A stretch of 64,000 nucleotides of DNA from contig JADIIU010000028.1 in the NCBI GenBank assembly GCA_027603945.1, positions 1-64,000 on the forward strand, written 5' to 3'. Each line of letters opens with the position of its first letter. Position 1 is the stretch's first letter. This DNA is from Terramyces sp. JEL0728. Its lineage: Eukaryota > Chytridiomycota > Chytridiomycetes > Rhizophydiales > Terramycetaceae. Below, in pieces: positions 1 to 64,000 of this stretch. The notes beneath the pieces are model-generated. The model saw only the letters and a program-made list of their open reading frames with translations, was not told where the DNA came from and made no database searches. Position numbers and translations under genes: made by a program.

Positions 1-14
1 GGTCTATTAATACA

Positions 15-1655
15 TCAAGCGTGCGCGTAAAGAAAAGGATTTTCAAGTACAATATGCAAGAAAAACAAAAAATCCTTGTTGAACAGAGACTTGAGGAGTT
101 GAAATGTAGAAATTACCTGTATTTGATCGTGTTGATGTTTATGAGATGAATCAAACATTTTGATGTTGGTTACCGATCTTTTGTTTAAAATTAGATTCAA
201 GAGTGCAAATTCATCTTTTCGACCGGCAAACAAGAATTGAATCGAGATATTCTGCAACTTTGCGTTTTCAATTGCTGCTACCATGGACAAGAACGGAGTG
301 ATTCCAATCCCACCGGCGACAAATACCAAATTTGAAGGGATATTGTTTTGTTGGTCAAAGCAACTGAAATCGCCTCCAGATCCAACATATCGCGGCTGTA
401 CTTGGCGCTGGATGGAATCTGAATGATGCAAAAACGAAGAAATCAGTCCAGTTGGAACATGTTTGATTGTGCATGAAATAACGTCTGTCGGTACAAACTC
501 TTTCCCATCAAACGCTGGAGAGGAAGAAATGGTCCAAGTTCTAATCTTGTCATCATTCAACGATTGGGGATTGCCATTATTCATGTGTCGATATTCGATA
601 TTGAGCAGTTTTGAAAAGTCAAGAATAATATATCCACCTGGCTTGAATTTGATTTTTTCAGATAGTCTAAAGGTAAATGTTGAAATTTGACTGGTTAATT
701 TTTCAACACTGACCAATTGTGCAACTGAGCCTTGAGTTGGAGCTGGTTGACCCATTTCCTTCAATTCAGAACAAAGGTAGCGCAACGGCGGATTGTATGG
801 AGAAAACGACTCTTCTCCCACCAATTCTAGTCCTAAAGCCTTTCTAATTAATACATATCCTGTGATTCTGATTCTGGTGATCAAACTAGTTCTTGGCATA
901 ATAGCATCCGCATCTTCATTATACAGATTTTCTGCTTCGCCTGTTATATACAATACATCTCCGGTATGAAAGTTTGGAAAGATGCTGTCAAGAAGGAAGG
1001 AAGCTTTATATTCTGGCTCCTACCTCTCAAATTCAAGTTTTGGATGTAGGCGTTAATAAGCCCTTTAAAGATCGCACTGTGATTCATTCCCAAATCAGAG
1101 TTTCTGGCATCTTGGTCATTATGTCTAGTAGCTAAAAAGATTGTACTGGCTTGGTTGATAATATTACGACATTCTTGGTCCAAAACAACTTTTCCAGCAT
1201 TCATCTGATCGTGAACCACCTGTTCCTTTCGTTCAATTCTCTTCAATTGCCTAACAGTAATGTACTTTGGGCAATTGCCCATGTTTTCATTGGTTAGTAG
1301 CTGCATTCCAATCGAGCAATCTCGTACATTGAATTCATTAATCACTCCAGCAACTTTGTTTCTTCTTCTGTTTGTAAAATCAACGCCAACACCAGCAAAC
1401 CTTTTAGTATCGGAATTGAAAGTTAAGCATTGCAAGAACGGATCACTTTTAGCTAAATCAACACCAACATTCAGTTGAAAAGGATTTACAGCATCTATCA
1501 TTGTATTTGGATTTCCAACAATCAGAGTACACCACGGTCCTTCAGCACCGTAATAAACTACCTGGTTTTACAGTTAATCCGCACGCTGAGTGTTCTAAAC
1601 AACTCCTTCCGTGTGAAGACTCTTCAATTCCTATAATATCCAGTACATGTACCAT
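15..1655 (-). CDS. PNPOx-like FMN domain fused to FAD/NAD(P) reductase domain
   Basis: Predicted 532-aa cytosolic flavoprotein that probably passes electrons from NAD(P)H through FAD to an FMN domain; substrate unknown. Three exons joined by introns at 1540-1561 (22 nt) and 1004-1023 (20 nt), starting at the ATG at 1653-1655. Residues ~30-230 resemble the pyridoxamine-phosphate-oxidase split barrel (NSDLGMNH, then GDVLYITGEAENL). Residues ~290-532 resemble a ferredoxin-reductase fold: KPGGYIILDF, RTWTISSSP (FAD binding) and FVAGGIGITPF (NAD(P) loop). This order is known in microbial PNPOx/FNR fusions. The last ~25 residues are unusually hydrophobic and lack the terminal CGP motif, so the 3' end may be misread or involve an unrecognised intron. 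The start lies inside the antisense transposon fragment at 1631-1942. Confidence 0.75.
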
Positions 1656-1942
1656 TTAAAAAGTCTGCAAAAAAATTTCGCTGATTCGCATTGGACAAAT
1701 TTCGCATTCGACAACCCAAAATACGGTAATGTAAATTTTCTGTCATCAACGTTGCCATTTGAGTAGTCTTTATGTCTACACCAGGCATACCATTCATGAA
1801 CTTTACCCTCTAAGGTAGTTCTAGTTTTTGTTGGCCGTTGTTTATAATGTTTATCGATAATGGATTGTAGAGCTTCTTGTTCCTGTTCATATTGTGTAAG
1901 AGTTCTGCCTAGAAGCATATGATCATTTGTGTTGTCTTTCAT
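1631..1942 (-). pseudogene. Tyrosine-recombinase / GCR1-type core-binding domain fragment
   Basis: ORF of ~104 codons from an ATG at 1940-1942. It contains TKTRTTLEGKVHEWYAWC followed by a basic/polar stretch, the pattern of the helical core-binding domain of eukaryotic tyrosine recombinases (Crypton-like) and of the related fungal GCR1-type domain. No catalytic domain (R..HxxR..Y) follows, and the ORF runs into the 5' end of the flavoprotein gene. I infer a relic of a mobile element. The family assignment rests on one motif and is tentative. Confidence 0.35.
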
Positions 1943-3330
1943 CAAAATTCCAAATTAGTTTGCGAATTGGAGATATTCAAACCTGACCACCAGACTATTC
2001 TTAAAGATAAAATCAATCCAATGTTTACTGTTTCTGCAAAGGTAAAAAGTATTTTTTCATGGATGGAGTTGATTATCATGCAGAACTGGCCATTAACAGT
2101 AGTTGATGATGAGCTCGTTCGAAAAGCAGTTTCCTATGACCCTATATCCTCAAACACATTGAAAAAGTACATGGGATTACTGTGCAGGAAAATAGAAGAC
2201 AACATCAAGAATCACTTACCGCCTAAATTTGGAATAATATTTGATGGATGGACTGAAGGTAATGATCACTATGTAGCTCTATTTGCCTGTTACGAAGAAA
2301 ATGAAAAGAGAAAGTATCCTCTGCTCGCATTTCAGCCAATTCCGGATTATAATGCTTCAGATGATGCTGACAGTGAGTATGGAATGAATGCGACGGCTCT
2401 CAAAGACTTTATAACATCAACACTAGCATACTACGGTTGTGATCCTGACGCATTGATATTTCTTGTTGGAGACAATTGTAGCACCAATATATCTCTTGCT
2501 CGCCAATGTGGTGTGCCATTAGTTGGCTGCAGCAGTCATAAGTTGAATCTCGCTGTTAAAACATTCTTGGAACCTTACGAGCCTTTAATTATCAAGATAC
2601 ACCAGTTGATGTGCAAACTGTCCACCCTAAAGCAGGCAGCAAAATTACGACGCACCACTGATCTTCAGCCTGTTAGACGCAATGTAACTCGGTGGTCATC
2701 AATCTTTACTATGCTACAACGTTTCTTTGAATTGAAGGAACATCTTGATCCCAGGGATGCAGAGTTAATTCAATTTATTCCAAATCAACGAGAAGAACTA
2801 GAACTTTGTGATGTGCTAAGAGATTTAAAGGTGTTTGAAGCTGTCTACAAGAAATTACAGGAAGCTGACATTGATTTATTGATTGCAAGAAAGTTGTTTG
2901 ATGCATTAATAGCCAAATATCCTGAAACTGGGACTTTTCTCGCAACTAATGCCCGTATTGTACACTCTCCGAATTTTGACTCTGGAGTTTGTAAAATCTT
3001 GCAAGGAAATGAAGATTTAAACGAACAAGAAGTTGAAGCGCTCCGCCCTTTTGAAACCCCAGTGGTTGAAGATGTAGAGGAGATGTAAGGGACATTTCAT
3101 TTGTGGATCAGGTATTGAAAAAGAAACGGGTAATGAAATACCAAGATCTTTCTTTCATTCCACCAACATCTAATCATGTAGAGAGATTTTTTAGTGCAGC
3201 CAAGTTGGTTATGACTGATTTACGAAAAAGTACACTACCTAAAAACTTGGAAATGATCATGTTTTTAAAGTGCAATCGAGAATGGTGGGATGTCAAACTT
3301 CTAGCTTCAGTTCTTAACGAGCAAAACTAA
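1919..3330 (+). pseudogene. hAT transposase, frameshifted
   Basis: Two overlapping frames make one transposase. 1919-3088 carries the catalytic core: FGIIFDGWTEG (first acidic residue region), FLVGDNCSTN and GCSSHKLNLAV (typical hAT core motifs), and TRWSSIFTML. The second frame (to 3330) carries the C-terminal dimerisation region SNHVERFFSAAKLVMTD and ends at TAA 3328-3330. The switch falls near 3080-3090. No GT-AG segment of the host's usual size restores the frame, so a 1-nt indel is the simplest reading; a 38-nt GT-AG segment would also work but is much longer than local introns. The N-terminal DNA-binding domain is missing. Annotated only as a broken element. Confidence 0.75.
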
Positions 3331-3380
3331 ACACAATAAATAAAAGCATTGTCAATTAAAAATTAGGAATCCAATAATTG

Positions 3381-3480
3381 AATTATTGATTGGAGCTATT
3401 TTGCAATGTCAATTAATCATTGAACCTTATCTTCAATATCAATTATTCATTGGAGCTATTTTGCAATACCAATTATTGAT
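3381..3480. repeat. 60-bp-period direct repeat in hAT 3' subterminal region
   Basis: 3381-3420 and 3441-3480 are near-identical: both carry TGGAGCTATTTTGCAAT (17 of 17) flanked by AATTATT and CAATTAAT/CAATTATT words. Several CAATNATTG words continue to ~3515. hAT transposases often bind short subterminal repeats, so this may be a former binding array. Confidence 0.7.
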
Positions 3481-3514
3481 TGACTGTTACCAATGTCATT
3501 GCAATAAATTATTG

Positions 3515-3535
3515 CAAACCCTTGGCCGCACCTTG
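3515..3535. repeat. Putative hAT 3' terminal inverted repeat
   Basis: The sequence AAACCCTTGGCCGCACCTTG closes the repeat-rich tail. In reverse complement it begins CAAGGTGCGGCC, a hAT-like CA-rich terminus. It is followed by TAATTACC, a candidate 8-bp target duplication. The partner left end is not in the window. Confidence 0.45.
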
Positions 3536-3668
3536 TAATTACCCCCAATATTATTAATTTTGGTAATATCAAAAGTTTGGCGGGCTTTTCGAATTAATTT
3601 TGAGAGTAAACAATTTGTTGTCACAACGTGACTTTCGAAGCTTTGCGCCAAAGATTTTCCCAATTTAA

Positions 3669-6600
3669 ATGAACCCCATGAATGGAACAGCTTCTAGGAC
3701 AGGACCTCGAATAGTAAACCGTTCAGCTAATGGGTTTTTTGAAGCGTAAGCTATTGTGTAACTATTTAGACCAACAGACGACCCACCTCGATATATCAGG
3801 AATACTGAAACAGGTGTATATGAAAGAGATTATTCCAATAGTCCAAATTCAACTCTAACAAGACCAGCTGTAACTAATCAAAGGGATAACAGAGCGGATG
3901 CTAGACCTCCACAAGCAAGAAGCCCTCCATTAAGAACCGATACAAGGTCAGAAACCCGGCGGGTTAGGTCACCACAACCTAGGTCACCAAGAGATAATAA
4001 TCCATCTTCATTTGATGATATGCTGAAAGATATTGATAGCTTAAACTCTACGACTTCTCGCCAAACAACTCGCAGCAGAGCAAAATCACCAGAGCCAGTT
4101 CGGTCCCCCAGGATGGATGGACGCAAAAATGGATTTGATTTTAATCAAATTGATTCTTTGGACGATATGATGGATTCGCCAAAAACAAGGCGAAGAGGCT
4201 CGGATGCCGGATTTAGGGATGTTGCATCCAGACCCGCCTCTCAGGATGACGGAGCTAGACGTATTAATAGGAAAAGAAATGATTCTGATACCGAAATCCG
4301 GCCATCGTTATCGAAACGTTCGGATGATTTACCTAGTCGCTTTGATTCCGGAATTAATTCAAGGAGAGGCTCAAGGGATCGTACAGCAGCACTATTGAAT
4401 GACGATGTAGCTAGCTCTCCCCGAGAAAGAAAAAGAGGTGATACCCAGAGGGAGGAATCGGCTGGAAATCGTCGGTCTCCACCAATTTCTAGAAAAGTTC
4501 CTGATTTGGATGAACCTATTAGAGAGTCAAGAAGAACCAGGGATGCTGATGTTCCTACAAGAAAGCCTAGAGATGAGGATTACTCAAGTAGCCGCAGAAG
4601 AGAGGAAGATTCACCTGCAAGGCGAGTTAGGGATGACAACGCACCACCGAGAAGAACTCGAGAGATGGACGACGACATTCGCCGAACCGGAGAAGATCAG
4701 CCTCGCAGATCAAGAGGTTCTCCGCGCACTCCACAGCCAATCGATGAAGACCCTGTGATGACTGCGCAGGAATTAAAAGATATGGAAAGATTAAGAGAAG
4801 AAAAACTTCAAAAAGAAAAGGAAATTGCCGAGGCTGACAAGAAAGAAAAGTTGATGATCGCAAAAGAAAGAGAACGGAGAATGCTTGAAGACCAACAACG
4901 AAGAGATGGGAGAAGAGGCTCTACCCAAGAATTCGCATTGGTTTCTGCAGCACCCATTGACGAATCGGTAAATTCTGTTTGATTTTAGGTTCTTGTGCCT
5001 GATTACCTAACTGCTTTGATGCAAACTTTAAGAAACGACACTACAATTACCCCAATCCCTGAAAATTTTACTACCCCCGATGCTTATAGTCACTGGAGAA
5101 CAACTATGAAAAGATCTCTTCAAGAAGTTTTGATAAAAATGATCAAATATCGATTCTTGACCCCACCAGAACCGCAAAAGCCTGGATTTGAGCCAGTTAA
5201 GATTCGATTCAAAATTATTCAAGCGCAGGGGCTGATTGGAAAAGAAGGGAGAGCTAGGAGTACTTATTGCAATATTGAATTTGGGGATTTAGCTGCTATT
5301 CAAAAACAAAATAGGAATGCGAAACAAAGAGAAGTTTTTAGAACTGAAGTTATTGACGACTCTTTGGATCCAGTTTGGGATCAAGTTTTGACGATCCCTG
5401 CCAATTCTCTGACGGATGAAGTCAAAGTTGAAGTTTGGGATAAAGTGAAGGAGCATTTTCTGGGCCAAGTTATTGTAAAATTATCGGATGTTATCACCAA
5501 ATGTAGCAGAAATGGGTATTATGAATCATGGCAGGAATTATTACCGAGAGATGGAAAGAACAAAGACAAGTATGTTGGAGGAAAGTTGTTGGTTGGAGCA
5601 TCATTACCGGAAGAGAAAAAACAGAGTTCTCCAAAATCCTACAAGGAAGTTCAATCGATGTTAAGCAAAATGCAAGTGGACAATCGTGCAATGTTTGACA
5701 TTTTACTTCGTGCTTGCTTAGTATTGGATCTGTACCAGCCTAGAGAAGGAAGAGCAGATGTGCTTTCTCCTGAAGCGGTTAATATGCTAAAAGGATGGTC
5801 CAACACTTGGAGTATAAGCGATTCCTATCAAGTGATTGCTTATTTAAAGATCTTGTTTGAAAAGTACGCCGCTTATGCAATTTCCATTTCTGATTTATTG
5901 AAAGCATTCCACTTTGTATATGCAACGGTTAAGAAGAGGGGGACTTTCAATACAGTGGAGGTAATTATTTCTAATGCAGATGCAAATGGTGATTGAACTA
6001 TTGGAGCAGATGAAAGAGCACTGCTCTGAAAGAGTAGTGAAATACAAAGAGTTATTCCCCAAGAATCAACCAAGAGGAGCATTGGAATCTACAATCTTGG
6101 TATTGAGAATGATTCACAAATTCCCTACCTTTAGAGATAATCATCCAGAAATCCAAGAGTCCCACAGAGATGAATTAAAAATTATGATGACCGAATCGTG
6201 TATCACCAAATTCCAAGGATTCAAGGAACTATCCACCCCTTTTGACGAAAACGATGTTGAATCTGTAATCGAAGGAATCAACAAACTGGCAGACTTGGTT
6301 AATGACGAAATCGAGCTTGATGTAAAATATTTCCAACCAGCTTTTGCACAGTACTTGAGAATTAACACACAGGGAGCTAGATATTGTCCGTTTGACGGCC
6401 GAATCTCAATTAAAGTATTTCACATTGACTTTGGAGGGGGCTAGTGAAGTGCTGGAAGGAGACGATGCGGTTAATAATGCACCGCACTTGGTGTTTGATC
6501 TGTACAAGAAAGTAAGGGAAATGTCAGACCGATATGCATCGTCTGTTCCAGGGTAATACGTAGTTGACACAGATTAAACAGTTTGTCCAATTCATATATT

Positions 6601-8416
6601 GAAGAGTGGTTTGCGCCATTCATGTATAAATGGCTCCACCAGCTGTCTTTGAAGACTATTGGGTGGGTTGATGCTGCAGTAAAAGCAGACACCTTTGAGC
6701 CTGATGGCGTGAATGAAGACGGCGTGCCTGTCCATTCTTCATCTATTACCGATGTATTCTCTGCTATATATTCAGAATTGGAGCTAATCACCGATTTGCA
6801 ATGGTCTGATGCTGTGCAAAATGCACAGTTCTTCCAAGGGTTTTCTAAATCCATGAACGCAGCGATCGAACAATATTGCGATGTAATTACTACAGTTGAA
6901 AAGAAAACTGCTGCTGCCACGGGCTACACTGCAGTAACTACGATTGCTAATTTAATCGGTAATAGAAATTCAGAACCAAAGGATATTGAACGAGAGGTAA
7001 ATATGGTTTAATGCAGTCCTGTGCCAAATTGAGAAACGTTGGGTATGCTATGCGCAAACTGAAAGAAATGTATCGCATGATGAATGTTTCTGCAATTACC
7101 AAAACTGTCAAGAACCACAGAAAGTCAATGGCTATTTTGAAAAAGTTGCCAGATCCATCAACCGGAGACACAGTCACTGGTGCTTTCAAGGTTCAAGCTT
7201 CTTATGCTGAAAATATCAAGCCTCTAAACAAGAATGGAACCTCGAATCCATATGTAATTGTAAGAGTACCAGAAGGAACAGTTGTTCCTCCACCAGAACA
7301 AATACCAGCAAAAAGTCCTAAAACCAAATCCCCCGATGCGGAAGAACTGCCACCAGCGCCTATAGTTTTGACAGGCAATGGCTGTGAACTATTAAGATCA
7401 CGCGTTATTAACGAAACTTTAAATCCAACATGGGATGAAAACTTTCCAGTTATCTTGCCACCTGTACAAAGACTTGAAGTGGCAATTTTCTCAAAGAATT
7501 TGTTGACAGCCGATGAAGTAGCTGGAACTGCTATCATTGATCTTTCAGTCGGAACCAGACTAAGACGAAAACTATTGGATCATCAGACCCATGATGTGTA
7601 TGTTGAATTGGAACCACAAGGAAGAGTCCTCTTGCGATTGACGATGGAAGGGGAAGAAGAAGATGTTGACTTTTGGTTTAGAAGAACAAACGAACGCTTG
7701 ATCAGGACTAGAGACGCCTTTCTTCGTTCACTGGTTGCAAAGGCAAGTTTAACTTACAATAGGTTGCACCACACACCAAGGATGTCATCACAAAGGCAAT
7801 CAAAGACAATGAAGCTGCCATTATACCTGAAACATCCTGGATTAAATCACTTACTGCTGCAGTTCAATATTCCGACAAAACCAATTCTGGCAATTCGATT
7901 AACACACCAGTGTCTGAAAATGACGCTGTCGCCGCTCTCCAACCGCTAATTGAATATTTGGAAAAGAATTTGGAAACACTTTGCTGCCAAATTCCCAAAG
8001 AGATGGCGCAAGAAGTCATTTCAAGGATTTGGGTGGATTCTTTGCTCGTCGCGACAAATAGTCTAATTCCTCCGCTATTTGGGCTGCATTCTCAAAAAGT
8101 ACTCAATATCAGACAGGTGTCAATGATCAAGACATGCATTGCAATCATAAGAGATTTCCTTCATGGAGATGGAGGCGAGTTTGGACTTCCATTCTCAACA
8201 CTCGATTCACCATTGTACAAGGATCTCAGGGAACTAATATCAATGTATCATTTCGAAATTGAAAAACTGAAAAGAGAATATGAATTGTCACTACTAGGAG
8301 GAAAAGATAAGGAAACAATATTAAGACTTGTAAGATTAAAAGCAGATAAAGATAGCGCAGAATTAAAATGGATCGACTCCCAACTAGTCAGACGTAGAGA
8401 ACAATCTCGTCGTTAA
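3669..8416 (+). CDS. Munc13/UNC-13-like vesicle-priming protein (C2-MUN-C2)
   Basis: Predicted 1533-aa protein acting in SNARE-dependent exocytosis at the plasma membrane. Introns: 3746-3769, 4968-4988, 5961-5979, 6415-6436, 6553-6572, 6997-7016 and 7743-7762 (the last starts GC). The sum is an exact codon number. Residues 1-425 are disordered and very rich in Arg/Ser/Asp/Pro, with a charged coiled stretch near 370-420. Residues ~495-625 form a first C2 domain (DDSLDPVWDQ). The MUN region has an MHD1-like block at ~930-1070 (EEWFAPFMYKWL, IGWVDAAVKAD). A second C2 domain lies at ~1128-1260 (NETLNPTWDENF), and an MHD2-like tail at ~1330-1480. The ATG at 3678 is an alternative start. Close to fungal Ync13-type proteins by layout; no C1 domain is visible. 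Confidence 0.85.
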
Positions 8417-8423
8417 TAAATTC

Positions 8424-9513
8424 ATGCCATATTATTTCTTGGCTGTTGAAAATTTTGCCAGCAAAATTGAATCTCAGCCAACTCTAGAATTCCAAATTGA
8501 ACATTCTGCTTCCTTTTCAGAAATCAGCTCCAAAATCCTTCCTGATTCGATTAATCAACAATCGCCGTCATCTGTTATTTTGGATCACCAGATGGAGGAG
8601 CTGTTTTACATTTTGGATTTGAATGGAAATTCTTTTGAATCGTCCGTAAAAACAAGTATTATGGCTTTAGCATATGAACTGCATTGCATTTTAATTGGAT
8701 TGATTATAACTGCTTCAAATTTAATCCTGATCAATGAGATAAAGTTTGCGATTCGAAAGGCGATATCAATGTTATCCACCAACGATATCCTTGGAATGAA
8801 AATATTGGAACAACGGATGCAGGAACTGGCGAAAACGGAAATCCCTGATATTTCAACTTACTACAAGAGACTAATTAATGTATATGGGTTCAAACTAGAT
8901 TGCATCGCTTCACTGTATCGCAGTCAAAGCAGTATTTAATATTAATTTAGAGGTAAGCTTTCCTGATCCAAGGTAAATGTCCAAGAGCTGAATACTTTTC
9001 AACAATTTGGATTAAAGGCAAGAGCAATGAGACTTGACTACTTTATTTGTAAAGCAGGTATTTTCCCATTTACAAGATCTTGTCGCAATCAGTATGGAAT
9101 TTCAAAAAGCCTCGAATATTCAGTGTGAGCCGCTGTTTACATTTGGATACACAAAGACAATCAGTCTCTTATTCACCTACCAGTGCAATGAATGTAACTT
9201 TAGCCCAATTCCCGAGTTACTGCCAGATTTGGTCAAGAATAGCGATAGGTTAAGTGAAGTCACAAAAGTTGATACTCATCGATACTTGGGGATCTACACT
9301 CACAACTCAAAGCGACACGTTATTGATATGAAATTGACTACGTCCTGCAAATACAAGTATTCCAAATTTTGGTTCAACAGTCCTGAATGGGTGGTTCAAG
9401 AAGCATCCAGTTATTTATGGGAAACTAAAAGATACACGCTCACTCCAAACGGAATACTAGATTTTAATGGCGATTACACTTTGTATAATTTTGATTCTTT
9501 TATAAAAAAATAG
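8424..9513 (+). CDS. Conserved-looking protein of unknown function, with 2-nt microexon
   Basis: I do not recognise the family. The model gives 343 aa from ATG 8424, only 7 nt after the Munc13-like stop. Introns: 8932-8950 (19 nt), 8953-8972 (20 nt) and 9058-9076 (19 nt), leaving an exon of just AG at 8951-8952. With these removed, three open segments fuse, giving KVNVQELNTFQQFGLKAR then CKADLVAISMEFQKASN. The protein has no signal peptide; one hydrophobic helix lies near residues 88-105 (HCILIGLIITASNLILI). The C-terminal half is rich in aromatic residues and Cys (YQCNECNF). The stop TAG at 9511-9513 abuts the stop of the opposing BIR1 gene. If the 2-nt exon is wrong, this may be two genes or hold a sequence error. 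Confidence 0.6.
8951..8952 (+). other. Candidate 2-nt microexon (AG)
   Basis: GTATTTAATATTAATTTAG and GTAAGCTTTCCTGATCCAAG are both well-formed host introns separated only by AG. Keeping these two bases is needed to hold frame: without them (one 41-nt intron) the downstream frame hits a stop. The combined model adds to an exact codon count. Confidence 0.5.
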
Positions 9514-11463
9514 TTAGTTGAATTTATCCAATTCAAGTTGGCAGGCTGCATCAAACTTTTCGAGAACGTGATCGCAAATCAAATCATGGAATTCTCCAAC
9601 TGTCATTTGTTGGTTTTCGAGATATAATCTAGTCAAGAAATCCAGATCAATTGCAGAGTTCTTGTTGATAGTATTAAATACTTCAAGGCTGTGTTTAGTT
9701 AATGAGGATATTTGTTCGTGAGTTGGGAGAGAAAGCTCCGTCTTTCGTTTAGGAATTTTAGTGTTTGAGGTAATCGGTATATCTTTTGCATCATTGGTCT
9801 TTGCCTTTTTCCTTGCTGGCTCACTGGGATCAACAGCTGGATCATCCTCTAGTGTGCAAGCTGATGATGCGTCGTCATCCTTCAAAATGGATTCATCGAG
9901 TTTACTTTTTTCCAAACTAACATTTTCAGCCTCTGGCTTTGCTAAAGTCTGTGTTCCATCTGCTTCCACAACTGGATTCTTTCTTGGTCGACCGCGTTTG
10001 CTCTTTTTAACTATCGAAGGCTGTTTTTCATCTACGAGATCTTCAATTCTCATTGAAATATCTTCTTGGACGCTAGCAACACTTTCTTTCTTTTTTCTTC
10101 CTCTTTTAGCTTTTGGTTTCTCTTCCGTAATTGTTTCTGTTGGTAGTTTCTTTTTCCTTCCTCTCTTTTTTGGCTCCGAGACTTCAATCTCGGATACACT
10201 GGCGATTGATTCCTGGGTGGTATCTGATTCTTGGATAACGGATATTTCAGAATCAGCAATTTCTGTAGATGCAAGTGATGCTTCTGACAAGATGCTCTGA
10301 TTAAAGGTTTCACTGGGCTCTTCGACTACTTTCTTTTTTCTTCCTCTTTTCTTTGGTTCGACAGGAGCAACTGGGACTACAGGCTCTTTAACTTCCTTCT
10401 TTTTCCTGCCCCTCTTCTTTGGTTCAGGCACTTTTTCAACAGTGTTTTCAGATTCGCCTACAATCTGCTCTGTAGTCTCCACACCATGCTCTGTAGTCTC
10501 CACACCATGCTCTGTAGTCTCCACACCATGCTCTGTAGTCTCCACACCATGCTCTTCAACTGTCGTAGTAACTATATCTTTCTTGTCATCGACAATTTGC
10601 TTCTTTTTTCTTCCTCTCCTTGGCTTTTCCAATTCATCTTTTGCTACTTGCTTCGGCTCTTCTACTACTTTGCCTTTTTCCTTTTTTACTGCTTGTACTT
10701 TTTTTGGTCTTCCTCTCTTTTTAGGTTTTTCTACTTCGCTATCAGTAACATCATCCACAGTATCCAGGTCCTCATCAATTGATTCGTTTGCCACAAGTGG
10801 TTCATCCACCGTTTCAACCACTGGTTCTTTACTTTGAACGCTAATCTTCTTTGGTCTTCCTTTCCTTTTCACTGTCTTTTGGGCTTGCGCCAATTTCAAA
10901 ACAATACAATCAGGCGATCTTTTTGTGTGTTCCAGCCTATATTAATAAGGATTACAAAACATCGTCTTCCTGCTCAAACCCATCCAATGAAATATCGCAG
11001 TACAGACAACAACAATGATCGTTGCTATCACTAAGGGGAGAATATAAAAACCCGGCATCTACCATCTACATTAAATAATAATAACTTGATCAATAGTAGG
11101 GGTTTGCTGCTCATTGTTTGGATAGGGCCACTCCAATCCAACAAACACATCCTTCAACAATTCTATTTGAAATTCTCTCTTTTGGATTCCTTGATTCCAA
11201 TCGTAATCGCCAGGTACTGAGCTGTACAATAAGCAAAGAGAACAAGGATCCATCAAATGTTTTTTCAAGGGGTGCATATCTGAACAATCAATAGTTTTTG
11301 AACAAAAGAAACAGGAAAGTAGGTAATTGTTTGTTTTTGTAGGAGTATGATAAAATCCTAGTTTGGATAGTATTTCGTACGACTGGCCTGGTATATCACT
11401 GGGAAATTTCTTTTTCTTTCTTGTTGAGCTGAATGATTTTAATCGTTGATCTTGAAATTGCAT
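9514..11463 (-). CDS. BIR1: Bir1/survivin-like protein: two BIR domains plus AT-hook-rich tail
   Basis: Predicted 636-aa chromosomal passenger complex subunit (partner of Aurora and INCENP at centromeres and spindle). ATG at 11461-11463; introns 11066-11085 (20 nt) and 10937-10955 (19 nt). The first BIR (residues ~7-80) starts RLKSF and has GFYHTP, CFFC (C51/C54), then a degenerate H..C end and no GW. The second (~105-185) is canonical: WPYPN, TIDQMVDAGFLYSP, a CLYC pair, DISLDGFEQEDD, and EHTKRSPDC (H-x6-C). Residues ~190-540 are low-complexity, with about ten AT-hook-like cores (KKRGRKKK, KRGRPKK) spaced by acidic stretches; four perfect EHGVETT repeats lie within. The C-terminal ~70 residues are helical and may bind the passenger complex. 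The AT-hook tail is inferred to bind AT-rich chromatin. Confidence 0.85.
10467..10550 (-). repeat. 4 x 21-bp perfect tandem repeat in BIR1 coding region
   Basis: Four identical 21-bp units encode (EHGVETT)4, followed by a partial unit. The unit is a multiple of three, so copy-number change would keep the frame; likely polymorphic. Confidence 0.9.
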
Positions 11464-11533
11464 TTGTAGATTTCGAGAAAAAAGTTTAACTGCAGTTTGT
11501 CAAGGTTCGAATCAAATTAACTATCATTTAAAT

Positions 11534-12377
11534 TTATTTCCATGAAAAAATGGATTTCTTTTCTTCAAGTCCAATCCTTCCAAACATATCTTCTAAACCA
11601 GTTGATTCCTATATTAACAAAAGATACTTGGTTCTTGAAATACCTAGGAGGCTGAATAAAAAAGTCTTGGTTTTCCTCTGCAGCTTCGACTACATCTTCA
11701 GTCGGACTTGCCAGGAACATACTCTCAATCCCATCCAGTATATCGTTTGATTTCGTTGGCTCTTGCTTTGCTGGTTCTTTTTTGGCTGATAAATCAATTT
11801 GTTTAATTATTATTGGTTTCTGTTTATCGGTGAGAGTGTAATAAAGTATCGCTGGTGCAAGATAGTAGTATTTAGTCCATATTGTTATCAAGATTAATTG
11901 TGTTATTTGTGTCTTGTCCAACAGCCTTTGTTGCTTTAAAATCTTTAGTTTTGGCTTGATTATCACTGAAAAACAAACGATAATGTATTCCGTGATTTTA
12001 TAGCAAATAAATATCGAGTTGGGTATAGAATAGAAGCTTATCGAAACAGATTCTGACCAAATAGAATAGATTTCTGGCAAGAATAACCCGCACCAGATTA
12101 TTTGTAAGATACACTTGACTACCAAATACCAGCTGATGATCTTTCTATAGATCCGGTAGTCAACTTGTCTTTTCTTTGGTTCCAGTATTTCTTCTTTTCT
12201 GGGTATAAATGTGTTGGTTTGGATTGATTTGAGGTAAAGTTCAACCTTTGGTTCACAGACTTTACAAACTTGGGGGTATTTCTTGTGTAATTTTTCTATA
12301 TCTTCATCTTGACTACTGTTTTGTATAATGTTCAAGACCAGGTTTTGGTTGTTTATGCACTCTTGGCAAAACAGCAT
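11534..12377 (-). CDS. IMA1: Ima1/Samp1-type inner nuclear membrane protein
   Basis: Predicted 274 aa; ATG 12375-12377, one intron 11609-11627 (19 nt), stop 11534-11536. The N-terminus MLFCQECINNQNLVLNII and a later CKVCEP pair match the two-CxxC zinc-binding Ima1_N region of fungal Ima1 and animal NET5/Samp1. Three to four hydrophobic segments follow (~85-110, ~115-150, ~165-190). A charged linker ends in GLEDMFGRIGLEEKK, which appears only after splicing. The family sits in the inner nuclear membrane and links heterochromatin and SUN/KASH complexes to microtubules. It is shorter than S. pombe Ima1, so it is a reduced form. Confidence 0.75.
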
Positions 12378-12481
12378 TTTGGAAAAAGTGTTTTTGTTTT
12401 AGCTGTGGCTAATTGGAAGATACAATTGCTAATCGTGCAAGGTATGGCTATAGTACTCGTAAAAGTAAAATGAAATGCAAT

Positions 12482-13050
12482 TTAATCATCAAAGTTAAAG
12501 ATAGAGTAAGCTGGAGCGTCCAACTTGGAAATACCATTCAATCCCTTCAATTCAATCATAAAGATGTATTGAACTACTTTTCCACCGCATTGCTTGATCA
12601 AATCACCAGCACCTTTAGCCGAGCCACCAGTAGCAATCAAATCATCCAAGACAACCACATTTTGTCCCGATAATACACCATCTTGCGCAATTTCAAAGGA
12701 ATCCTACTTTAATATGGGATTACACTTCCGTATTCAAGCGAATAAGTTACTCTGTGAGTAGGCGGTGGGAGCTTTCCCGCTTTGCGAACTGGCTGGAAAG
12801 CAATTCCTAAAATACTAGCAACCCATGGGCCTAAATTAAAAAGATAATTACCCAACAAGAACCCTCTAGAGTCCAATCCTACAATAACATCTATTTTGCC
12901 CAATGATTTGATGTGGTTGGCAATGTGATTGACTAGAGTCTGAGTTGCTACTGGGTCTTTAAAGATTGGAAAGATATCCTGGAAAAGAATGCCTGGAATT
13001 GGAAAGTCAGGTACTGCTCTTAGTAATCCTTTAATTTTTTCAAGATCCAT
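12482..13050 (-). CDS. APRT: Adenine phosphoribosyltransferase
   Basis: 182 aa; converts adenine plus PRPP to AMP (purine salvage, cytosol). ATG 13048-13050; single intron 12704-12723 (20 nt). Family landmarks: VPDFPIPGILFQDIFPIF near the N-terminus, GLDSRGFLLG, and the PRPP loop VVVLDDLIATGGSA in exon 2; the protein ends YSIFNF. Length is typical. Its start faces the NAD kinase gene across a 472-bp intergenic region containing direct repeats. Confidence 0.95.
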
Positions 13051-13111
13051 TTTTGTTTAGGAAAATATTGGTAGCATGGACAATTCATTTGAAATTGGTT
13101 TCTACTATGGG

Positions 13112-13222
13112 TTTGAATCGCAAGCTTTCAGAGTTAGTTGGCAATCTAATCCAATTGAATCGCAAGCTTTCATAGAATATCAGAGTTAGTTGGCAATCTA
13201 ACCCAAATTGAATCGCAACCGC
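13112..13222. repeat. Imperfect direct repeats in the APRT-NADK intergenic region
   Basis: GAATCGCAAGCTTTCA, then GAGTTAGTTGGCAATCTAA, occurs at ~13115-13150 and again at ~13157-13202; the second copy carries a short insertion (TAGAATATCA). A third start, GAATCGCAACC, is at ~13210. The rest of 13051-13522 shows no ORF; it presumably holds both promoters of this divergent pair. Confidence 0.75.
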
Positions 13223-13522
13223 TTCCCAAGTTAATGCTATTGAAACCCGCTTTCAAACGGTGCGATTCCTTGGATGGCAGAGTTGTACGCCAGGGACTGT
13301 TTTATCTCGCCTCACATTTGAATTTTCAATTTTGATAATACCACGGAACCAACTAGCGGGGCAATGCCGTTACCAAATTGGAATTGCAGAAATCAGCAAT
13401 TAGATGAGCTGAGCTTTCTCCTTGCTTTGGTCCATTGTTTTCTGTCAAGCCAACCCATGCGCAAAAGCCCATTCAGGACCCAGCACCACATAAAACCACA
13501 GAATTAATTTTTCACTTGCAAG

Positions 13523-14809
13523 ATGGATCCGCAATTCATAAATATTATATCTCCTATATCCTCCTCCCTCAATAATCTGATTTATGAATTCGAACAACCA
13601 GACCCAACACCAGAAATTATAAAAAGAAGACCACCTTCACCAATCAGAAGAACTAAATCCCCTCGATTAATCTACAAGAGAAGAATGTCTTCGCACTCGA
13701 ATTTGGCAAAAACTTCGGTTGGATTGAGGGAGCTGGCTAAAAAGATTGGTACTCTTTGCTGATTGTAGGGCAAGCGCCATTGACTTGGGAATCTCCTCCA
13801 AAACGGGTTTTGGTTGTAACAAAGATATCTGATAACTCACTCACTCAATTGACCATTGACGTTTCTAGCTGGCTATTGCGTTTAGGTATGATTGTCCATG
13901 TCGAAAAAGCAGTTTATGATAGTTACTGTGCGATTCCTGGTCCAGACTCATTAGAAATTCATGAATTCAAAAAACTACAGAGTGACAATTTCTTGTTTTG
14001 GGATAGAGAATTTTGCGCTTCTGGAGCGGATGAAATAGATTTCGTTATCACTTTTGGTGGTGATGGAACAGTTTTGTTTGCTGCATGGCTCTTTCAACAA
14101 AAGGTACCCCCGATTATTCCGTTCAATCTGGGCAGTCTGGGTTTCCTTACAGTGTTTGGAAGGGATGGCATGTCCAAAACCATCCAAGGGTTGATTGAAA
14201 ATGAAAAAGTAATAGAGGTTAATTACAGGGAATGAGAATGAATTTCAGAATGCGGTTTCAATGCACTATTCACCGTCAAAACAAGGAAGCTGGCGATCAC
14301 GGGAGTGCGTATCAGGTTTTGAATGATTTGGTAGTTGATAGAGGACCATCTCCCTTCTTGAGTAAACTCGAGCTGTACGGAAATAATTCTCATCTAACCA
14401 CTGTTCAAGCTGATGGGTTGGTAATTGCCACTCCAACTGGAAGTACTGCTTATTCTTTATCCGCTGGTGGTTCTGTAGTTCATCCAGATGTGTCTGCAAT
14501 CCTGGTCACTCCAATTTGCCCACATACAGTACTGTTTATTTAATTTAGTTGTCTTTTAGACCAATGATTCTTCCGGACACGATGGATATTAGGATCCTTG
14601 TGCCTGAGGATAGCCGCAGCACTGCTTGGGTCTCATTTGATGGTAGGCATAGAGTGCATTTGACTGCTGGCGACTCTATTCAAATTGTTGCATCGCAATT
14701 TCCTGTTCCTACTGTTTGCCTGGTAGAGCAATCTGAAGATTGGTTCCATGGACTGGAAACTTGCTTGGCGTGGAACAAGAGAGAAAGACAAAAGTCTTTG
14801 AATGTATAA
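13523..14809 (+). CDS. NADK: NAD kinase
   Basis: 408 aa; phosphorylates NAD+ to NADP+ with ATP, the source of NADP(H). Introns 13749-13768, 14209-14228 and 14529-14548, all 20 nt. Residues 1-75 are a basic, Ser/Pro-rich leader (RRPPSPIRRTKSPR). The catalytic core follows: FVITFGGDGTVLFAAWLF (GGDGT motif), PFNLGSLGFL, then NFRMRFQC, DGLVIATPTGSTAYSLSAGG and SFDGRHRVHL. The final YSLSAGGSVVHP to CPHTLSFRP junction is restored only by removing intron 3. Length and motif order are typical of fungal Utr1-type enzymes. The leader has no clear mitochondrial presequence, so cytosolic. Confidence 0.95.
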
Positions 14810-14848
14810 AGTTGTAATAAATTATTTAAAAATTAAAAATACAATCTA

Positions 14849-15840
14849 TTAATGGTGGCGGAATTTAGTTACGAATGCAGCAGGTATCCACCCGTAGCCA
14901 TCCTTCTTGCTTTGTGGTTGCGGAGGACCTCTTCTAAATCTAAGTGGATTCTGATCCTGTCCACCACTAATTACAGCATGAGATTTCAAAATTCTTCCAA
15001 ATATCCAGGTGCCTTGCCTTTTTCTTACCATAATAATATCACCCTTGCGGATAGACAGTTCGATATCGCTTCGTGCATCAAAATCGTGCAATGCAATGAC
15101 TCTTTCTTCTTCGGTTTCCATTACAGATGACGCTTCAGAGTCTACTACAGAAGCTGCATGAGATTCAGAGTCTGCTTCCGGTGGGAAATATACTTGGGGA
15201 GTTTTTGCGTTTGACATCCCAAACGGCACGCTTTTAATAGCGACTTGCTTGACAGGAGATTGACTGGTGGCTAAAATATCGTGGTACATGTTTCCTAGAT
15301 ATCCTTCAATCACAGGGGATTCTTGAACAGGCTTATTTTCTGGAGAGAGGTTTACCATTGGGTCATTAGAAGTGAACCTGGCTTTACGAGGCTGCTGTTT
15401 ATTTTTGACAATTTCCTTTTTAGCGACTGGCATTGCTTTCTGTACCTTTTCTGCTTCAACATTTGGCTGTGCAGCTGGCTTTGTATTGTTGCTGCTTGGA
15501 AGCTTATTGAGGGATGTTGCGAGCATGCTGCTGATTCTAGTGTACGTAGCGGATTGCGCACTGATGATAGCAATCAGCGCACTGGTAGTATCAATTTCCT
15601 TTGTTTCAACTCTATTTATCAGACTAGCAACTTCCAATGACTAAATTATCCCAAAATTACCAGCTTGTTAAACTGCTTGCCGATGGGAGTAAGCTGGCTC
15701 TGAATGAATATCGTCCCTAACGACTCACTGGAGTTTTTCAATGCTAACAGGTCTTCCTTCATTTTTCTTTTTTTTGAAACAACTGTGGAATTTTCTTCAC
15801 AGCCCGAGTGCCATAACTTGTGGCTAAGAGCGGCCTGCAT
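14849..15840 (-). CDS. SH3-domain protein of unknown role
   Basis: 323 aa; ATG 15838-15840, intron 15641-15660 (20 nt). Residues 1-105 are predicted helical (KKRKMKEDLLALKNSSESL, SLEVASLINRVETKEID). A Pro/Gln-rich linker follows. A C-terminal SH3 domain spans ~235-320: RVIALHDFDARSDIELSIRK (ALYDY-like), GDIIMV, GTWIFGRI and GYGWIPAAFVTKF. The helical-linker-SH3 layout recalls Abi or other actin/endocytosis adaptors, but I see no specific signature. Its stop is 39 nt from the NAD kinase stop (convergent). Confidence 0.6.
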
Positions 15841-15930
15841 AATTAAACATCATGTATCTGTCAAAAACAATCTAATATAGCGTGGCTTGGCGACTAACGT
15901 ATAACGTCATTGTGAAAACTATAGTTAGAC

Positions 15931-16768
15931 ATGTCAATCAAACCTGTAAAAAATCCGAGAAACCCAAAGGGAAATCCATTACTGGTTAAAGGAGTGGTAG
16001 GAAAGACAAGACCAACTGTATACGACCTTCCAGATGAGAGTCACGTGTATGGGAAACCAGTTTTGCGAAATGTGTCGGAGGACGTTACAGGTAAGATTAT
16101 TGCTAACAAAAGTATTCCAGAACGGGGCCGCAAAAGCGATGAGCAAGCAGACTGTCCCTGCATTAGATTACATTACGATGAATCGCAATACTGCAAGAAA
16201 AGGGATTATCACTCCAAAAGAAATCAGAAAGTATAGAAAAGAAAATCCAGCCCGTGTCAAAGAAGGAGAGCATTCCATGTACAGAAGCGATGCAGACCCC
16301 AACGGAATCAACTGCGTGTATACTCGTGCTAAAGCCAAGCTCCCTAGTGATTCAAACCCACAATTCACATATGGCAAGCCAACTAGGTAATATATGCTAA
16401 TGAGACCATCTACTCCGGTTGCAAGATTGATGACTGATCACTATCAACGCCAATGGGCCGAAACTGTCGCAGAAGAGAATAAAATCAAAGAGCAAGCGGC
16501 AAAAGTAATATCGGCATAATGCTAGGAACGACATATGAAAAAGAAGAGCGCCAAGCAACATGCCCGTCATTTTGTTGCTGTTCCAAAGCACAAATTCATC
16601 TCGGAGAAGGATACCAAAGAACTTTTCAAGATGACCAAATTCAAAAAGATTCCTGCCACTGTCGTTTCTCACAGGGAAGCCAAACACGAACACCCGGCAG
16701 CACTTATGAACTTTGTTGAATTGAATATTAAAACCGCAGATGGAAAAGCAAAAATCCCGGTATGCTAA
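15931..16768 (+). CDS. CFAP77: CFAP77-like ciliary/flagellar protein
   Basis: 258 aa after removing introns 16091-16112 (22 nt), 16387-16404 (18 nt) and 16505-16525 (21 nt). CFAP77 is a microtubule inner protein of axonemal doublets in animals and protists. Matching features are VYDLPDESHVYGKP early, ALDYITMNRNTARKGIITP in the middle (the D-[YF]-I-x-x-N-R-x-A-x-x-x-G-[LI]-[VI]-T motif), TYGKPTRPSTPVARLM, and a Lys-rich C-terminus with FKKIPATVVSHR. The TRPSTPV motif is created by splicing the 18-nt intron. Assigned by recalled family pattern; a profile search would settle it. It supports a flagellated stage. Confidence 0.7.
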
Positions 16769-16831
16769 GAATGTTGAAATGAATTTTATTTACTCTATCC
16801 CGTTTTTGATTTTTCAAATTTTGACTTTTTA

Positions 16832-17437
16832 ATGGGCAAGGACGAGGAAATTTTGAAAATGATATTTAACCCAGGTCAGTAGTCACTGATATCCAGGACA
16901 GGAATTTGTCTTTAATCAGAACTCTAATGAAGCACCAGAGCAGGAGATTGACCCTTCACTGCTCATGAGACTGAAACAATTTGAATTCGAAGCAGTAGAT
17001 GCAGCGCAAAAAGAAGATTACAACAAAGCACTAGAATTTCTGGACTCTGCTATTGCACTGCATTCTACTTATGCATCCGCATTCAACAACAGGGCACAAG
17101 TTTACAGGATCTTGGGCGAAACCGACAAAGCCCTACAAGATATCAAAGTCGCAATAAAATACGGCGGTCCAGCAACTCTAAAGCAGGTATACATTTCTGA
17201 TTAGGCATATACTCAACGGGCGGTTATACACAAGAATGCAGGAGAGGAAGCCGAAGCGGAAAAGGACTTTGCGAAAGGTTGATTGGATCTGAATGTAGGA
17301 GCTCAGTATGGAAATGAAATTGCGCAAGCGATGGTAAAGAACAACCCCTATGCTAAATTGTAAACCATTTTAACCGCAGGTGCAATCAAATGGTGAGCGA
17401 AGCCATGGCCAAATTAGCCAAAGATAAAACCAAATAA
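16832..17437 (+). CDS. TTC36: TTC36-like tetratricopeptide protein
   Basis: 174 aa; ATG 16832, introns 16875-16896, 17187-17204 (18 nt), 17278-17298 and 17360-17379, stop 17435-17437. Three TPR units occupy ~45-150: QFEFEAVDAAQKEDYNKALE, AFNNRAQVYRILGETDKAL, and QAYTQRAVIHKNAGEEAEAE. The tail NPYAKLCNQMVSEAM matches the TTC36 C-terminal signature (NPYAALCNQM) and appears only when the last intron is removed. TTC36 is a soluble HSP70-associated TPR protein, also reported in ciliated lineages. Gene spacing from CFAP77 is 63 nt. Confidence 0.8.
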
Positions 17438-17818
17438 ACCATGCTGGACACATACCAGATAGTACAGTCTCAGTGTTAAAATTAATCATCATAAGTGATC
17501 AGGATTTTCAGTGTAAACCATCATTGACTGTACTGATAATTCTACGTCCTGCTGTATGAATTCTATCAATTGATACAACAGAAGTAGGATTTCTGAAATG
17601 TAATCCTCTTGGGTGTGTTGAACAACGACGGCATCGAGTAGTGCAACGACCTATAGAGAGTACTTTGATTTTGGATGCATTTTGACTGAGAGTTGCATCT
17701 AATCGCAAAAATCAGCTTCGAAGTATCCTTAACGTCAACTTTTTTTTCGTCAGCCCCAGCTTTATATGAAAGTGGCTTGTGACACTACTTTTGGGAATTC
17801 GCCAGTTCAACTAATCAT
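17438..17818 (-). other. Unresolved interval with 66-codon minus-strand ORF and TATA motif
   Basis: Between TTC36 and SEY1. A minus-strand ORF (17508-17708) has Cys/Arg-rich content (GRCTTRCRRCSTHPRG) but starts with TTG and joins to no other exon by local intron rules. On the same strand a TATAAA lies at 17761-17766, about 55 nt upstream of the ORF. I recognise neither a protein family nor an snRNA/snoRNA. It could be a small non-coding RNA gene, a small spliced gene, or spacer. Confidence 0.25.
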
Positions 17819-20270
17819 ATGAGTACGACGCAGATTCAAATCATTGACGAGACCAAGAAGTTCAAGTACATTAGGTTAATATCAGTGAAGCGGAAAATCC
17901 GGCAAACGTATGGTCACTTAATGATGCTGGGTTTGACTATAATGTGATTGCAGTATTTGGGTCGCAGTCCACTGGGAAGAGTAATAGTAAATTCATCCAG
18001 GCACATTGTTGAATCACTTGTTTTCTACTACGTTCGACGTAATGGATGCAGAAACCGGCAGAAGTCAAACTACAAAAGGAATTTGGATGTCCAAGACACC
18101 CGAGGCAAATATGTTGGTTTTGGATGTCGAAGGCACAGATGGAAGAGAAAGAGGTGAAGATCAAGTATTTTATATTTGATTCCAGGATTTTGAAAGAAAA
18201 AGTGCGTTGTTTTCGTTGGCAACTGCTGAAGTTGTAATTGTAAACATGTGGGAGCAAGCAGTTGGACTGTACAATGGTGCAAATATGTCGCTTTTGAGAA
18301 CTGTGCTTGAGGTTAATCTTCAATTGTTTCAAAAGAACGGAACCTCCAAGACTTGCTTGTTTTTTGTTCTTCGGGATTCAACTGCACAAGCACCCCTGGA
18401 CAAACTAGCAGAGACATTAAAGACTGATCTAGAAAAACTTTGGACTGGTATATCAAAGGTAGTCTGGATTTGACTTAGCCGCCAGGAAAGGAGAATGCAC
18501 TCATTGGCGACTATTTCGACTTTGCATTTGCCCGCGTTGCTCATAAAATATATGCAGCAGAAAAGTTTACAGAGGATATGTTGGAAATCAAGGATAGGTA
18601 TGCATCTCCTAAAACAGGTTTTTCAACAAAGAGCACCCTTCATATGTTTTAAAACGTAAATATCATAAAGGTATCCCCGCGGACGGTTTCCACCACTTTG
18701 CGAATTCAATTTGGGACAAGATTTTAGCAAACAAGGATTTGGATTTGCCCACTCAGCAGCAATTACTAGCGCAATTTCGCTGTGATGAAATTGCCAAACA
18801 AATCTTTTCTACTTTTGCAGGAACCCTACAATCATTCAAACCTCTTTTAGACTCTGGTCTCATTGTGTCTGATTTTGGAAAACAGGCTACCACTACTATT
18901 AATAGTTCAATCAGTATTTAGAATCTAATATTAGCCTCATTTGACAAAGACGCACAGAGATATCATACAGATACCTACAAGGCAAAGCGAACAGAATTCA
19001 TTGAAAAGATGCATTCCAGCTTGCACGTCTACTTTTTGCAACAACTCCGCAATCTCCACAAGAAATGCATTGGTTTATTCCAAAAAACCATTGCTGAAAA
19101 ATTAAGAGGAGACGATTCGCACTTTTCAAAGAAATTGGAAGAGTCTCAAAATATTGCCAAGGGAGAGTTTCTTCAAGTCTGTAAAGAAGCGTGCGTCAAG
19201 GATGCAAACTGGACATTTGACGAATATTACACTTTATTCTTGAAAGATATTGAAGAATTGAGCGGCCAAAAACGAGAAGAAGCGCTTACTCGATTGTCCA
19301 AGTCAATTGAAGTAGATTTCACTAATAGTAGAAAACAATGTTGATGAAATTGGCAGAACCTGTCACCGTGCTTCTCAATGATGCACCGGTAGATTTGTGG
19401 GCTAAGGCTCTGGAAATTCTTGCAAATGTTATTGAGGAAACAAAAACACTATCCGAGAAAAAGCTTTCCGAATTAGGTGTCACTGAAGAGGTGGTTCAAA
19501 TGTCAGTACTCTCAATGAAGTACCAAGCTTGGGAACTACTGTTGAAGGTGGCCAAGGACGAAGTCGCTGATGTTCAGATTTTAGAGAAATTACGCCGGAG
19601 ATTTGAAAGCCAATTTAGATATGACGATAAAGGATTGCCACGGGTTTGGAAACCGACCGACGATATTGATACCTTATTTGCCCAGTCCAAAGAAAAATCA
19701 GAGCATTTGTTGAAATTAATATCAAAGTTTGACATTCCTACAGGTTCATTAGACCAAGATGTAGTGCAGAACAGTGATTTTGACGTTTCGGCATTCCAAA
19801 TCATTTCACCAACGAGACAACAAGTTATCAGAGAAAGATTTGGAAAGGAAGCCGATGGATATTATGTTGACGCAAAAAGATCAACTGTTGCGTCTAGAGC
19901 TGTCATTCCACCGTGGTTTATTGTGATGACGGTAGCATTAGGTTGGAATGAATTCCTGGCAATCTTACGGAACCCAATGTTGACTTTGCTGCTCCTGATC
20001 GCACTTGGAAGTAATACTGTGTTAATCATAGCTTCATATTTGATCTACTACACTCAAATGGGTGGACCAGTTTTGCAAGTTGTTAAAGCCAGCACAAGAG
20101 AAGTTGGAAATCAAGTTAAAGAACAATTGAAAGCAAGTGGCTATGATTTAGACACTATAATCCCATCCGCCAGAGATTACGTTTCGAATTTCGTAAACGG
20201 AACTCAACCACAAGCTGGTGGAGATGAAATTGAAATGGAATCCGTTACTCAAGAAAAGAAAACGCAATAA
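17819..20270 (+). CDS. SEY1: SEY1/RHD3 dynamin-like GTPase for ER membrane fusion
   Basis: 769 aa; mediates homotypic fusion of ER tubules (atlastin functional analogue). Seven introns: 17866-17885, 17981-18000, 18165-18185, 18459-18478, 18598-18617, 18914-18934 and 19312-19331. The N-terminal GTPase domain has P-loop FGSQSTGKS (split by intron 2), switch [10 protein letters not shown] and G3 [17 protein letters not shown], followed by [15 protein letters not shown] and LFFVLRD. A long helical bundle follows. The C-terminus (~645-705) has [20 protein letters not shown] plus a second hydrophobic segment ([20 protein letters not shown]), the paired ER hairpin, then an amphipathic tail. Length is close to yeast Sey1 (776 aa). 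The stop is 5 nt from the MED21 stop. Confidence 0.95.
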
Positions 20271-20275
20271 ACTTG

Positions 20276-20744
20276 TCATATAAGTTCAGATTTTAGTGAT
20301 GAATTTTGCATTTCGATTACCTGACCCATAATATTCTGTAAATATTCCATCGTTGCTTCCGCCTCATTTACAGTGTCTTGCAACTCCTTGCTGGCTTCTC
20401 TATTCTCCAATTCCAACAGCTCCAGCTGCTTTACCTTGGTTAAGTTGCACAAACCTGATCTGTTTCTGATTCCGTAATTCCTGGCAGATTATCAATAAGG
20501 AAATCGATTACTTTGGCGGTTTCGACTATATCTTTCGAAACGGATTTTGATAGTTCTTGGATTAGTTTAGGCGACCTTTATTTCCTTCGGTGTTTGTTTT
20601 GATTTGTTCTGGAGTCCAACAAGTGATTGGTATTTTGGGGTTTGTTTCCATTAAAGGCGCATCTCGCTGCAGCGCACCAATTGATATATAGAAGAGCTCC
20701 GATAATTTGTCGATGCACAGCTGGAGTTGGGTCAATCTATCCAT
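20276..20744 (-). CDS. MED21: Mediator subunit 21 (Srb7)
   Basis: 142 aa; ATG 20742-20744, introns 20556-20575 and 20435-20454 (20 nt each), stop 20276-20278. The start MDRLTQLQLCIDKLSELFY, followed by ISIGALQRDAPL, is the MED21 signature. The rest is coiled coil (KSVSKDIVETAKVIDFLIDN, LPGITESETDQ, VKQLELLELENREASKELQD), as expected for the MED7/MED21 four-helix hinge of the RNA polymerase II Mediator middle module. Length matches the family (~140 aa). Convergent with SEY1, so their 3' UTRs must overlap. Confidence 0.9.
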
Positions 20745-20889
20745 TTACTTTTTGTGGTAAAAAAACGCAAGTTTGCAATTGGAGCAGCTCATATAAATAG
20801 GAATAAAATCGCATTGTATTGCATATAGAGGATTGATTATTGTTGCATGTTGGAGACATGCAATGATGTCAGCACAATTTCTTGCCTAA

Positions 20890-21709
20890 ATGTCAGAAAC
20901 GAAACAAGCTGTACGCACCAGCAGTTTGCCTTTGTTGGATAGATTGTCGGTCAAAGAAAATAGCGTGAAAATAGGTGCAGGCAAAGCAAGAGCTCAATCA
21001 TGCAAAGAAAGGAAACCTGCCAAACCACCAAGGCCGCAATCTAGTAAATCCACTGCAGAAATGGAAGACACCAAAGATCCTTTTGCTTATAGACACTTCC
21101 ATACTTATTTTCCATCCTGCAATAAGCTTTTAGCAAAAAAATGGGAGGCTCGCTCAAAGGCAATGCATATGCAAAAGCTGCAAGACGCAAAAGCAACGAT
21201 CGATAACACACCACCTAAAATCTATCCTCATTTGGAGTTGAGACTAAAGAAACTCAAAATTGAAGGAGGTTTCTCTTTCTAATTCTAGATCGAATGGACG
21301 ACATTGAAAGGAAAAACCATATCCTCCTACATCGAATCGCGTCCCAAATGACAAGGCACAAAGAAAAACCGCTTCCAAACAAAAACCCTGTCGAAAGAAA
21401 AGGACAAAACTCTGATAAAAGGAGAAGAGATGAAATTCTGATTGCTACTCAAAATGCGGTTGGTATTCTTGACAGTAGGAAATTTTCCATAGGATTCAAA
21501 ACAAACCCCCCAACTATCTTCGTCAAAATTGGCTTTTGGACCGACGACAAAACTTGAACTACCTGAAGAGTATTTCAGAATATCCGCAAATTTATATATC
21601 CCGCATTAAAGAATTCGACAATAATAAATCCTTGACCAAGCAGAGCCGTAACTCCTGCAGTCCATACTCGGAGAAAATTGGTAATTTAAATCTAAAGCAG
21701 AAGGAATGA
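20890..21709 (+). CDS. CFAP97: CFAP97/hemingway-domain flagellar protein
   Basis: About 260 aa. Exon 1 (20890-21268) ends IYPHLELRLKKLKIEG and joins across intron 21269-21288 (20 nt) to DRMDDIERKNHILLHRIASQ, the CFAP97 (KIAA1430/hemingway) core. Near 21475-21492 the frame must shift to reach IQNKPPNYLRQNWL and RRQNLNYLKSISEYP, which continue the same domain; stop TGA 21707-21709. The shift fits a 17-nt excision (not GT-AG), or an 18-nt GT-AG intron plus a 1-nt sequence error. Hemingway proteins are needed for building or stabilising motile axonemes. The N-terminal ~70 residues are basic and disordered. Confidence 0.75.
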
Positions 21710-21780
21710 TATCGACATTTAAAGAAGCTTATCTCGAAGAATCTGTTTCGTCCCACTAAATATTTTATTTTGAATTGATT

Positions 21781-22646
21781 TTAAAACATTCTGTCTTCCA
21801 CACCTCCGGTTCCAATCTCCTCTGCGATCCCCTCTACATTCTTTTTGATGAATGCCAATTTCTTTTGCAATACCTTCAACCCTGCTATAACTGCTTCCTG
21901 CGGCTTTAGAGCTCCAGTTGTTTCAACATTAAAGTAAAACTTGTTTGGCTTTGCCAGATAATCAAAAGGGTCGTCTTCTGCTGGCTCTTCTTCCAGTTCC
22001 CCATTTTTTGAAACTGGCCATTCTGACTTTACGTCATCTTCCACCCAGTAAGTTGTATGTCTCAGTCTGTTGTGTGGGTCGTACTCAAAGGCAACTGCTG
22101 CACAAGGAGACCATTTGGCGTGCTCCTTTGCAATCCCTTTCTTTGCGATACAACGAAGAGAAATTTCTTGTCCTTTGACTAGTTTCGCAATCAAAATACC
22201 TGAATCGCTTTCAGATGTAATAGGTTTAATTTGCTGATGCACTGATATCAAGTCATTGGATGTAACAGATCTACTGTCTTGATCGCACTTTACATTCAAC
22301 TGCAATTCTACTGAGCAAGAAGGGCAATACTGTTGGCAACTGCATTCTCTACTCGTAAATGGAATCATAGTATCAACATCAGAAGAAAATAGCGGTATCA
22401 GTCCTAATCTATGTGCAATAAACTCATCGGTCAATACAGACTAGCTTTAGTAATAATTACAGTGTTGTTTTCAAACTCTACCAAGTCAATTGCCATAGTT
22501 GTTACTTCCGCAATCATGGACCTGCGTATTGCGTTTGCGATCGAGAGGTCTGTATTAGTGAGTATGAAGGAAATGCTCTCCTGGTCTTGTCCTGTAATCG
22601 AAACAAAAGGTTTGTTTGCGTTCTGAGTAAAGTTTGAATAATTCAT
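21781..22646 (-). CDS. RPB3: RNA polymerase II subunit RPB3
   Basis: 281 aa; the alpha-like assembly subunit pairing with RPB11. ATG 22644-22646; single intron 22441-22460 (20 nt). Features: IANAIRRSMIAEVTTMAIDL, then NNTSVLTDEFIAHRLGLIPL (restored by splicing), and the Cys-rich zinc site SRECSCQQYCPSCSVEL. KWSPCAAVAFEYDPHNRLRH and KFYFNVETTGALKPQEAV follow, with a helical tail. Length and order are as in yeast Rpb3, minus part of the C-terminal extension. Confidence 0.95.
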
Positions 22647-22690
22647 TGAGATTGAGAAAAAAAGGAGAAAATAAAAATGGTATAATATAA

Positions 22691-23173
22691 TTAATCTGAA
22701 TCGTCTAAAAATGGCGTGATAACCTTCTTCTTCTTTACCACGGGGGTTACTTTCTTTTGAATATTAGAATTGCGACGCAGTTGCTTTAGTTTCTCTATCT
22801 TCTTGCTGAATCGAATCTGGCTTTTTAACTGATCGACAATTACGAGCCTCTCGTGTAATTCTTCCTCATTTTCGGGGACTCTAGGTATTTCCTTTTCAAC
22901 TTGAGCGCCTTCAGTGATTTCATTTATCTCTTGTTCAAATAGTGCCATTTCTTTATCAAAATCTATTTCGCTCTGATCTATTGGTGCTTGTATTATTACA
23001 GCTGCTTGACTTTGAGTCACAATTGGAGTCGATTTCCTGCTGTTGTAAAAATCAGACGGAAGTGCAGCCTTTACTGCTTCTTCAACCTTTTCCACCACTT
23101 TTGCATTCTCTTGTTTTTTCGCAGAGTTCCTCTTTGCTAATTGCTGCTTTAACAGTGATCTTGCATCTGCCAT
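22691..23173 (-). CDS. ZNF830/CCDC16-like protein lacking the zinc finger
   Basis: 160 aa from ATG 23171-23173, no intron. The pattern MADARSLLKQQLAKR, ALPSDFY, DFDKEMALFEQEI, then LVIVDQLKSQIRFSKKIEKL matches the C-terminal half of ZNF830-type nuclear proteins (LPEGFF, an acidic helix, then a basic coiled coil), which associate with spliceosome and DNA-damage factors. The usual N-terminal C2H2 zinc finger is absent. The final KKKKVITPFLDDSD is a possible nuclear signal with an acidic tail. The neighbouring F-box gene stop lies 22 nt upstream on the same strand. Confidence 0.5.
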   Translation of the reverse strand: MADARSLLKQQLAKRNSAKKQENAKVVEKVEEAVKAALPSDFYNSRKSTPIVTQSQAAVIIQAPIDQSEIDFDKEMALFEQEINEITEGAQVEKEIPRVPENEEELHERLVIVDQLKSQIRFSKKIEKLKQLRRNSNIQKKVTPVVKKKKVITPFLDDSD

Positions 23174-23195
23174 TTGTTTTTCGAAAAAAAAAGTA

Positions 23196-24849
23196 TTATT
23201 TATTTGCTTCACTTAGGCTAATGGCTAATGCTAGATCTAGCATTTCTTGTTCAGATAGAGGGTCTGAAACGGCCCCAGCATAATTATCCCTTGACAACAT
23301 CATTGCGTAGGAGACTAAATCTTCTTCAGACATCTGGTGCACGTTTGGGTCGCCATTGTATTTCGCTATTCGCTGTGTCGTCCTCACTTTGCGGTCCTTT
23401 TCTTTTTTGATATCCTCCAAAGCATCGATGACTTCTTCATAGATTTCATCTCCATCCAGGTTGCTATTCCTTGGTAATTGAATGGGGACTTTAATTTTAT
23501 TCCTGCTTCTTTGCGATTTTTGTTTAGGCTGTTTGAATTCCCAAATAACTATTAAATTTCCTTGAACACATATAATTGATTTAGAATTTACAATAATGCA
23601 TTTCACCTTCTTTTCTTCTGTTAAATTTCTGCTTCTAAAATTGAAATTTCTAACAGGCTTGAAAGATACAACATCGATAATGCTAATAGTACCGTCAACC
23701 GAGCCAGTAACTAGGAAGTATTCGTTTATGGTGATGGCCGAAATGGCAGAAAGGTGCGGACTCTGGATAATTGGCTGAACCCTGGTGATATCGCCATTTA
23801 ACATCCGAATACTAATATCCCCATTACTATATCCAAGGATTAGCGCTGATTTCGAGTTGGGGATATCCTGTCTCAGTGAGAAGCTGCTTTCCGTTATTGT
23901 TTTCTTGGTAGTCTGTTCTACGCTTACAATCGAATTGCCATTTCGATAATACAGTCCACTAGCGCAGACGATATACTGCACAGAGCTATTTTCGACGTGA
24001 ACATCGATAGAACTGTGCAGCCCGACTTCTATCCGGCATAAAAGATTAAATCCATTAGCGTATTCATAATGGTAATATGCATCTCCTGCTATTGCATATA
24101 CATGGTTGGCAAACACCTGCACCTGCACAACTTCCTTTTCAAACTCTATCTTTCCTACAGATTGTCCAGTGCGCAGATCCCACAATCTAGCTTCAAAGGT
24201 TGCTATAGATAATCCATAGTTTCCTGATGTTTTGATAAATCTCACGTTGGAATTGTGTCGTTCAGCAAATTCCTGAAACAGATTCCAAATACCATTAAAT
24301 TTTGAAACAAGAATGGACCCATTGAGGCCACCAAATACAATATTATCGCTGGATTAGCATATCTTCATACTCTGTGATGGCGATAGATCCAACACGCGAA
24401 TGTTCGGAATCTGGAGACGCATATAGCTTATGGCGATAGACTGTTCCAGAAGGGTTGCAAAACATCACTACCCCGGTAGATAACGAACATGCCGCAATGT
24501 CTCCTGATGCTAGCTGATGGATCTTGTCAATTTGCGATATTCGTATATCAAACTTGAAGGACTGAACATTCCCGTTCCAATTTTTATGCAGGTCCAGTCT
24601 AGATAAATATTCATCTTTCCATCTGCTACTAATCCGTCTGCGTCAGTAATATTCACCTCTTTGGAGCACAACCAAAGTGGTATTCAAAAGCAGTTTTCCA
24701 CGAAGAGTCATCCTTGATGATTCTACTCCAAGATCGACATACATAAAAAATCAAGTTCTAGTGTTAAATCCAAGTACTCTGTCTGCGGCAGATAGTATTG
24801 CAAATACATGTATTATTATCTCTATGGGCAGTTGAAAAATGTGAGTCAT
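23196..24849 (-). CDS. F-box / WD40 / UIM-tail protein (Pof10/Ufo1-like)
   Basis: 530 aa; predicted SCF ubiquitin-ligase receptor. ATG 24847-24849; introns 24758-24777 (20 nt), 24638-24656 (19 nt) and 24349-24370 (22 nt). An F-box opens the protein: FQLPIEIIIHVFAILSAADR, then FYVCRSWSRI, DDSSWKTAFEYHFG; both junctions are visible only after splicing. A beta-propeller of WD-like repeats occupies ~100-410 (ARLWDLRTGQSVGKIEF, LVTGSVDGTISIIDV). The C-terminus has two ubiquitin-interacting-motif-like helices: SEEDLVSYAMMLSRD and SEQEMLDLALAISLSE. This order matches yeast Ufo1 and fission yeast Pof10. Substrate unknown. Confidence 0.8.
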
Positions 24850-25023
24850 CAAATCAAATGGTAAAAAATATTCAGTGTTTTGAGAGTGGGGAATAGAATT
24901 AAGGATATCCAATCTGAGTCACTCTGCCAATAATATTTCTATTTCCATGTGACGGCGATACCGTTATTGTATCCGCCCGCTGTGTTTTATAAAAGCACAC
25001 TTTGGAGACAAATTATATTTCCA

Positions 25024-26828
25024 ATGAAAAGAAAGAACAGGAAGCAAAAGAAACAAAACTCTGGTATTTCTGCTGGTAGACCATTTTCAGACTGCACAGA
25101 TGCTGAATCTACCTCGACCATTGACCTCAGCATTTACAAACAGACCTCCAACAAACCCAAGAAGAAATCATCTTCCACTACGTTCTACATTGTCCAGTAT
25201 CCAATATTGTTCTTTTCTGTAGGAATGATTTGCTTCAATCTGATCTGCTACAGCGTCGCCAGGTTCTGTGTAATGATTGCAGAGTTTGTGATTGAAAGGC
25301 TTTCGAGATACAGGAAGCTCCGACTACAACTCAAAAACGCTCATTCGTATGATGAATGGCTGGATATCGCAAAAAAACTGGACCTGCAAATGGGATTAGA
25401 CTTATGGAGGAGCGAACCCAACCAAGAATATGCTTTTGACGAGGAATTATTGAATACCATGACCAGTCGCATGAAGAATGATCTGCAAGCCGGAAATTTG
25501 ACAAGTCTGTGTAGTTTGCTTCAATTTGAATGCTGCAAACAAGACTTTGCCGGAATTGAACACGAATTATTATATTCAAGATGCTTTTCTGGTACCAAGC
25601 ACAGCATTGAAGAATATCTGTCATTGGTCAACAAATCGTTGGACTGTATTGCGGAAACCGACCAGCTCACAAAGAATGATAAATACACTATATTTAAGCA
25701 AATATCCATGACATATGGAAAAACAGCTTTATGCTTAAGCGGAGGCGCTACACTAACTTATTTCCATTGTAATTCTTGATTAATGGTAGTGGGTGTAATC
25801 AAGTCCCTTTTGGAACAAAACTTGCTGCCAAATATTTTATCTGGAACCAGTGCTGGATCGTTGATGGCAGCTATGATTGGTGTAAGAACTGACGACGAAA
25901 TACGAAAAGAAGTTTTTGTACCTGATTTTGTTGATCATGTTCGATGTTGCACCGTGCCTGCAAATATTCGCTTCAAAAACTTTTATAATATAGGTGCTCT
26001 CTTTGACGAAGAATTGTTTAGACAAGAAGCACTTTGGTTTTGTAAAGGTAATATGACATTTTTGGAAGCCTACAAGAAAACTGGCAGAATTTTAAATATC
26101 AGTGTAGTTTCAACGGAGCCTCACTCCAAGTTAAAAGTAGAAATTGCTAACGTAGGTTCTAAATTACATTAATGCCCCTCAAGTCACAATTGCATCTGCT
26201 GTGGTCGCTTCTTCAGCTGTACCGTTTGTTTTACCGCCATGTGAATTGAAGATGAAGGATGAAGCCGGACGCATAGTTCCGTATCATTCCGCCGGAAAAC
26301 TATGGAGAGATGGATCGTTAATATCAGACATCCCTGAAAAAGAACTCAATCAACTCTTTAGGGTCAAGTATATTATTGTGTCCCAAGTTAATCCACATAT
26401 CTCTTTGTTCTTCTTTAATCCAAAAGGTTCAGCAGGTTGTCCACCAATGCAAAGATCTGGCCGTGGATGGTAATGCGCAAGTTAACAGTAGGCGAGGAGG
26501 ATTTATCGCGTCGTCAATCGTTCAGTACTTTTTGCTGGACCTGCACAAATGGCTCTATTTCCTAAGAGACATGGACCTAATGCCAAATGTAATGGATTCC
26601 AACGTCTCTAATATCTGGCTCCAAAGCTTTGCCGGAAATGTTACAATTCTTCCTGCAAATCCCACATTTGGGGATATTACCCGTCTAGTTACAGATCCTG
26701 ATAAAGAACGACTGGAACAGTTCTTGCAAGATGGACAGTCGTACACATGGCCAAAAATTTCAATGATTGCAAACCGCTACGAGAACGAAAAGAAAATATG
26801 GAGACTACTAAAGGCTTTTAAAAAATAA
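25024..26828 (+). CDS. Patatin-like triacylglycerol lipase (TGL/SDP1 type)
   Basis: 580 aa from ATG 25024 (open frame extends to a GTG at 24949). Introns: 25769-25789 (21 nt), 26137-26155 (19 nt) and 26470-26491 (22 nt; a 19-nt version ending at 26488 is also in frame). A membrane segment (FSVGMICFNLICYSVARFCV) precedes the DUF3336 region (WLDIAKKLDLQMGLDLWRSE). The patatin domain has oxyanion GG (LCLSGGATLTYFH), nucleophile elbow GTSAGSL, and DGSLISDIP with catalytic Asp in the D-G motif. NPKGSAG and GRGWRGGF follow, as in yeast Tgl3/4/5 and plant SDP1. Predicted lipid-droplet or ER lipase mobilising storage triacylglycerol. Confidence 0.9.
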
Positions 26829-26958
26829 TATACTACATATAATCAATTTTTGCATCATTTTCTTTCTATTTAAAATGGGAATATTATTTCGGAACCCCTT
26901 GTAACTCAATTACTATTATCATTCGGAAGTTGGACACTTTTAAAACAAAATCTAAAAA

Positions 26959-27905
26959 ATGGAAATTACAGTTTTCACTGGATTCTTGGGAGCAGGAAAA
27001 ACAACCATCATCTTGGATCTGCTAAAGAAATGTCCCAAGAATTACAAAATTGTTGTTTTGAAGAATGAGTTTGGAGATGTAAAAGTAGATTCGGAACTGA
27101 TGAATTCGAGTGTTCAAGTTACTGAAATGATGAATGGATGTTTATGCTGTGTTTTAGTTGGGCAAATGAAGAATGCCATTTTGGAGATTAAAGAGAACCA
27201 AAATCCAGACAGATTAATAATTGAAACCTCTGGTTCTGCTTTCCCAGCTCCTATCGCTTGGCAGATCAGAGAGCTGAAGGACGACCAAATCAAATTGGAT
27301 TCCATTATTACCGTAATTGACTGTGTCAATTTCGGAGGATATGCTGATACATCTTATACTGCAAAAATGCAAGCGCAATACACTGATTTGATTATGTTAA
27401 ATAAGCACGAACATGTGTCAGAAAGGGAATATGATTTGGTTTTGGATCATGTTGATGAATTAAACACCGATACTCCAAAAGTAAAGTGGGATCAAGATTG
27501 TGCCTTTGATATTTGCTTTGGAATAGATACTCTGCTTTTTAAAAGTAACGAGACAATCCTAGATGTGGATGTCGAGCACCATAAAAGAGAAATCGATATC
27601 ATTACCATATTGAAGGACGATTGGCCATTTGGCAAATCGCAAGTGGAGGAGTTGCTGCACAAATTACCAAAAGATGAAGTATATCGTGTAAAAGTACTAT
27701 CGATATAACATAGGGGATATTTCCTGCTGAAGTAGGTAGTGTGATATTGAATTGGGCCTTTGGACGATGGACCTGGACTAAAGTGGATCGCATATCGACA
27801 ATGAAAATATCTGTGATGGGCATTGAGTTGCGGCGGCATGTACCTCAATTTGAAGAATTGTTCCAAGGAGCAGATGTAGCTTTTTCACCCGCTCATAGAC
27901 ATTAA
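26959..27905 (+). CDS. CobW/ZNG1-type GTPase (COG0523 metallochaperone family)
   Basis: 308 aa; intron 27694-27713 (20 nt). Features: Walker A GFLGAGKTT at residues ~8-16, NEFGDVKVDSELM, the metal-binding GCLCC motif, IIETSGSAFPAPIA, TVIDCVNFGGY, and the GTP-base motif LNKHEHV (NKxE/D variant). The C-terminal CobW_C domain is completed after splicing: RVKGIFPAEVG, FGRWTWTKV, ISVMGIELRRHVPQFEELF. The family moves zinc or other metals into client enzymes. Protein is cytosolic. Stop 27903-27905 is 43 nt before the BK channel start. Confidence 0.9.
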
Positions 27906-27948
27906 TAAACAATTTTGGCTTGACGCGTGTTTGTGCTTTGCAACATCA

Positions 27949-30900
27949 ATGAAATTCGAAGAGAATGGAAAAACTTATAGTGCAACGTCGTCCTTACACC
28001 GGCACCAAACACATTTGAAAATGGACCATAGAATTACAATTTCGAGCAAAATACCAGAGTTAAATGAAAATGAGCTTGGGATTTTTGATTTTTTCGACGA
28101 ATCGTCTCCTGAAATATCGCTCATTGAAAGTCAAAAGCGGTTCATTTCTAGATTTAGACTATTCACCAGGACAAAGATCACATTTGCGGACTTGAGAGAT
28201 GCATACCGGGTTGTGAGGTCGCAGAAAAGGCAATTTATAAAGTAACGCAGGTCTGAACCCAAAGAGCATAAAATCGTGTATTTCCTTTTGGAATTCTATC
28301 GGATGCACAGCGAATTTCGAAAAGTAATGAAGCGAAACATTTGGATCATGGAAATAATAATTTTTTTGGTTGATACAATGTTTTGCGTGTTTTACTTGGT
28401 AGAAATTCAAATCAACTATTCCTATCCATGCCAGCCGGATACTTGCTCGAAAGGCACACTACCAAGTTGGATAACTGTCAACCGTTCAAAGATAAATTAT
28501 ATTTGGCTCATTACAATCTCAATTCTACGATTAGGGTTGACAGCAATTCACTCGCTGTTGACAGACAATCCATTTAAATTCTTGATTGCTCCCCGGACGT
28601 TGCTCAATCTATGCACCGCCATTCCCTTTCTAATCCTTTCACGTTTTGAAATTGGACAATACGTAAACATACTCTAACTTAGATTTGTAACTATAAATTA
28701 ACCAGATATACCATATTTCCTAAGATGCTTTCTCTGGATACACCATCTGAAATCGGTTGTGATGATGCAGACCAAGTGGTCGCCAATTAAATTTTCGGAA
28801 TTCACTGAGCGATTCATCTTGCTTATTGGAAATATATGGACGCTAATGTATTTCGGGGTTGCAGCTTTCAACTACAGCGAAAGTGAGTTCCCAGGAGAAA
28901 AAAGAGGAACCATTAGCAGTAGTTGTAATACAAATTCAAACAACCAGCTTTCACTGATGGATACATTTTATTTCATATGTATTACAATTACAACGGTAGG
29001 ATATGGCGATATTAGTAACACTTTTTAACGAAAGCACCCCAAACCATCCCTGGACAGGTTGTTATCATCTTACTAATTATTGCTGGCATTACAATCATAC
29101 CTGGGTTAGTAGCCGATATGCAAGAATCACTGAAAATGCAACAATCTGGAGCAGGATCCTACAATCCTGGACGCAACCCGTTTATAGTGATATGCGGGCT
29201 GTTTAATGATACTGCACAAACCATAAGAGTCGTTCGATCCATATTGAGCAGGGTAAAAAATGGTCAACCTAGGATAAATCAGAATCAACCACTGTAGTTT
29301 TACTGTCGCGAGAGAATTTGAATGCCCTCACTAAATATTCCATAAAAAAATCAAAGTACAAAAACCGAGTCTTTCATATCCAAGGTTCAGGATTGGCAAT
29401 TGATTATTAAACAATAGGTGTCCAGCGATTTGAATCGAGCGCAGCTAAAGAAAGCGCATGGGGCAATTATACTTGCAAATATAAGCACAAAGAATAAGAG
29501 AGTTGAAGATGATCACAACACACTTCGTGCTTGGGCATTTTCTGATTACGCACCAAGCCTGCCTTTATTTGTTGAAACTTTGCTTCCAGACACTTCTATT
29601 TTCCAAGAATCCATTACTGGTGGGAGTACTGCATGTTAATATAGCAATTTGTATTCACGAGTTCCAGCAGACATACCTAGCCTATAATTGCTTATACAGG
29701 GGAGTGGGCACACTTATGGTATGGAAAGCTCCTGATTTAGGTCAATTTAATCCAAAAGTTTCGCAAAACCGCCGATTTTACCGAACCATGGCAACTACAG
29801 TACGCAGATGGATTGCAGAACGAAATTTATGTGGCGAAAATCAACCCAGTATTTATCGGAAAACCTTTCGCAGAAGTCGTCAGTTACCTATTCAAAGAGT
29901 TCCAAATTATTCTCTTTGCATTGGATGTCTACATCCCTGAAAAGCATGCCCACCACGTTGTCCTGAACCCTGGCTTACAGTACACATTGAAAGAGTGTGA
30001 CCAATGCTTTTTTATCGCACCTCAGTATAAAGATGTCCAAGCTGCAGGAGAGTTGGTAAATCTGCTTAATATAGACAAGTGCGCAATATCTAAGATCAAA
30101 GTTTGATAAATCTGAATCACCAGACATGGAGCCAATCTCTCCAGATGTTGTTCTGATGCATGCCAACTCGAACACTTCATTTGATGAATATATCAAGGAT
30201 TACCCGCCAGAAGCACACAGAGCGAAAGGTGATGGTAGTTAACCACAGTTCCACTATGTCTCTTGCTAAAAAATCCTCCAATTTCGCTGGATTTAGTGCT
30301 ACTTGAAACTTCGGAAAATCTAAGCAACCATATTCTTCTAATTACTGATAACTTTCAAGTTTTTAGATTCGTATGCACCTTGCGATCTGCGCATTTGACA
30401 GTAAACGAACTCAAACCAATTCTAATAATGTGCCAACGACCCCCAAATGAAAAAGAATTTGTCAGGATAGCAAACTTTCCCAAAGTTTATTTCATGATTG
30501 GAGCTGGAAACAGAACATCAGATCTTTTACGGGCTGGAGTGGTGACTTCTGATAAAGTGGTGTTGATGAATCTTTCGGAAGAAAAGACCACAGAGGAAGA
30601 CGACCCGTTTGGAGACAGCTCTGCAATGTAAGCTGGATATAACTCAGAATGATTGCCAATTTAATTCACCAATTATGCATGACAAAAGGAATCAAAAAGC
30701 ATATAATAACAGATTTATGTAACTAAAAGTTGACATAGCTCACGAGTCGAACGTTAAATTCATTTCATACCACGGAAAAGGACAGGTTTCAGCACTGAAA
30801 AATAGCAGCGAAAAGGCACAGGTGCATTTCAACCCAATATTTGCAGGTAGCTCATCACTAATTCAAGCCGGAAGAATAATGATCACAACCATGCACGAGG

Positions 30901-31267
30901 AGATCCTATCTGCTGCCTACTTTCAACCTAGCATCTTGAATATCTTTCACGTGCTTTGTGGTGTCAGATTCAAGGCAAATACATAAGTTAAAGCTAGAGC
31001 GACTATGAAAATGACCATTTACTGGATTTTGAACCTTCGTCGCTATGCTATATATCAGTCCCCAAGGACATGGTCGGCAAACCATTCGGGTTCCTATTTC
31101 AAACATTGACGGAGATCCATGGAATAGTCCCGATTGGTATTCTACGAAGCGAGGACGAAAAAATGAAAAATTCTCTCCCGTTTGTGTACACAAATCCTCC
31201 TTGGAGTCTTTTATTGATGCAACATGACCTGGTATATGTACTTGCAAATCCACTAACAATAAAGTAA
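27949..31267 (+). CDS. BK/Slo1-type Ca2+-activated K+ channel alpha subunit
   Basis: 1010 aa plasma-membrane channel, 14 introns: 28230-28250(GC), 28663-28682, 28687-28705, 29015-29034, 29253-29272, 29396-29417(GC), 29626-29644, 29719-29740, 30083-30101(GC), 30229-30248, 30628-30647, 30719-30738, 30847-30867 and 30975-30997(GC). The exon at 28683-28686 is 4 nt. Transmembrane helices start at IWIMEIIIFLVDTMFCVFYL; the S4-S5 region YIYIPYFLRCFLW needs the microexon. The pore is ICITITTVGYGDI (K+ selectivity filter). Two RCK domains follow: NPFIVICGLFNDTAQTIRVV with AQLKKAHGAIILAN and RGVGTLM, then NHILLITDNF, ELKPILIM and NFPKVYFMIGAG. The C-terminus has GILRSEDE and LPFVYTNPPWSLLL. The RCK2 calcium-bowl Asp run is not obvious, so Ca2+ sensitivity is uncertain. 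The 21-nt intron 30847-30867 has no stop and could be retained in frame. Confidence 0.9.
28683..28686 (+). other. 4-nt microexon (ATTT) in BK channel gene
   Basis: It lies between introns GTAAACATACTCTAACTTAG and GTAACTATAAATTAACCAG. Keeping ATTT gives GQYIYIPYFLRCF, matching the conserved YVPxFLRxW region before S5 of BK channels. Skipping it shifts the frame to a stop within a few codons. Confidence 0.75.
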
Positions 31268-31283
31268 ATAAATGTCACAAAAA

Positions 31284-33159
31284 TTAGGCCAAGTATTCGC
31301 TATCTCTGAATTTAGTGGAGGCAACATAGAATGGCGCAGATCGTTCTGATATTGAGCGCTTATGTCGAATGTTAAATTCGAAATATCCCTTGTTGGATGG
31401 AGCTCTTGGTCGTATAGCCACTTCCCTCAGCGCTTGTCCGTTCATAAACATTGAACTTTGGCTATCAGAGTATGCCCTGGAGCTTGGCCTGCTTGATTCA
31501 AACCAGTGATTTTGTGCGTGCGATGTATCGTCATTTGCAGTATTTCTTTTCATTTTCGAAGACGTGTAAGCAATTTCAGCATATTCCAGATTGCTATGAA
31601 CATTATTTTTAAACAGCTTGCTGGTTTTCTCTGATTTAGCCCTTTGTCTCTCTGATTTTTCGTATCTATACTTTTGGATATTTTCATCTATTGCCTTATA
31701 CTCTTGACGAGTCCACCAACTTACAGTTCTTGCTTTAATTGACAGCTGTGAACTAGTCTTTGGTTTTAGCCGGGCTTTGTGAATATGGATATTAAATCTT
31801 TCCACAATTTGTGATTTCTCCACCTTCTTTTCAGCGACAATTGTGTTAAGATGTAAAAGCTAGCATTAGGTTCTTATACCTTTGTGATTTTGGATCTTTT
31901 GAACAACTCTGGTTTAAAGTTTTTGCCATAATCTTTTAGATGGTCTGTTCTTACCGGCTTGCCTTTTTTGGCATCAGCATCTTCGACTTCGGGTCTCTTG
32001 GGAATTTCAAGGTGGGGTTTCTGCAAGTCTTGTGGGTGGCAGATTGCATTTCTGATAGCGTCTGGAGAGATATCAGAATTCAATTCTTTTAGTTTCTTTA
32101 TCAAATTATCTGATTCGGTCTTTTCATTGATTGCCGGGTCGTTTTCTTCCTGGCAAGTAACTCTGATGTTTTTCTTTTTGTTTTTCTTGAATTTATAATT
32201 AGTGCCTAAAGTAAGCGCTGTATACCGTAATTAGTGAGTGGAGTAAATGGCAATGGAATGTGAGCATCAAGATTGTCATCGATATCTGCAGCCTCGTTTG
32301 CACTTGCGTGGTAACTTGCATGCTTGATATAGCTTCCTCTCCTTGCAGCGAGAATGGAATGCTGTCTGGCTTTTGGCACTTTTTTCTGCTCTTTTATGGT
32401 ATTTTCAGTAGCAGCTGGTACATCCTCAGCTTGGTCCGAGATAGGTGTTTGCAGTTGTGTTGGTATGCTGGGCATCTTGATGCTCTCTCTTCTCTTGCTG
32501 GCCTTCTTTTCTTTTTGATCAATCTTCATTAGTTTGGGCAAGAACTTTTGTAAATCTACATCTTGCTGGAAATGTCTAATCAGCATATCCAGCCCATTCT
32601 GAGGAGTTTCTTTGTCGTGAGAACTTTTCTCCACTGTACTCCCATATCTCCTCGCAAATAATGATCTTTCAACTTCCAGCGGAGAAGGGGCAGAAGATCT
32701 ACCTTCAAGGTGATGGTGCTTTATCTCCGCGACTCTGTCGATCATCGTGCTTATCCTTGGGGAGGGTTGATCCAGCGATATGTTTGGAATATCTGCAGCG
32801 TTCGGAACAACATATCTTATCTTTGCCAGAGGAGCTGATTTCGAAAAAGGAACCCGCACGATCCTTGCTGATGGTTTGTGAATATCCTTGGTTCTCGCTA
32901 ACAGTCTTTGTTGTTTATTTTGCAGTAAATCATTCACTTTACAGTCTACTTCCTGCAGACCCGTTGCTCCTGTAAATGCAAAAGTCTCATAATGATCCGA
33001 CCTGTCATTCGTTTCCCTTTTCTCCTTTCGCAGCAATCTATTAAAAAATTCAGTCAATATGGTGTTTTGGTTTTGAATGGGCTGCTTCAATATCTTTGGG
33101 TTCTTTGTAGCTATTGAATTTAAGAAATTCATTTGAGCAACAGCAGAAGTCTCGTCCAT
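31284..33159 (-). CDS. Unknown 611-aa basic, mostly disordered protein
   Basis: Family not recognised. Three exons joined over introns 32206-32225 and 31860-31879 (20 nt each); ATG 33157-33159, stop 31284-31286. The model is an exact codon number. Residues 1-315 are hydrophilic (QPSPRISTMIDRVAEIKHHH). A Lys-rich patch (FKKNKKKNIRV) starts exon 2. A helical stretch in the last third (SWWTRQEYKAIDENIQKYRY) could be coiled coil. No membrane segment or signal peptide. Cytoskeletal or flagellar accessory role is possible given neighbours in the window, but nothing shows it. Convergent with the BK gene, 16 nt between stops. Confidence 0.55.
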
Positions 33160-33423
33160 ATCAGAAAAAATGTCGTCACCTATAACAGACGGGTATTCTA
33201 ATAATCTAATGCGGAATAGCGAATCAACACCGCATTCAGGGGATATTTAAATTGCTTTTAGAGCTCCTCTTTCTCAGGGCGACTCGCTGCCATTTTAAAG
33301 TTAAATTACTGCGACCGAGCAACATCAGCCTAGCAACAGTTCCATATTGAGGTTGCGTTTGGAGTCGGACAAAAAGGTATTTGGAGTTTCACATTTTTTG
33401 CTCTCATTTTTCACCTTCAAAAA

Positions 33424-35741
33424 ATGAATGGTGATGCCAATGATTTATATAATTTAATGGGACAGGACCCAAAGAAAAGGACATATTTGGAGCAGAAAGC
33501 TCCAGTATATCCTACTCTGAAATCCACCCTCTCTGTCAACGGATACAAATCTCAGGAAATCGTTTCAAGCAGACATGAAGGGAAGCAGTATCAGGAGCAG
33601 TTGAAGAGCAGAATGTCATATCTGTCCATTAATGATCTATCGAAAGGCGATAAAGAAGCAAGCCAGAAGACTTCAAAACGCCAAACATACTATGATTTAA
33701 AACGGCAAGTGAAAAGTATCTACAGCGAAGAGCGGAAGCCTGTCGAACGATCAAAGTCTGGAAACGATCCAAAGAAACTAGTAAAGTATGAACAGGAAAA
33801 GCCGGCTTCACTTCGTCTGCCGCTTTCGCCAAAAGGTATTTTTGAACTCACAAGTCACTTTAATGCAATTCAAGTCTCTGTTAAGTCTATACGAACAACA
33901 GGAAATATTAAATTGGCCAGAAATCTATTTTGCAGGATCTGCTACCATAGAAAAAATCGGAACTTCAAAGCGTAGATCTGGAGCCGATATGCACGATGTA
34001 TATAATTTATCTGGAACTAATTTTGATCAAGATGGAAATGTGTATAATAATGGTATTTTGTGAATAACACCAGGATATGACGATTCAAGAGGCGATCTGT
34101 ACCTTACTAGGCATGATCATGTGGGATATCGATATGAAATATTATCGCTGCTAGGCAAAGGCTCATTTGGACAAGTTGTCAAATGCTATGATCACAAAAC
34201 CAAAACGAATATTGCATTAAAGATTATTCGCAACAAGAAACGCTTTGAAAAACAAGGAGTGGTGGAAGTTAACGTATTGAACAAGCTCGCGCAAGAAGTA
34301 ATTTGCAATTAACAACAGGACCCAAATGATGAATATAATCTGGTTCATGTGCTGGACCATTTCTATTTTAGAGGTCATTTGTGCTTTTCATTTGAATTAT
34401 TGGGAACTAATTTATATGAATGGCTGAAGGCGGGAGGATTTACTGGGGTGCATTTAGGGGCCGTAAGGAGATTTGCAACCCAAATGCTACAGTGTCTCAG
34501 CTTATTGGAATCTTTAAAAATTATCCACTGCGATTTAAAACCAGAGGTACTTGTAATTAACAAAGAATGTGCTTTTGAAAGATAGCAGGATTCTAAAGCC
34601 ATTATCTGCTGATGCTAACTCATATCATCCCAGCACTTCTGCAAGATCAACCTTTTCCTCCAAAATCCCCCCAGATTTTAATCCATACAACCATATTTAC
34701 GATATCAAAGTGATCGATTTCGGGAGCTCGTGCTACGAGGATGAACGATTATACACATATGTCCAGTCTCGATTTTATCGGTCTCCAGAAGTCATTTTAG
34801 GGCTGCCGTACAGCATGTCCATTGATATGTGGTCGTTTGGATGTGTCCTGGCCGAATTATACACAGGGTATCCGATTTTCCCTGGAGAAAACGAGAATGA
34901 ACAGCTGGCTTGCATCATGGAAATTAAAGGACTGCCCCCAGCAACATTGCTTGGAAATGGAACCAGAACCAGAACCTTTTTTGGTATATATATATTAATG
35001 CTAGATTCAAATAATTCACCACGGTCGATTACTAATTCCAAGGGGAAAAAACGCAGGCCGGGCAGTAAAACATTATCTGGCGTCCTTAGATGCACTGATA
35101 TGGCGTTTTTGGACTTTCTTGATAGATGTTTTACTTGGAATCCGGAACAAAGACTGACTCCAAAGACGGCTTTAGAGCATCCGTTTATCACAGGCCAACG
35201 GTTCATTCCCGAATCTTCAGATAATATAATGCGAAAAGCTATTCAAAAGCAAGTTGAAGCGGAAAAGAAGCTTCCTTCTGGACCAAGCACGCCTAAAAAT
35301 ACTCTTGTAAGAAACAAGTACCAGTCAGCAATTTCTTTAAATTCACCGAATAACACAGCTATAGCTCAAGAACCTCAAATCCAAAAACCGTCTCAGCTAA
35401 AACCTCAAATGTCTTACGGATCATTAAAGAGCAGATTGCCTGCAGTCACTACTTTATCAAGATTTGGCTCGCAGATTTCACAAGCTGTTGGATTGTCCAG
35501 GGAGAAACCGCAGTACTCGTCAATGAACAATGTTCGAACGTCTAATATTGCAAATGGAGAAAGCTTGCCACCAATCAATAGGTCGAGAGACGATTCTCAA
35601 TACCAGCGCCTGGAAAGAAGGCAAGGAGAGGTAAAAAGTGCCTCAAAGTCTGGTGTGGAAGAGAGGAAATCTGCGACACTTGCTTCGAGAATCAACAAGG
35701 TAGTTATTGTTTAATGTCAGAAGTTGCCCCAGTGGAGATAG
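33424..35741 (+). CDS. DYRK-family dual-specificity protein kinase
   Basis: 731 aa; introns 33836-33854, 34053-34073, 34298-34318, 34547-34565, 34984-35004 and 35700-35720. Basic N-terminus, then the DYRK homology lead-in (YEQQEILNWPEIYFAG, GYDDSRGDLYLTRHDHVGYR). The kinase domain has LLGKGSFGQVV, catalytic Lys in ALKIIRN, IIHCDLKPENVLL (HCD, as in DYRKs; split by intron 4), VIDFGSSC (DFG), and the YTY autophosphoryl loop before VQSRFYRSPEVILG. WSFGCVLAELYTGYPIFPGE and KGKKRRPGSK follow, then a Ser/Gln-rich tail. DYRK2/Pom1-like class by N-terminal box. Intron 34984-35004 is 21 nt, stop-free and in frame, so retention would insert 7 residues. Confidence 0.95.
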
Positions 35742-35798
35742 ATACTAAATAATCAACCAATATATATAAATTTTTGAATTTTTCAACTTGAATTTTAC

Positions 35799-36486
35799 AT
35801 GTTCCTTTGCAGAATCCAATCAGTTTCAAACAGATTCGTTAACCAAAGTTTTGCACGGCAATTAAGAGTGCGCTTTCACCATGTAGCCCGTGTTCAAAAA
35901 CCTGCTCCAGAATGGGCAGCTCCGGCTGTTGTAAATGAACAATTCCAAGACATTTCATCTACCGACTTCCTAGGCAAATGGCTGGTCCTATTCTTTTACC
36001 CACTCGACTTTACATTCGTATGCCCAACTGAAATCATTGGTTACAGCGAAAGAGTTGGCGAGTTTGAAGAATTGAATGCCAATGTGGTTGGAGTGTCTGT
36101 TGATTCGAAATTCTCGCATCTAGCATGGATCAACCAACCGAGAAAGGATGGAGGGCTTGGAGAAATGAAGATTCCATTAGGTAACAATTTCCTGAAACTT
36201 AGTATCTGATTTGAACAAGACAATTTCAGATTCATACGGAGTATTGCTTGAAGATGGTACCGCAGCACGAGGAACCTTCATCGTTGATCCAAAGGGGATT
36301 GTTCGTCAAATCACAATTAACGATCTCTCTGTCGGTAGAAATATTGACGAAACTCTCCGCCTAATTGAAGGTTATCAATTTGCCGATGAACATGGCGAAG
36401 TGTGTCCATTGGGCTGGAAGAAGGGATCAAAAACTATGAAGCCAGATCCACAAGGCAGCAAGGAATATTTCAATAAAGTCAATTAA
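35799..36486 (+). CDS. Typical 2-Cys peroxiredoxin, probably mitochondrial
   Basis: 221 aa; intron 36181-36202 (22 nt). The first ~30 residues are Arg/Ser/Phe-rich without acids ([20 protein letters not shown]), like a mitochondrial presequence. Catalytic core: [12 protein letters not shown] (peroxidatic Cys), [30 protein letters not shown], and resolving Cys in [15 protein letters not shown]-motif-like region (KEYFNKVN) ends the protein. Reduces H2O2 and alkyl hydroperoxides with thioredoxin. PRDX3/AhpC-Prx1 group. Confidence 0.95.
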
Positions 36487-36505
36487 TTTTTGCACTTTTG
36501 AAATC

Positions 36506-37111
36506 ATGAAAATTCGAGTGAACCAAAATCAAAAAGGAAATCCAGTTTTGCAGCACTTTAAAGCGATATGGGAGTATGCGGATATCAAAGCAGATTACCA
36601 AGTGGGCAGATATAACGGGGTTTTGTTTCTTTCGCTGAGATACCATAAACTGCATCCCGAGTATATTTTTACTAGAATCAAGGATATTTCCGGAAACCTG
36701 AATATCTTGCTTTTGCTAGTTGATGCGGTTCTAGTTTATCTGATTTAGGATTCCTGGGTTCATATAAGAGAAATCAACAGGGTTGCTTGGGCGAGCAATT
36801 TCGCTCTGATCTTGGCTTGGTCGAGTGAAGACGCTGCAAAGTACATTGAACTGTTCAACATGTATGAAAACAAGCCGGCGGATGTAATCAAAGAGAGAAT
36901 TGAAAAGGATCACTTTTCGAGAATGTCCAATTTCTTGACTGATATCAGGACAATCAACAAAACTGACGTTATTACTCTAACAAGCAATTTCAATTCGCTA
37001 CATGATATCATTCACGCCTCTGGAGACCAATTGAAGCTACTCCCTGGGCTGGGAGACACGAAAGCGTCTAGCCTGAAGGAAATATTTCAAACACCATTCA
37101 TGTCAGAGTGA
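36506..37111 (+). CDS. ERCC1: ERCC1/Rad10 DNA repair endonuclease subunit
   Basis: 194 aa, short for the family; intron 36728-36748 (21 nt). Starts IRVNQNQKGNPVLQHFKAIW (the ERCC1 central domain start, NPRQKGNPVL), then YVGRYN-like VGRYNGVLFLSLRYHKLHPE and LLLVDADSW, which needs splicing. A C-terminal tandem helix-hairpin-helix follows (LLPGLGDTKASSLKEIF). With XPF/Rad1 it forms the structure-specific nuclease of nucleotide excision and interstrand-crosslink repair. The disordered N-terminal extension is missing. Confidence 0.9.
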
Positions 37112-37216
37112 TATTTTATCATCCCAATACATTGTAATAATAAAATCTATACTCACGTAATGGTATTGTTCCGTCACCTCAAAAATACGCGTAGATTGTT
37201 TTTATTGAAGTGAATT

Positions 37217-39301
37217 ATGCAGGATGACTCTTTAAAGTTATCACCTTTAAATGGCCGAGGGCACAGAAAGGTAGTAAGTATGGCCCCTTCGGCAAGGGAA
37301 TTAAACTCTAAAAGAACCAGCATGGTGGGCAGAATGTCAATTTCAGCTGAAAGTCCCACGGCTGGCCACCAGCGGTCGCCTAGTGCATTGGGTACTCAAG
37401 TTAGCATCAGCCCACTCAAAGTTAGAGTCAGTATTTCACGTAAAAAGTCAGTTCGCAGCAGCAGAATTCGAACAATTTTTAAACAAGAAAGAATTTGCCA
37501 TCATAAGAATTGGGTAGTGGCGATTGTAATTTCAACAATTTGCATGTGCTTGGTATCCTGGTTTGGAGTTGTTACTGCAGACTTCAAAGGGTTGCTATTC
37601 CCCTGGGACCATGACGGAAATCAATGCGGAGTTACGCCTACTTATGCAGATATGATTAATTTGTATCACTTTGATCTAAATAGTTACTCTACTTATACCA
37701 AATGCATTACAACCTGTCCTACTGACACTACGGTAATCTGTAAATACAACATTCAACCATCTTCAAACTCAACCATACTAAATCAACAGATTTCGCAAGG
37801 CAAATGTGCTAACGCAGTTGCTTCAATGTCAGTAATGTATCAATGCGTCCCACAAATAACTGTCGCAAATTTGAATCCGCTGGATGCCATGAAAGTTATC
37901 AATACGATAAATTCTTCCAACAAAACTTCACAGATAGTAAATGAGATTTTCAACGGAACAACAGTTATAGTCGGGTAGCTTAATTTATAATCGTTAGTGT
38001 CACGTTTATATCAGTGATCATGGCAACTATTTGGTTCTTGCTTCTGATTAGGATTGGCCACAGGCTTATACTGGCCTCTGCGGCTATTATTATGGCCAGT
38101 TTATTAAGCGTGACGGGATATTTATTGTACGCATATTTGAGTTATAAATGGAACGGAGTTGCAACAAATGTTGGAATTGCAGTCATTGATGCTAATTTAT
38201 ACAATGAAAACAACCTATTGTATGCAACTATTGGGTTAGCAGTACTAATTCTTTTGGTTGTGTATTTTTTGTTTTCGTTTCGGAAATCGATTCAAATTGC
38301 AAGGAAGATTGTAATTGAAAGTGGTAAAGCCCTAAGCAATATTCGATTCGTGGTTCTTTTTTCATTTGTCGAATCGCTCATAGTCCTTGCTTTCACTGCC
38401 ACAGTTGGGGCTATAGTTACTTCGCTGTATGTTGCAAAACCATCTGCCAATATGCCGGCATTCTTTATTGCCTCATTGTAATGCTTTGTTAATTTAGCGA
38501 CACATTTAAAATATTTTTTATGGTGCTGCTGTTGCTGTGGTACTTGTGGATTACCGGCGTGTTGTATAAAGTAGGAATATCGACAATTTGTTCAGCAGTG
38601 GGTAACTTCTACTGGCAGCGTCAAGTAGGTTATTAGCTAACAAAAGGATACACGTAAAAAGATTTTCCTACATAACATGCTTTTGCATTCGCTTTCTTTT
38701 CATCTTGGGTCAATTGCCAAGGGTGTCGTTGCTATTCCAATCAATGAAGTGGTGAAACTAATTGAATTTGTGATTAGACCCAGTTTTGGCAAAGCAGAAT
38801 TGGCAGAAGCTGCTGAAAAAGAAACAAAAATCGACAACCTTTACAAGCAAATTGGGAGACTAATGAAAGGAATCAACTCGGGTGCATTCATTGAAATTGC
38901 TTTGCACGGAGGAAGCTTTGTTGAAGCTGGCTGTATAGCGGATGCCCTTTTGCATGGAAACACGAAAAGGTGCAAAAAATTAATATAGCGTATCTGCAAT
39001 TGGAACAATCAGTAGGTATGTGCTCTGGTTAGGTGTGTTTGCAGTTTTGAGTGCAGATTTTGTCCTCGCTGCAGTGCTGATGAACGAAACCGGAATCACT
39101 TTGATTAGCAATCAGATTGTTCCAATGGTAATTATTCTTGGGTTTTCATTAATTACAACCTATGTGATATTAGGCAATTTTGGAATTGCCGTCTCAACCA
39201 TTTTATACTGCTATTGTGAAGACTTGGAGTTGAATGATGGAAGTCCTGAATCGCCATATCAAATGTCTGATTCCCTGCAACAACTTTTGAAATTAGTTTA
39301 A
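37217..39301 (+). CDS. PNS1: Choline-transporter-like protein (CTL/SLC44, Pns1 family)
   Basis: 666 aa multi-pass membrane protein; introns 37975-37997 (23 nt), 38478-38497, 38625-38646 and 38970-38988. A Ser/Arg-rich cytosolic N-terminus (~95 aa) precedes the first helix (NWVVAIVISTICMCLVSWFG). A large extracellular loop with CG, YADMINLYHFD, CITTCP and several NxS/T sites follows, typical of SLC44. About nine further helices come after it (FLLLIRIGHRLILASAAIIM, AVLILLVVYFLFSF, FFMVLLLLWYLWITGVLY). The conserved HLGSIAKGVV segment lies past the third intron. Substrate (choline, ethanolamine or other) cannot be told from sequence. Confidence 0.85.
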
Positions 39302-39344
39302 TATATGTTACAAAAAGTATTTAGTTATACTAAATGAAACAGCT

Positions 39345-42300
39345 TTATTCAACCCATACTCTCGCATTGCGGAAGAGCCTCATCCATCCAGAATCTTCAC
39401 CAAGACCATCGTGAACAGACCCCCAAGTATTTGAGACACCCCGGACAACTCTTTCAGGGTGGGGCATCAAAATTAGGACCCGTCCGTCTGCAGAGGTTAA
39501 ACCAGAAATCGACAATTCACTACCATTTGGATTAAATGGATAGTGTTCAGCGGTGGCATGAGAACCATCGTTTTGGATATAGCGCAGTCCCACAAGACCG
39601 TTTTGGATCACATTGGTTCTATCTTCTGCGTTTCTAAATTCTGCTCTCCCTTCGCCATGAGCAACTGCAACTGGCAACTTTGATCCATTCATCCCATCAA
39701 ACCAGAAGCTGGTGCTCTTTTGATCTACTTGCAACAATGCTACACGGGCTTCAAACTGTTCAGAGGCATTTCGTTTAAAGTTTGGCCACGAAGATGCTCC
39801 AGGGATCATTCCTGCATGGGCTAGCTGTGAAAGCATTTGACATCCGTTGCAAACACCAATTGTGAATGTATTCTTTCTGTTGAAGAAATTAGAGAATTCT
39901 TTGGAGGCAGAGTCGCTTAGTAAAATAGATTTAGCCCACCCTGTACCGGCACCAAGCACATCACCATATGAAAAACCACCAGGACATCCCAGACCAACAA
40001 AAGAATCAAGAGATACTTTTCCAGCCAAAATATCAGACATGTGAACATCAACAGCAGTAAATCCAGCCCTATGGAAGGAAGAAGCCAATTCCATGAACGA
40101 GTTTACGCCTTGTTCACGAAGAATCGCAACTTTTGGTTTCACTTCAGAAAGCCCTTTCAAAAGCACAATATCTTGTGCTGGATCAAAGGTCAAGTCAGCT
40201 TTCAATCCTGGATCTGCTATGTTAAGCAGTGAGTTGTATTCCGCTAACGCACACTCTGGGTTATCTCTTCTCGCTTGCATTTGATACGACGTTTCAGCCC
40301 AAATTCTCTGTAAATCAACTCTTTCGGCTTGGAACAAAGCCAAATTATGAGCACTGATTGTGATGGTTTGCTTGCATGTTACTTTTCCTAAAACATGGAC
40401 AGCTGTTTCCAGATTGTTTAATTTTGCATAATCCTTAAAGCGCTGCACGTCATTCTGTTTAATTTGAATAACAGCACCCAATTCTTCATTAAATAGACCT
40501 GAAATGACTTCACTGTGGTCCGCATTAGCCAAGTAAGAGGACAAGTCCAAATCACATCCAGCGTGCCCGGCAAAACACATTTCCAAGATAGTAGTCAATA
40601 AACCACCGTCAGATCGATCATGATATGCCCAAATCAAATTGTCCCCGGTAAGTTTTCTTCCAAATTGAAGCACTTTCCAAAAGTTCTTTAGCAATTCCGC
40701 ATCTTCAACATCAGGATTGAATTTGCCGAGCTTGTTATAAACTTGAGCCAAACAACTGCCGCCAAGACGCTTCTTTCCTTTTGCCAAATCAATAAACACC
40801 AAAACGCTCTCGCCAATTTTTTCTACCGGCTGTAAAGTTGGTGTGATAGTTAGTCGTGCATCATCAACCGGGCCATAAGCAGTGATAATGACGCTCATTG
40901 GGGCAGTAACCGATGTATCATTCCATTTAGTCTTCATTGACATTGAATCCTTGCCGACCGGAATAGTCAATCCTAATGTGGGGCACAATTCTAGACCAAT
41001 TGCTTTAACGGCTTCGTATATACCAGCTCCTTCACCCTCATGTGCTGCAGCAGACATCCAGTTTGCAGATAAGCGGACAGATTTCAAATCGGCGATACTT
41101 GCGGCGACCAAATTGGTGAGGGATTCAGCTACAGACATACGGGCAGACGCTGCATGGGATAGCAACGCCAACGGAGATCGTTCACCCATTGCCATAGCCT
41201 GGCCAGAGTATTCAGAAGCTTCAGGCGAAGAAAGAATGACAGACACATCAGCAACAGGAGTTTGCCAAGGTCCAACAAGTTGGTCACGGGCGACCAAGCC
41301 AGTTACGCTGCGGTCCCCGATGGTAATCAAGAATGATTTAGAAGCTACAGTTGGGAGTGAAAGAACACGGCGAGTTGCTTCCAACACTGAAACGGAGTGG
41401 TCCAATTTAAATTCAAATCTGTAAGGGTTGGTAGTTTGCGCAATTCTATGCATCTTTGGCGCCTTTCCGAAAAGAGTAGACATTGGAAGATCGATTGGAG
41501 TAGAACCCAAAAGACTATCCTTTAAAATCAAACGCTCCTCCTTTGTTGCCACACCAACAATTCCATAAGGACATCTTTCTCTTTCAGCAAATGATTTAAA
41601 CAATTCCAAATCCTTGTCATCAACAGCCAAAACATATCTCTCTTGGGATTCGTTGCACCATATTTCCATAGGCGACATTGATGGATCAGAACACGGAACT
41701 TTACGCAATTCAAAGATTGCCCCTAGCCCAGCATCGTGCACCAGTTCTGGTAAAGCATTTGATAAGCCGCCTGCACCAACATCATGGATAGCAACAATAG
41801 GGCTGGCTTCCCCCAAATTGGTACATTGATCAATAACCATTTGAGCTCTGCGCTCCATTTCAGGGTTTTCACGTTGAACAGAAGCAAAATCCAACTCTGC
41901 AGACTGCTGGCCATGCGACATTGAAGAGGCAGCCCCTCCACCAAGACCAATCAGCATTGCAGGTCCACCCAAAACAATGATATGAGCTCCTGGTGAAATT
42001 TTACGCTTCAAGATATGCATTGGTCGTACTGTACCCATGCCGCCAGCAATCATAATTGGTTTGTGGTATCCTCTCCACTCAGAAGTAGTTTCTGTAATTG
42101 GAATTTGTTCAAGATAGGTTCTAAAGTATCCATTAATTCCAGGTCTTCCAAATTCATTGTTGAAAGCACAGCCTCCTAAAGGAGCTTGAATCATGATATC
42201 AAATGCTGAAGAAATGTGTTCTGGTTTTCCAGGATGTATTTTTTCCCATGGCTGTATGAATCCAGGAATTAATAAATTAGAAACAGTGAATCCAGTGAGA

Positions 42301-43310
42301 CCAGCCTTTGTTTTGGAGCCTTGTCCTACAGCAGCTTCATCACGAATTTCACCGCCTGAACCAGTGGCAGCTCCAGGGAAAGGTGACACCGCAGTAGGAT
42401 GGTTGTGGGTTTCAACTTTAATCAAAGTGTGAATTGCTTCCTTTGAGAATCCATATTCTTTAGTCTTGTGGTCGAAAGCTAGGCGCAATGAATAAGGCCC
42501 ATTTAGCACGGCAGCGTTATCAGAATATGCCGATAAAATATTTTCCGGGTGCAATTTGAATGTGTTTCTAATCATTGAAAACAGTGATGTATCGTACTGC
42601 TTTCCATCAATGGTCCATGAAGCGCCAAATATTTTGTGCCGACAGTGTTCCGAGTTAACTTGGGCAAACATCATAAGCTCTACATCGGTAGGATTTCTAG
42701 ATACTGCGGAATTCAAAAAGGCGTCCACCAAGTAATCGATTTCATCTTCCGCCAACGCCAATCCCCATTCTTGATTTGCTTTGACCAAAACTTGACGTGG
42801 GGTAGGGCCATCCTTTCCAACCGCACCCATTAAATCAACTTGTTTTAGCGGCTTTGGATTTCCATATATAAAGAATTCCGACTCTGCAGGAATGGCTTTG
42901 AAAACCACATGGGTCATGCGGTCGTGTAGATGAGCAGCAATTGATTTGTAAGCAGAATCTGAAGCATCTTGCACTTGAACAAAGTACACTATTCCTCTTT
43001 CAATACGTTTCACTTGCTTGAAGCCGCAAATATTGGCAATATCGGTTGCCTTGGAAGACCATGGGGAAATAGTTCCAGGACGGGGCAAAGAAACGCATAT
43101 CTGCCATCCAGGGATTTGCTTTTTTGTCAAAAGAGCATCCAGCAATTCATTCTTGGCTTGTTCACCCAACAAAGCATCGAGATTCACTGAACTATCTGCT
43201 TGGACAAGGTGGATGTGGTACGCTTGGATAGCTGCAACTCCAGGCAATTGAGCCAAGAGATTGTTTGCTCTGAATTCAGATAAGGCGCTTGATCCTGTCA
43301 ATACAAACAT
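39345..43310 (-). CDS. ADE6: Phosphoribosylformylglycinamidine synthase
   Basis: 1321 aa, the usual eukaryotic length, uninterrupted coding exon. Catalyses FGAR + Gln + ATP to FGAM (step 4 of de novo purine synthesis). Domain order: N-terminal PurS-like region, linker, two PurM-like halves ([60 protein letters not shown]) and a class I glutaminase ([32 protein letters not shown] nucleophile Cys, and PHPERVV with catalytic His). A 20-nt intron-like sequence ending in AG sits directly before the ATG (43311-43330), suggesting a 5' UTR intron. Confidence 0.97.
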
Positions 43311-43330
43311 CTAGCATTAATCAGAGTTAC
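43311..43330 (-). other. Putative 5' UTR intron of ADE6, adjoining the start codon
   Basis: Reading the minus strand, GTAACTCTGATTAATGCTAG (20 nt, branch TTAAT) ends directly at the ATG. It has all features of the coding introns. It must lie in the 5' UTR, unless a short unrecognised coding exon precedes it. Confidence 0.55.
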
Positions 43331-43740
43331 TTTTTTTCAGTGATTAGAAAAAAAAATTGAAAATTTCCAAATAGAGTTTGCAAAGAAAATTGTCTTTTTT
43401 GGAGTCTGATTTCAGAAGGACAGAGATGTTCTTTGAATTGAGGTAGATAGTATTGAGATATTTCCAAGCAAGTATTTTGGATTGACGCTGCAAACAGGCA
43501 GAATTAAAGTAGACTGCAATAATTATTTGGCATGGTGCGTCCGCTTAGCTTATTGGCCGTATTTGAGGATAATTTATTTCCCAATGCAGTGGAAAAAAGA
43601 GAGAAAGGTAAGCATCATAGTCTATACCAGCATTGTAACTGAGCCGATCTCAAATTCATGCATTCATTGTTTAATAATTACACGATAAGCTTGTGATAAG
43701 AGACGGGGACGTGTCTGAAATTTTTACCTCAATCCAAAAA
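43331..43740. other. Intergenic region with a possible small ORF at 43532
   Basis: Shared upstream region of the divergent ADE6 and glycogenin genes. An ATG at 43532 opens MVRPLSLLAVFEDNLFPNAV and ends at TGA ~43642 unless spliced. An intron-like GT-AG segment lies at 43608-43630, but its removal leads to a stop at once. No family recognised; may be spacer. Confidence 0.2.
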
Positions 43741-45159
43741 ATGTCAGCGTTTGCAACTCTATTGACTTCAGATTTGTATCTACCTGGAGCTCTAGTCTGG
43801 CTTAAATCAGTCAAGCAATTTACAAAATATCCGGTAATTATTATTGCAACGAAAAACTTGTCCACAATTACAAAGTCGATTATCCAAAATCAGTTTGATA
43901 AGGCATTTTTCGTTGATACAATCAAATCCAACGATTTTGACAATTTGCAATTATTAGGACGACCAGATCTGTTTGATACGTTTACCAAGATCCACGTATT
44001 CGATTCCACTTTGCCCTTTGAAAAAATCTGCTTTATGGATTCAGATACTCTTGTTTTAAAAAATATTGACGATGTGTTTGATTATATCCAAGGGGATGTT
44101 GTTTTTGCAGCAGCACCGGATATCGGTTGGCCCGATTGCTTCAACTCTGGAGTGTTTGTATTGAAGCCTGATCCCAAAGTGTATAGTGATTTGGTGGAAT
44201 TCGCAAACACAAAGTCGAGTTTCGATGGTAGCTATATTTAATATAGGCGGAGACCAAGGATTATTAAATACTTATTTTTCCTGTTGGCCAACTGGATCTG
44301 ATGGTAGAACCGCAAGACTACCTTTTGGATATAACGTTACTCCTACTACAATATACTCGTATTTGCCAGCGTTCAACTATTACAAGGATCAGATCAGAGT
44401 TGTCCATTTCATTGGTCAAAACAAGCCATGGAAATTAAGCAGAAACTATGATGGTAGTTTGATGTATACGTAATCTTAACTAATATTAGCGGCGACGCAT
44501 CAGAACACACTGTGAGCCTCATAAAACACTGGTGGAGCATTTTTGATAGAAATGACATCCACTTGGTTCTAAAGGAGTTGGTTTTGGACCGAGACTGGTC
44601 AAGAGTAACACTGTTTTTATTCTAGTATGTAAAGCCTGATATTCGAAATTCCTCCAATCCTTCGTCAGCTTCTAATTATGTCCAGCAGGCAACTCAAAAT
44701 TTCAACGATTATAAAGTCGACTGGAATCAAAATGAATTGGGACGGTTCAAGCAAAAAATGGCAACAAAGCTAGCTACTAGCACTGCTGCAGCAGCGCCGA
44801 AACAGATCAAGAAAGAAAAATCGGCAAACAGCCTTTCTTTTTACTCTACCAGACCTGCTTCGCCAACCAGATCCCAAAAATCATCTTCGCCAACAAGCAT
44901 AACAGATCAAGACCCCGTAATAAAGGACATCAATGGAATGTACGAACCTGGATCTGTATTAACTAGAGTAGAGTCCGCTTCTGAAGTTTCAGCATTTCCT
45001 GATTATAAAGTAGATTGGAATCCGCAAGAATTATTAGGAAAGCCAACTGCAATCCCAATAGTCCATGATGTTAAAGTCAATCCTTTGAAGGGAACTATGA
45101 TTAAAACCGACAGTTTTACTATTTCTCCAGATGGTGTTATTCACTATAACGATCAATAA
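43741..45159 (+). CDS. Glycogenin (glycogen-priming glucosyltransferase, GT8)
   Basis: 452 aa; ATG 43741, introns 44228-44246 (19 nt), 44470-44489 (20 nt) and 44605-44625 (21 nt). GT8 fold: AFATLLTSDLYLPGALVWLK, KICFMDSDTLVLKNIDDVFD (DxD metal site), PDCFNSGVFVLKP, FDGGDQGLLNTYFSCW (restored by intron 1 removal), FGYNVTP and VVHFIGQNKPW. The C-terminal ~150 residues are Ser/Ala/Lys-rich with two copies of a DYKVDWN-x-x-EL motif, which may act as glycogen-synthase docking (inference). Self-glucosylates and starts glycogen particles in the cytosol. Confidence 0.9.
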
Positions 45160-45213
45160 ATTTACTAACGTTTGAAGCAAATGTTTCCTAGATGTAATAA
45201 AAAGGTTATTTAT

Positions 45214-46076
45214 TCATATGATATAATCGATTACAAGTAGAATGAGACTGCATGTAATAAAGAAATAAAACACCCAGTACCTGCTCCCGCCAAATATCTC
45301 TTTTGTTCTTTTCAGCACCGCAACACCACTGCTGATGTTATTCTCTATAATCTCTGCATCTACTTGGATAGTTTTACTCGTCTCTAATTGAGTATTTAAA
45401 TGTAAATTCAATTCTTGTTGCATTTGAACAATTTCTTGTATTTTCTGATTCGCTTGTCTATATCAATGCTTTTTTACTCTATTTGGTTCAGAGACTGCTG
45501 GTATTCTTGAATCAGTTGCTGGTTTTCTTGCTCTAGTAATTGCTGCATTTCTCCATCCATCTCTTCGTCAGATTCATAGTCGACATATTTAAGAGAATCG
45601 TTTATAGATGCGTTGGTATTCATAATGTTTGGCCCGCTTGTTGGTTTGGCTGAACCTTTGCTTTTGATTTCCATGCTTTTCAATAATTCACTAATTTCGT
45701 TCAATTGATAAAACAGAGATTCCTTAATTTCACCATTGATCAAACAGTCACAATTTGCATCTAATTAAAACGAAAAAGTACTCTTGATTTCCAAATGTAT
45801 TTCCTTGATTCTATTTTGCAGTTGAAGATAAAAAGCATTCTTTTGATTCAAGCTCATTTCGAACACTAGTCGGGAAGAAGGAAGATCCAAATCAGTATTT
45901 TCGATTGTAAATGAAATGTTGAGAAATGCTTTCCAGATGCTATTAATATAAGCTTTAAATTTGTGTAGTTTGGTATTAATTTCTTTCAGTTTGGCTATCC
46001 TAGATTTCTTTGGCTTTGACAATATCGGCGGATTGAATCGCTTGATTTCCACCAGGAATTCGTTTGTGCGATCCAT
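45214..46076 (-). CDS. UFE1: ER t-SNARE Ufe1 / syntaxin-18
   Basis: 273 aa tail-anchored protein; ATG 46074-46076, introns 45761-45781 (21 nt) and 45458-45477 (20 nt). The N-terminal helical region is followed by an acidic linker (YVDYESDEEMDGEM). The SNARE region is LLEQENQQLIQEYQQSLNQI, then EQANQKIQEIVQMQQELN, and DAEIIENNISSGVAVLKRT. The C-terminal anchor is YWVFYFFITCSLILLVIDYI. The ENQxL opening is characteristic of syntaxin-18. Acts in COPI vesicle fusion at the ER. An in-frame ATG at 46151 would overlap the divergent gene, so 46076 is preferred; that leaves 18 bp between opposing start codons. Confidence 0.85.
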
Positions 46077-46094
46077 ATTTTCAAAACAAAAATT

Positions 46095-47039
46095 ATGAAT
46101 CAAGAGTTTCTGAAAAAGCTTTTGGCGGTAAACAACAAGTGGATCCAACATGCATTAAAACCAATGAAATCAATGAACTCCAATGTCTATATTTACGGCA
46201 CAAGCAAACTTTTGTTGCCCAGTAAATCCCAAATTCCATTCTCCAACCAAATAGAGTACCAGTACCCTTCAAATCTAATGTTTAACCGACTATGGAATGT
46301 AGTTGAAGAGGGAGAATTAAATGTTTTGGTTGATTTTGAAAAGAGTGAGAAGGATTGGCTGCAGGAATATCTCCAGGAATATAACTCTTGTTTGCAAGTC
46401 AAAAAGTATTATTTTTTAATATAGATTTGATTTGGAAGAGTATTATGAAATTACCAGGGAAAATATCAGGAAAAAGAATGAGTATGTGGACCTGACGTTG
46501 GGTATTTTCGCACTGATATTTAGGTATTGATGGGGCTGACTATAGGTAACTAGTTCTAACCTCTAGGTATACCGGATGACTGGATTGAATTGATGAGCTT
46601 TAATTTACCTTACTGGGATATCGTAGAACTGCTAAAAGTAGTGGAAATATATAAGGAACCGGTAGATTCGCTCATATTAGAAAAAGTAGAGTTTGTTGGA
46701 ATGGATCCTTCGCTAATCGATTCACTGGTTCCAAAGAGAGAATTGGGAGATATTGCAGCGAAATTACAGGATTTTTACTTTAACTTGTGTAATACAACAA
46801 TTCAAGAGATCAAAGAGAATAATACTGCGAATTTACAGCTGAATTCACTGATCCAAAAGCAGCTGATTGCGCCAGAGCATTTCAAGACATTTCTAAGTAT
46901 TACCAGCAGTGATAAACAGCAAGTTATTGCTGATAATTTGGTAAAACGTATCAAGGATGGAGATTATTTGGTTGTTACTGATAGGAGTGTTGTTCCTATA
47001 CTTGAGGAGAAGCTATGGGAATTAGGTTACGAGAAATAA
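46095..47039 (+). CDS. Unknown soluble protein with triple tandem intron
   Basis: Family not recognised; 286 aa. ATG 46095; intron 46406-46424 (19 nt) and the segment 46502-46566 (65 nt, three abutting GT-AG units). Removing exactly all 65 nt gives VDLTLGIPDDWIELMSFNL and an exact codon count. The protein starts with a basic helix (MNQEFLKKLLAVNNKWIQHA), is predicted mostly helical, and has no membrane segment. It ends IPDD-type helices, SLIDSLVPKRELGDIAAKLQ, and DGDYLVVTDRSVVPILEEKL. Divergent with UFE1 from an 18-bp gap. Confidence 0.6.
46502..46566 (+). other. Three head-to-tail GT-AG intron units
   Basis: Units 46502-46523 (22 nt), 46524-46545 (22 nt) and 46546-46566 (21 nt) abut with no bases between. 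Each starts GT (GTATT, GTATT, GTAAC), ends TAG, and has its own branch-like word (CTGAT, CTGAC, CTAAC) 5-8 nt before the AG. All three must be removed to join the coding exons. Confidence 0.75.
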
Positions 47040-47091
47040 AGCGGTTTACTGATGATTGCAACAAGTTGCAGCGTATTTTAATAAAAGTTTA

Positions 47092-50000
47092 TTAACTGGT
47101 GGAACATAATAATGCAATTCCCCTCATTATCCAATAGTCTGGGTTTTGAACAGTCTTGAGCTCGATATCAAAGATATAATTCTGATCTGTTCGTCTTGGA
47201 CGTTTGTATACTGGACATCTGTACATTTTTTGATCGCCATCATCGGTTGAATTGACAGCACTGATGTGTATCACAGGCATGCTCTGGAAACTGACTTTAG
47301 GCTGCGATTCAGTTAGTCTAATATTCTTTCTATCCCATCCAGCACCTTCGATAAACAAGCCATTAATATACAATCCTTCGGCTGGCTGAGCAGTGATATC
47401 TTCCTTCATTTGTTTCATTACTTCAGGCGCCAGCTTGACACCATCGAGTGCCCATCCATTGTGCGCTCTTGTAATTTCTTGTCTGATTGCAGTCAAGAAA
47501 CCTTGTGGGTTAAAGAACCCAGGTAGCCAAAACACTAGTGGCCTCCCGTCATATAGCCAAGTGTGGAACTGTGCAGCTCTGGACAGGAATTCGGAATACC
47601 ATAAACCGATTGTCGCACTCTGCCATGAAATCTTTGCCCAAGTTGCAGGTACAACAGCATCATACAACGAATCCAACGCATTTTGCAGACTAGCTGCCAT
47701 AATGATTGTTCCGTCTATCGCCAACTTCAAATCCGAAAGGGTATTCTTTACCGCTGAAATAACGCTTTGCATACGATCAATTTCTTGGCCAAGGAAAATG
47801 CTTAGCGGTTTGTTGGCACCCTGTTTTTGCAAAAGAATCTTTGTTCTGTTCTTGTCAAACGATTCAGGAAGCTTGCTGAGCAAATCGTTGGCCATTCTCT
47901 TTACTGCATCTTCTCTTGTTTCGCCACCACCTGCGTTACTGTCTTTTGGTTGGATAGACATGATGGTTTCTATGTTAATTTCAAAGTACCAAGCATCTTT
48001 TGCGACTCTTTGGTTTGGCAAGAGATATCGGCATTAGGATGCAACCCGAATACATCTGGAGTGTCAGTCAATGGTAGCGATTCAATTGAGTTTCTGTATT
48101 CTTCCACAGTCTTCAAGTGGGGAATCACGTATCCTTTGTAGAAGTTAAAGTTCTCCAAAAACATGTGATCTCCAAACCACACTTTACCATATGTTGCCAA
48201 CAGCCGTCTAGGTTAATTTTATATCACCTGTCAAAGTCATCAGTTACTCTTCCGCCGTAGTGAACCTCACAGAACATGTATCTTGCAGTTGTCCAGGAAA
48301 TATTTGCTCTTGGAGCCAGTTCATCAACATGGTTTTGAACAAACTGCACACTGGCTGCCAAATCACTCTGGTTAAATTCATATGGAATGTTCCAGCCCAA
48401 TGGACCAAACTTTCTACGCTCTTGCACCACAGAATGCAAGAAGGCTAATCCGTAAATTAGCGGTTTGTACTGTGGCCGAGCACTCATATCCAACATATCT
48501 TGTGTCAGCCATGCATAAGTTCTCTTGAGACCAGCCTTCAGACCTTGAGGAGGTTCGTTTGTGAATTTAATAGACATTTGCAGGAAGGTAATTGGGAATT
48601 TTGGACTGACATCAGTTGTAATCCACAGTCTGAATTTTTCATCAATTGTTTCGGTTTCCAATATCAAACCAAGCAATTCATCCATGAATGGCAGACCCAA
48701 GTGACAATTTTGCAGTAGTGCCCAGCCACCATTAGTCATGAATGCCGAAAGTAGCTTGCGAGCGTGGACTTCTTGGCCTTGGCCCATAGAAATTGCTTTG
48801 CAGTCAATTTTGTGTTTCTTTGCCAAATTTTCAATATCTGCGGAAGGGTCTGATCCTTGGGAGAGTAAACAGATCATTGGAGTTCGGTTGGTAGATTCAC
48901 TCAACAAGGCGTCCAAATCCAAAATTTGCGCTTCGGCAAACCTTGTTGTCATAGATGATGCAATGTACTGGCGGGACATCATAACCGTGCGATCCAAACA
49001 CCACGACCTGACTAGCAATAGCCTTCTAAATGCATCTAGAGAGTTTTGGTATCCACTTGGCAGCACCTCATTTTCTGGCGAATCCTTTTCATACCAGGAT
49101 TTCCATGCCTTTTCGTTCTTTCCTACTTGATTCAAGATATCATTGAAACCTGGCATCTTGCTGAGAGCAACCAGATTGAGCCAAGTCATGTCAGGAATCC
49201 AGTTGAACGGTTTCTTCACAACTGCGTTGATATCCAAAGCAGCCCCTCCTTTAATTAGGCATCTGAATTCTTCGTGAGTTACTTTGTTCATTGAAATATC
49301 AATCTTGATAGCCATCAACAGTACGTACAAGACTTTGTGGATTTCATAAAGACCTCTAGCAATATACGAGAACGAGCGGAATGTGCAGTATTCGATAATG
49401 TTCTGGATTCGCTTGCTTGGAATTGGCGATGGAGCTCCCAGCTCCATACTTTCGTCAAACAGTTGCAGGAATTGTTTGAGAGAAGTTTGATACATAACGT
49501 TAACCATGCTCATTTCAGCCACCAAAAAGTACAAAATAGATCCTCTGCTTGCCACTGGTCTATATTCTTCTCTGGCAATGCCAATTTTCTTTTGGGTGTC
49601 GGCTGCCACAACCAGTTTTTCATTTACTTCCTCCGCAGTGGTCTTGGTGACTGCCAACACTTCAATGAGAGATTCATCATCAACCAAGGAGCCTTTTGTA
49701 GATGTAAGCCTTTCCAGCAAGTTGTCTTCCAATTGTTTCATTTTTCTCTTGTTGCCATTGACCTCCTCCATCAGTTTAGCTCTTTCTGTCTCAAGTTCTT
49801 GTTTTTCCTTCATAATCACACGGCCCAAAAGTTGTTCTTCCAGTCCCTTACTTGTGACTGTGAAATCAATGACAGAGCATTTTGCATAGATTTCCGGATT
49901 GTAGTTTGGATTTGGAAGCTTGGAAGTTATATACAAATAGAAACCTTCTTGCCAATCAATTTCTTTGTCTCCAAAGAGAACTTTATATCCTCTGCCCGCC

Positions 50001-53000
50001 TTGATCAAGTTCTTTTCTAAAATATTGTCCAGGGTAGGGTCAAGGGTTTCATCCACATCCTCAATCAAAAGAGGGCGGCCCTGACTAACACAGTCTTCAA
50101 TATGCTGTCTAAAGTATTTGTGAGATAGAGTTGTGACAATGAGCTTGTTCTTTTCTTCGCGGTTCTTGATCCAGACTTTTGCTTGGGTTTGGGGATCAAT
50201 CAAAAGCGGGAAACGAGTGCCTTTGGTTACAATAATACCGTTTTGAGTGGAGAGCTCGTCAGTAGGCAAACCTTGAATGTTCCATTCGCCCACAGTGGTA
50301 TTATCTACCAAGAGTCCGATAATGTCCAGATCTTCAGTATGAGGAATCTTTTTCTTGGCCAATTCTTTCTTCCAGTCATTCAACAGATTTGTTCTGAAAG
50401 TTTGATTAAACGGTCCGCTGTATGACAGGAACGCCGTTGCAAGAATAATATCGCCGACCAATTTGCCGATTCTTGTTGCAAACTCTTTGCTTTGAATAGT
50501 CCATCTGTCCTTTTCTCCTTTTAAACCACTAATAAGAGTAGTTGCAGCAACCATCTTTCTCTTACAGCCATCTGCATCGGCTTGCAAAGCTTGTTTTGTA
50601 GCAATGGCGTCGTTGTATTTTGCCTGGAATACATCCAACTCTGCTTGTTTTTCATCCAACGCTTGCTGAGCCTTGTTCAAGTCATCCATAGCAATAGCAA
50701 GTTTGAACTCTTGAATAACCAGGTTTGCTTTTAGAGGGATAACCATTTTGTTGACGGAATAGTAGGAAGACTAGCATTAATATTGCTTACCATTGCATTT
50801 ACCCAAGAAGCGAGCCCGCCAACATCGGCAGACACCTTTTTAGCACCTTCCAGGTTGAAATCAGGCATTTCTTGGAGAGGCTCCAAAAATTCTACAGTTT
50901 CTTCGTTAATTTCATCTTTTGCAAAATTCAACAACGAGACCAAAAAGTCTGATTGAGACATCAACTTTAGAGATTCAGACCACGATGGTGTCATGCAGGG
51001 TCTTTCAGCATCTTGCGCTAATGGAATCGCTACCTTTTTTTTCTGGAGAAGCAGCACACCGTCCATAATTCTCATGATCAAATGAGGAGGTTTGGCCAGC
51101 TTTCTGACGGTAGAAATGTGAGCAGGCTGAATAGAGTTCAATGCGATTCTTGCCATTTCAAGAGCTGGCTCGGCTGCAACCAGTTTCTCCTCTGCAATTG
51201 ACTTGTCGGCTTTAATGGCATTTGCGATACCTTCGGATTTTGTTTTGACTTTAAGCACGGCTTCTTTGACTTTTTCTGCAGCTAAAGTACCACTGGTTAC
51301 ATCTGCCAAGACTGCGTCAGCTTCTTTGGAAGCAACTGCCAAATCTTTTTCTTTGAATACCAGTTCTCCCTGGAGAATAGCAACGGATTTGGATGCCTCA
51401 ATAAGCTTGGAAAGACCCATGTTCATTCTTTCTGAGAGTCCGCCGACTTCATTTCTTTTGTTTTGATAGTATGTCTTGTATGAACCCAAGAACGACAAGT
51501 ATGATTTAGGGGTTACGTGTGTTCTTCGTCTAAACTGGTTAAAGTAGCTGTCGCATGCATCTGTAACCAAGTCGTGTACGAAAGCCATATGGTAAACAAC
51601 ATCCTTGATAATTTGTTCAGTTCCAACAATTTCCATTTCAGACACAAACTTTTCTGCAACCGCACGCAGCGCTTGTTCCGGCCACCTGCTGAACCAATCC
51701 ATTGTACATCCAGAAACCAAACCTGGGAATTTCAAAGATCTGTTTCTGAATTTTTCACCAACAGGCGAGAAACACAGCACTACGTGCAGGTTAGCTTTCA
51801 CCCTGTCAATAAAGAATTGCCACAAGTTTTCCACCGTGTCGACAACGTCTGGCCTTTGTTTCTTCATTGGTAAACGCATATCGCCAGAAATAGATATGAC
51901 CTCGTCTTTGGCAAACAAGCCGGTGATTTCGCCAGAGGTCATGATGTTATTGATGAATCCTAAGAACCCTTCTTCTTTGATTTCATTATCAGTAAAGATA
52001 AAGGTTACTGACTTTCCTGAACCTGCATGTTTATACATGACTTTCAAGTCTTCCATTAAATTGGTGTTGTTGTAACTCTTTGTAATAGCAATCTGGAACA
52101 CCCTGGATTTGGCAATAAAGGCTGCAAGTCTGGTAAGTGACTGTTTTCCGGAGCCACCAACACCAACTAAAAGAGCGCAACCCCTTGCAGTGCGGATTAC
52201 CCTAGAAATTCTAACAATATGTTTCATTGCATCTTCAAACAGTACAAGATCCATCTTGGAGCCTCTTAGCGTTTCGTTCAATTGCCGCATGTAGTCATTG
52301 AGTTTGTCACGCAAGACATCAAATGAAGGAACTTTTTCATAAATCTTGACGGCTTCCAAGTCAATTTCCACATCAGGATCGTCATTTTCTGGTGGTTCCC
52401 GTAAGAAATCAACAAAGTAGCTCTTTTGAGAAACTACTGCGGCCGTCTCATCTCCAAATTCTTTTTGGATCAAGTTGGTCAGCGCTTTGTTGAACCAATC
52501 TACATCTTCGGCAGTGATAAATCTATCAGGCAATACTCTAGAACATTCGTGTTCCCATAGATTAAGTAAAAGCTTTTCGTTGGAAATGGAATCGCTATTT
52601 GAGTTCAGCATTCCTTCCACAATACGACTGAGATCTCTAAGGTTGAAAATGTAATGGAATTTCGCTGGTGTCGGCAACATCTTGACTTTTGTATTTTGCC
52701 ATATTCTTCTGGTGAGCGAAGGAATCTTTTTGGCGATTTCAACTACTTCAGGTGCAAATCCTCTTGCTTCGCAGAAATGTCCTTGCAGCATTGTACCAAA
52801 GATTTTATCAACTGAAACATCGGATGGGATGGTGGAATTGATTACTACAAACTGTCTCTTTAATCTTGAAGGAATGTCATTTCTGCCTCCACCAGGATGC
52901 ATCATGGCCGCTAGGAAGAACAAGTCTACAATTGCAGTCCAGTCTCCAGGTCTGTCTAGAGAGTAGAATCCCTGCCATTCCATCAACTGCCTGACAACCT

Positions 53001-56000
53001 CTCCTGTAACTTGGTCACCCCATTCGTTAATTTCAGGCATATTAATATCATCGATAAAGATGATCATTTTCTTTCCTGCTGGCGGACCATAAGTTGATCC
53101 CATTCGCTTATCTAGATAGCTTTCGATAGTTCTTTGGAAGATCATAGGAGTAGTTGCAGATGAGAAACTCATAAGTTTTGATAAATGTGTTTCTGGGTTA
53201 ATTTTGGCCAAGAACTTTTTAATGGTGACTGTCTTTGCCGTACCTGGTTCACCAATCAGCAGTACCGCCTTTCCTTGTTTGTTCAATGTTTCAATCAAGA
53301 ATTCGGCACGAATGTTATCTACCATAGGCACAATAATGCTTGAGAATTCAGGAGTGGAGTCTCCTGGGTAGATCCAATCAGTTACACGATCTTTCCAGTG
53401 CTGCCATTGCCCATTGTCATTTACAAAGAATTCAAAGAATGTGTCTTGGGAGCTCGGGTCGAGTGATGGATACTTCAAATCTGGAATCTTTTCCAACATG
53501 AAAGTTTGCAATTTCTTTCTTTCATCCAATTCAAGCAAAGCACCAAATGACCAGAAACATGCAAAGATGAATAATCTTTCCAGATGTTCAGAAGTAATCT
53601 GAGTGGCTTTTGGAATCAATCCCGTTAGGAGAATTGTTGCATTAACCACGTAATTTACTTGGCCGATAATCATCTTTGGATGCAGATCCAAGAGCAAGAA
53701 CAGGTTCAATTGTGGCCAAGTAGCATTGAATAGCCTTTCAAGAACAGGAACCTCGCCTGGCTGTCTGGATTTAAGCCATGATTGCAAGACAATATCCCAA
53801 GTGAGCGAGGTGATACCAATATAAATCATACCACATCGAGACACAGTCGCAGGAGATGCATTTCTCAAACTGTGCACTTCAAAGGTTAATTTACACGCAG
53901 AGGACATTGGGATTCTATCACCGTTTGCAAGAGTTAAACATTTGTTATCATCCAACACAGAGTTCAAGTTTTCAATCCACACTGCATCTACAGGTCCATC
54001 CAGAATAATCCAAATAGTTTGGCCTTTGTTTTTCAAGGTTTTTCTCCACAGGGAGGAGAAAATACCATCGGTCCAGTCGTTTGTAGCTACGTCTAATTTA
54101 CCAAACATCTGGAAATCTGTAATTGCTTTTGGATTCATTCTAAGCTCTTTGTGAGGATCGCCGCAAGCAGTCATTGCTTTGAGTAGTGCATTGATACATT
54201 TTGTCTTGCCGGTACCGGTTGGTCCGAGAATCATGATGCCGTGTCTGACCTTTGCCGTTTCATATAATTGAATGACTTTGAGTGTCCATGGCGGATGGCT
54301 TATAAGATTGACTTCGCTGAGTTGCTGATCAATGGCTGCTTCAACGTTAGGGTAGCTTCCTTTCTTTGCATTAAGGCCGGGGAACAAGTCGTTAACCAGA
54401 CTTAGGAATAGAGCTTCGTCTTCATCCACTAGTTTTGAAAGATTCATATCTCTCAAAACTCTCATCATGATCAGCATTTCAGGATCTTCTGGGTTTGCTC
54501 TTTTTACTGAACCGGAAGTACGCAAGACCGAAAGAATGTTTCGAAGACCGAAATCGTAGTGCACCTGCTTTGACAATTGCTCTTCACATAGACGATATAG
54601 TACAAAGAATTTCTTTGCCAGTATCAGATTGGTAATGAAACCACAGCCTGCAAGCTTTACTCTGATGATAATTTGTCTGTCAGGTACCATCATGGCTACA
54701 TAGCGGAAATGGACTTTAAGGTTTTCAGGCAACTCTACACGACCTGCATAGCCAGGATTCATAGTAATGAACATGCCCACTTCAGGGTTCAACTCGACGC
54801 AGTCGCCATCGGTGAAAATGAAAGTGGTTTTCCTTTCTTTCCTGGCCCCAAATACGGAGCCAATTTGCTGAGCAGCTACAGACAATACAGGCAATTCAAT
54901 ACGGTTGAATTCGTCAAAGCATCCCCAACAGCCACTCTGTGCGAGACCTTTATAAATTCTACCAAGACCACGATAATCCATCTGATCGGAACAATTGAAT
55001 ACGACAACCCATTTCCCAAGGTTTTTGCCCAAATCTTTAACAGACTCGGTTTTTCCGGTTCCGGCTGGTCCTGCTGGGGATCCACCAAGGGACATTCCCA
55101 AAGCTTGAGCCAAGGTAATATATACACGATCCGTTAATGGAGTAATGACCAACCTATCTGTGCAGCCAAGATATTCGCATTGATATTGGAAATCAAAGTT
55201 TGTAATGGATACTATGCAGCAATCTTTGGTTTCGTGCCAGTAGAAACGGGCTTGTCTCAGCCATTCGAAATCTTCTGGAGTCTTTACATGAGCCTTTACT
55301 AGTTTTTCAAACACATCCCTGTGATGCACTTGAATTGTAATCAAAGTTTCGTACTTTACTCTGTCCATCTTTGTCAATTCTTTAGTAGTGACTTCAATGA
55401 GCGTGTTCAATATATCAGTGATTCTTTGCATAGTTGCAGCCATCTTCTTTTTGTCAGTCTTTGACATTGTTAGAGCTTCTTCGGACATCATGGTCCATTG
55501 GATTTGACAACACAACAGCCCAATTTGAGCAGGGTATTCGTCCATAAACTTTTGTAATGGAACCTCATTCACCCTAGACGCAGCTTCTCTGATAATGTCG
55601 TTCACTGATATTTGCATCGACTTGAGTAAGGTTCCTAGCCACATTTCTACATTGCCAGCAGCTAGCATAGGACGACTGAGAGTAACCCTCTCACCTTCTG
55701 ACGATTCCAGTCCGACAATTTTATCATATTCCTTGTCATGGAACTGCACTTTGTCGACGTTATCAAAGACACTCTTCAGATGAGCCTGGATTGTGTGGGA
55801 GTCGCTAGCCTGGCCTAATATTTCAAGCAATGCTGGATCTGAAACAAAGAAGAATCTAGGGAAAATAGCTCTTTTGGATTCCAAGTAGCCTGAAAGGGAC
55901 TTTTGGCATAGTTCCAACTGCTCAGTCAAGTGCGGCAATAAATTAGCAATAGTTTCGTCAGCTACACAACATTGGATAACATTTGGATGTTCATTTGCCA

Positions 56001-59000
56001 GCCCCATGATCTTGCACCAGGATTTGTCAATGTTGCTAAATCTTTTGGCTTCCTTTGGCATCTGCTTTGCAATGTCTCCGCCAACAAACACAGCTTCGAG
56101 ATAAATCCACAGGTTTTGCACTGACAGCCAGTTTTCAATAACTTCAGATGCAGTAGATAGATTATGCACCCAAGTTTGGATGGTTGGCTTGAATGGAGCA
56201 TTATAGCGGTTGCTCATTAAAGATGCCAAAGTCATCAAGCTGTCTTCCATCTGTGAAATGATTTCAGCAGTTGCAGAAGGCTTCAATACCAAGTTTCCTC
56301 TTGTTTTGAAAGGTCCAAGGGTGAAAACCTTGTCTTCCCAGTCACTAACAGTGGCTTTTAACTTGATTTCAATCTCAGCTTCCTTTACTGCAGCAGTACA
56401 AATATCTTCAATATCTTCTTGATTTTCGGTTAATGGGGCGTCCAACAAGTTTTTGACATAGAACATGTCAGGGTCCAAGTTGAGTTCTGCTTTGGTGATG
56501 TTCATGATCGCATCCCAGTGTCGTTGTTGCATGGCTTTGTGGCTCATCATTTCGAGAAGTGGTACCATTGCAGCCAAGTTGTCAACAATGTTTTTCAATT
56601 CAGTGAAAGAGTCCCAATCTTTAATCGCCTTTGGCAGCTTCTTGATCTTGGATTGGAAATCAGTCATATCTGTATTGATGTCCTCCAATTTAATATCTTG
56701 CCATAGGGTTTCACAGTACGATTGCCTTTTGTTTAATACATCGTTGTATAAGCTGTACAGATTCTGAAGCAGTTTCAGCTCCTTTTTAATTCTGACCAGG
56801 TTGGGGAAAGGAGTGACAGGCAACGAGAAGAGCTCTTCGCCCCCAGAGTAAGTTTCCCATTTTCGATTCAGCTCGTCGAACCCCCTTTGGAAAACAATCA
56901 GCCTTTCGCTAGCAGTTTTTGGATTAATACCGCCAGCCATTGGCCCATTTTCAGTGTATTCTACGGTAAATTCTTTGACATCCTGCGAGAACTTTTGAAC
57001 CGAACTAATAAGATCAGCTTTGAAAACAGGTTGAATGGTGCTCAAATTCTCTTGGGTTTCAATCACCAAATTTTTCAACTTTTTCCAGCTGTATCTTAAA
57101 GAGTCTACCATTTCAGTTTCTTCTTTTGTCACTGCTACATTATGTTTTGCCAGTAACAAATAAGCCTCTTCGATAGGAGCCACCTTCATGTCAACATCAA
57201 CTTCTGTTTCTCGGATAGCTGAAAGCGTTTGGACAGCCATCCTTAAATCGTCGATATCCACGATCTTTCTGCTAAGTTTGATGGTTTTGGTTTCCATATA
57301 TTCGATCAATTCTTCCATGTCCATCTTTACTTTCTTGTTCAAGTTCAGACCATACTGCTGCTTCCACTCTTTGGTTTCAGATAGCAGTGCCAGTTTAAGC
57401 GGTTCAGCAGAAATCAACAATAGCCCGATTTGGGTAGTACCTGCAATCTCAAGGATTTCTCTTTCAATCATTTCATATCTGTTAATTTCATTTTCAAAGT
57501 CTCCAATAGTTGGCGATCCGCTCAAGAACTTTTGAATAGTTTCGTTCTTGTCGTCTTTCCACAAAAAGTCGTACTTGCTGAATTGTTCGCGGTGCATTTC
57601 AACATCTTTCTTCATTGAGTTTACTGTTGATGATAAAAGCATCATGACTTTCAAGACATCCTTGTTATTGGCGACTTGGGAGTTATCTTCGGGGGAGTGG
57701 GTAGACATAGGGTCATCAGGAAGGTCCAGGAATGGTTTCCAGTTTGTAACCAACTTTTTGGAAACGTCAATAATTAGAGAAGCCATTTTGTTCAACGAAC
57801 TTTGAATATCTTCCAGCTTTGGCTGGAGCACAACGTTTGGAATCAAAAGAAGTATTTCTGCCTTGAAGAATGGCTTTTGAGATGGGGGACGATTGTATTG
57901 ATTGACGGTATATGTACCCAATCTGGATCTAAGAAGATCCAGGGAACCTTTAGTATTTTGTACCAGGGCTTCAAAATTTTGGTAATTAGCATTGTAGTAA
58001 ACGGCTTCATACGCTAGTCTAAGCTCGGCATTCTGATATTGTGGGAGAACCCTCTTGGACAGTTCGGCAATCATATCTCTGGCAGCACTTTCAATCAGGT
58101 TGCTCCTATTGCTAATCACTTGAAGCATGTTGGTGCATCTTTTGTCGGTTTTTTCTTGGAAGATTTCAATTGTCCATTGTTCGTTATCCTGCGGGACTTC
58201 GATTAAGGACATTTCAGCAATCTTCTTCACACCGGCTTCAATTCTGCAGTGAGAAATATCCAATAATTTCTCAATTAATTCTTGGAGTCGTGCGAGCTGT
58301 TTGTGATTGGCTTGCAAGTAATCATCCAGGTTCAAAGAAGTCCAGGTCAAGGCAGTGAGACCAGGCTGTAATGATCTATCCAAGTCATCAATATGAGGCG
58401 CTAGAGCCTTCTTTAAGATAACAGAAACACGGTCCAACAGGGCTTTCTTGCTCTGAAGAATCTTGTGGAGCTCATTGTTTAGTCCGCGGTAGTAGAATTC
58501 TTTGACACAGACATTTCTAACGGATAGAGGAACTTCAAGGCCCAGTCTTTGCAAATACTTTGTTTCTTTAATTAACTGAAGAATTTGCGGATCGAAATTT
58601 ACGTAAACTTGCCCTTCAGTGGTTGAAACCAGCAATGTTGCTTGAAGACCGGTTTTGGCTTGATCTACAATGCTGTACCACGATCTGTACCACAAGATTT
58701 CAAACTCGATCAAGGCTCGAGCAAGTTTGTTGTAGTTTCTGATATGTTTCTTTGCTTCGGCGGAATCCAAGACAGTAGTGTTTTCTTTGAATTCTTTCAT
58801 AGGACCTTCAATTCTTCTGTACAATTGACGTGCCCAAGCTATTGCTCCGGCAACTGGCGGGGTGTTTCTCGGAATTGGTGGAGCATCTTTGAACTTTTGG
58901 TACATTTTGCGAACACCTTCAAGGTCTCGTCTTGTGTAATGGACAAAGACGGCGTGATACTTTGATTCTAAATCAATTTGCATGTCTTTAATCTTTCGGA

Positions 59001-60774
59001 ACTTGGCCAACAGTTCCAAAGAGTTTTCAGTGCTAGTTACATGTTCGAATGAAGAATCAATGAATTGCTGCAGCGTGGTTTCGATATCGGCAACCTGCTT
59101 TTTGAAGCTATTGTAGTCGGTATCGTACTCCATTTTTCTGTGGTCAAGAATATCGTATGGCTTTCTTTGAAGAGTGGTCAAGACATTGTAGAACCGTCTA
59201 ACAATCATATCCATACCCTCAACACCGAGTTGCTGAAGTAGCGAAAACTTTTGGATAATATTGAACATGTCAATAACTTTTTGGATTCTTTTGCAGAAAG
59301 CATCAAATTTACCAAATATATACATTTCAGAAAAGTCAAACTGCTTTTCATTGGGGGTTTCTTGGAGTTTTTTCTATTATTAGCTAATATTTGCCTTAAT
59401 TTCGTGGAAGCATCTTTGATAAGCTTCATTCAACTTCATACACTGCATGAGTTTTTGAACAAGTATTTGTCTATCCAAATCCCAGATCTTGGAACCGCCC
59501 TCTTTATATACAAATTCTTTACAGCTGGTAATCATTTGATTGGTGATTTTTACAAACAATGAAGTCATACGCTCTGAGGTATTGTAGTATCTGGAAATAG
59601 AATAAATCATCTTGATGGCGTTGATTAATCCTGGAATTGCAGGAATCATACCTAATGGGTCGCTTTGGTATAGGGGATCGCAGAAACGGTCAAGGGTGTA
59701 AAGATACTTTACATTGTCTTTTGATTCATTGGCAGCGTCTGTTACACGGTCATCTAAATCCTTCCATGTCTTGAGCAGTGCCCTGGATTTAACAGCATTC
59801 AAAATGCCAATAACCTTTTTGCAGGATGGGCTTTTTAGCTGGTCGGTAATGCTATTGAATTTGACCATTCGCGCTTTCCAGTGAGCTAATTCAGCGTTTG
59901 GACCAATATCATCAGCTTCTTTTCTCATCTGTTCGCTTTCAGCCAGCACTTGTTCAATTTGTTTACACCATTCAGTAACAAGAGCTTCAATTAGCTCAAA
60001 GTTTACCTTCAATTCCGTTAATTACCTCAGGATCATGGACCGCGTTGCTGTATTCACTTGGCTTCTTGTACGCGTCCAAGTCGATGGCACACTTGTGTAA
60101 TTGAACGCTATCTTGCAGATTGACCATGGCAACATCCAAGTCGTTTGTAAACTTTTCCAAGACCTCCATAAACGATTTGACACTTTCGTCTTTGCTTTTG
60201 GACAACACTCCCCATTGATCCTAACGTAAAGCAAATATTACTTGGGCTGAAAGGGCAGGGAAAATAACGTGTTTGACCATTGTAGTTAAAGAAGGCAGGA
60301 TATTCGCATTCAATGGTCCAAATGAAATATCAGTGTAAATATTTTGAATTGTGATAGGCTTGGTATTAACCCTAATGAAAAATGCCCCTAATCCAGTAAG
60401 GACTTCCTTTTGTCCGTGAGTAACAACTAAACTATTTGATTTAGCCTGGTTGGCGTTCATTTTGCCGACTCCTGCATCTTCCTATCATTAGTACTTGTAA
60501 CCTTTTGCCAGTAGAAAATTACTTTTCTAGACCCTCCATCCGCGAAAAAGTCATTTACAAGGTCCAATTTGTTTCCTACCAGCAACGAACTTTCCAGTAC
60601 TGATGGTTTCTCGTCAATGAAAACACCAAATTTTTCGAGTAAATAGCGGTGTCTAATATCCAGCGATGCTCTCTTCTTTTCTATCGCGTTCTGTGTTGCA
60701 GCAGCTTTCTTTTTATCATTTTCGAATGTATTTAAATTCTGCGCACTTCCAGCGTTTGCTGCTATGGATGCCAT
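47092..60774 (-). CDS. Axonemal outer-arm dynein heavy chain (DNAH5/DNAH8, gamma type)
   Basis: 4513 aa; ATG 60772-60774. Introns 60482-60501, 60221-60241, 60007-60025, 59374-59394 (GC-AG), 50771-50790, 48208-48227 and 47970-47989, leaving an 8.6-kb central exon. N-terminal tail: [17 protein letters not shown] and [15 protein letters not shown], as in DNAH5/8. Linker, then AAA1 ([10 protein letters not shown]), AAA2 ([10 protein letters not shown]), AAA3 ([10 protein letters not shown]) and AAA4 ([10 protein letters not shown]) P-loops. The coiled-coil stalk with microtubule-binding tip follows, then AAA5-6 and the C-terminal domain with [18 protein letters not shown]. The protein is full length for an axonemal heavy chain. 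It is the strongest evidence for a motile flagellum. Confidence 0.97.
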
Positions 60775-60970
60775 TATTGGCTAACTGAAAGATTTGTAAA
60801 AGTGTTATGGACGCGCTCGAACCATTTTCTATGACGTATTGCCAAAGTGAGTCACTTGTCTCATTCAAATTTCATGTATTTAAACGCTTCATTTGAGGAC
60901 GCTTGTTTCCTTTCTGTGGATATTATTAACGGAAACTCAATATATGCAGATAACTTGTAGAAACAGTCAT

Positions 60971-62516
60971 TTATTGTTGAGATTGAAAGAATTGTAAAAT
61001 TGCGCCAACCAAGAATTGGCACTTCTGCGATAATCCATCAGACTCTGGTTTCAAGGTTTCTAAATCAACCCTAACGTTGCCATAAGCTGGCCAGTTTGGC
61101 TGTGGAGCATTTCCGTTTGCAAAATTGATGATGCTATCAGTGAATTGACGAGCAAATGCAGCTTCAGTGCCATCAATGAGTGGGGAGTATTGGAACAGGT
61201 ATGGAAGTTCAGATGAGTGATAGACACCTAACTGAGCTGCGTTTGGGAATGTAGGGATCTTTGGCACATGTCTGTTGATGGACTTGTATACAGTGACATT
61301 GGCTCTAGAGTAAAATTCAGCGAAAATAGAAGAAGGGCAGTTGAAAATTGAATCCCCAAAGAAATCAGCAGCAGCTCCAAATGCACCTAGAGGGTTGGTA
61401 GCAGCAGGGTAGCTTTGCTGTAATGTTTTCAAGTTGGCTGGGGTAAAGAATCCAAGGAAGGAAGCCTCAAATCCAAACAATTCCTGTTCAGTTTGGATTC
61501 CAGTAGTGAAGATAGTGCCTTCATTTAAATCTCCGTTTATGAGAAGAGGAACCTTTGAGAACTTGTTCTTTGCGTACAGCTCTACGAGGGATTCGTCTTT
61601 GACATAGGTGCCATCCGCAATAATATTCCATTGGATATTTGGTTTGTGAGCAATAAGAACATCAGCACTAAGTTTGCGTAAACATGGAAGGAGTGGAGCG
61701 ACTGTGCAGTTGACTGAATTTGCAAAAGCAACAAATTGTGGATCGAAAGAAGCTGGAGTATTGTAAAACATACCACTAGCGCCAGATAAGAGCACGGCAC
61801 GGTCAAATAGGGTTTGGTTACCGTCGAGTGCCAATAAATGAGCTCCTACGCTGATAGCACCACTTGATTCACCCATGGCAGTAACTTGGGTTGGGTCACC
61901 ACCAAACGCACCGATGTGTTTTCTAACCCATTTGAATGCAGCAGCTTGATCCAGCAAACCTGCGTTTACAGATCCTTCTTGGGCCATTTCAAGACCACCG
62001 AGCCATCCAAACAAGTTGAGTCGGTAGTTAATGGTTACAATAATTGCGTTTGGGTTCTCCTTGATAATGTTTCTTCCGTCAAAGACTGCTTCTTGGTTGC
62101 TTCCATCGTTGAAACCGCCTCCAAATACATCTATGGTTAATCGCACTATTACAAACGATAACAGGAAGACCAAATGCATCTCTCGGAGCATAAATGTTCA
62201 AGTTCAAACAATCTTCGTCTCCAAAAACACCAGGACCTCCAAATGAACCCGTTTGTTTACAGATATTTCCATATTTTGTTGCATCGTGTATGCCAAAGAA
62301 TGGAACAGGTGGTTGAGGAGCTTTGAATCGAAGTTTGCCCACTGGAGGAGCTGCGAATGGAATGTTCAAGAAAGTAACAGTATCTGCATTTGCAACACCT
62401 TTAAATGAGCCGTAATCTAGGAATGCATATGCATTTCCGAAAGCATTGACAGAAAAGTTTGGGTTTGGAGCGGCAGCGACGAGTGACGCAAATGAAGCGA
62501 GAATGCTGATTTTCAT
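60971..62516 (-). CDS. Secreted type-B carboxylesterase/lipase
   Basis: 507 aa; ATG 62514-62516, intron 62131-62152 (22 nt). Signal peptide MKISILASFASLVAAAPNP. Alpha/beta-hydrolase landmarks: GSFKGVANADTVTFLNIPFA, DEDCLNLNIYAP, PVIVYVFGGGFNDGS (oxyanion, restored by splicing), IIVTINYRLNLFGWLG, FGGDPTQVTAMGESSGAISV (nucleophile Ser in GESSG), and GVYHSSELPYLFQY (catalytic His region). Typical of fungal extracellular esterases/cholinesterase-like enzymes. Substrate unknown. Confidence 0.93.
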
Positions 62517-63088
62517 CTATAATCTAAGTTGGATCATCCTTGGTTTCCCGCTTTTTATTTTGCAGGGAACGTTGCCTAAATTAAAAAGGAAGGTCGCGAA
62601 CCACAAATGTGATGAGAAGCTAATCTGCGTGGAACTGATGAATCGCAAGTGCCTAGCCAAAACAAGGCAGCGGCAATGGGCGATCTTCAAAAGCAAACAC
62701 CTCCTTTGGCTGATCCTATTTCTTTTGATCCGCTGTGAAAAACATGATTTTGACATCGGGTTTCCTGTTTCATTTGATTTGTGAAATCAGGAACTAACTG
62801 ATAGTGACACAAGGTCAAGTGAATAGATTATCTTAAACGAAACGGCCAGTCCCTTTGTTTGGTTCGCAGGAACACATCTCATTGGGGAATAACATTGCTG
62901 TATTAAACCGAGTCGATCTGAAGCAGAGTTGCAAAGTATACTCTGACAGAATGTGCGGATGGACAACAAGCAGCTTACTTAACGACGGCTATTCACAGTT
63001 CGGCTGAATCAACCACCGGTTTGTAGTCCGGAACGTTTCCGATTATGAGTACAGGTTCTTCTGAATAAGGAGCAGTGGCATTAGTTTA
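62517..63088. other. Intergenic region with no supported gene
   Basis: This 572-bp stretch lies between the esterase start and the PA-domain gene stop (both minus strand). Short ORFs (e.g. 62517-62756 minus, 62787-62969 minus) have no recognisable motif and no intron-joined partner. It presumably contains the esterase promoter. Confidence 0.5.
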
Positions 63089-63985
63089 TTAACAACAGCA
63101 TTGATCACTTGTACGGCTAGAAGTACACCTTAAATTATTCCGTTTGCGGTAATCAGTAGCATAGTAAGAATCGGGCTTGACAACAGCTTCGCCTTGTCCA
63201 ATGACAACATTCTTGATTGATGACCCAAAGTATGATACCTGATCGTTCAGCTTCCTGGTTGGATGAACAGCTTCTTTATCCACGATTTTGATGAACACTC
63301 TGTCCACCTTTGCTTTCAAAAACTTTTTGGATTCCTTGTCATCGAGGAAAAAGCTGGGTATCGGGATAGTATCTACTCTGTTTACCATGCCTTCGCCGTA
63401 AAGCATATTTGGTCTGGTCATTGAAATAAATGGTGTTTCTGAAAGCACAAGAACACCTGTCGCTCCGGCCAAATAAGCATTTTCTACTTTTTGCACAAAA
63501 TTACAATCCCCTCTTCGAACAACCACCATAGAATGTTTAAGCAAAACACGCTGTTCCAAAGTGTACGATAGACAACCACTTTCCAAGCCATTTACCGACG
63601 ATATTGGTTTCATTTTCGTTAGAAATACCAGATTACCAGTTAAAGTTAATCCATGGTAAAGCAGAGGCCCGATAGCTCCGGGAAGTGCGTATACACTGGT
63701 AATTCTGTTCTTTTGCTTCAATTTCAAAATTGCAGAGAGATACTGATTGCTTGGCGAATATTCCGTCCCTGCCAATGCCCTTAAAGATGTATAAACTTTT
63801 CCGCCGCTTTGCAGTTTAATATGGTTTATAGCTGTAACAACGTATGCTTTTTCATGGCGATCGTATTTTACAGTCATCAAAGCTCCTCGTAATTGATCAA
63901 TTAATATATTGCCAGCATGCTGGGTAAATACCAAATTACCATAACAATTGTGCCACTCTTTTTCTGATTCGCCAATGTAGGTAAT
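63089..63985 (-). CDS. C-terminal part of a PA-domain protein (EDEM3-like?), cut by window edge
   Basis: Last exon, 298 codons, preceded at 63986-64000 by the 3' end of an intron (minus strand ...TTATAAATTAG). The gene continues outside the window. A protease-associated domain is visible: HSMVVVRRGDCNFVQKVENA then YLAGATGVLVLSETP, and DTIPIPSFFLDDKESKKFL. Upstream are TQHAGNILIDQLRGALMTVK and ITAINH-like VVTAINHI. PA domains follow the GH47 domain in EDEM3-type ER mannosidases and also occur in vacuolar sorting receptors and proteases; I cannot choose without the N-terminus. The Cys-rich end (SDQCCC) is unusual. Confidence 0.5.
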   Translation of the reverse strand: MTYIGESEKEWHNCYGNLVFTQHAGNILIDQLRGALMTVKYDRHEKAYVVTAINHIKLQSGGKVYTSLRALAGTEYSPSNQYLSAILKLKQKNRITSVYALPGAIGPLLYHGLTLTGNLVFLTKMKPISSVNGLESGCLSYTLEQRVLLKHSMVVVRRGDCNFVQKVENAYLAGATGVLVLSETPFISMTRPNMLYGEGMVNRVDTIPIPSFFLDDKESKKFLKAKVDRVFIKIVDKEAVHPTRKLNDQVSYFGSSIKNVVIGQGEAVVKPDSYYATDYRKRNNLRCTSSRTSDQCCC

Positions 63986-64000
63986 CTAATTTATAAGATT

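Follow-up and report, generated by a model that had tools for sequence, protein, structure and literature searches.

Ultra-short introns in the chytrid Terramyces sp. JEL0728, very probably U2-type and of near-minimal length

Genes and introns in the window

The window analyzed here is a 64,000-nt stretch of the genome of Terramyces sp. JEL0728, in which gene after gene is interrupted by tiny predicted introns. The gene models are ab initio, with GT..AG (later also GC-AG) ends imposed by the finder, and they are wrong at times. For example, GT-only passes skipped GC-AG introns in SF1 and dynein, so the GT-only models were replaced. One window model (8424..9513) contains a 2-nt exon, which makes the part around its first two introns doubtful. 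Where no Pfam family is named, "by eye" marks a name given on reading the product.

15..1501, - strand, oxidoreductase-like gene (by eye); intron 1004-1023
3730..8416, + strand, MUN/C2-domain gene (Pfam MUN, C2); 7 introns: 3750-3769 (GC-AG), 4968-4988, 5961-5979, 6351-6372, 6553-6572, 6997-7016, 7743-7762 (GC-AG)
8424..9513, + strand, gene model; introns 8932-8950, 8953-8972, 9058-9076
9514..11463, - strand, BIR-domain gene (Pfam BIR, two stretches); introns 10937-10955, 11066-11085
11534..12377, - strand, gene model; intron 11609-11627
12482..13050, - strand, phosphoribosyltransferase (Pfam Pribosyltran; adenine type by eye); introns 12704-12723, 12831-12851
13523..14809, + strand, NAD kinase (Pfam NAD_kinase, NAD_kinase_C); introns 13749-13768, 14209-14228, 14529-14548
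14849..15840, - strand, gene model; intron 15641-15660
15931..16768, + strand, gene model; introns 16091-16112, 16387-16404, 16505-16525
16832..17437, + strand, TPR protein (TTC36-like, by eye); introns 16875-16896, 17187-17204, 17278-17298, 17360-17379
17819..20270, + strand, SEY1; introns 17866-17885, 17981-18000, 18165-18185, 18459-18478, 18598-18617, 18914-18934, 19312-19331, 20011-20031
20276..20744, - strand, gene model; introns 20435-20454, 20556-20575
20890..21557, + strand, gene model; intron 21269-21288
21781..22646, - strand, RNA polymerase RPB3-like gene (Pfam RNA_pol_L, RNA_pol_A_bac); intron 22441-22460
23196..24849, - strand, F-box/WD-like gene (by eye); introns 24349-24370, 24638-24656, 24758-24777
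25024..26828, + strand, patatin-like lipase gene (by eye); introns 25769-25789, 26137-26155, 26470-26491
26959..27905, + strand, CobW-like gene (by eye); intron 27694-27713
28762..30986, + strand, BK-type potassium channel; introns 29015-29034, 29253-29272, 29396-29417, 29626-29644, 29719-29740, 30056-30074, 30229-30248, 30628-30647, 30719-30738
Same BK-type channel, + strand, forced regional run; adds introns 28230-28250, 28663-28682, 28687-28705 (Pfam BK_channel_a, Slo-like_RCK, Ion_trans_2 on the forced model)
31284..33159, - strand, gene model; introns 31860-31879, 32206-32225
33424..35714, + strand, DYRK-like kinase (by eye); introns 33836-33854, 34053-34073, 34298-34318, 34547-34565, 34984-35004
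35799..36486, + strand, peroxiredoxin (Pfam AhpC-TSA); intron 36181-36202
36506..37111, + strand, ERCC1/Rad10 (Pfam Rad10); intron 36728-36748
38020..39301, + strand, choline-transporter-like gene (by eye); introns 38478-38497, 38625-38646, 38970-38988
39345..43310, - strand, FGAR amidotransferase; no introns, served to place the organism taxonomically
43741..45159, + strand, glycogenin-like gene (by eye); introns 44228-44246, 44470-44489, 44605-44625
45214..46151, - strand, gene model; introns 45458-45477, 45761-45781
47092..60774, - strand, dynein heavy chain, axonemal-type (DYH2-5-8) domain (Pfam dynein domains); introns 47970-47989, 48208-48227, 50771-50790, 59374-59394 (GC-AG), 59985-60006, 60221-60241, 60482-60501
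60971..62516, - strand, carboxylesterase-like gene (by eye); intron 62131-62152
63089..63942, - strand, gene model; intron 63920-63939

The first intron of the MUN/C2 gene has a possible alternative reading as a 24-nt GT-AG intron (3746-3769). The first-pass annotation had counted seven introns each in the MUN/C2 and dynein genes, as here; its counts for SEY1 (7) and the BK channel (14) become eight and nine, the latter rising to 12 in the forced run.

Number and length of the introns

When the finder used a learned length prior, the window held 81 introns, all of 18-22 nt (two of 18 nt, 13 of 19, 39 of 20, 16 of 21, and 11 of 22), and 28 of its 32 gene models contained introns. This agrees with the earlier estimate of about 90 introns, mostly of 19-22 nt, in 29 multi-exon models. 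A separate run used a flat prior, in which all lengths from 10 to 150 nt are equally likely, and gave 60 introns in the window alone, 49 of them at 18-22 nt. In the main sample, 331 kb made up of the window and 41 further pieces of this genome, the flat prior gave 286 introns. Of these, 40 were longer than 22 nt, some with perfect signals and others spurious in appearance, and 245 fell at 18-22 nt, which places them in an ultra-short class, where most introns lie within a few nucleotides of one length no greater than about 25 nt.

The length peak does not depend on the prior or on the motif. It was already seen at 19-22 nt in the first pass, with GT..AG as the sole requirement. With length left free, a decoder given GT..AG ends placed 243 of 282 introns at 18-22 nt, and the same decoder given each of seven decoy dinucleotide pairs placed only 4-16 there, of 91-192, so the GT..AG count is 15-60 times that of each decoy. 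The motif models in this decoder were trained on introns of 18-22 nt; earlier ones, trained on all lengths, put 183 of 215 introns at 18-22 nt (window and 20 pieces). A run with too lenient a penalty yielded 888-994 introns, mostly spurious, and was dropped.

The class also extends across the genome, as the first-pass annotation had proposed. In an unselected sample of 20 pieces, each on a different contig (254 kb of a 15.0-Mb genome), an 18-22 nt intron was found in 19 pieces with the learned prior and 18 with the flat one, which extrapolates to about 11,000-15,000 introns per genome. One 10-kb sample (L003), with four small gene models, had none. In-frame stops occur in 63 of 67 introns whose length is a multiple of three, compared to 154 of the 274 others; this excess is not taken as selection, since stopless introns of such length are nearly invisible to the finder.

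Splice signals and spacing

The introns end in GT-AG, or in GC-AG in 6 of 355 cases, and the majority consensus is AG|GTAATT at the donor, YTRAY at the branch site, and YAG at the acceptor. Within gene models, the motif GTA-N(6-11)-YTRAY-N(1-4)-YAG is found 175 times in sense and 19 times in antisense, with a mean of 10.2 (range 6-16) in 20 shuffles. Each branch site is the top match to a learned model and is thus predicted rather than mapped. Among 341 short introns, the predicted branch A falls at position 14 or 15 in 291, and the tail beyond it measures 5 or 6 nt in 294. Most intron lengths are therefore the sum of 14-16 nt and 5-6 nt. The two spacings show a weak negative association (p 0.046), which is not leaned on. 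The absence of a polypyrimidine tract, claimed earlier, holds between the branch point and the AG; the stretch 5' of the branch is moderately rich in U, with T at 0.40-0.58 across positions 5-9.

Minor-class (U12-type) introns have the donor RTATCC and the branch TCCTTAAC. That identity was rejected for the consensus, in which donor GTAATT and branch YTRAY stand instead. Three features of U2-type introns are present: GT-AG ends, with no length peak at decoy ends; a branch complementary to the GUAGUA of U2, as seen in the YTRAY consensus, in an excess of TAAT words before any branch model (104 observed, 36 expected), and in a U2 snRNA that contains GUGUAGUAUCUG; and conserved protein once the introns are removed.

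Conserved proteins across the junctions

The last point was examined in SEY1 and PRP8 by asking whether homolog alignments are ungapped within four residues of each junction. Nearly all homologs are ungapped at 13 of the 14 junctions checked (113-115 of 115 for SEY1, 80-82 of 82 for PRP8), in keeping with the earlier claim that introns of minimal design leave whole proteins behind. The first SEY1 junction, gap-free in 0 of 115 homologs, sits in a variable stretch.

NCBI has a Terramyces sp. JEL0728 protein that is identical in sequence to the SEY1 product. That protein is probably a prediction itself, but the identity shows that the public annotation already removes the tiny introns in SEY1 and that the organism, described at first as a fungus-like flagellate, is a true chytrid (Rhizophydiales). 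The FGAR amidotransferase is 88% identical to that of Boothiomyces sp. JEL0866. Aphelids and mikrocytids, both early candidates for the source, are excluded by such protein matches.

Short, AT-rich segments could in principle come from assembly or homopolymer indel errors or from decayed genes. Between two near-identical copies (L024 and L025), two introns do show single-base indels (21 versus 20 nt), both within homopolymer runs; the spliced products read alike. Such artefacts are nevertheless extremely improbable as the source of the introns, given a common donor, branch, and acceptor grammar with fixed spacing, the roughly ninefold strand bias of the motif, and a PRP8 that, after intron removal, is 98% identical to that of Boothiomyces and 85% to that of Batrachochytrium (2,310 residues searched).

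Boothiomyces probably shares these introns, judging from its annotated proteins, which have 7-residue inserts exactly at two junctions. An insert filter applied to 116 FGAR-AT, 116 SEY1, and 82 PRP8 proteins flagged 17 inserts, one of which, in Boothiomyces PRP8, fell on a junction. The second insert, spotted by eye and then checked, lies in a Boothiomyces macroporosus SEY1 fusion model, within its TPR portion, and coincides with the third junction of the TPR (TTC36-like) gene. Both seem to be what would be expected of stopless 21-nt introns kept by annotation, and the practical consequence is that annotated Boothiomyces proteins appear to retain them.

The spliceosome

PRP8, SF1, U2AF65, and U2 snRNA are all encoded and look ordinary, and the altered spliceosome suggested by the first-pass annotation is so far unsupported. 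U2AF65 retains its RRMs and SF1 its KH region; the SF1 protein examined lacks about 16 residues compared to human SF1 because the GT-only model has a wrong 69-nt intron. PRP8 deviates at 63 of 1,569 strongly conserved columns, within the range of six other chytrids (18 to 78), so no special change is claimed.

Bypassing, in which translation passes over segments retained in the mRNA, is described for some yeast mitochondria. The short length would suit it, and nothing else does; with spliceosomal-type signals and the four components above encoded, it is barely credible here.

The canonical U1 snRNA begins with ACTTACCTG; no U1 match was found with Rfam (41 of 233 candidates scored) or one loop-I pattern, and U6 snRNA, the U1-70K N-terminal family, and RED were likewise not found, in searches that all gave no signal in any control genome. 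These failures therefore show no absence. Two weak U6 matches (27 bits) were rejected, both lying inside the coding sequence of a duplicated gene, and five U6-like pattern matches were rejected by eye. Scanning the window and 34 loci with Rfam turned up no RNA genes.

One could consider that the introns are real and their recognition altered, with the U1 snRNP lost or much changed, U6 reading the donor directly, or a short-intron factor replacing U2AF. The missing U1 and U1-70K matches fit this, as does the preference for U over G at donor +5 (0.47 versus 0.19), and in mikrocytids, with introns of 16-17 nt, only U2, U4, and U6 snRNAs are identified in the available part of the report (PMC10245619). 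However, U6, needed by any spliceosome, was missed too, so the RNA searches overlook things in this genome; the U1-related searches lacked a working control; U2AF65 and SF1 keep their RNA-binding regions; and none of six G-patch matches, read by eye, resembled SPF45. Altered recognition is thus unlikely. More specifically, Terramycetaceae, perhaps with more of Rhizophydiales, may have shifted to 20-nt introns read without a working U1 snRNP, U6 reading the weakened GTAATT directly; this is a decidedly long shot. If true, the spacings of 14-15 nt and 5-6 nt would mark the smallest distances that the catalytic spliceosome itself physically allows.

The reading we favor, and consider very probable from the sequence, is that these are ordinary U2-type spliceosomal introns shrunk to a near-minimal, tightly ruled length. 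Each would consist of little beyond the donor, branch site, and acceptor. The lower limit near 14 could reflect the U6/donor and U2/branch helices fitting just end to end in the catalytic spliceosome. SF1 would read the branch, and U2AF, given only 3-4 nt from branch to AG, might act through protein contacts or the U-rich stretch 5' of the branch. U1, if present, might act before U2 and not beside it. The last two suggestions are made with low confidence.

Comparison with known systems

The intron length appears to be near the smallest known in any organism, and a literature search turned up no account of this. A fungus whose PRP8, SF1, and U2AF65 are ordinary would show that such introns need neither a collapsed genome nor a stripped-down spliceosome. 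We take strain JEL0728 to be a culture-collection strain and such chytrids to be growable, which would make the minimal intron size recognizable by U1, SF1, U2AF, and U2 experimentally accessible.

In Paramecium, intron lengths spread more broadly. In this ciliate, short introns are the norm at about 25 nt (PMC5014332), longer than in Terramyces. Cryptococcus neoformans, with the top share of short introns among the fungi compared in the part of that study available, has a mean of 56-63 nt (PMC11913375), about three times the Terramyces length. In the available parts of the literature compared, ultra-short introns are the norm in ciliates, a relic algal nucleus, and reduced parasites. Stentor coeruleus has introns of 15-16 nt, the commonest beginning GUAAUU (PMC9505925), and resembles Terramyces in its tightly fixed intron length and in having 5 nt beyond the branch A (position 10 of 15). 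Its branch A lies at 10-11 instead of 14-15, and as far as the available text goes it has no strong branch consensus, whereas YTRAY is strong in Terramyces, though located with a YTRAY-based model. The mikrocytids are also near-uniform, but in these intracellular parasites just 224 introns were found, spread over 179 genes, along with 17-19 spliceosomal proteins (PMC10245619, in part), far from the thousands extrapolated here. Almost equal in length are the 18-21 bp introns of the chlorarachniophyte (Bigelowiella) nucleomorph (PMC10245619, in part), which are likewise many and narrowly distributed; they belong to a relic endosymbiont nucleus, unlike those of Terramyces, which lie in a 15-Mb fungal genome.

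Intron lengths and controls

Introns were called with a gene finder written for this work, which builds ab initio models from codon scores and splice-site models. In the first pass, GT..AG was the sole requirement and every length between 10 and 150 nt had the same prior probability (a flat prior), and intron lengths already peaked at 19–22 nt. Motif models were then trained without restriction on intron length, and 183 of the 215 introns called measured 18–22 nt. When the motif models were trained on the 18–22 nt set, with GC donors admitted and a flat prior on length retained, the count was 245/286 over 42 pieces (331,455 bp of the 15.0-Mb, 231-contig Terramyces genome); a learned length prior gave 341/355 over the same pieces. 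Seven other dinucleotide pairs, run as decoys through the same decoder, placed only 4–16 of 91–192 segments at 18–22 nt, compared with 243/282 for GT..AG. A fixed motif search of the gene models found 175 matches on the sense strand, 19 on the antisense strand, and a mean of 10.2 in 20 shuffles.

The window, which is from contig C28, holds 81 introns under the learned prior, every one of 18–22 nt and spread across 28 of 32 models, and 60 under the flat prior (49 of them 18–22 nt). Unselected sequence (the window plus 19 pieces, 254 kb) contains 187 such introns with the flat prior, where 90/141 models have an intron, and 256 with the learned one, where 94/132 models do; extrapolated from these 254 kb, the genome total would be about 11,000–15,000. 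Coding sequence carries about 1.4 introns per kb. The first-pass annotation’s proposal of ultra-short introns throughout the genome is thus upheld by the flat-prior peak, its scarcity in decoys, and its presence in unselected pieces.

Protein evidence and source organism

The junction test covered 8 junctions of SEY1 (115 homologs) and 6 of PRP8 (82 homologs) and counted homologs that were gap-free within 4 residues of each junction. Thirteen of the 14 junctions were gap-free in 113–115 of 115 or 80–82 of 82 homologs. The first SEY1 junction, in a variable N-terminal stretch, was gap-free in none of 115, and its sole basis is the NCBI model. Spliced PRP8 is 98% identical to that of Boothiomyces and 85% to that of Batrachochytrium (2,310 residues searched; the locus ends before the gene does). 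Pfam matches above cut-off were obtained for eight spliced window products or parts of them: BIR, NAD kinase, phosphoribosyltransferase, RPB3, MUN/C2, peroxiredoxin, Rad10, and BK channel. The intronless ORF at 1919–3088 had no match in the Pfam search. Two further observations concern the window; names marked “by eye” come from reading the sequence alone.

1919–3330, + strand: transposase-like ORF pair, hAT-like by eye, then repeats; the first ORF is the one lacking a Pfam match
9514–11463, − strand: BIR-domain protein in which VETTEHG is repeated in tandem and RGRKKK motifs resembling AT-hooks are numerous (by eye)

The spliced SEY1 model is identical over 762 residues to the NCBI protein of Terramyces sp. 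JEL0728, so public annotation already takes out the eight tiny introns of this gene. Since Terramyces is a chytrid (Terramycetaceae, Rhizophydiales), the source is a true fungus, and the earlier description “fungus-like flagellate” is replaced. The FGAR amidotransferase of the window, which is without introns, agrees: its best match is Boothiomyces sp. JEL0866 (88% identity), and the next organism-named matches are Globomyces (69%), Kappamyces (68%), and Gorgonomyces (64%).

Near-identical copies and annotated relatives

Two near-identical 3-kb stretches, L024 on contig C199 and L025 on contig C111, differ by 20 substitutions and are either alleles or a recent duplication. In two genes, single-base indels fall within introns, so that an intron of 21 nt in one copy has 20 nt in its counterpart; the remaining indels fall outside genes. 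Calls of the two indel-bearing introns by the final finder were incomplete across the copies, so direct translation was used: after splicing the two copies read alike, and the unspliced reading differs. These intronic indels sit in homopolymer runs, so read error is possible.

The annotated Boothiomyces PRP8 has seven extra residues, RLSFTNC, precisely at junction 1. In Boothiomyces macroporosus, the SEY1 model is fused to an upstream TPR gene, and the fused model has seven extra residues precisely where the Terramyces TPR gene has its third junction. Judged from the proteins, both inserts look like stopless 21-nt introns left in by annotation; the PRP8 insert and the fused SEY1/TPR model (proteins P0241 and P0122) are probably annotation errors. 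Because Boothiomyces proteins carry inserts at junctions, tiny introns are probably common to the family and probably mis-annotated in part.

Intron anatomy

The branch A was taken as the best match to the branch model in 341 introns of 18–22 nt. It lies at position 14 in 147, 15 in 144, and 16 in 33, and is followed by 5 nt in 161 and 6 nt in 133, a stretch too short for a tract. Most longer introns with strong signals retain 5–6 nt after the branch. The donor favors A at +3 (0.89) and +4 (0.60) and T at +5 (0.47, with G only 0.19), and positions 5–9 are rich in T (0.40–0.58). An RBM5/RBM10-like protein (by eye) on another piece, L041, has six introns of 18–20 nt.

Spliceosome components

The suggestion of an altered spliceosome has gained no support so far: U2 snRNA, SF1, U2AF65, and PRP8 were found and are conserved. 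The three proteins align well with relatives, SF1 and U2AF65 with solved structures; in U2AF65 the alignment takes in the two RNA-binding RRMs as well as the terminal UHM. The branch-binding stretch of U2 snRNA is canonical. All three protein genes themselves contain tiny introns.

Genome searches gave no match for U1 snRNA, U1-70K, or RED, nor did a genome-wide search for U6 snRNA with an Rfam model and two patterns; control genomes gave none either. As splicing requires U6 and no control genome matched, we read these results as search failure, not evidence of loss. U6 may be split by an insert, divergent, or in an assembly gap. None of six G-patch proteins resembled SPF45 by eye, which leaves the SPF45 route described for human short introns (PMC8363638) without support here. 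PRP8 (piece L021) departs at 63 of 1,569 strongly conserved sites, compared with 18–38 in five other chytrids; Gorgonomyces haynaldii has 78 such departures and Boothiomyces has 58. The acceleration is mild and perhaps common to part of Rhizophydiales.

Proposed mechanism and known systems

The major spliceosome likely removes these introns by ordinary two-step splicing, the intron being pared to donor, branch, and acceptor. We infer that the shortest spacing that still lets U6/donor and U2/branch pairing lie next to each other is about 14 nt, and in so little RNA, U1, SF1, and U2AF may act in turn. Such a limit would not be universal because the branch A of Stentor (PMC9505925) lies at position 10, compared with 14–15 in Terramyces.

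Among the matches listed in the open-access literature, no paper described introns of this kind from any chytrid, Terramyces and Boothiomyces included, and the available portions of Rhizophydiales genome papers make no mention of them. In published accounts, Cryptococcus, with introns of about 56–63 nt, was the most short-intron-rich of the fungi compared, and lengths comparable to those of Terramyces are reported from nucleomorphs, Stentor, and mikrocytids.
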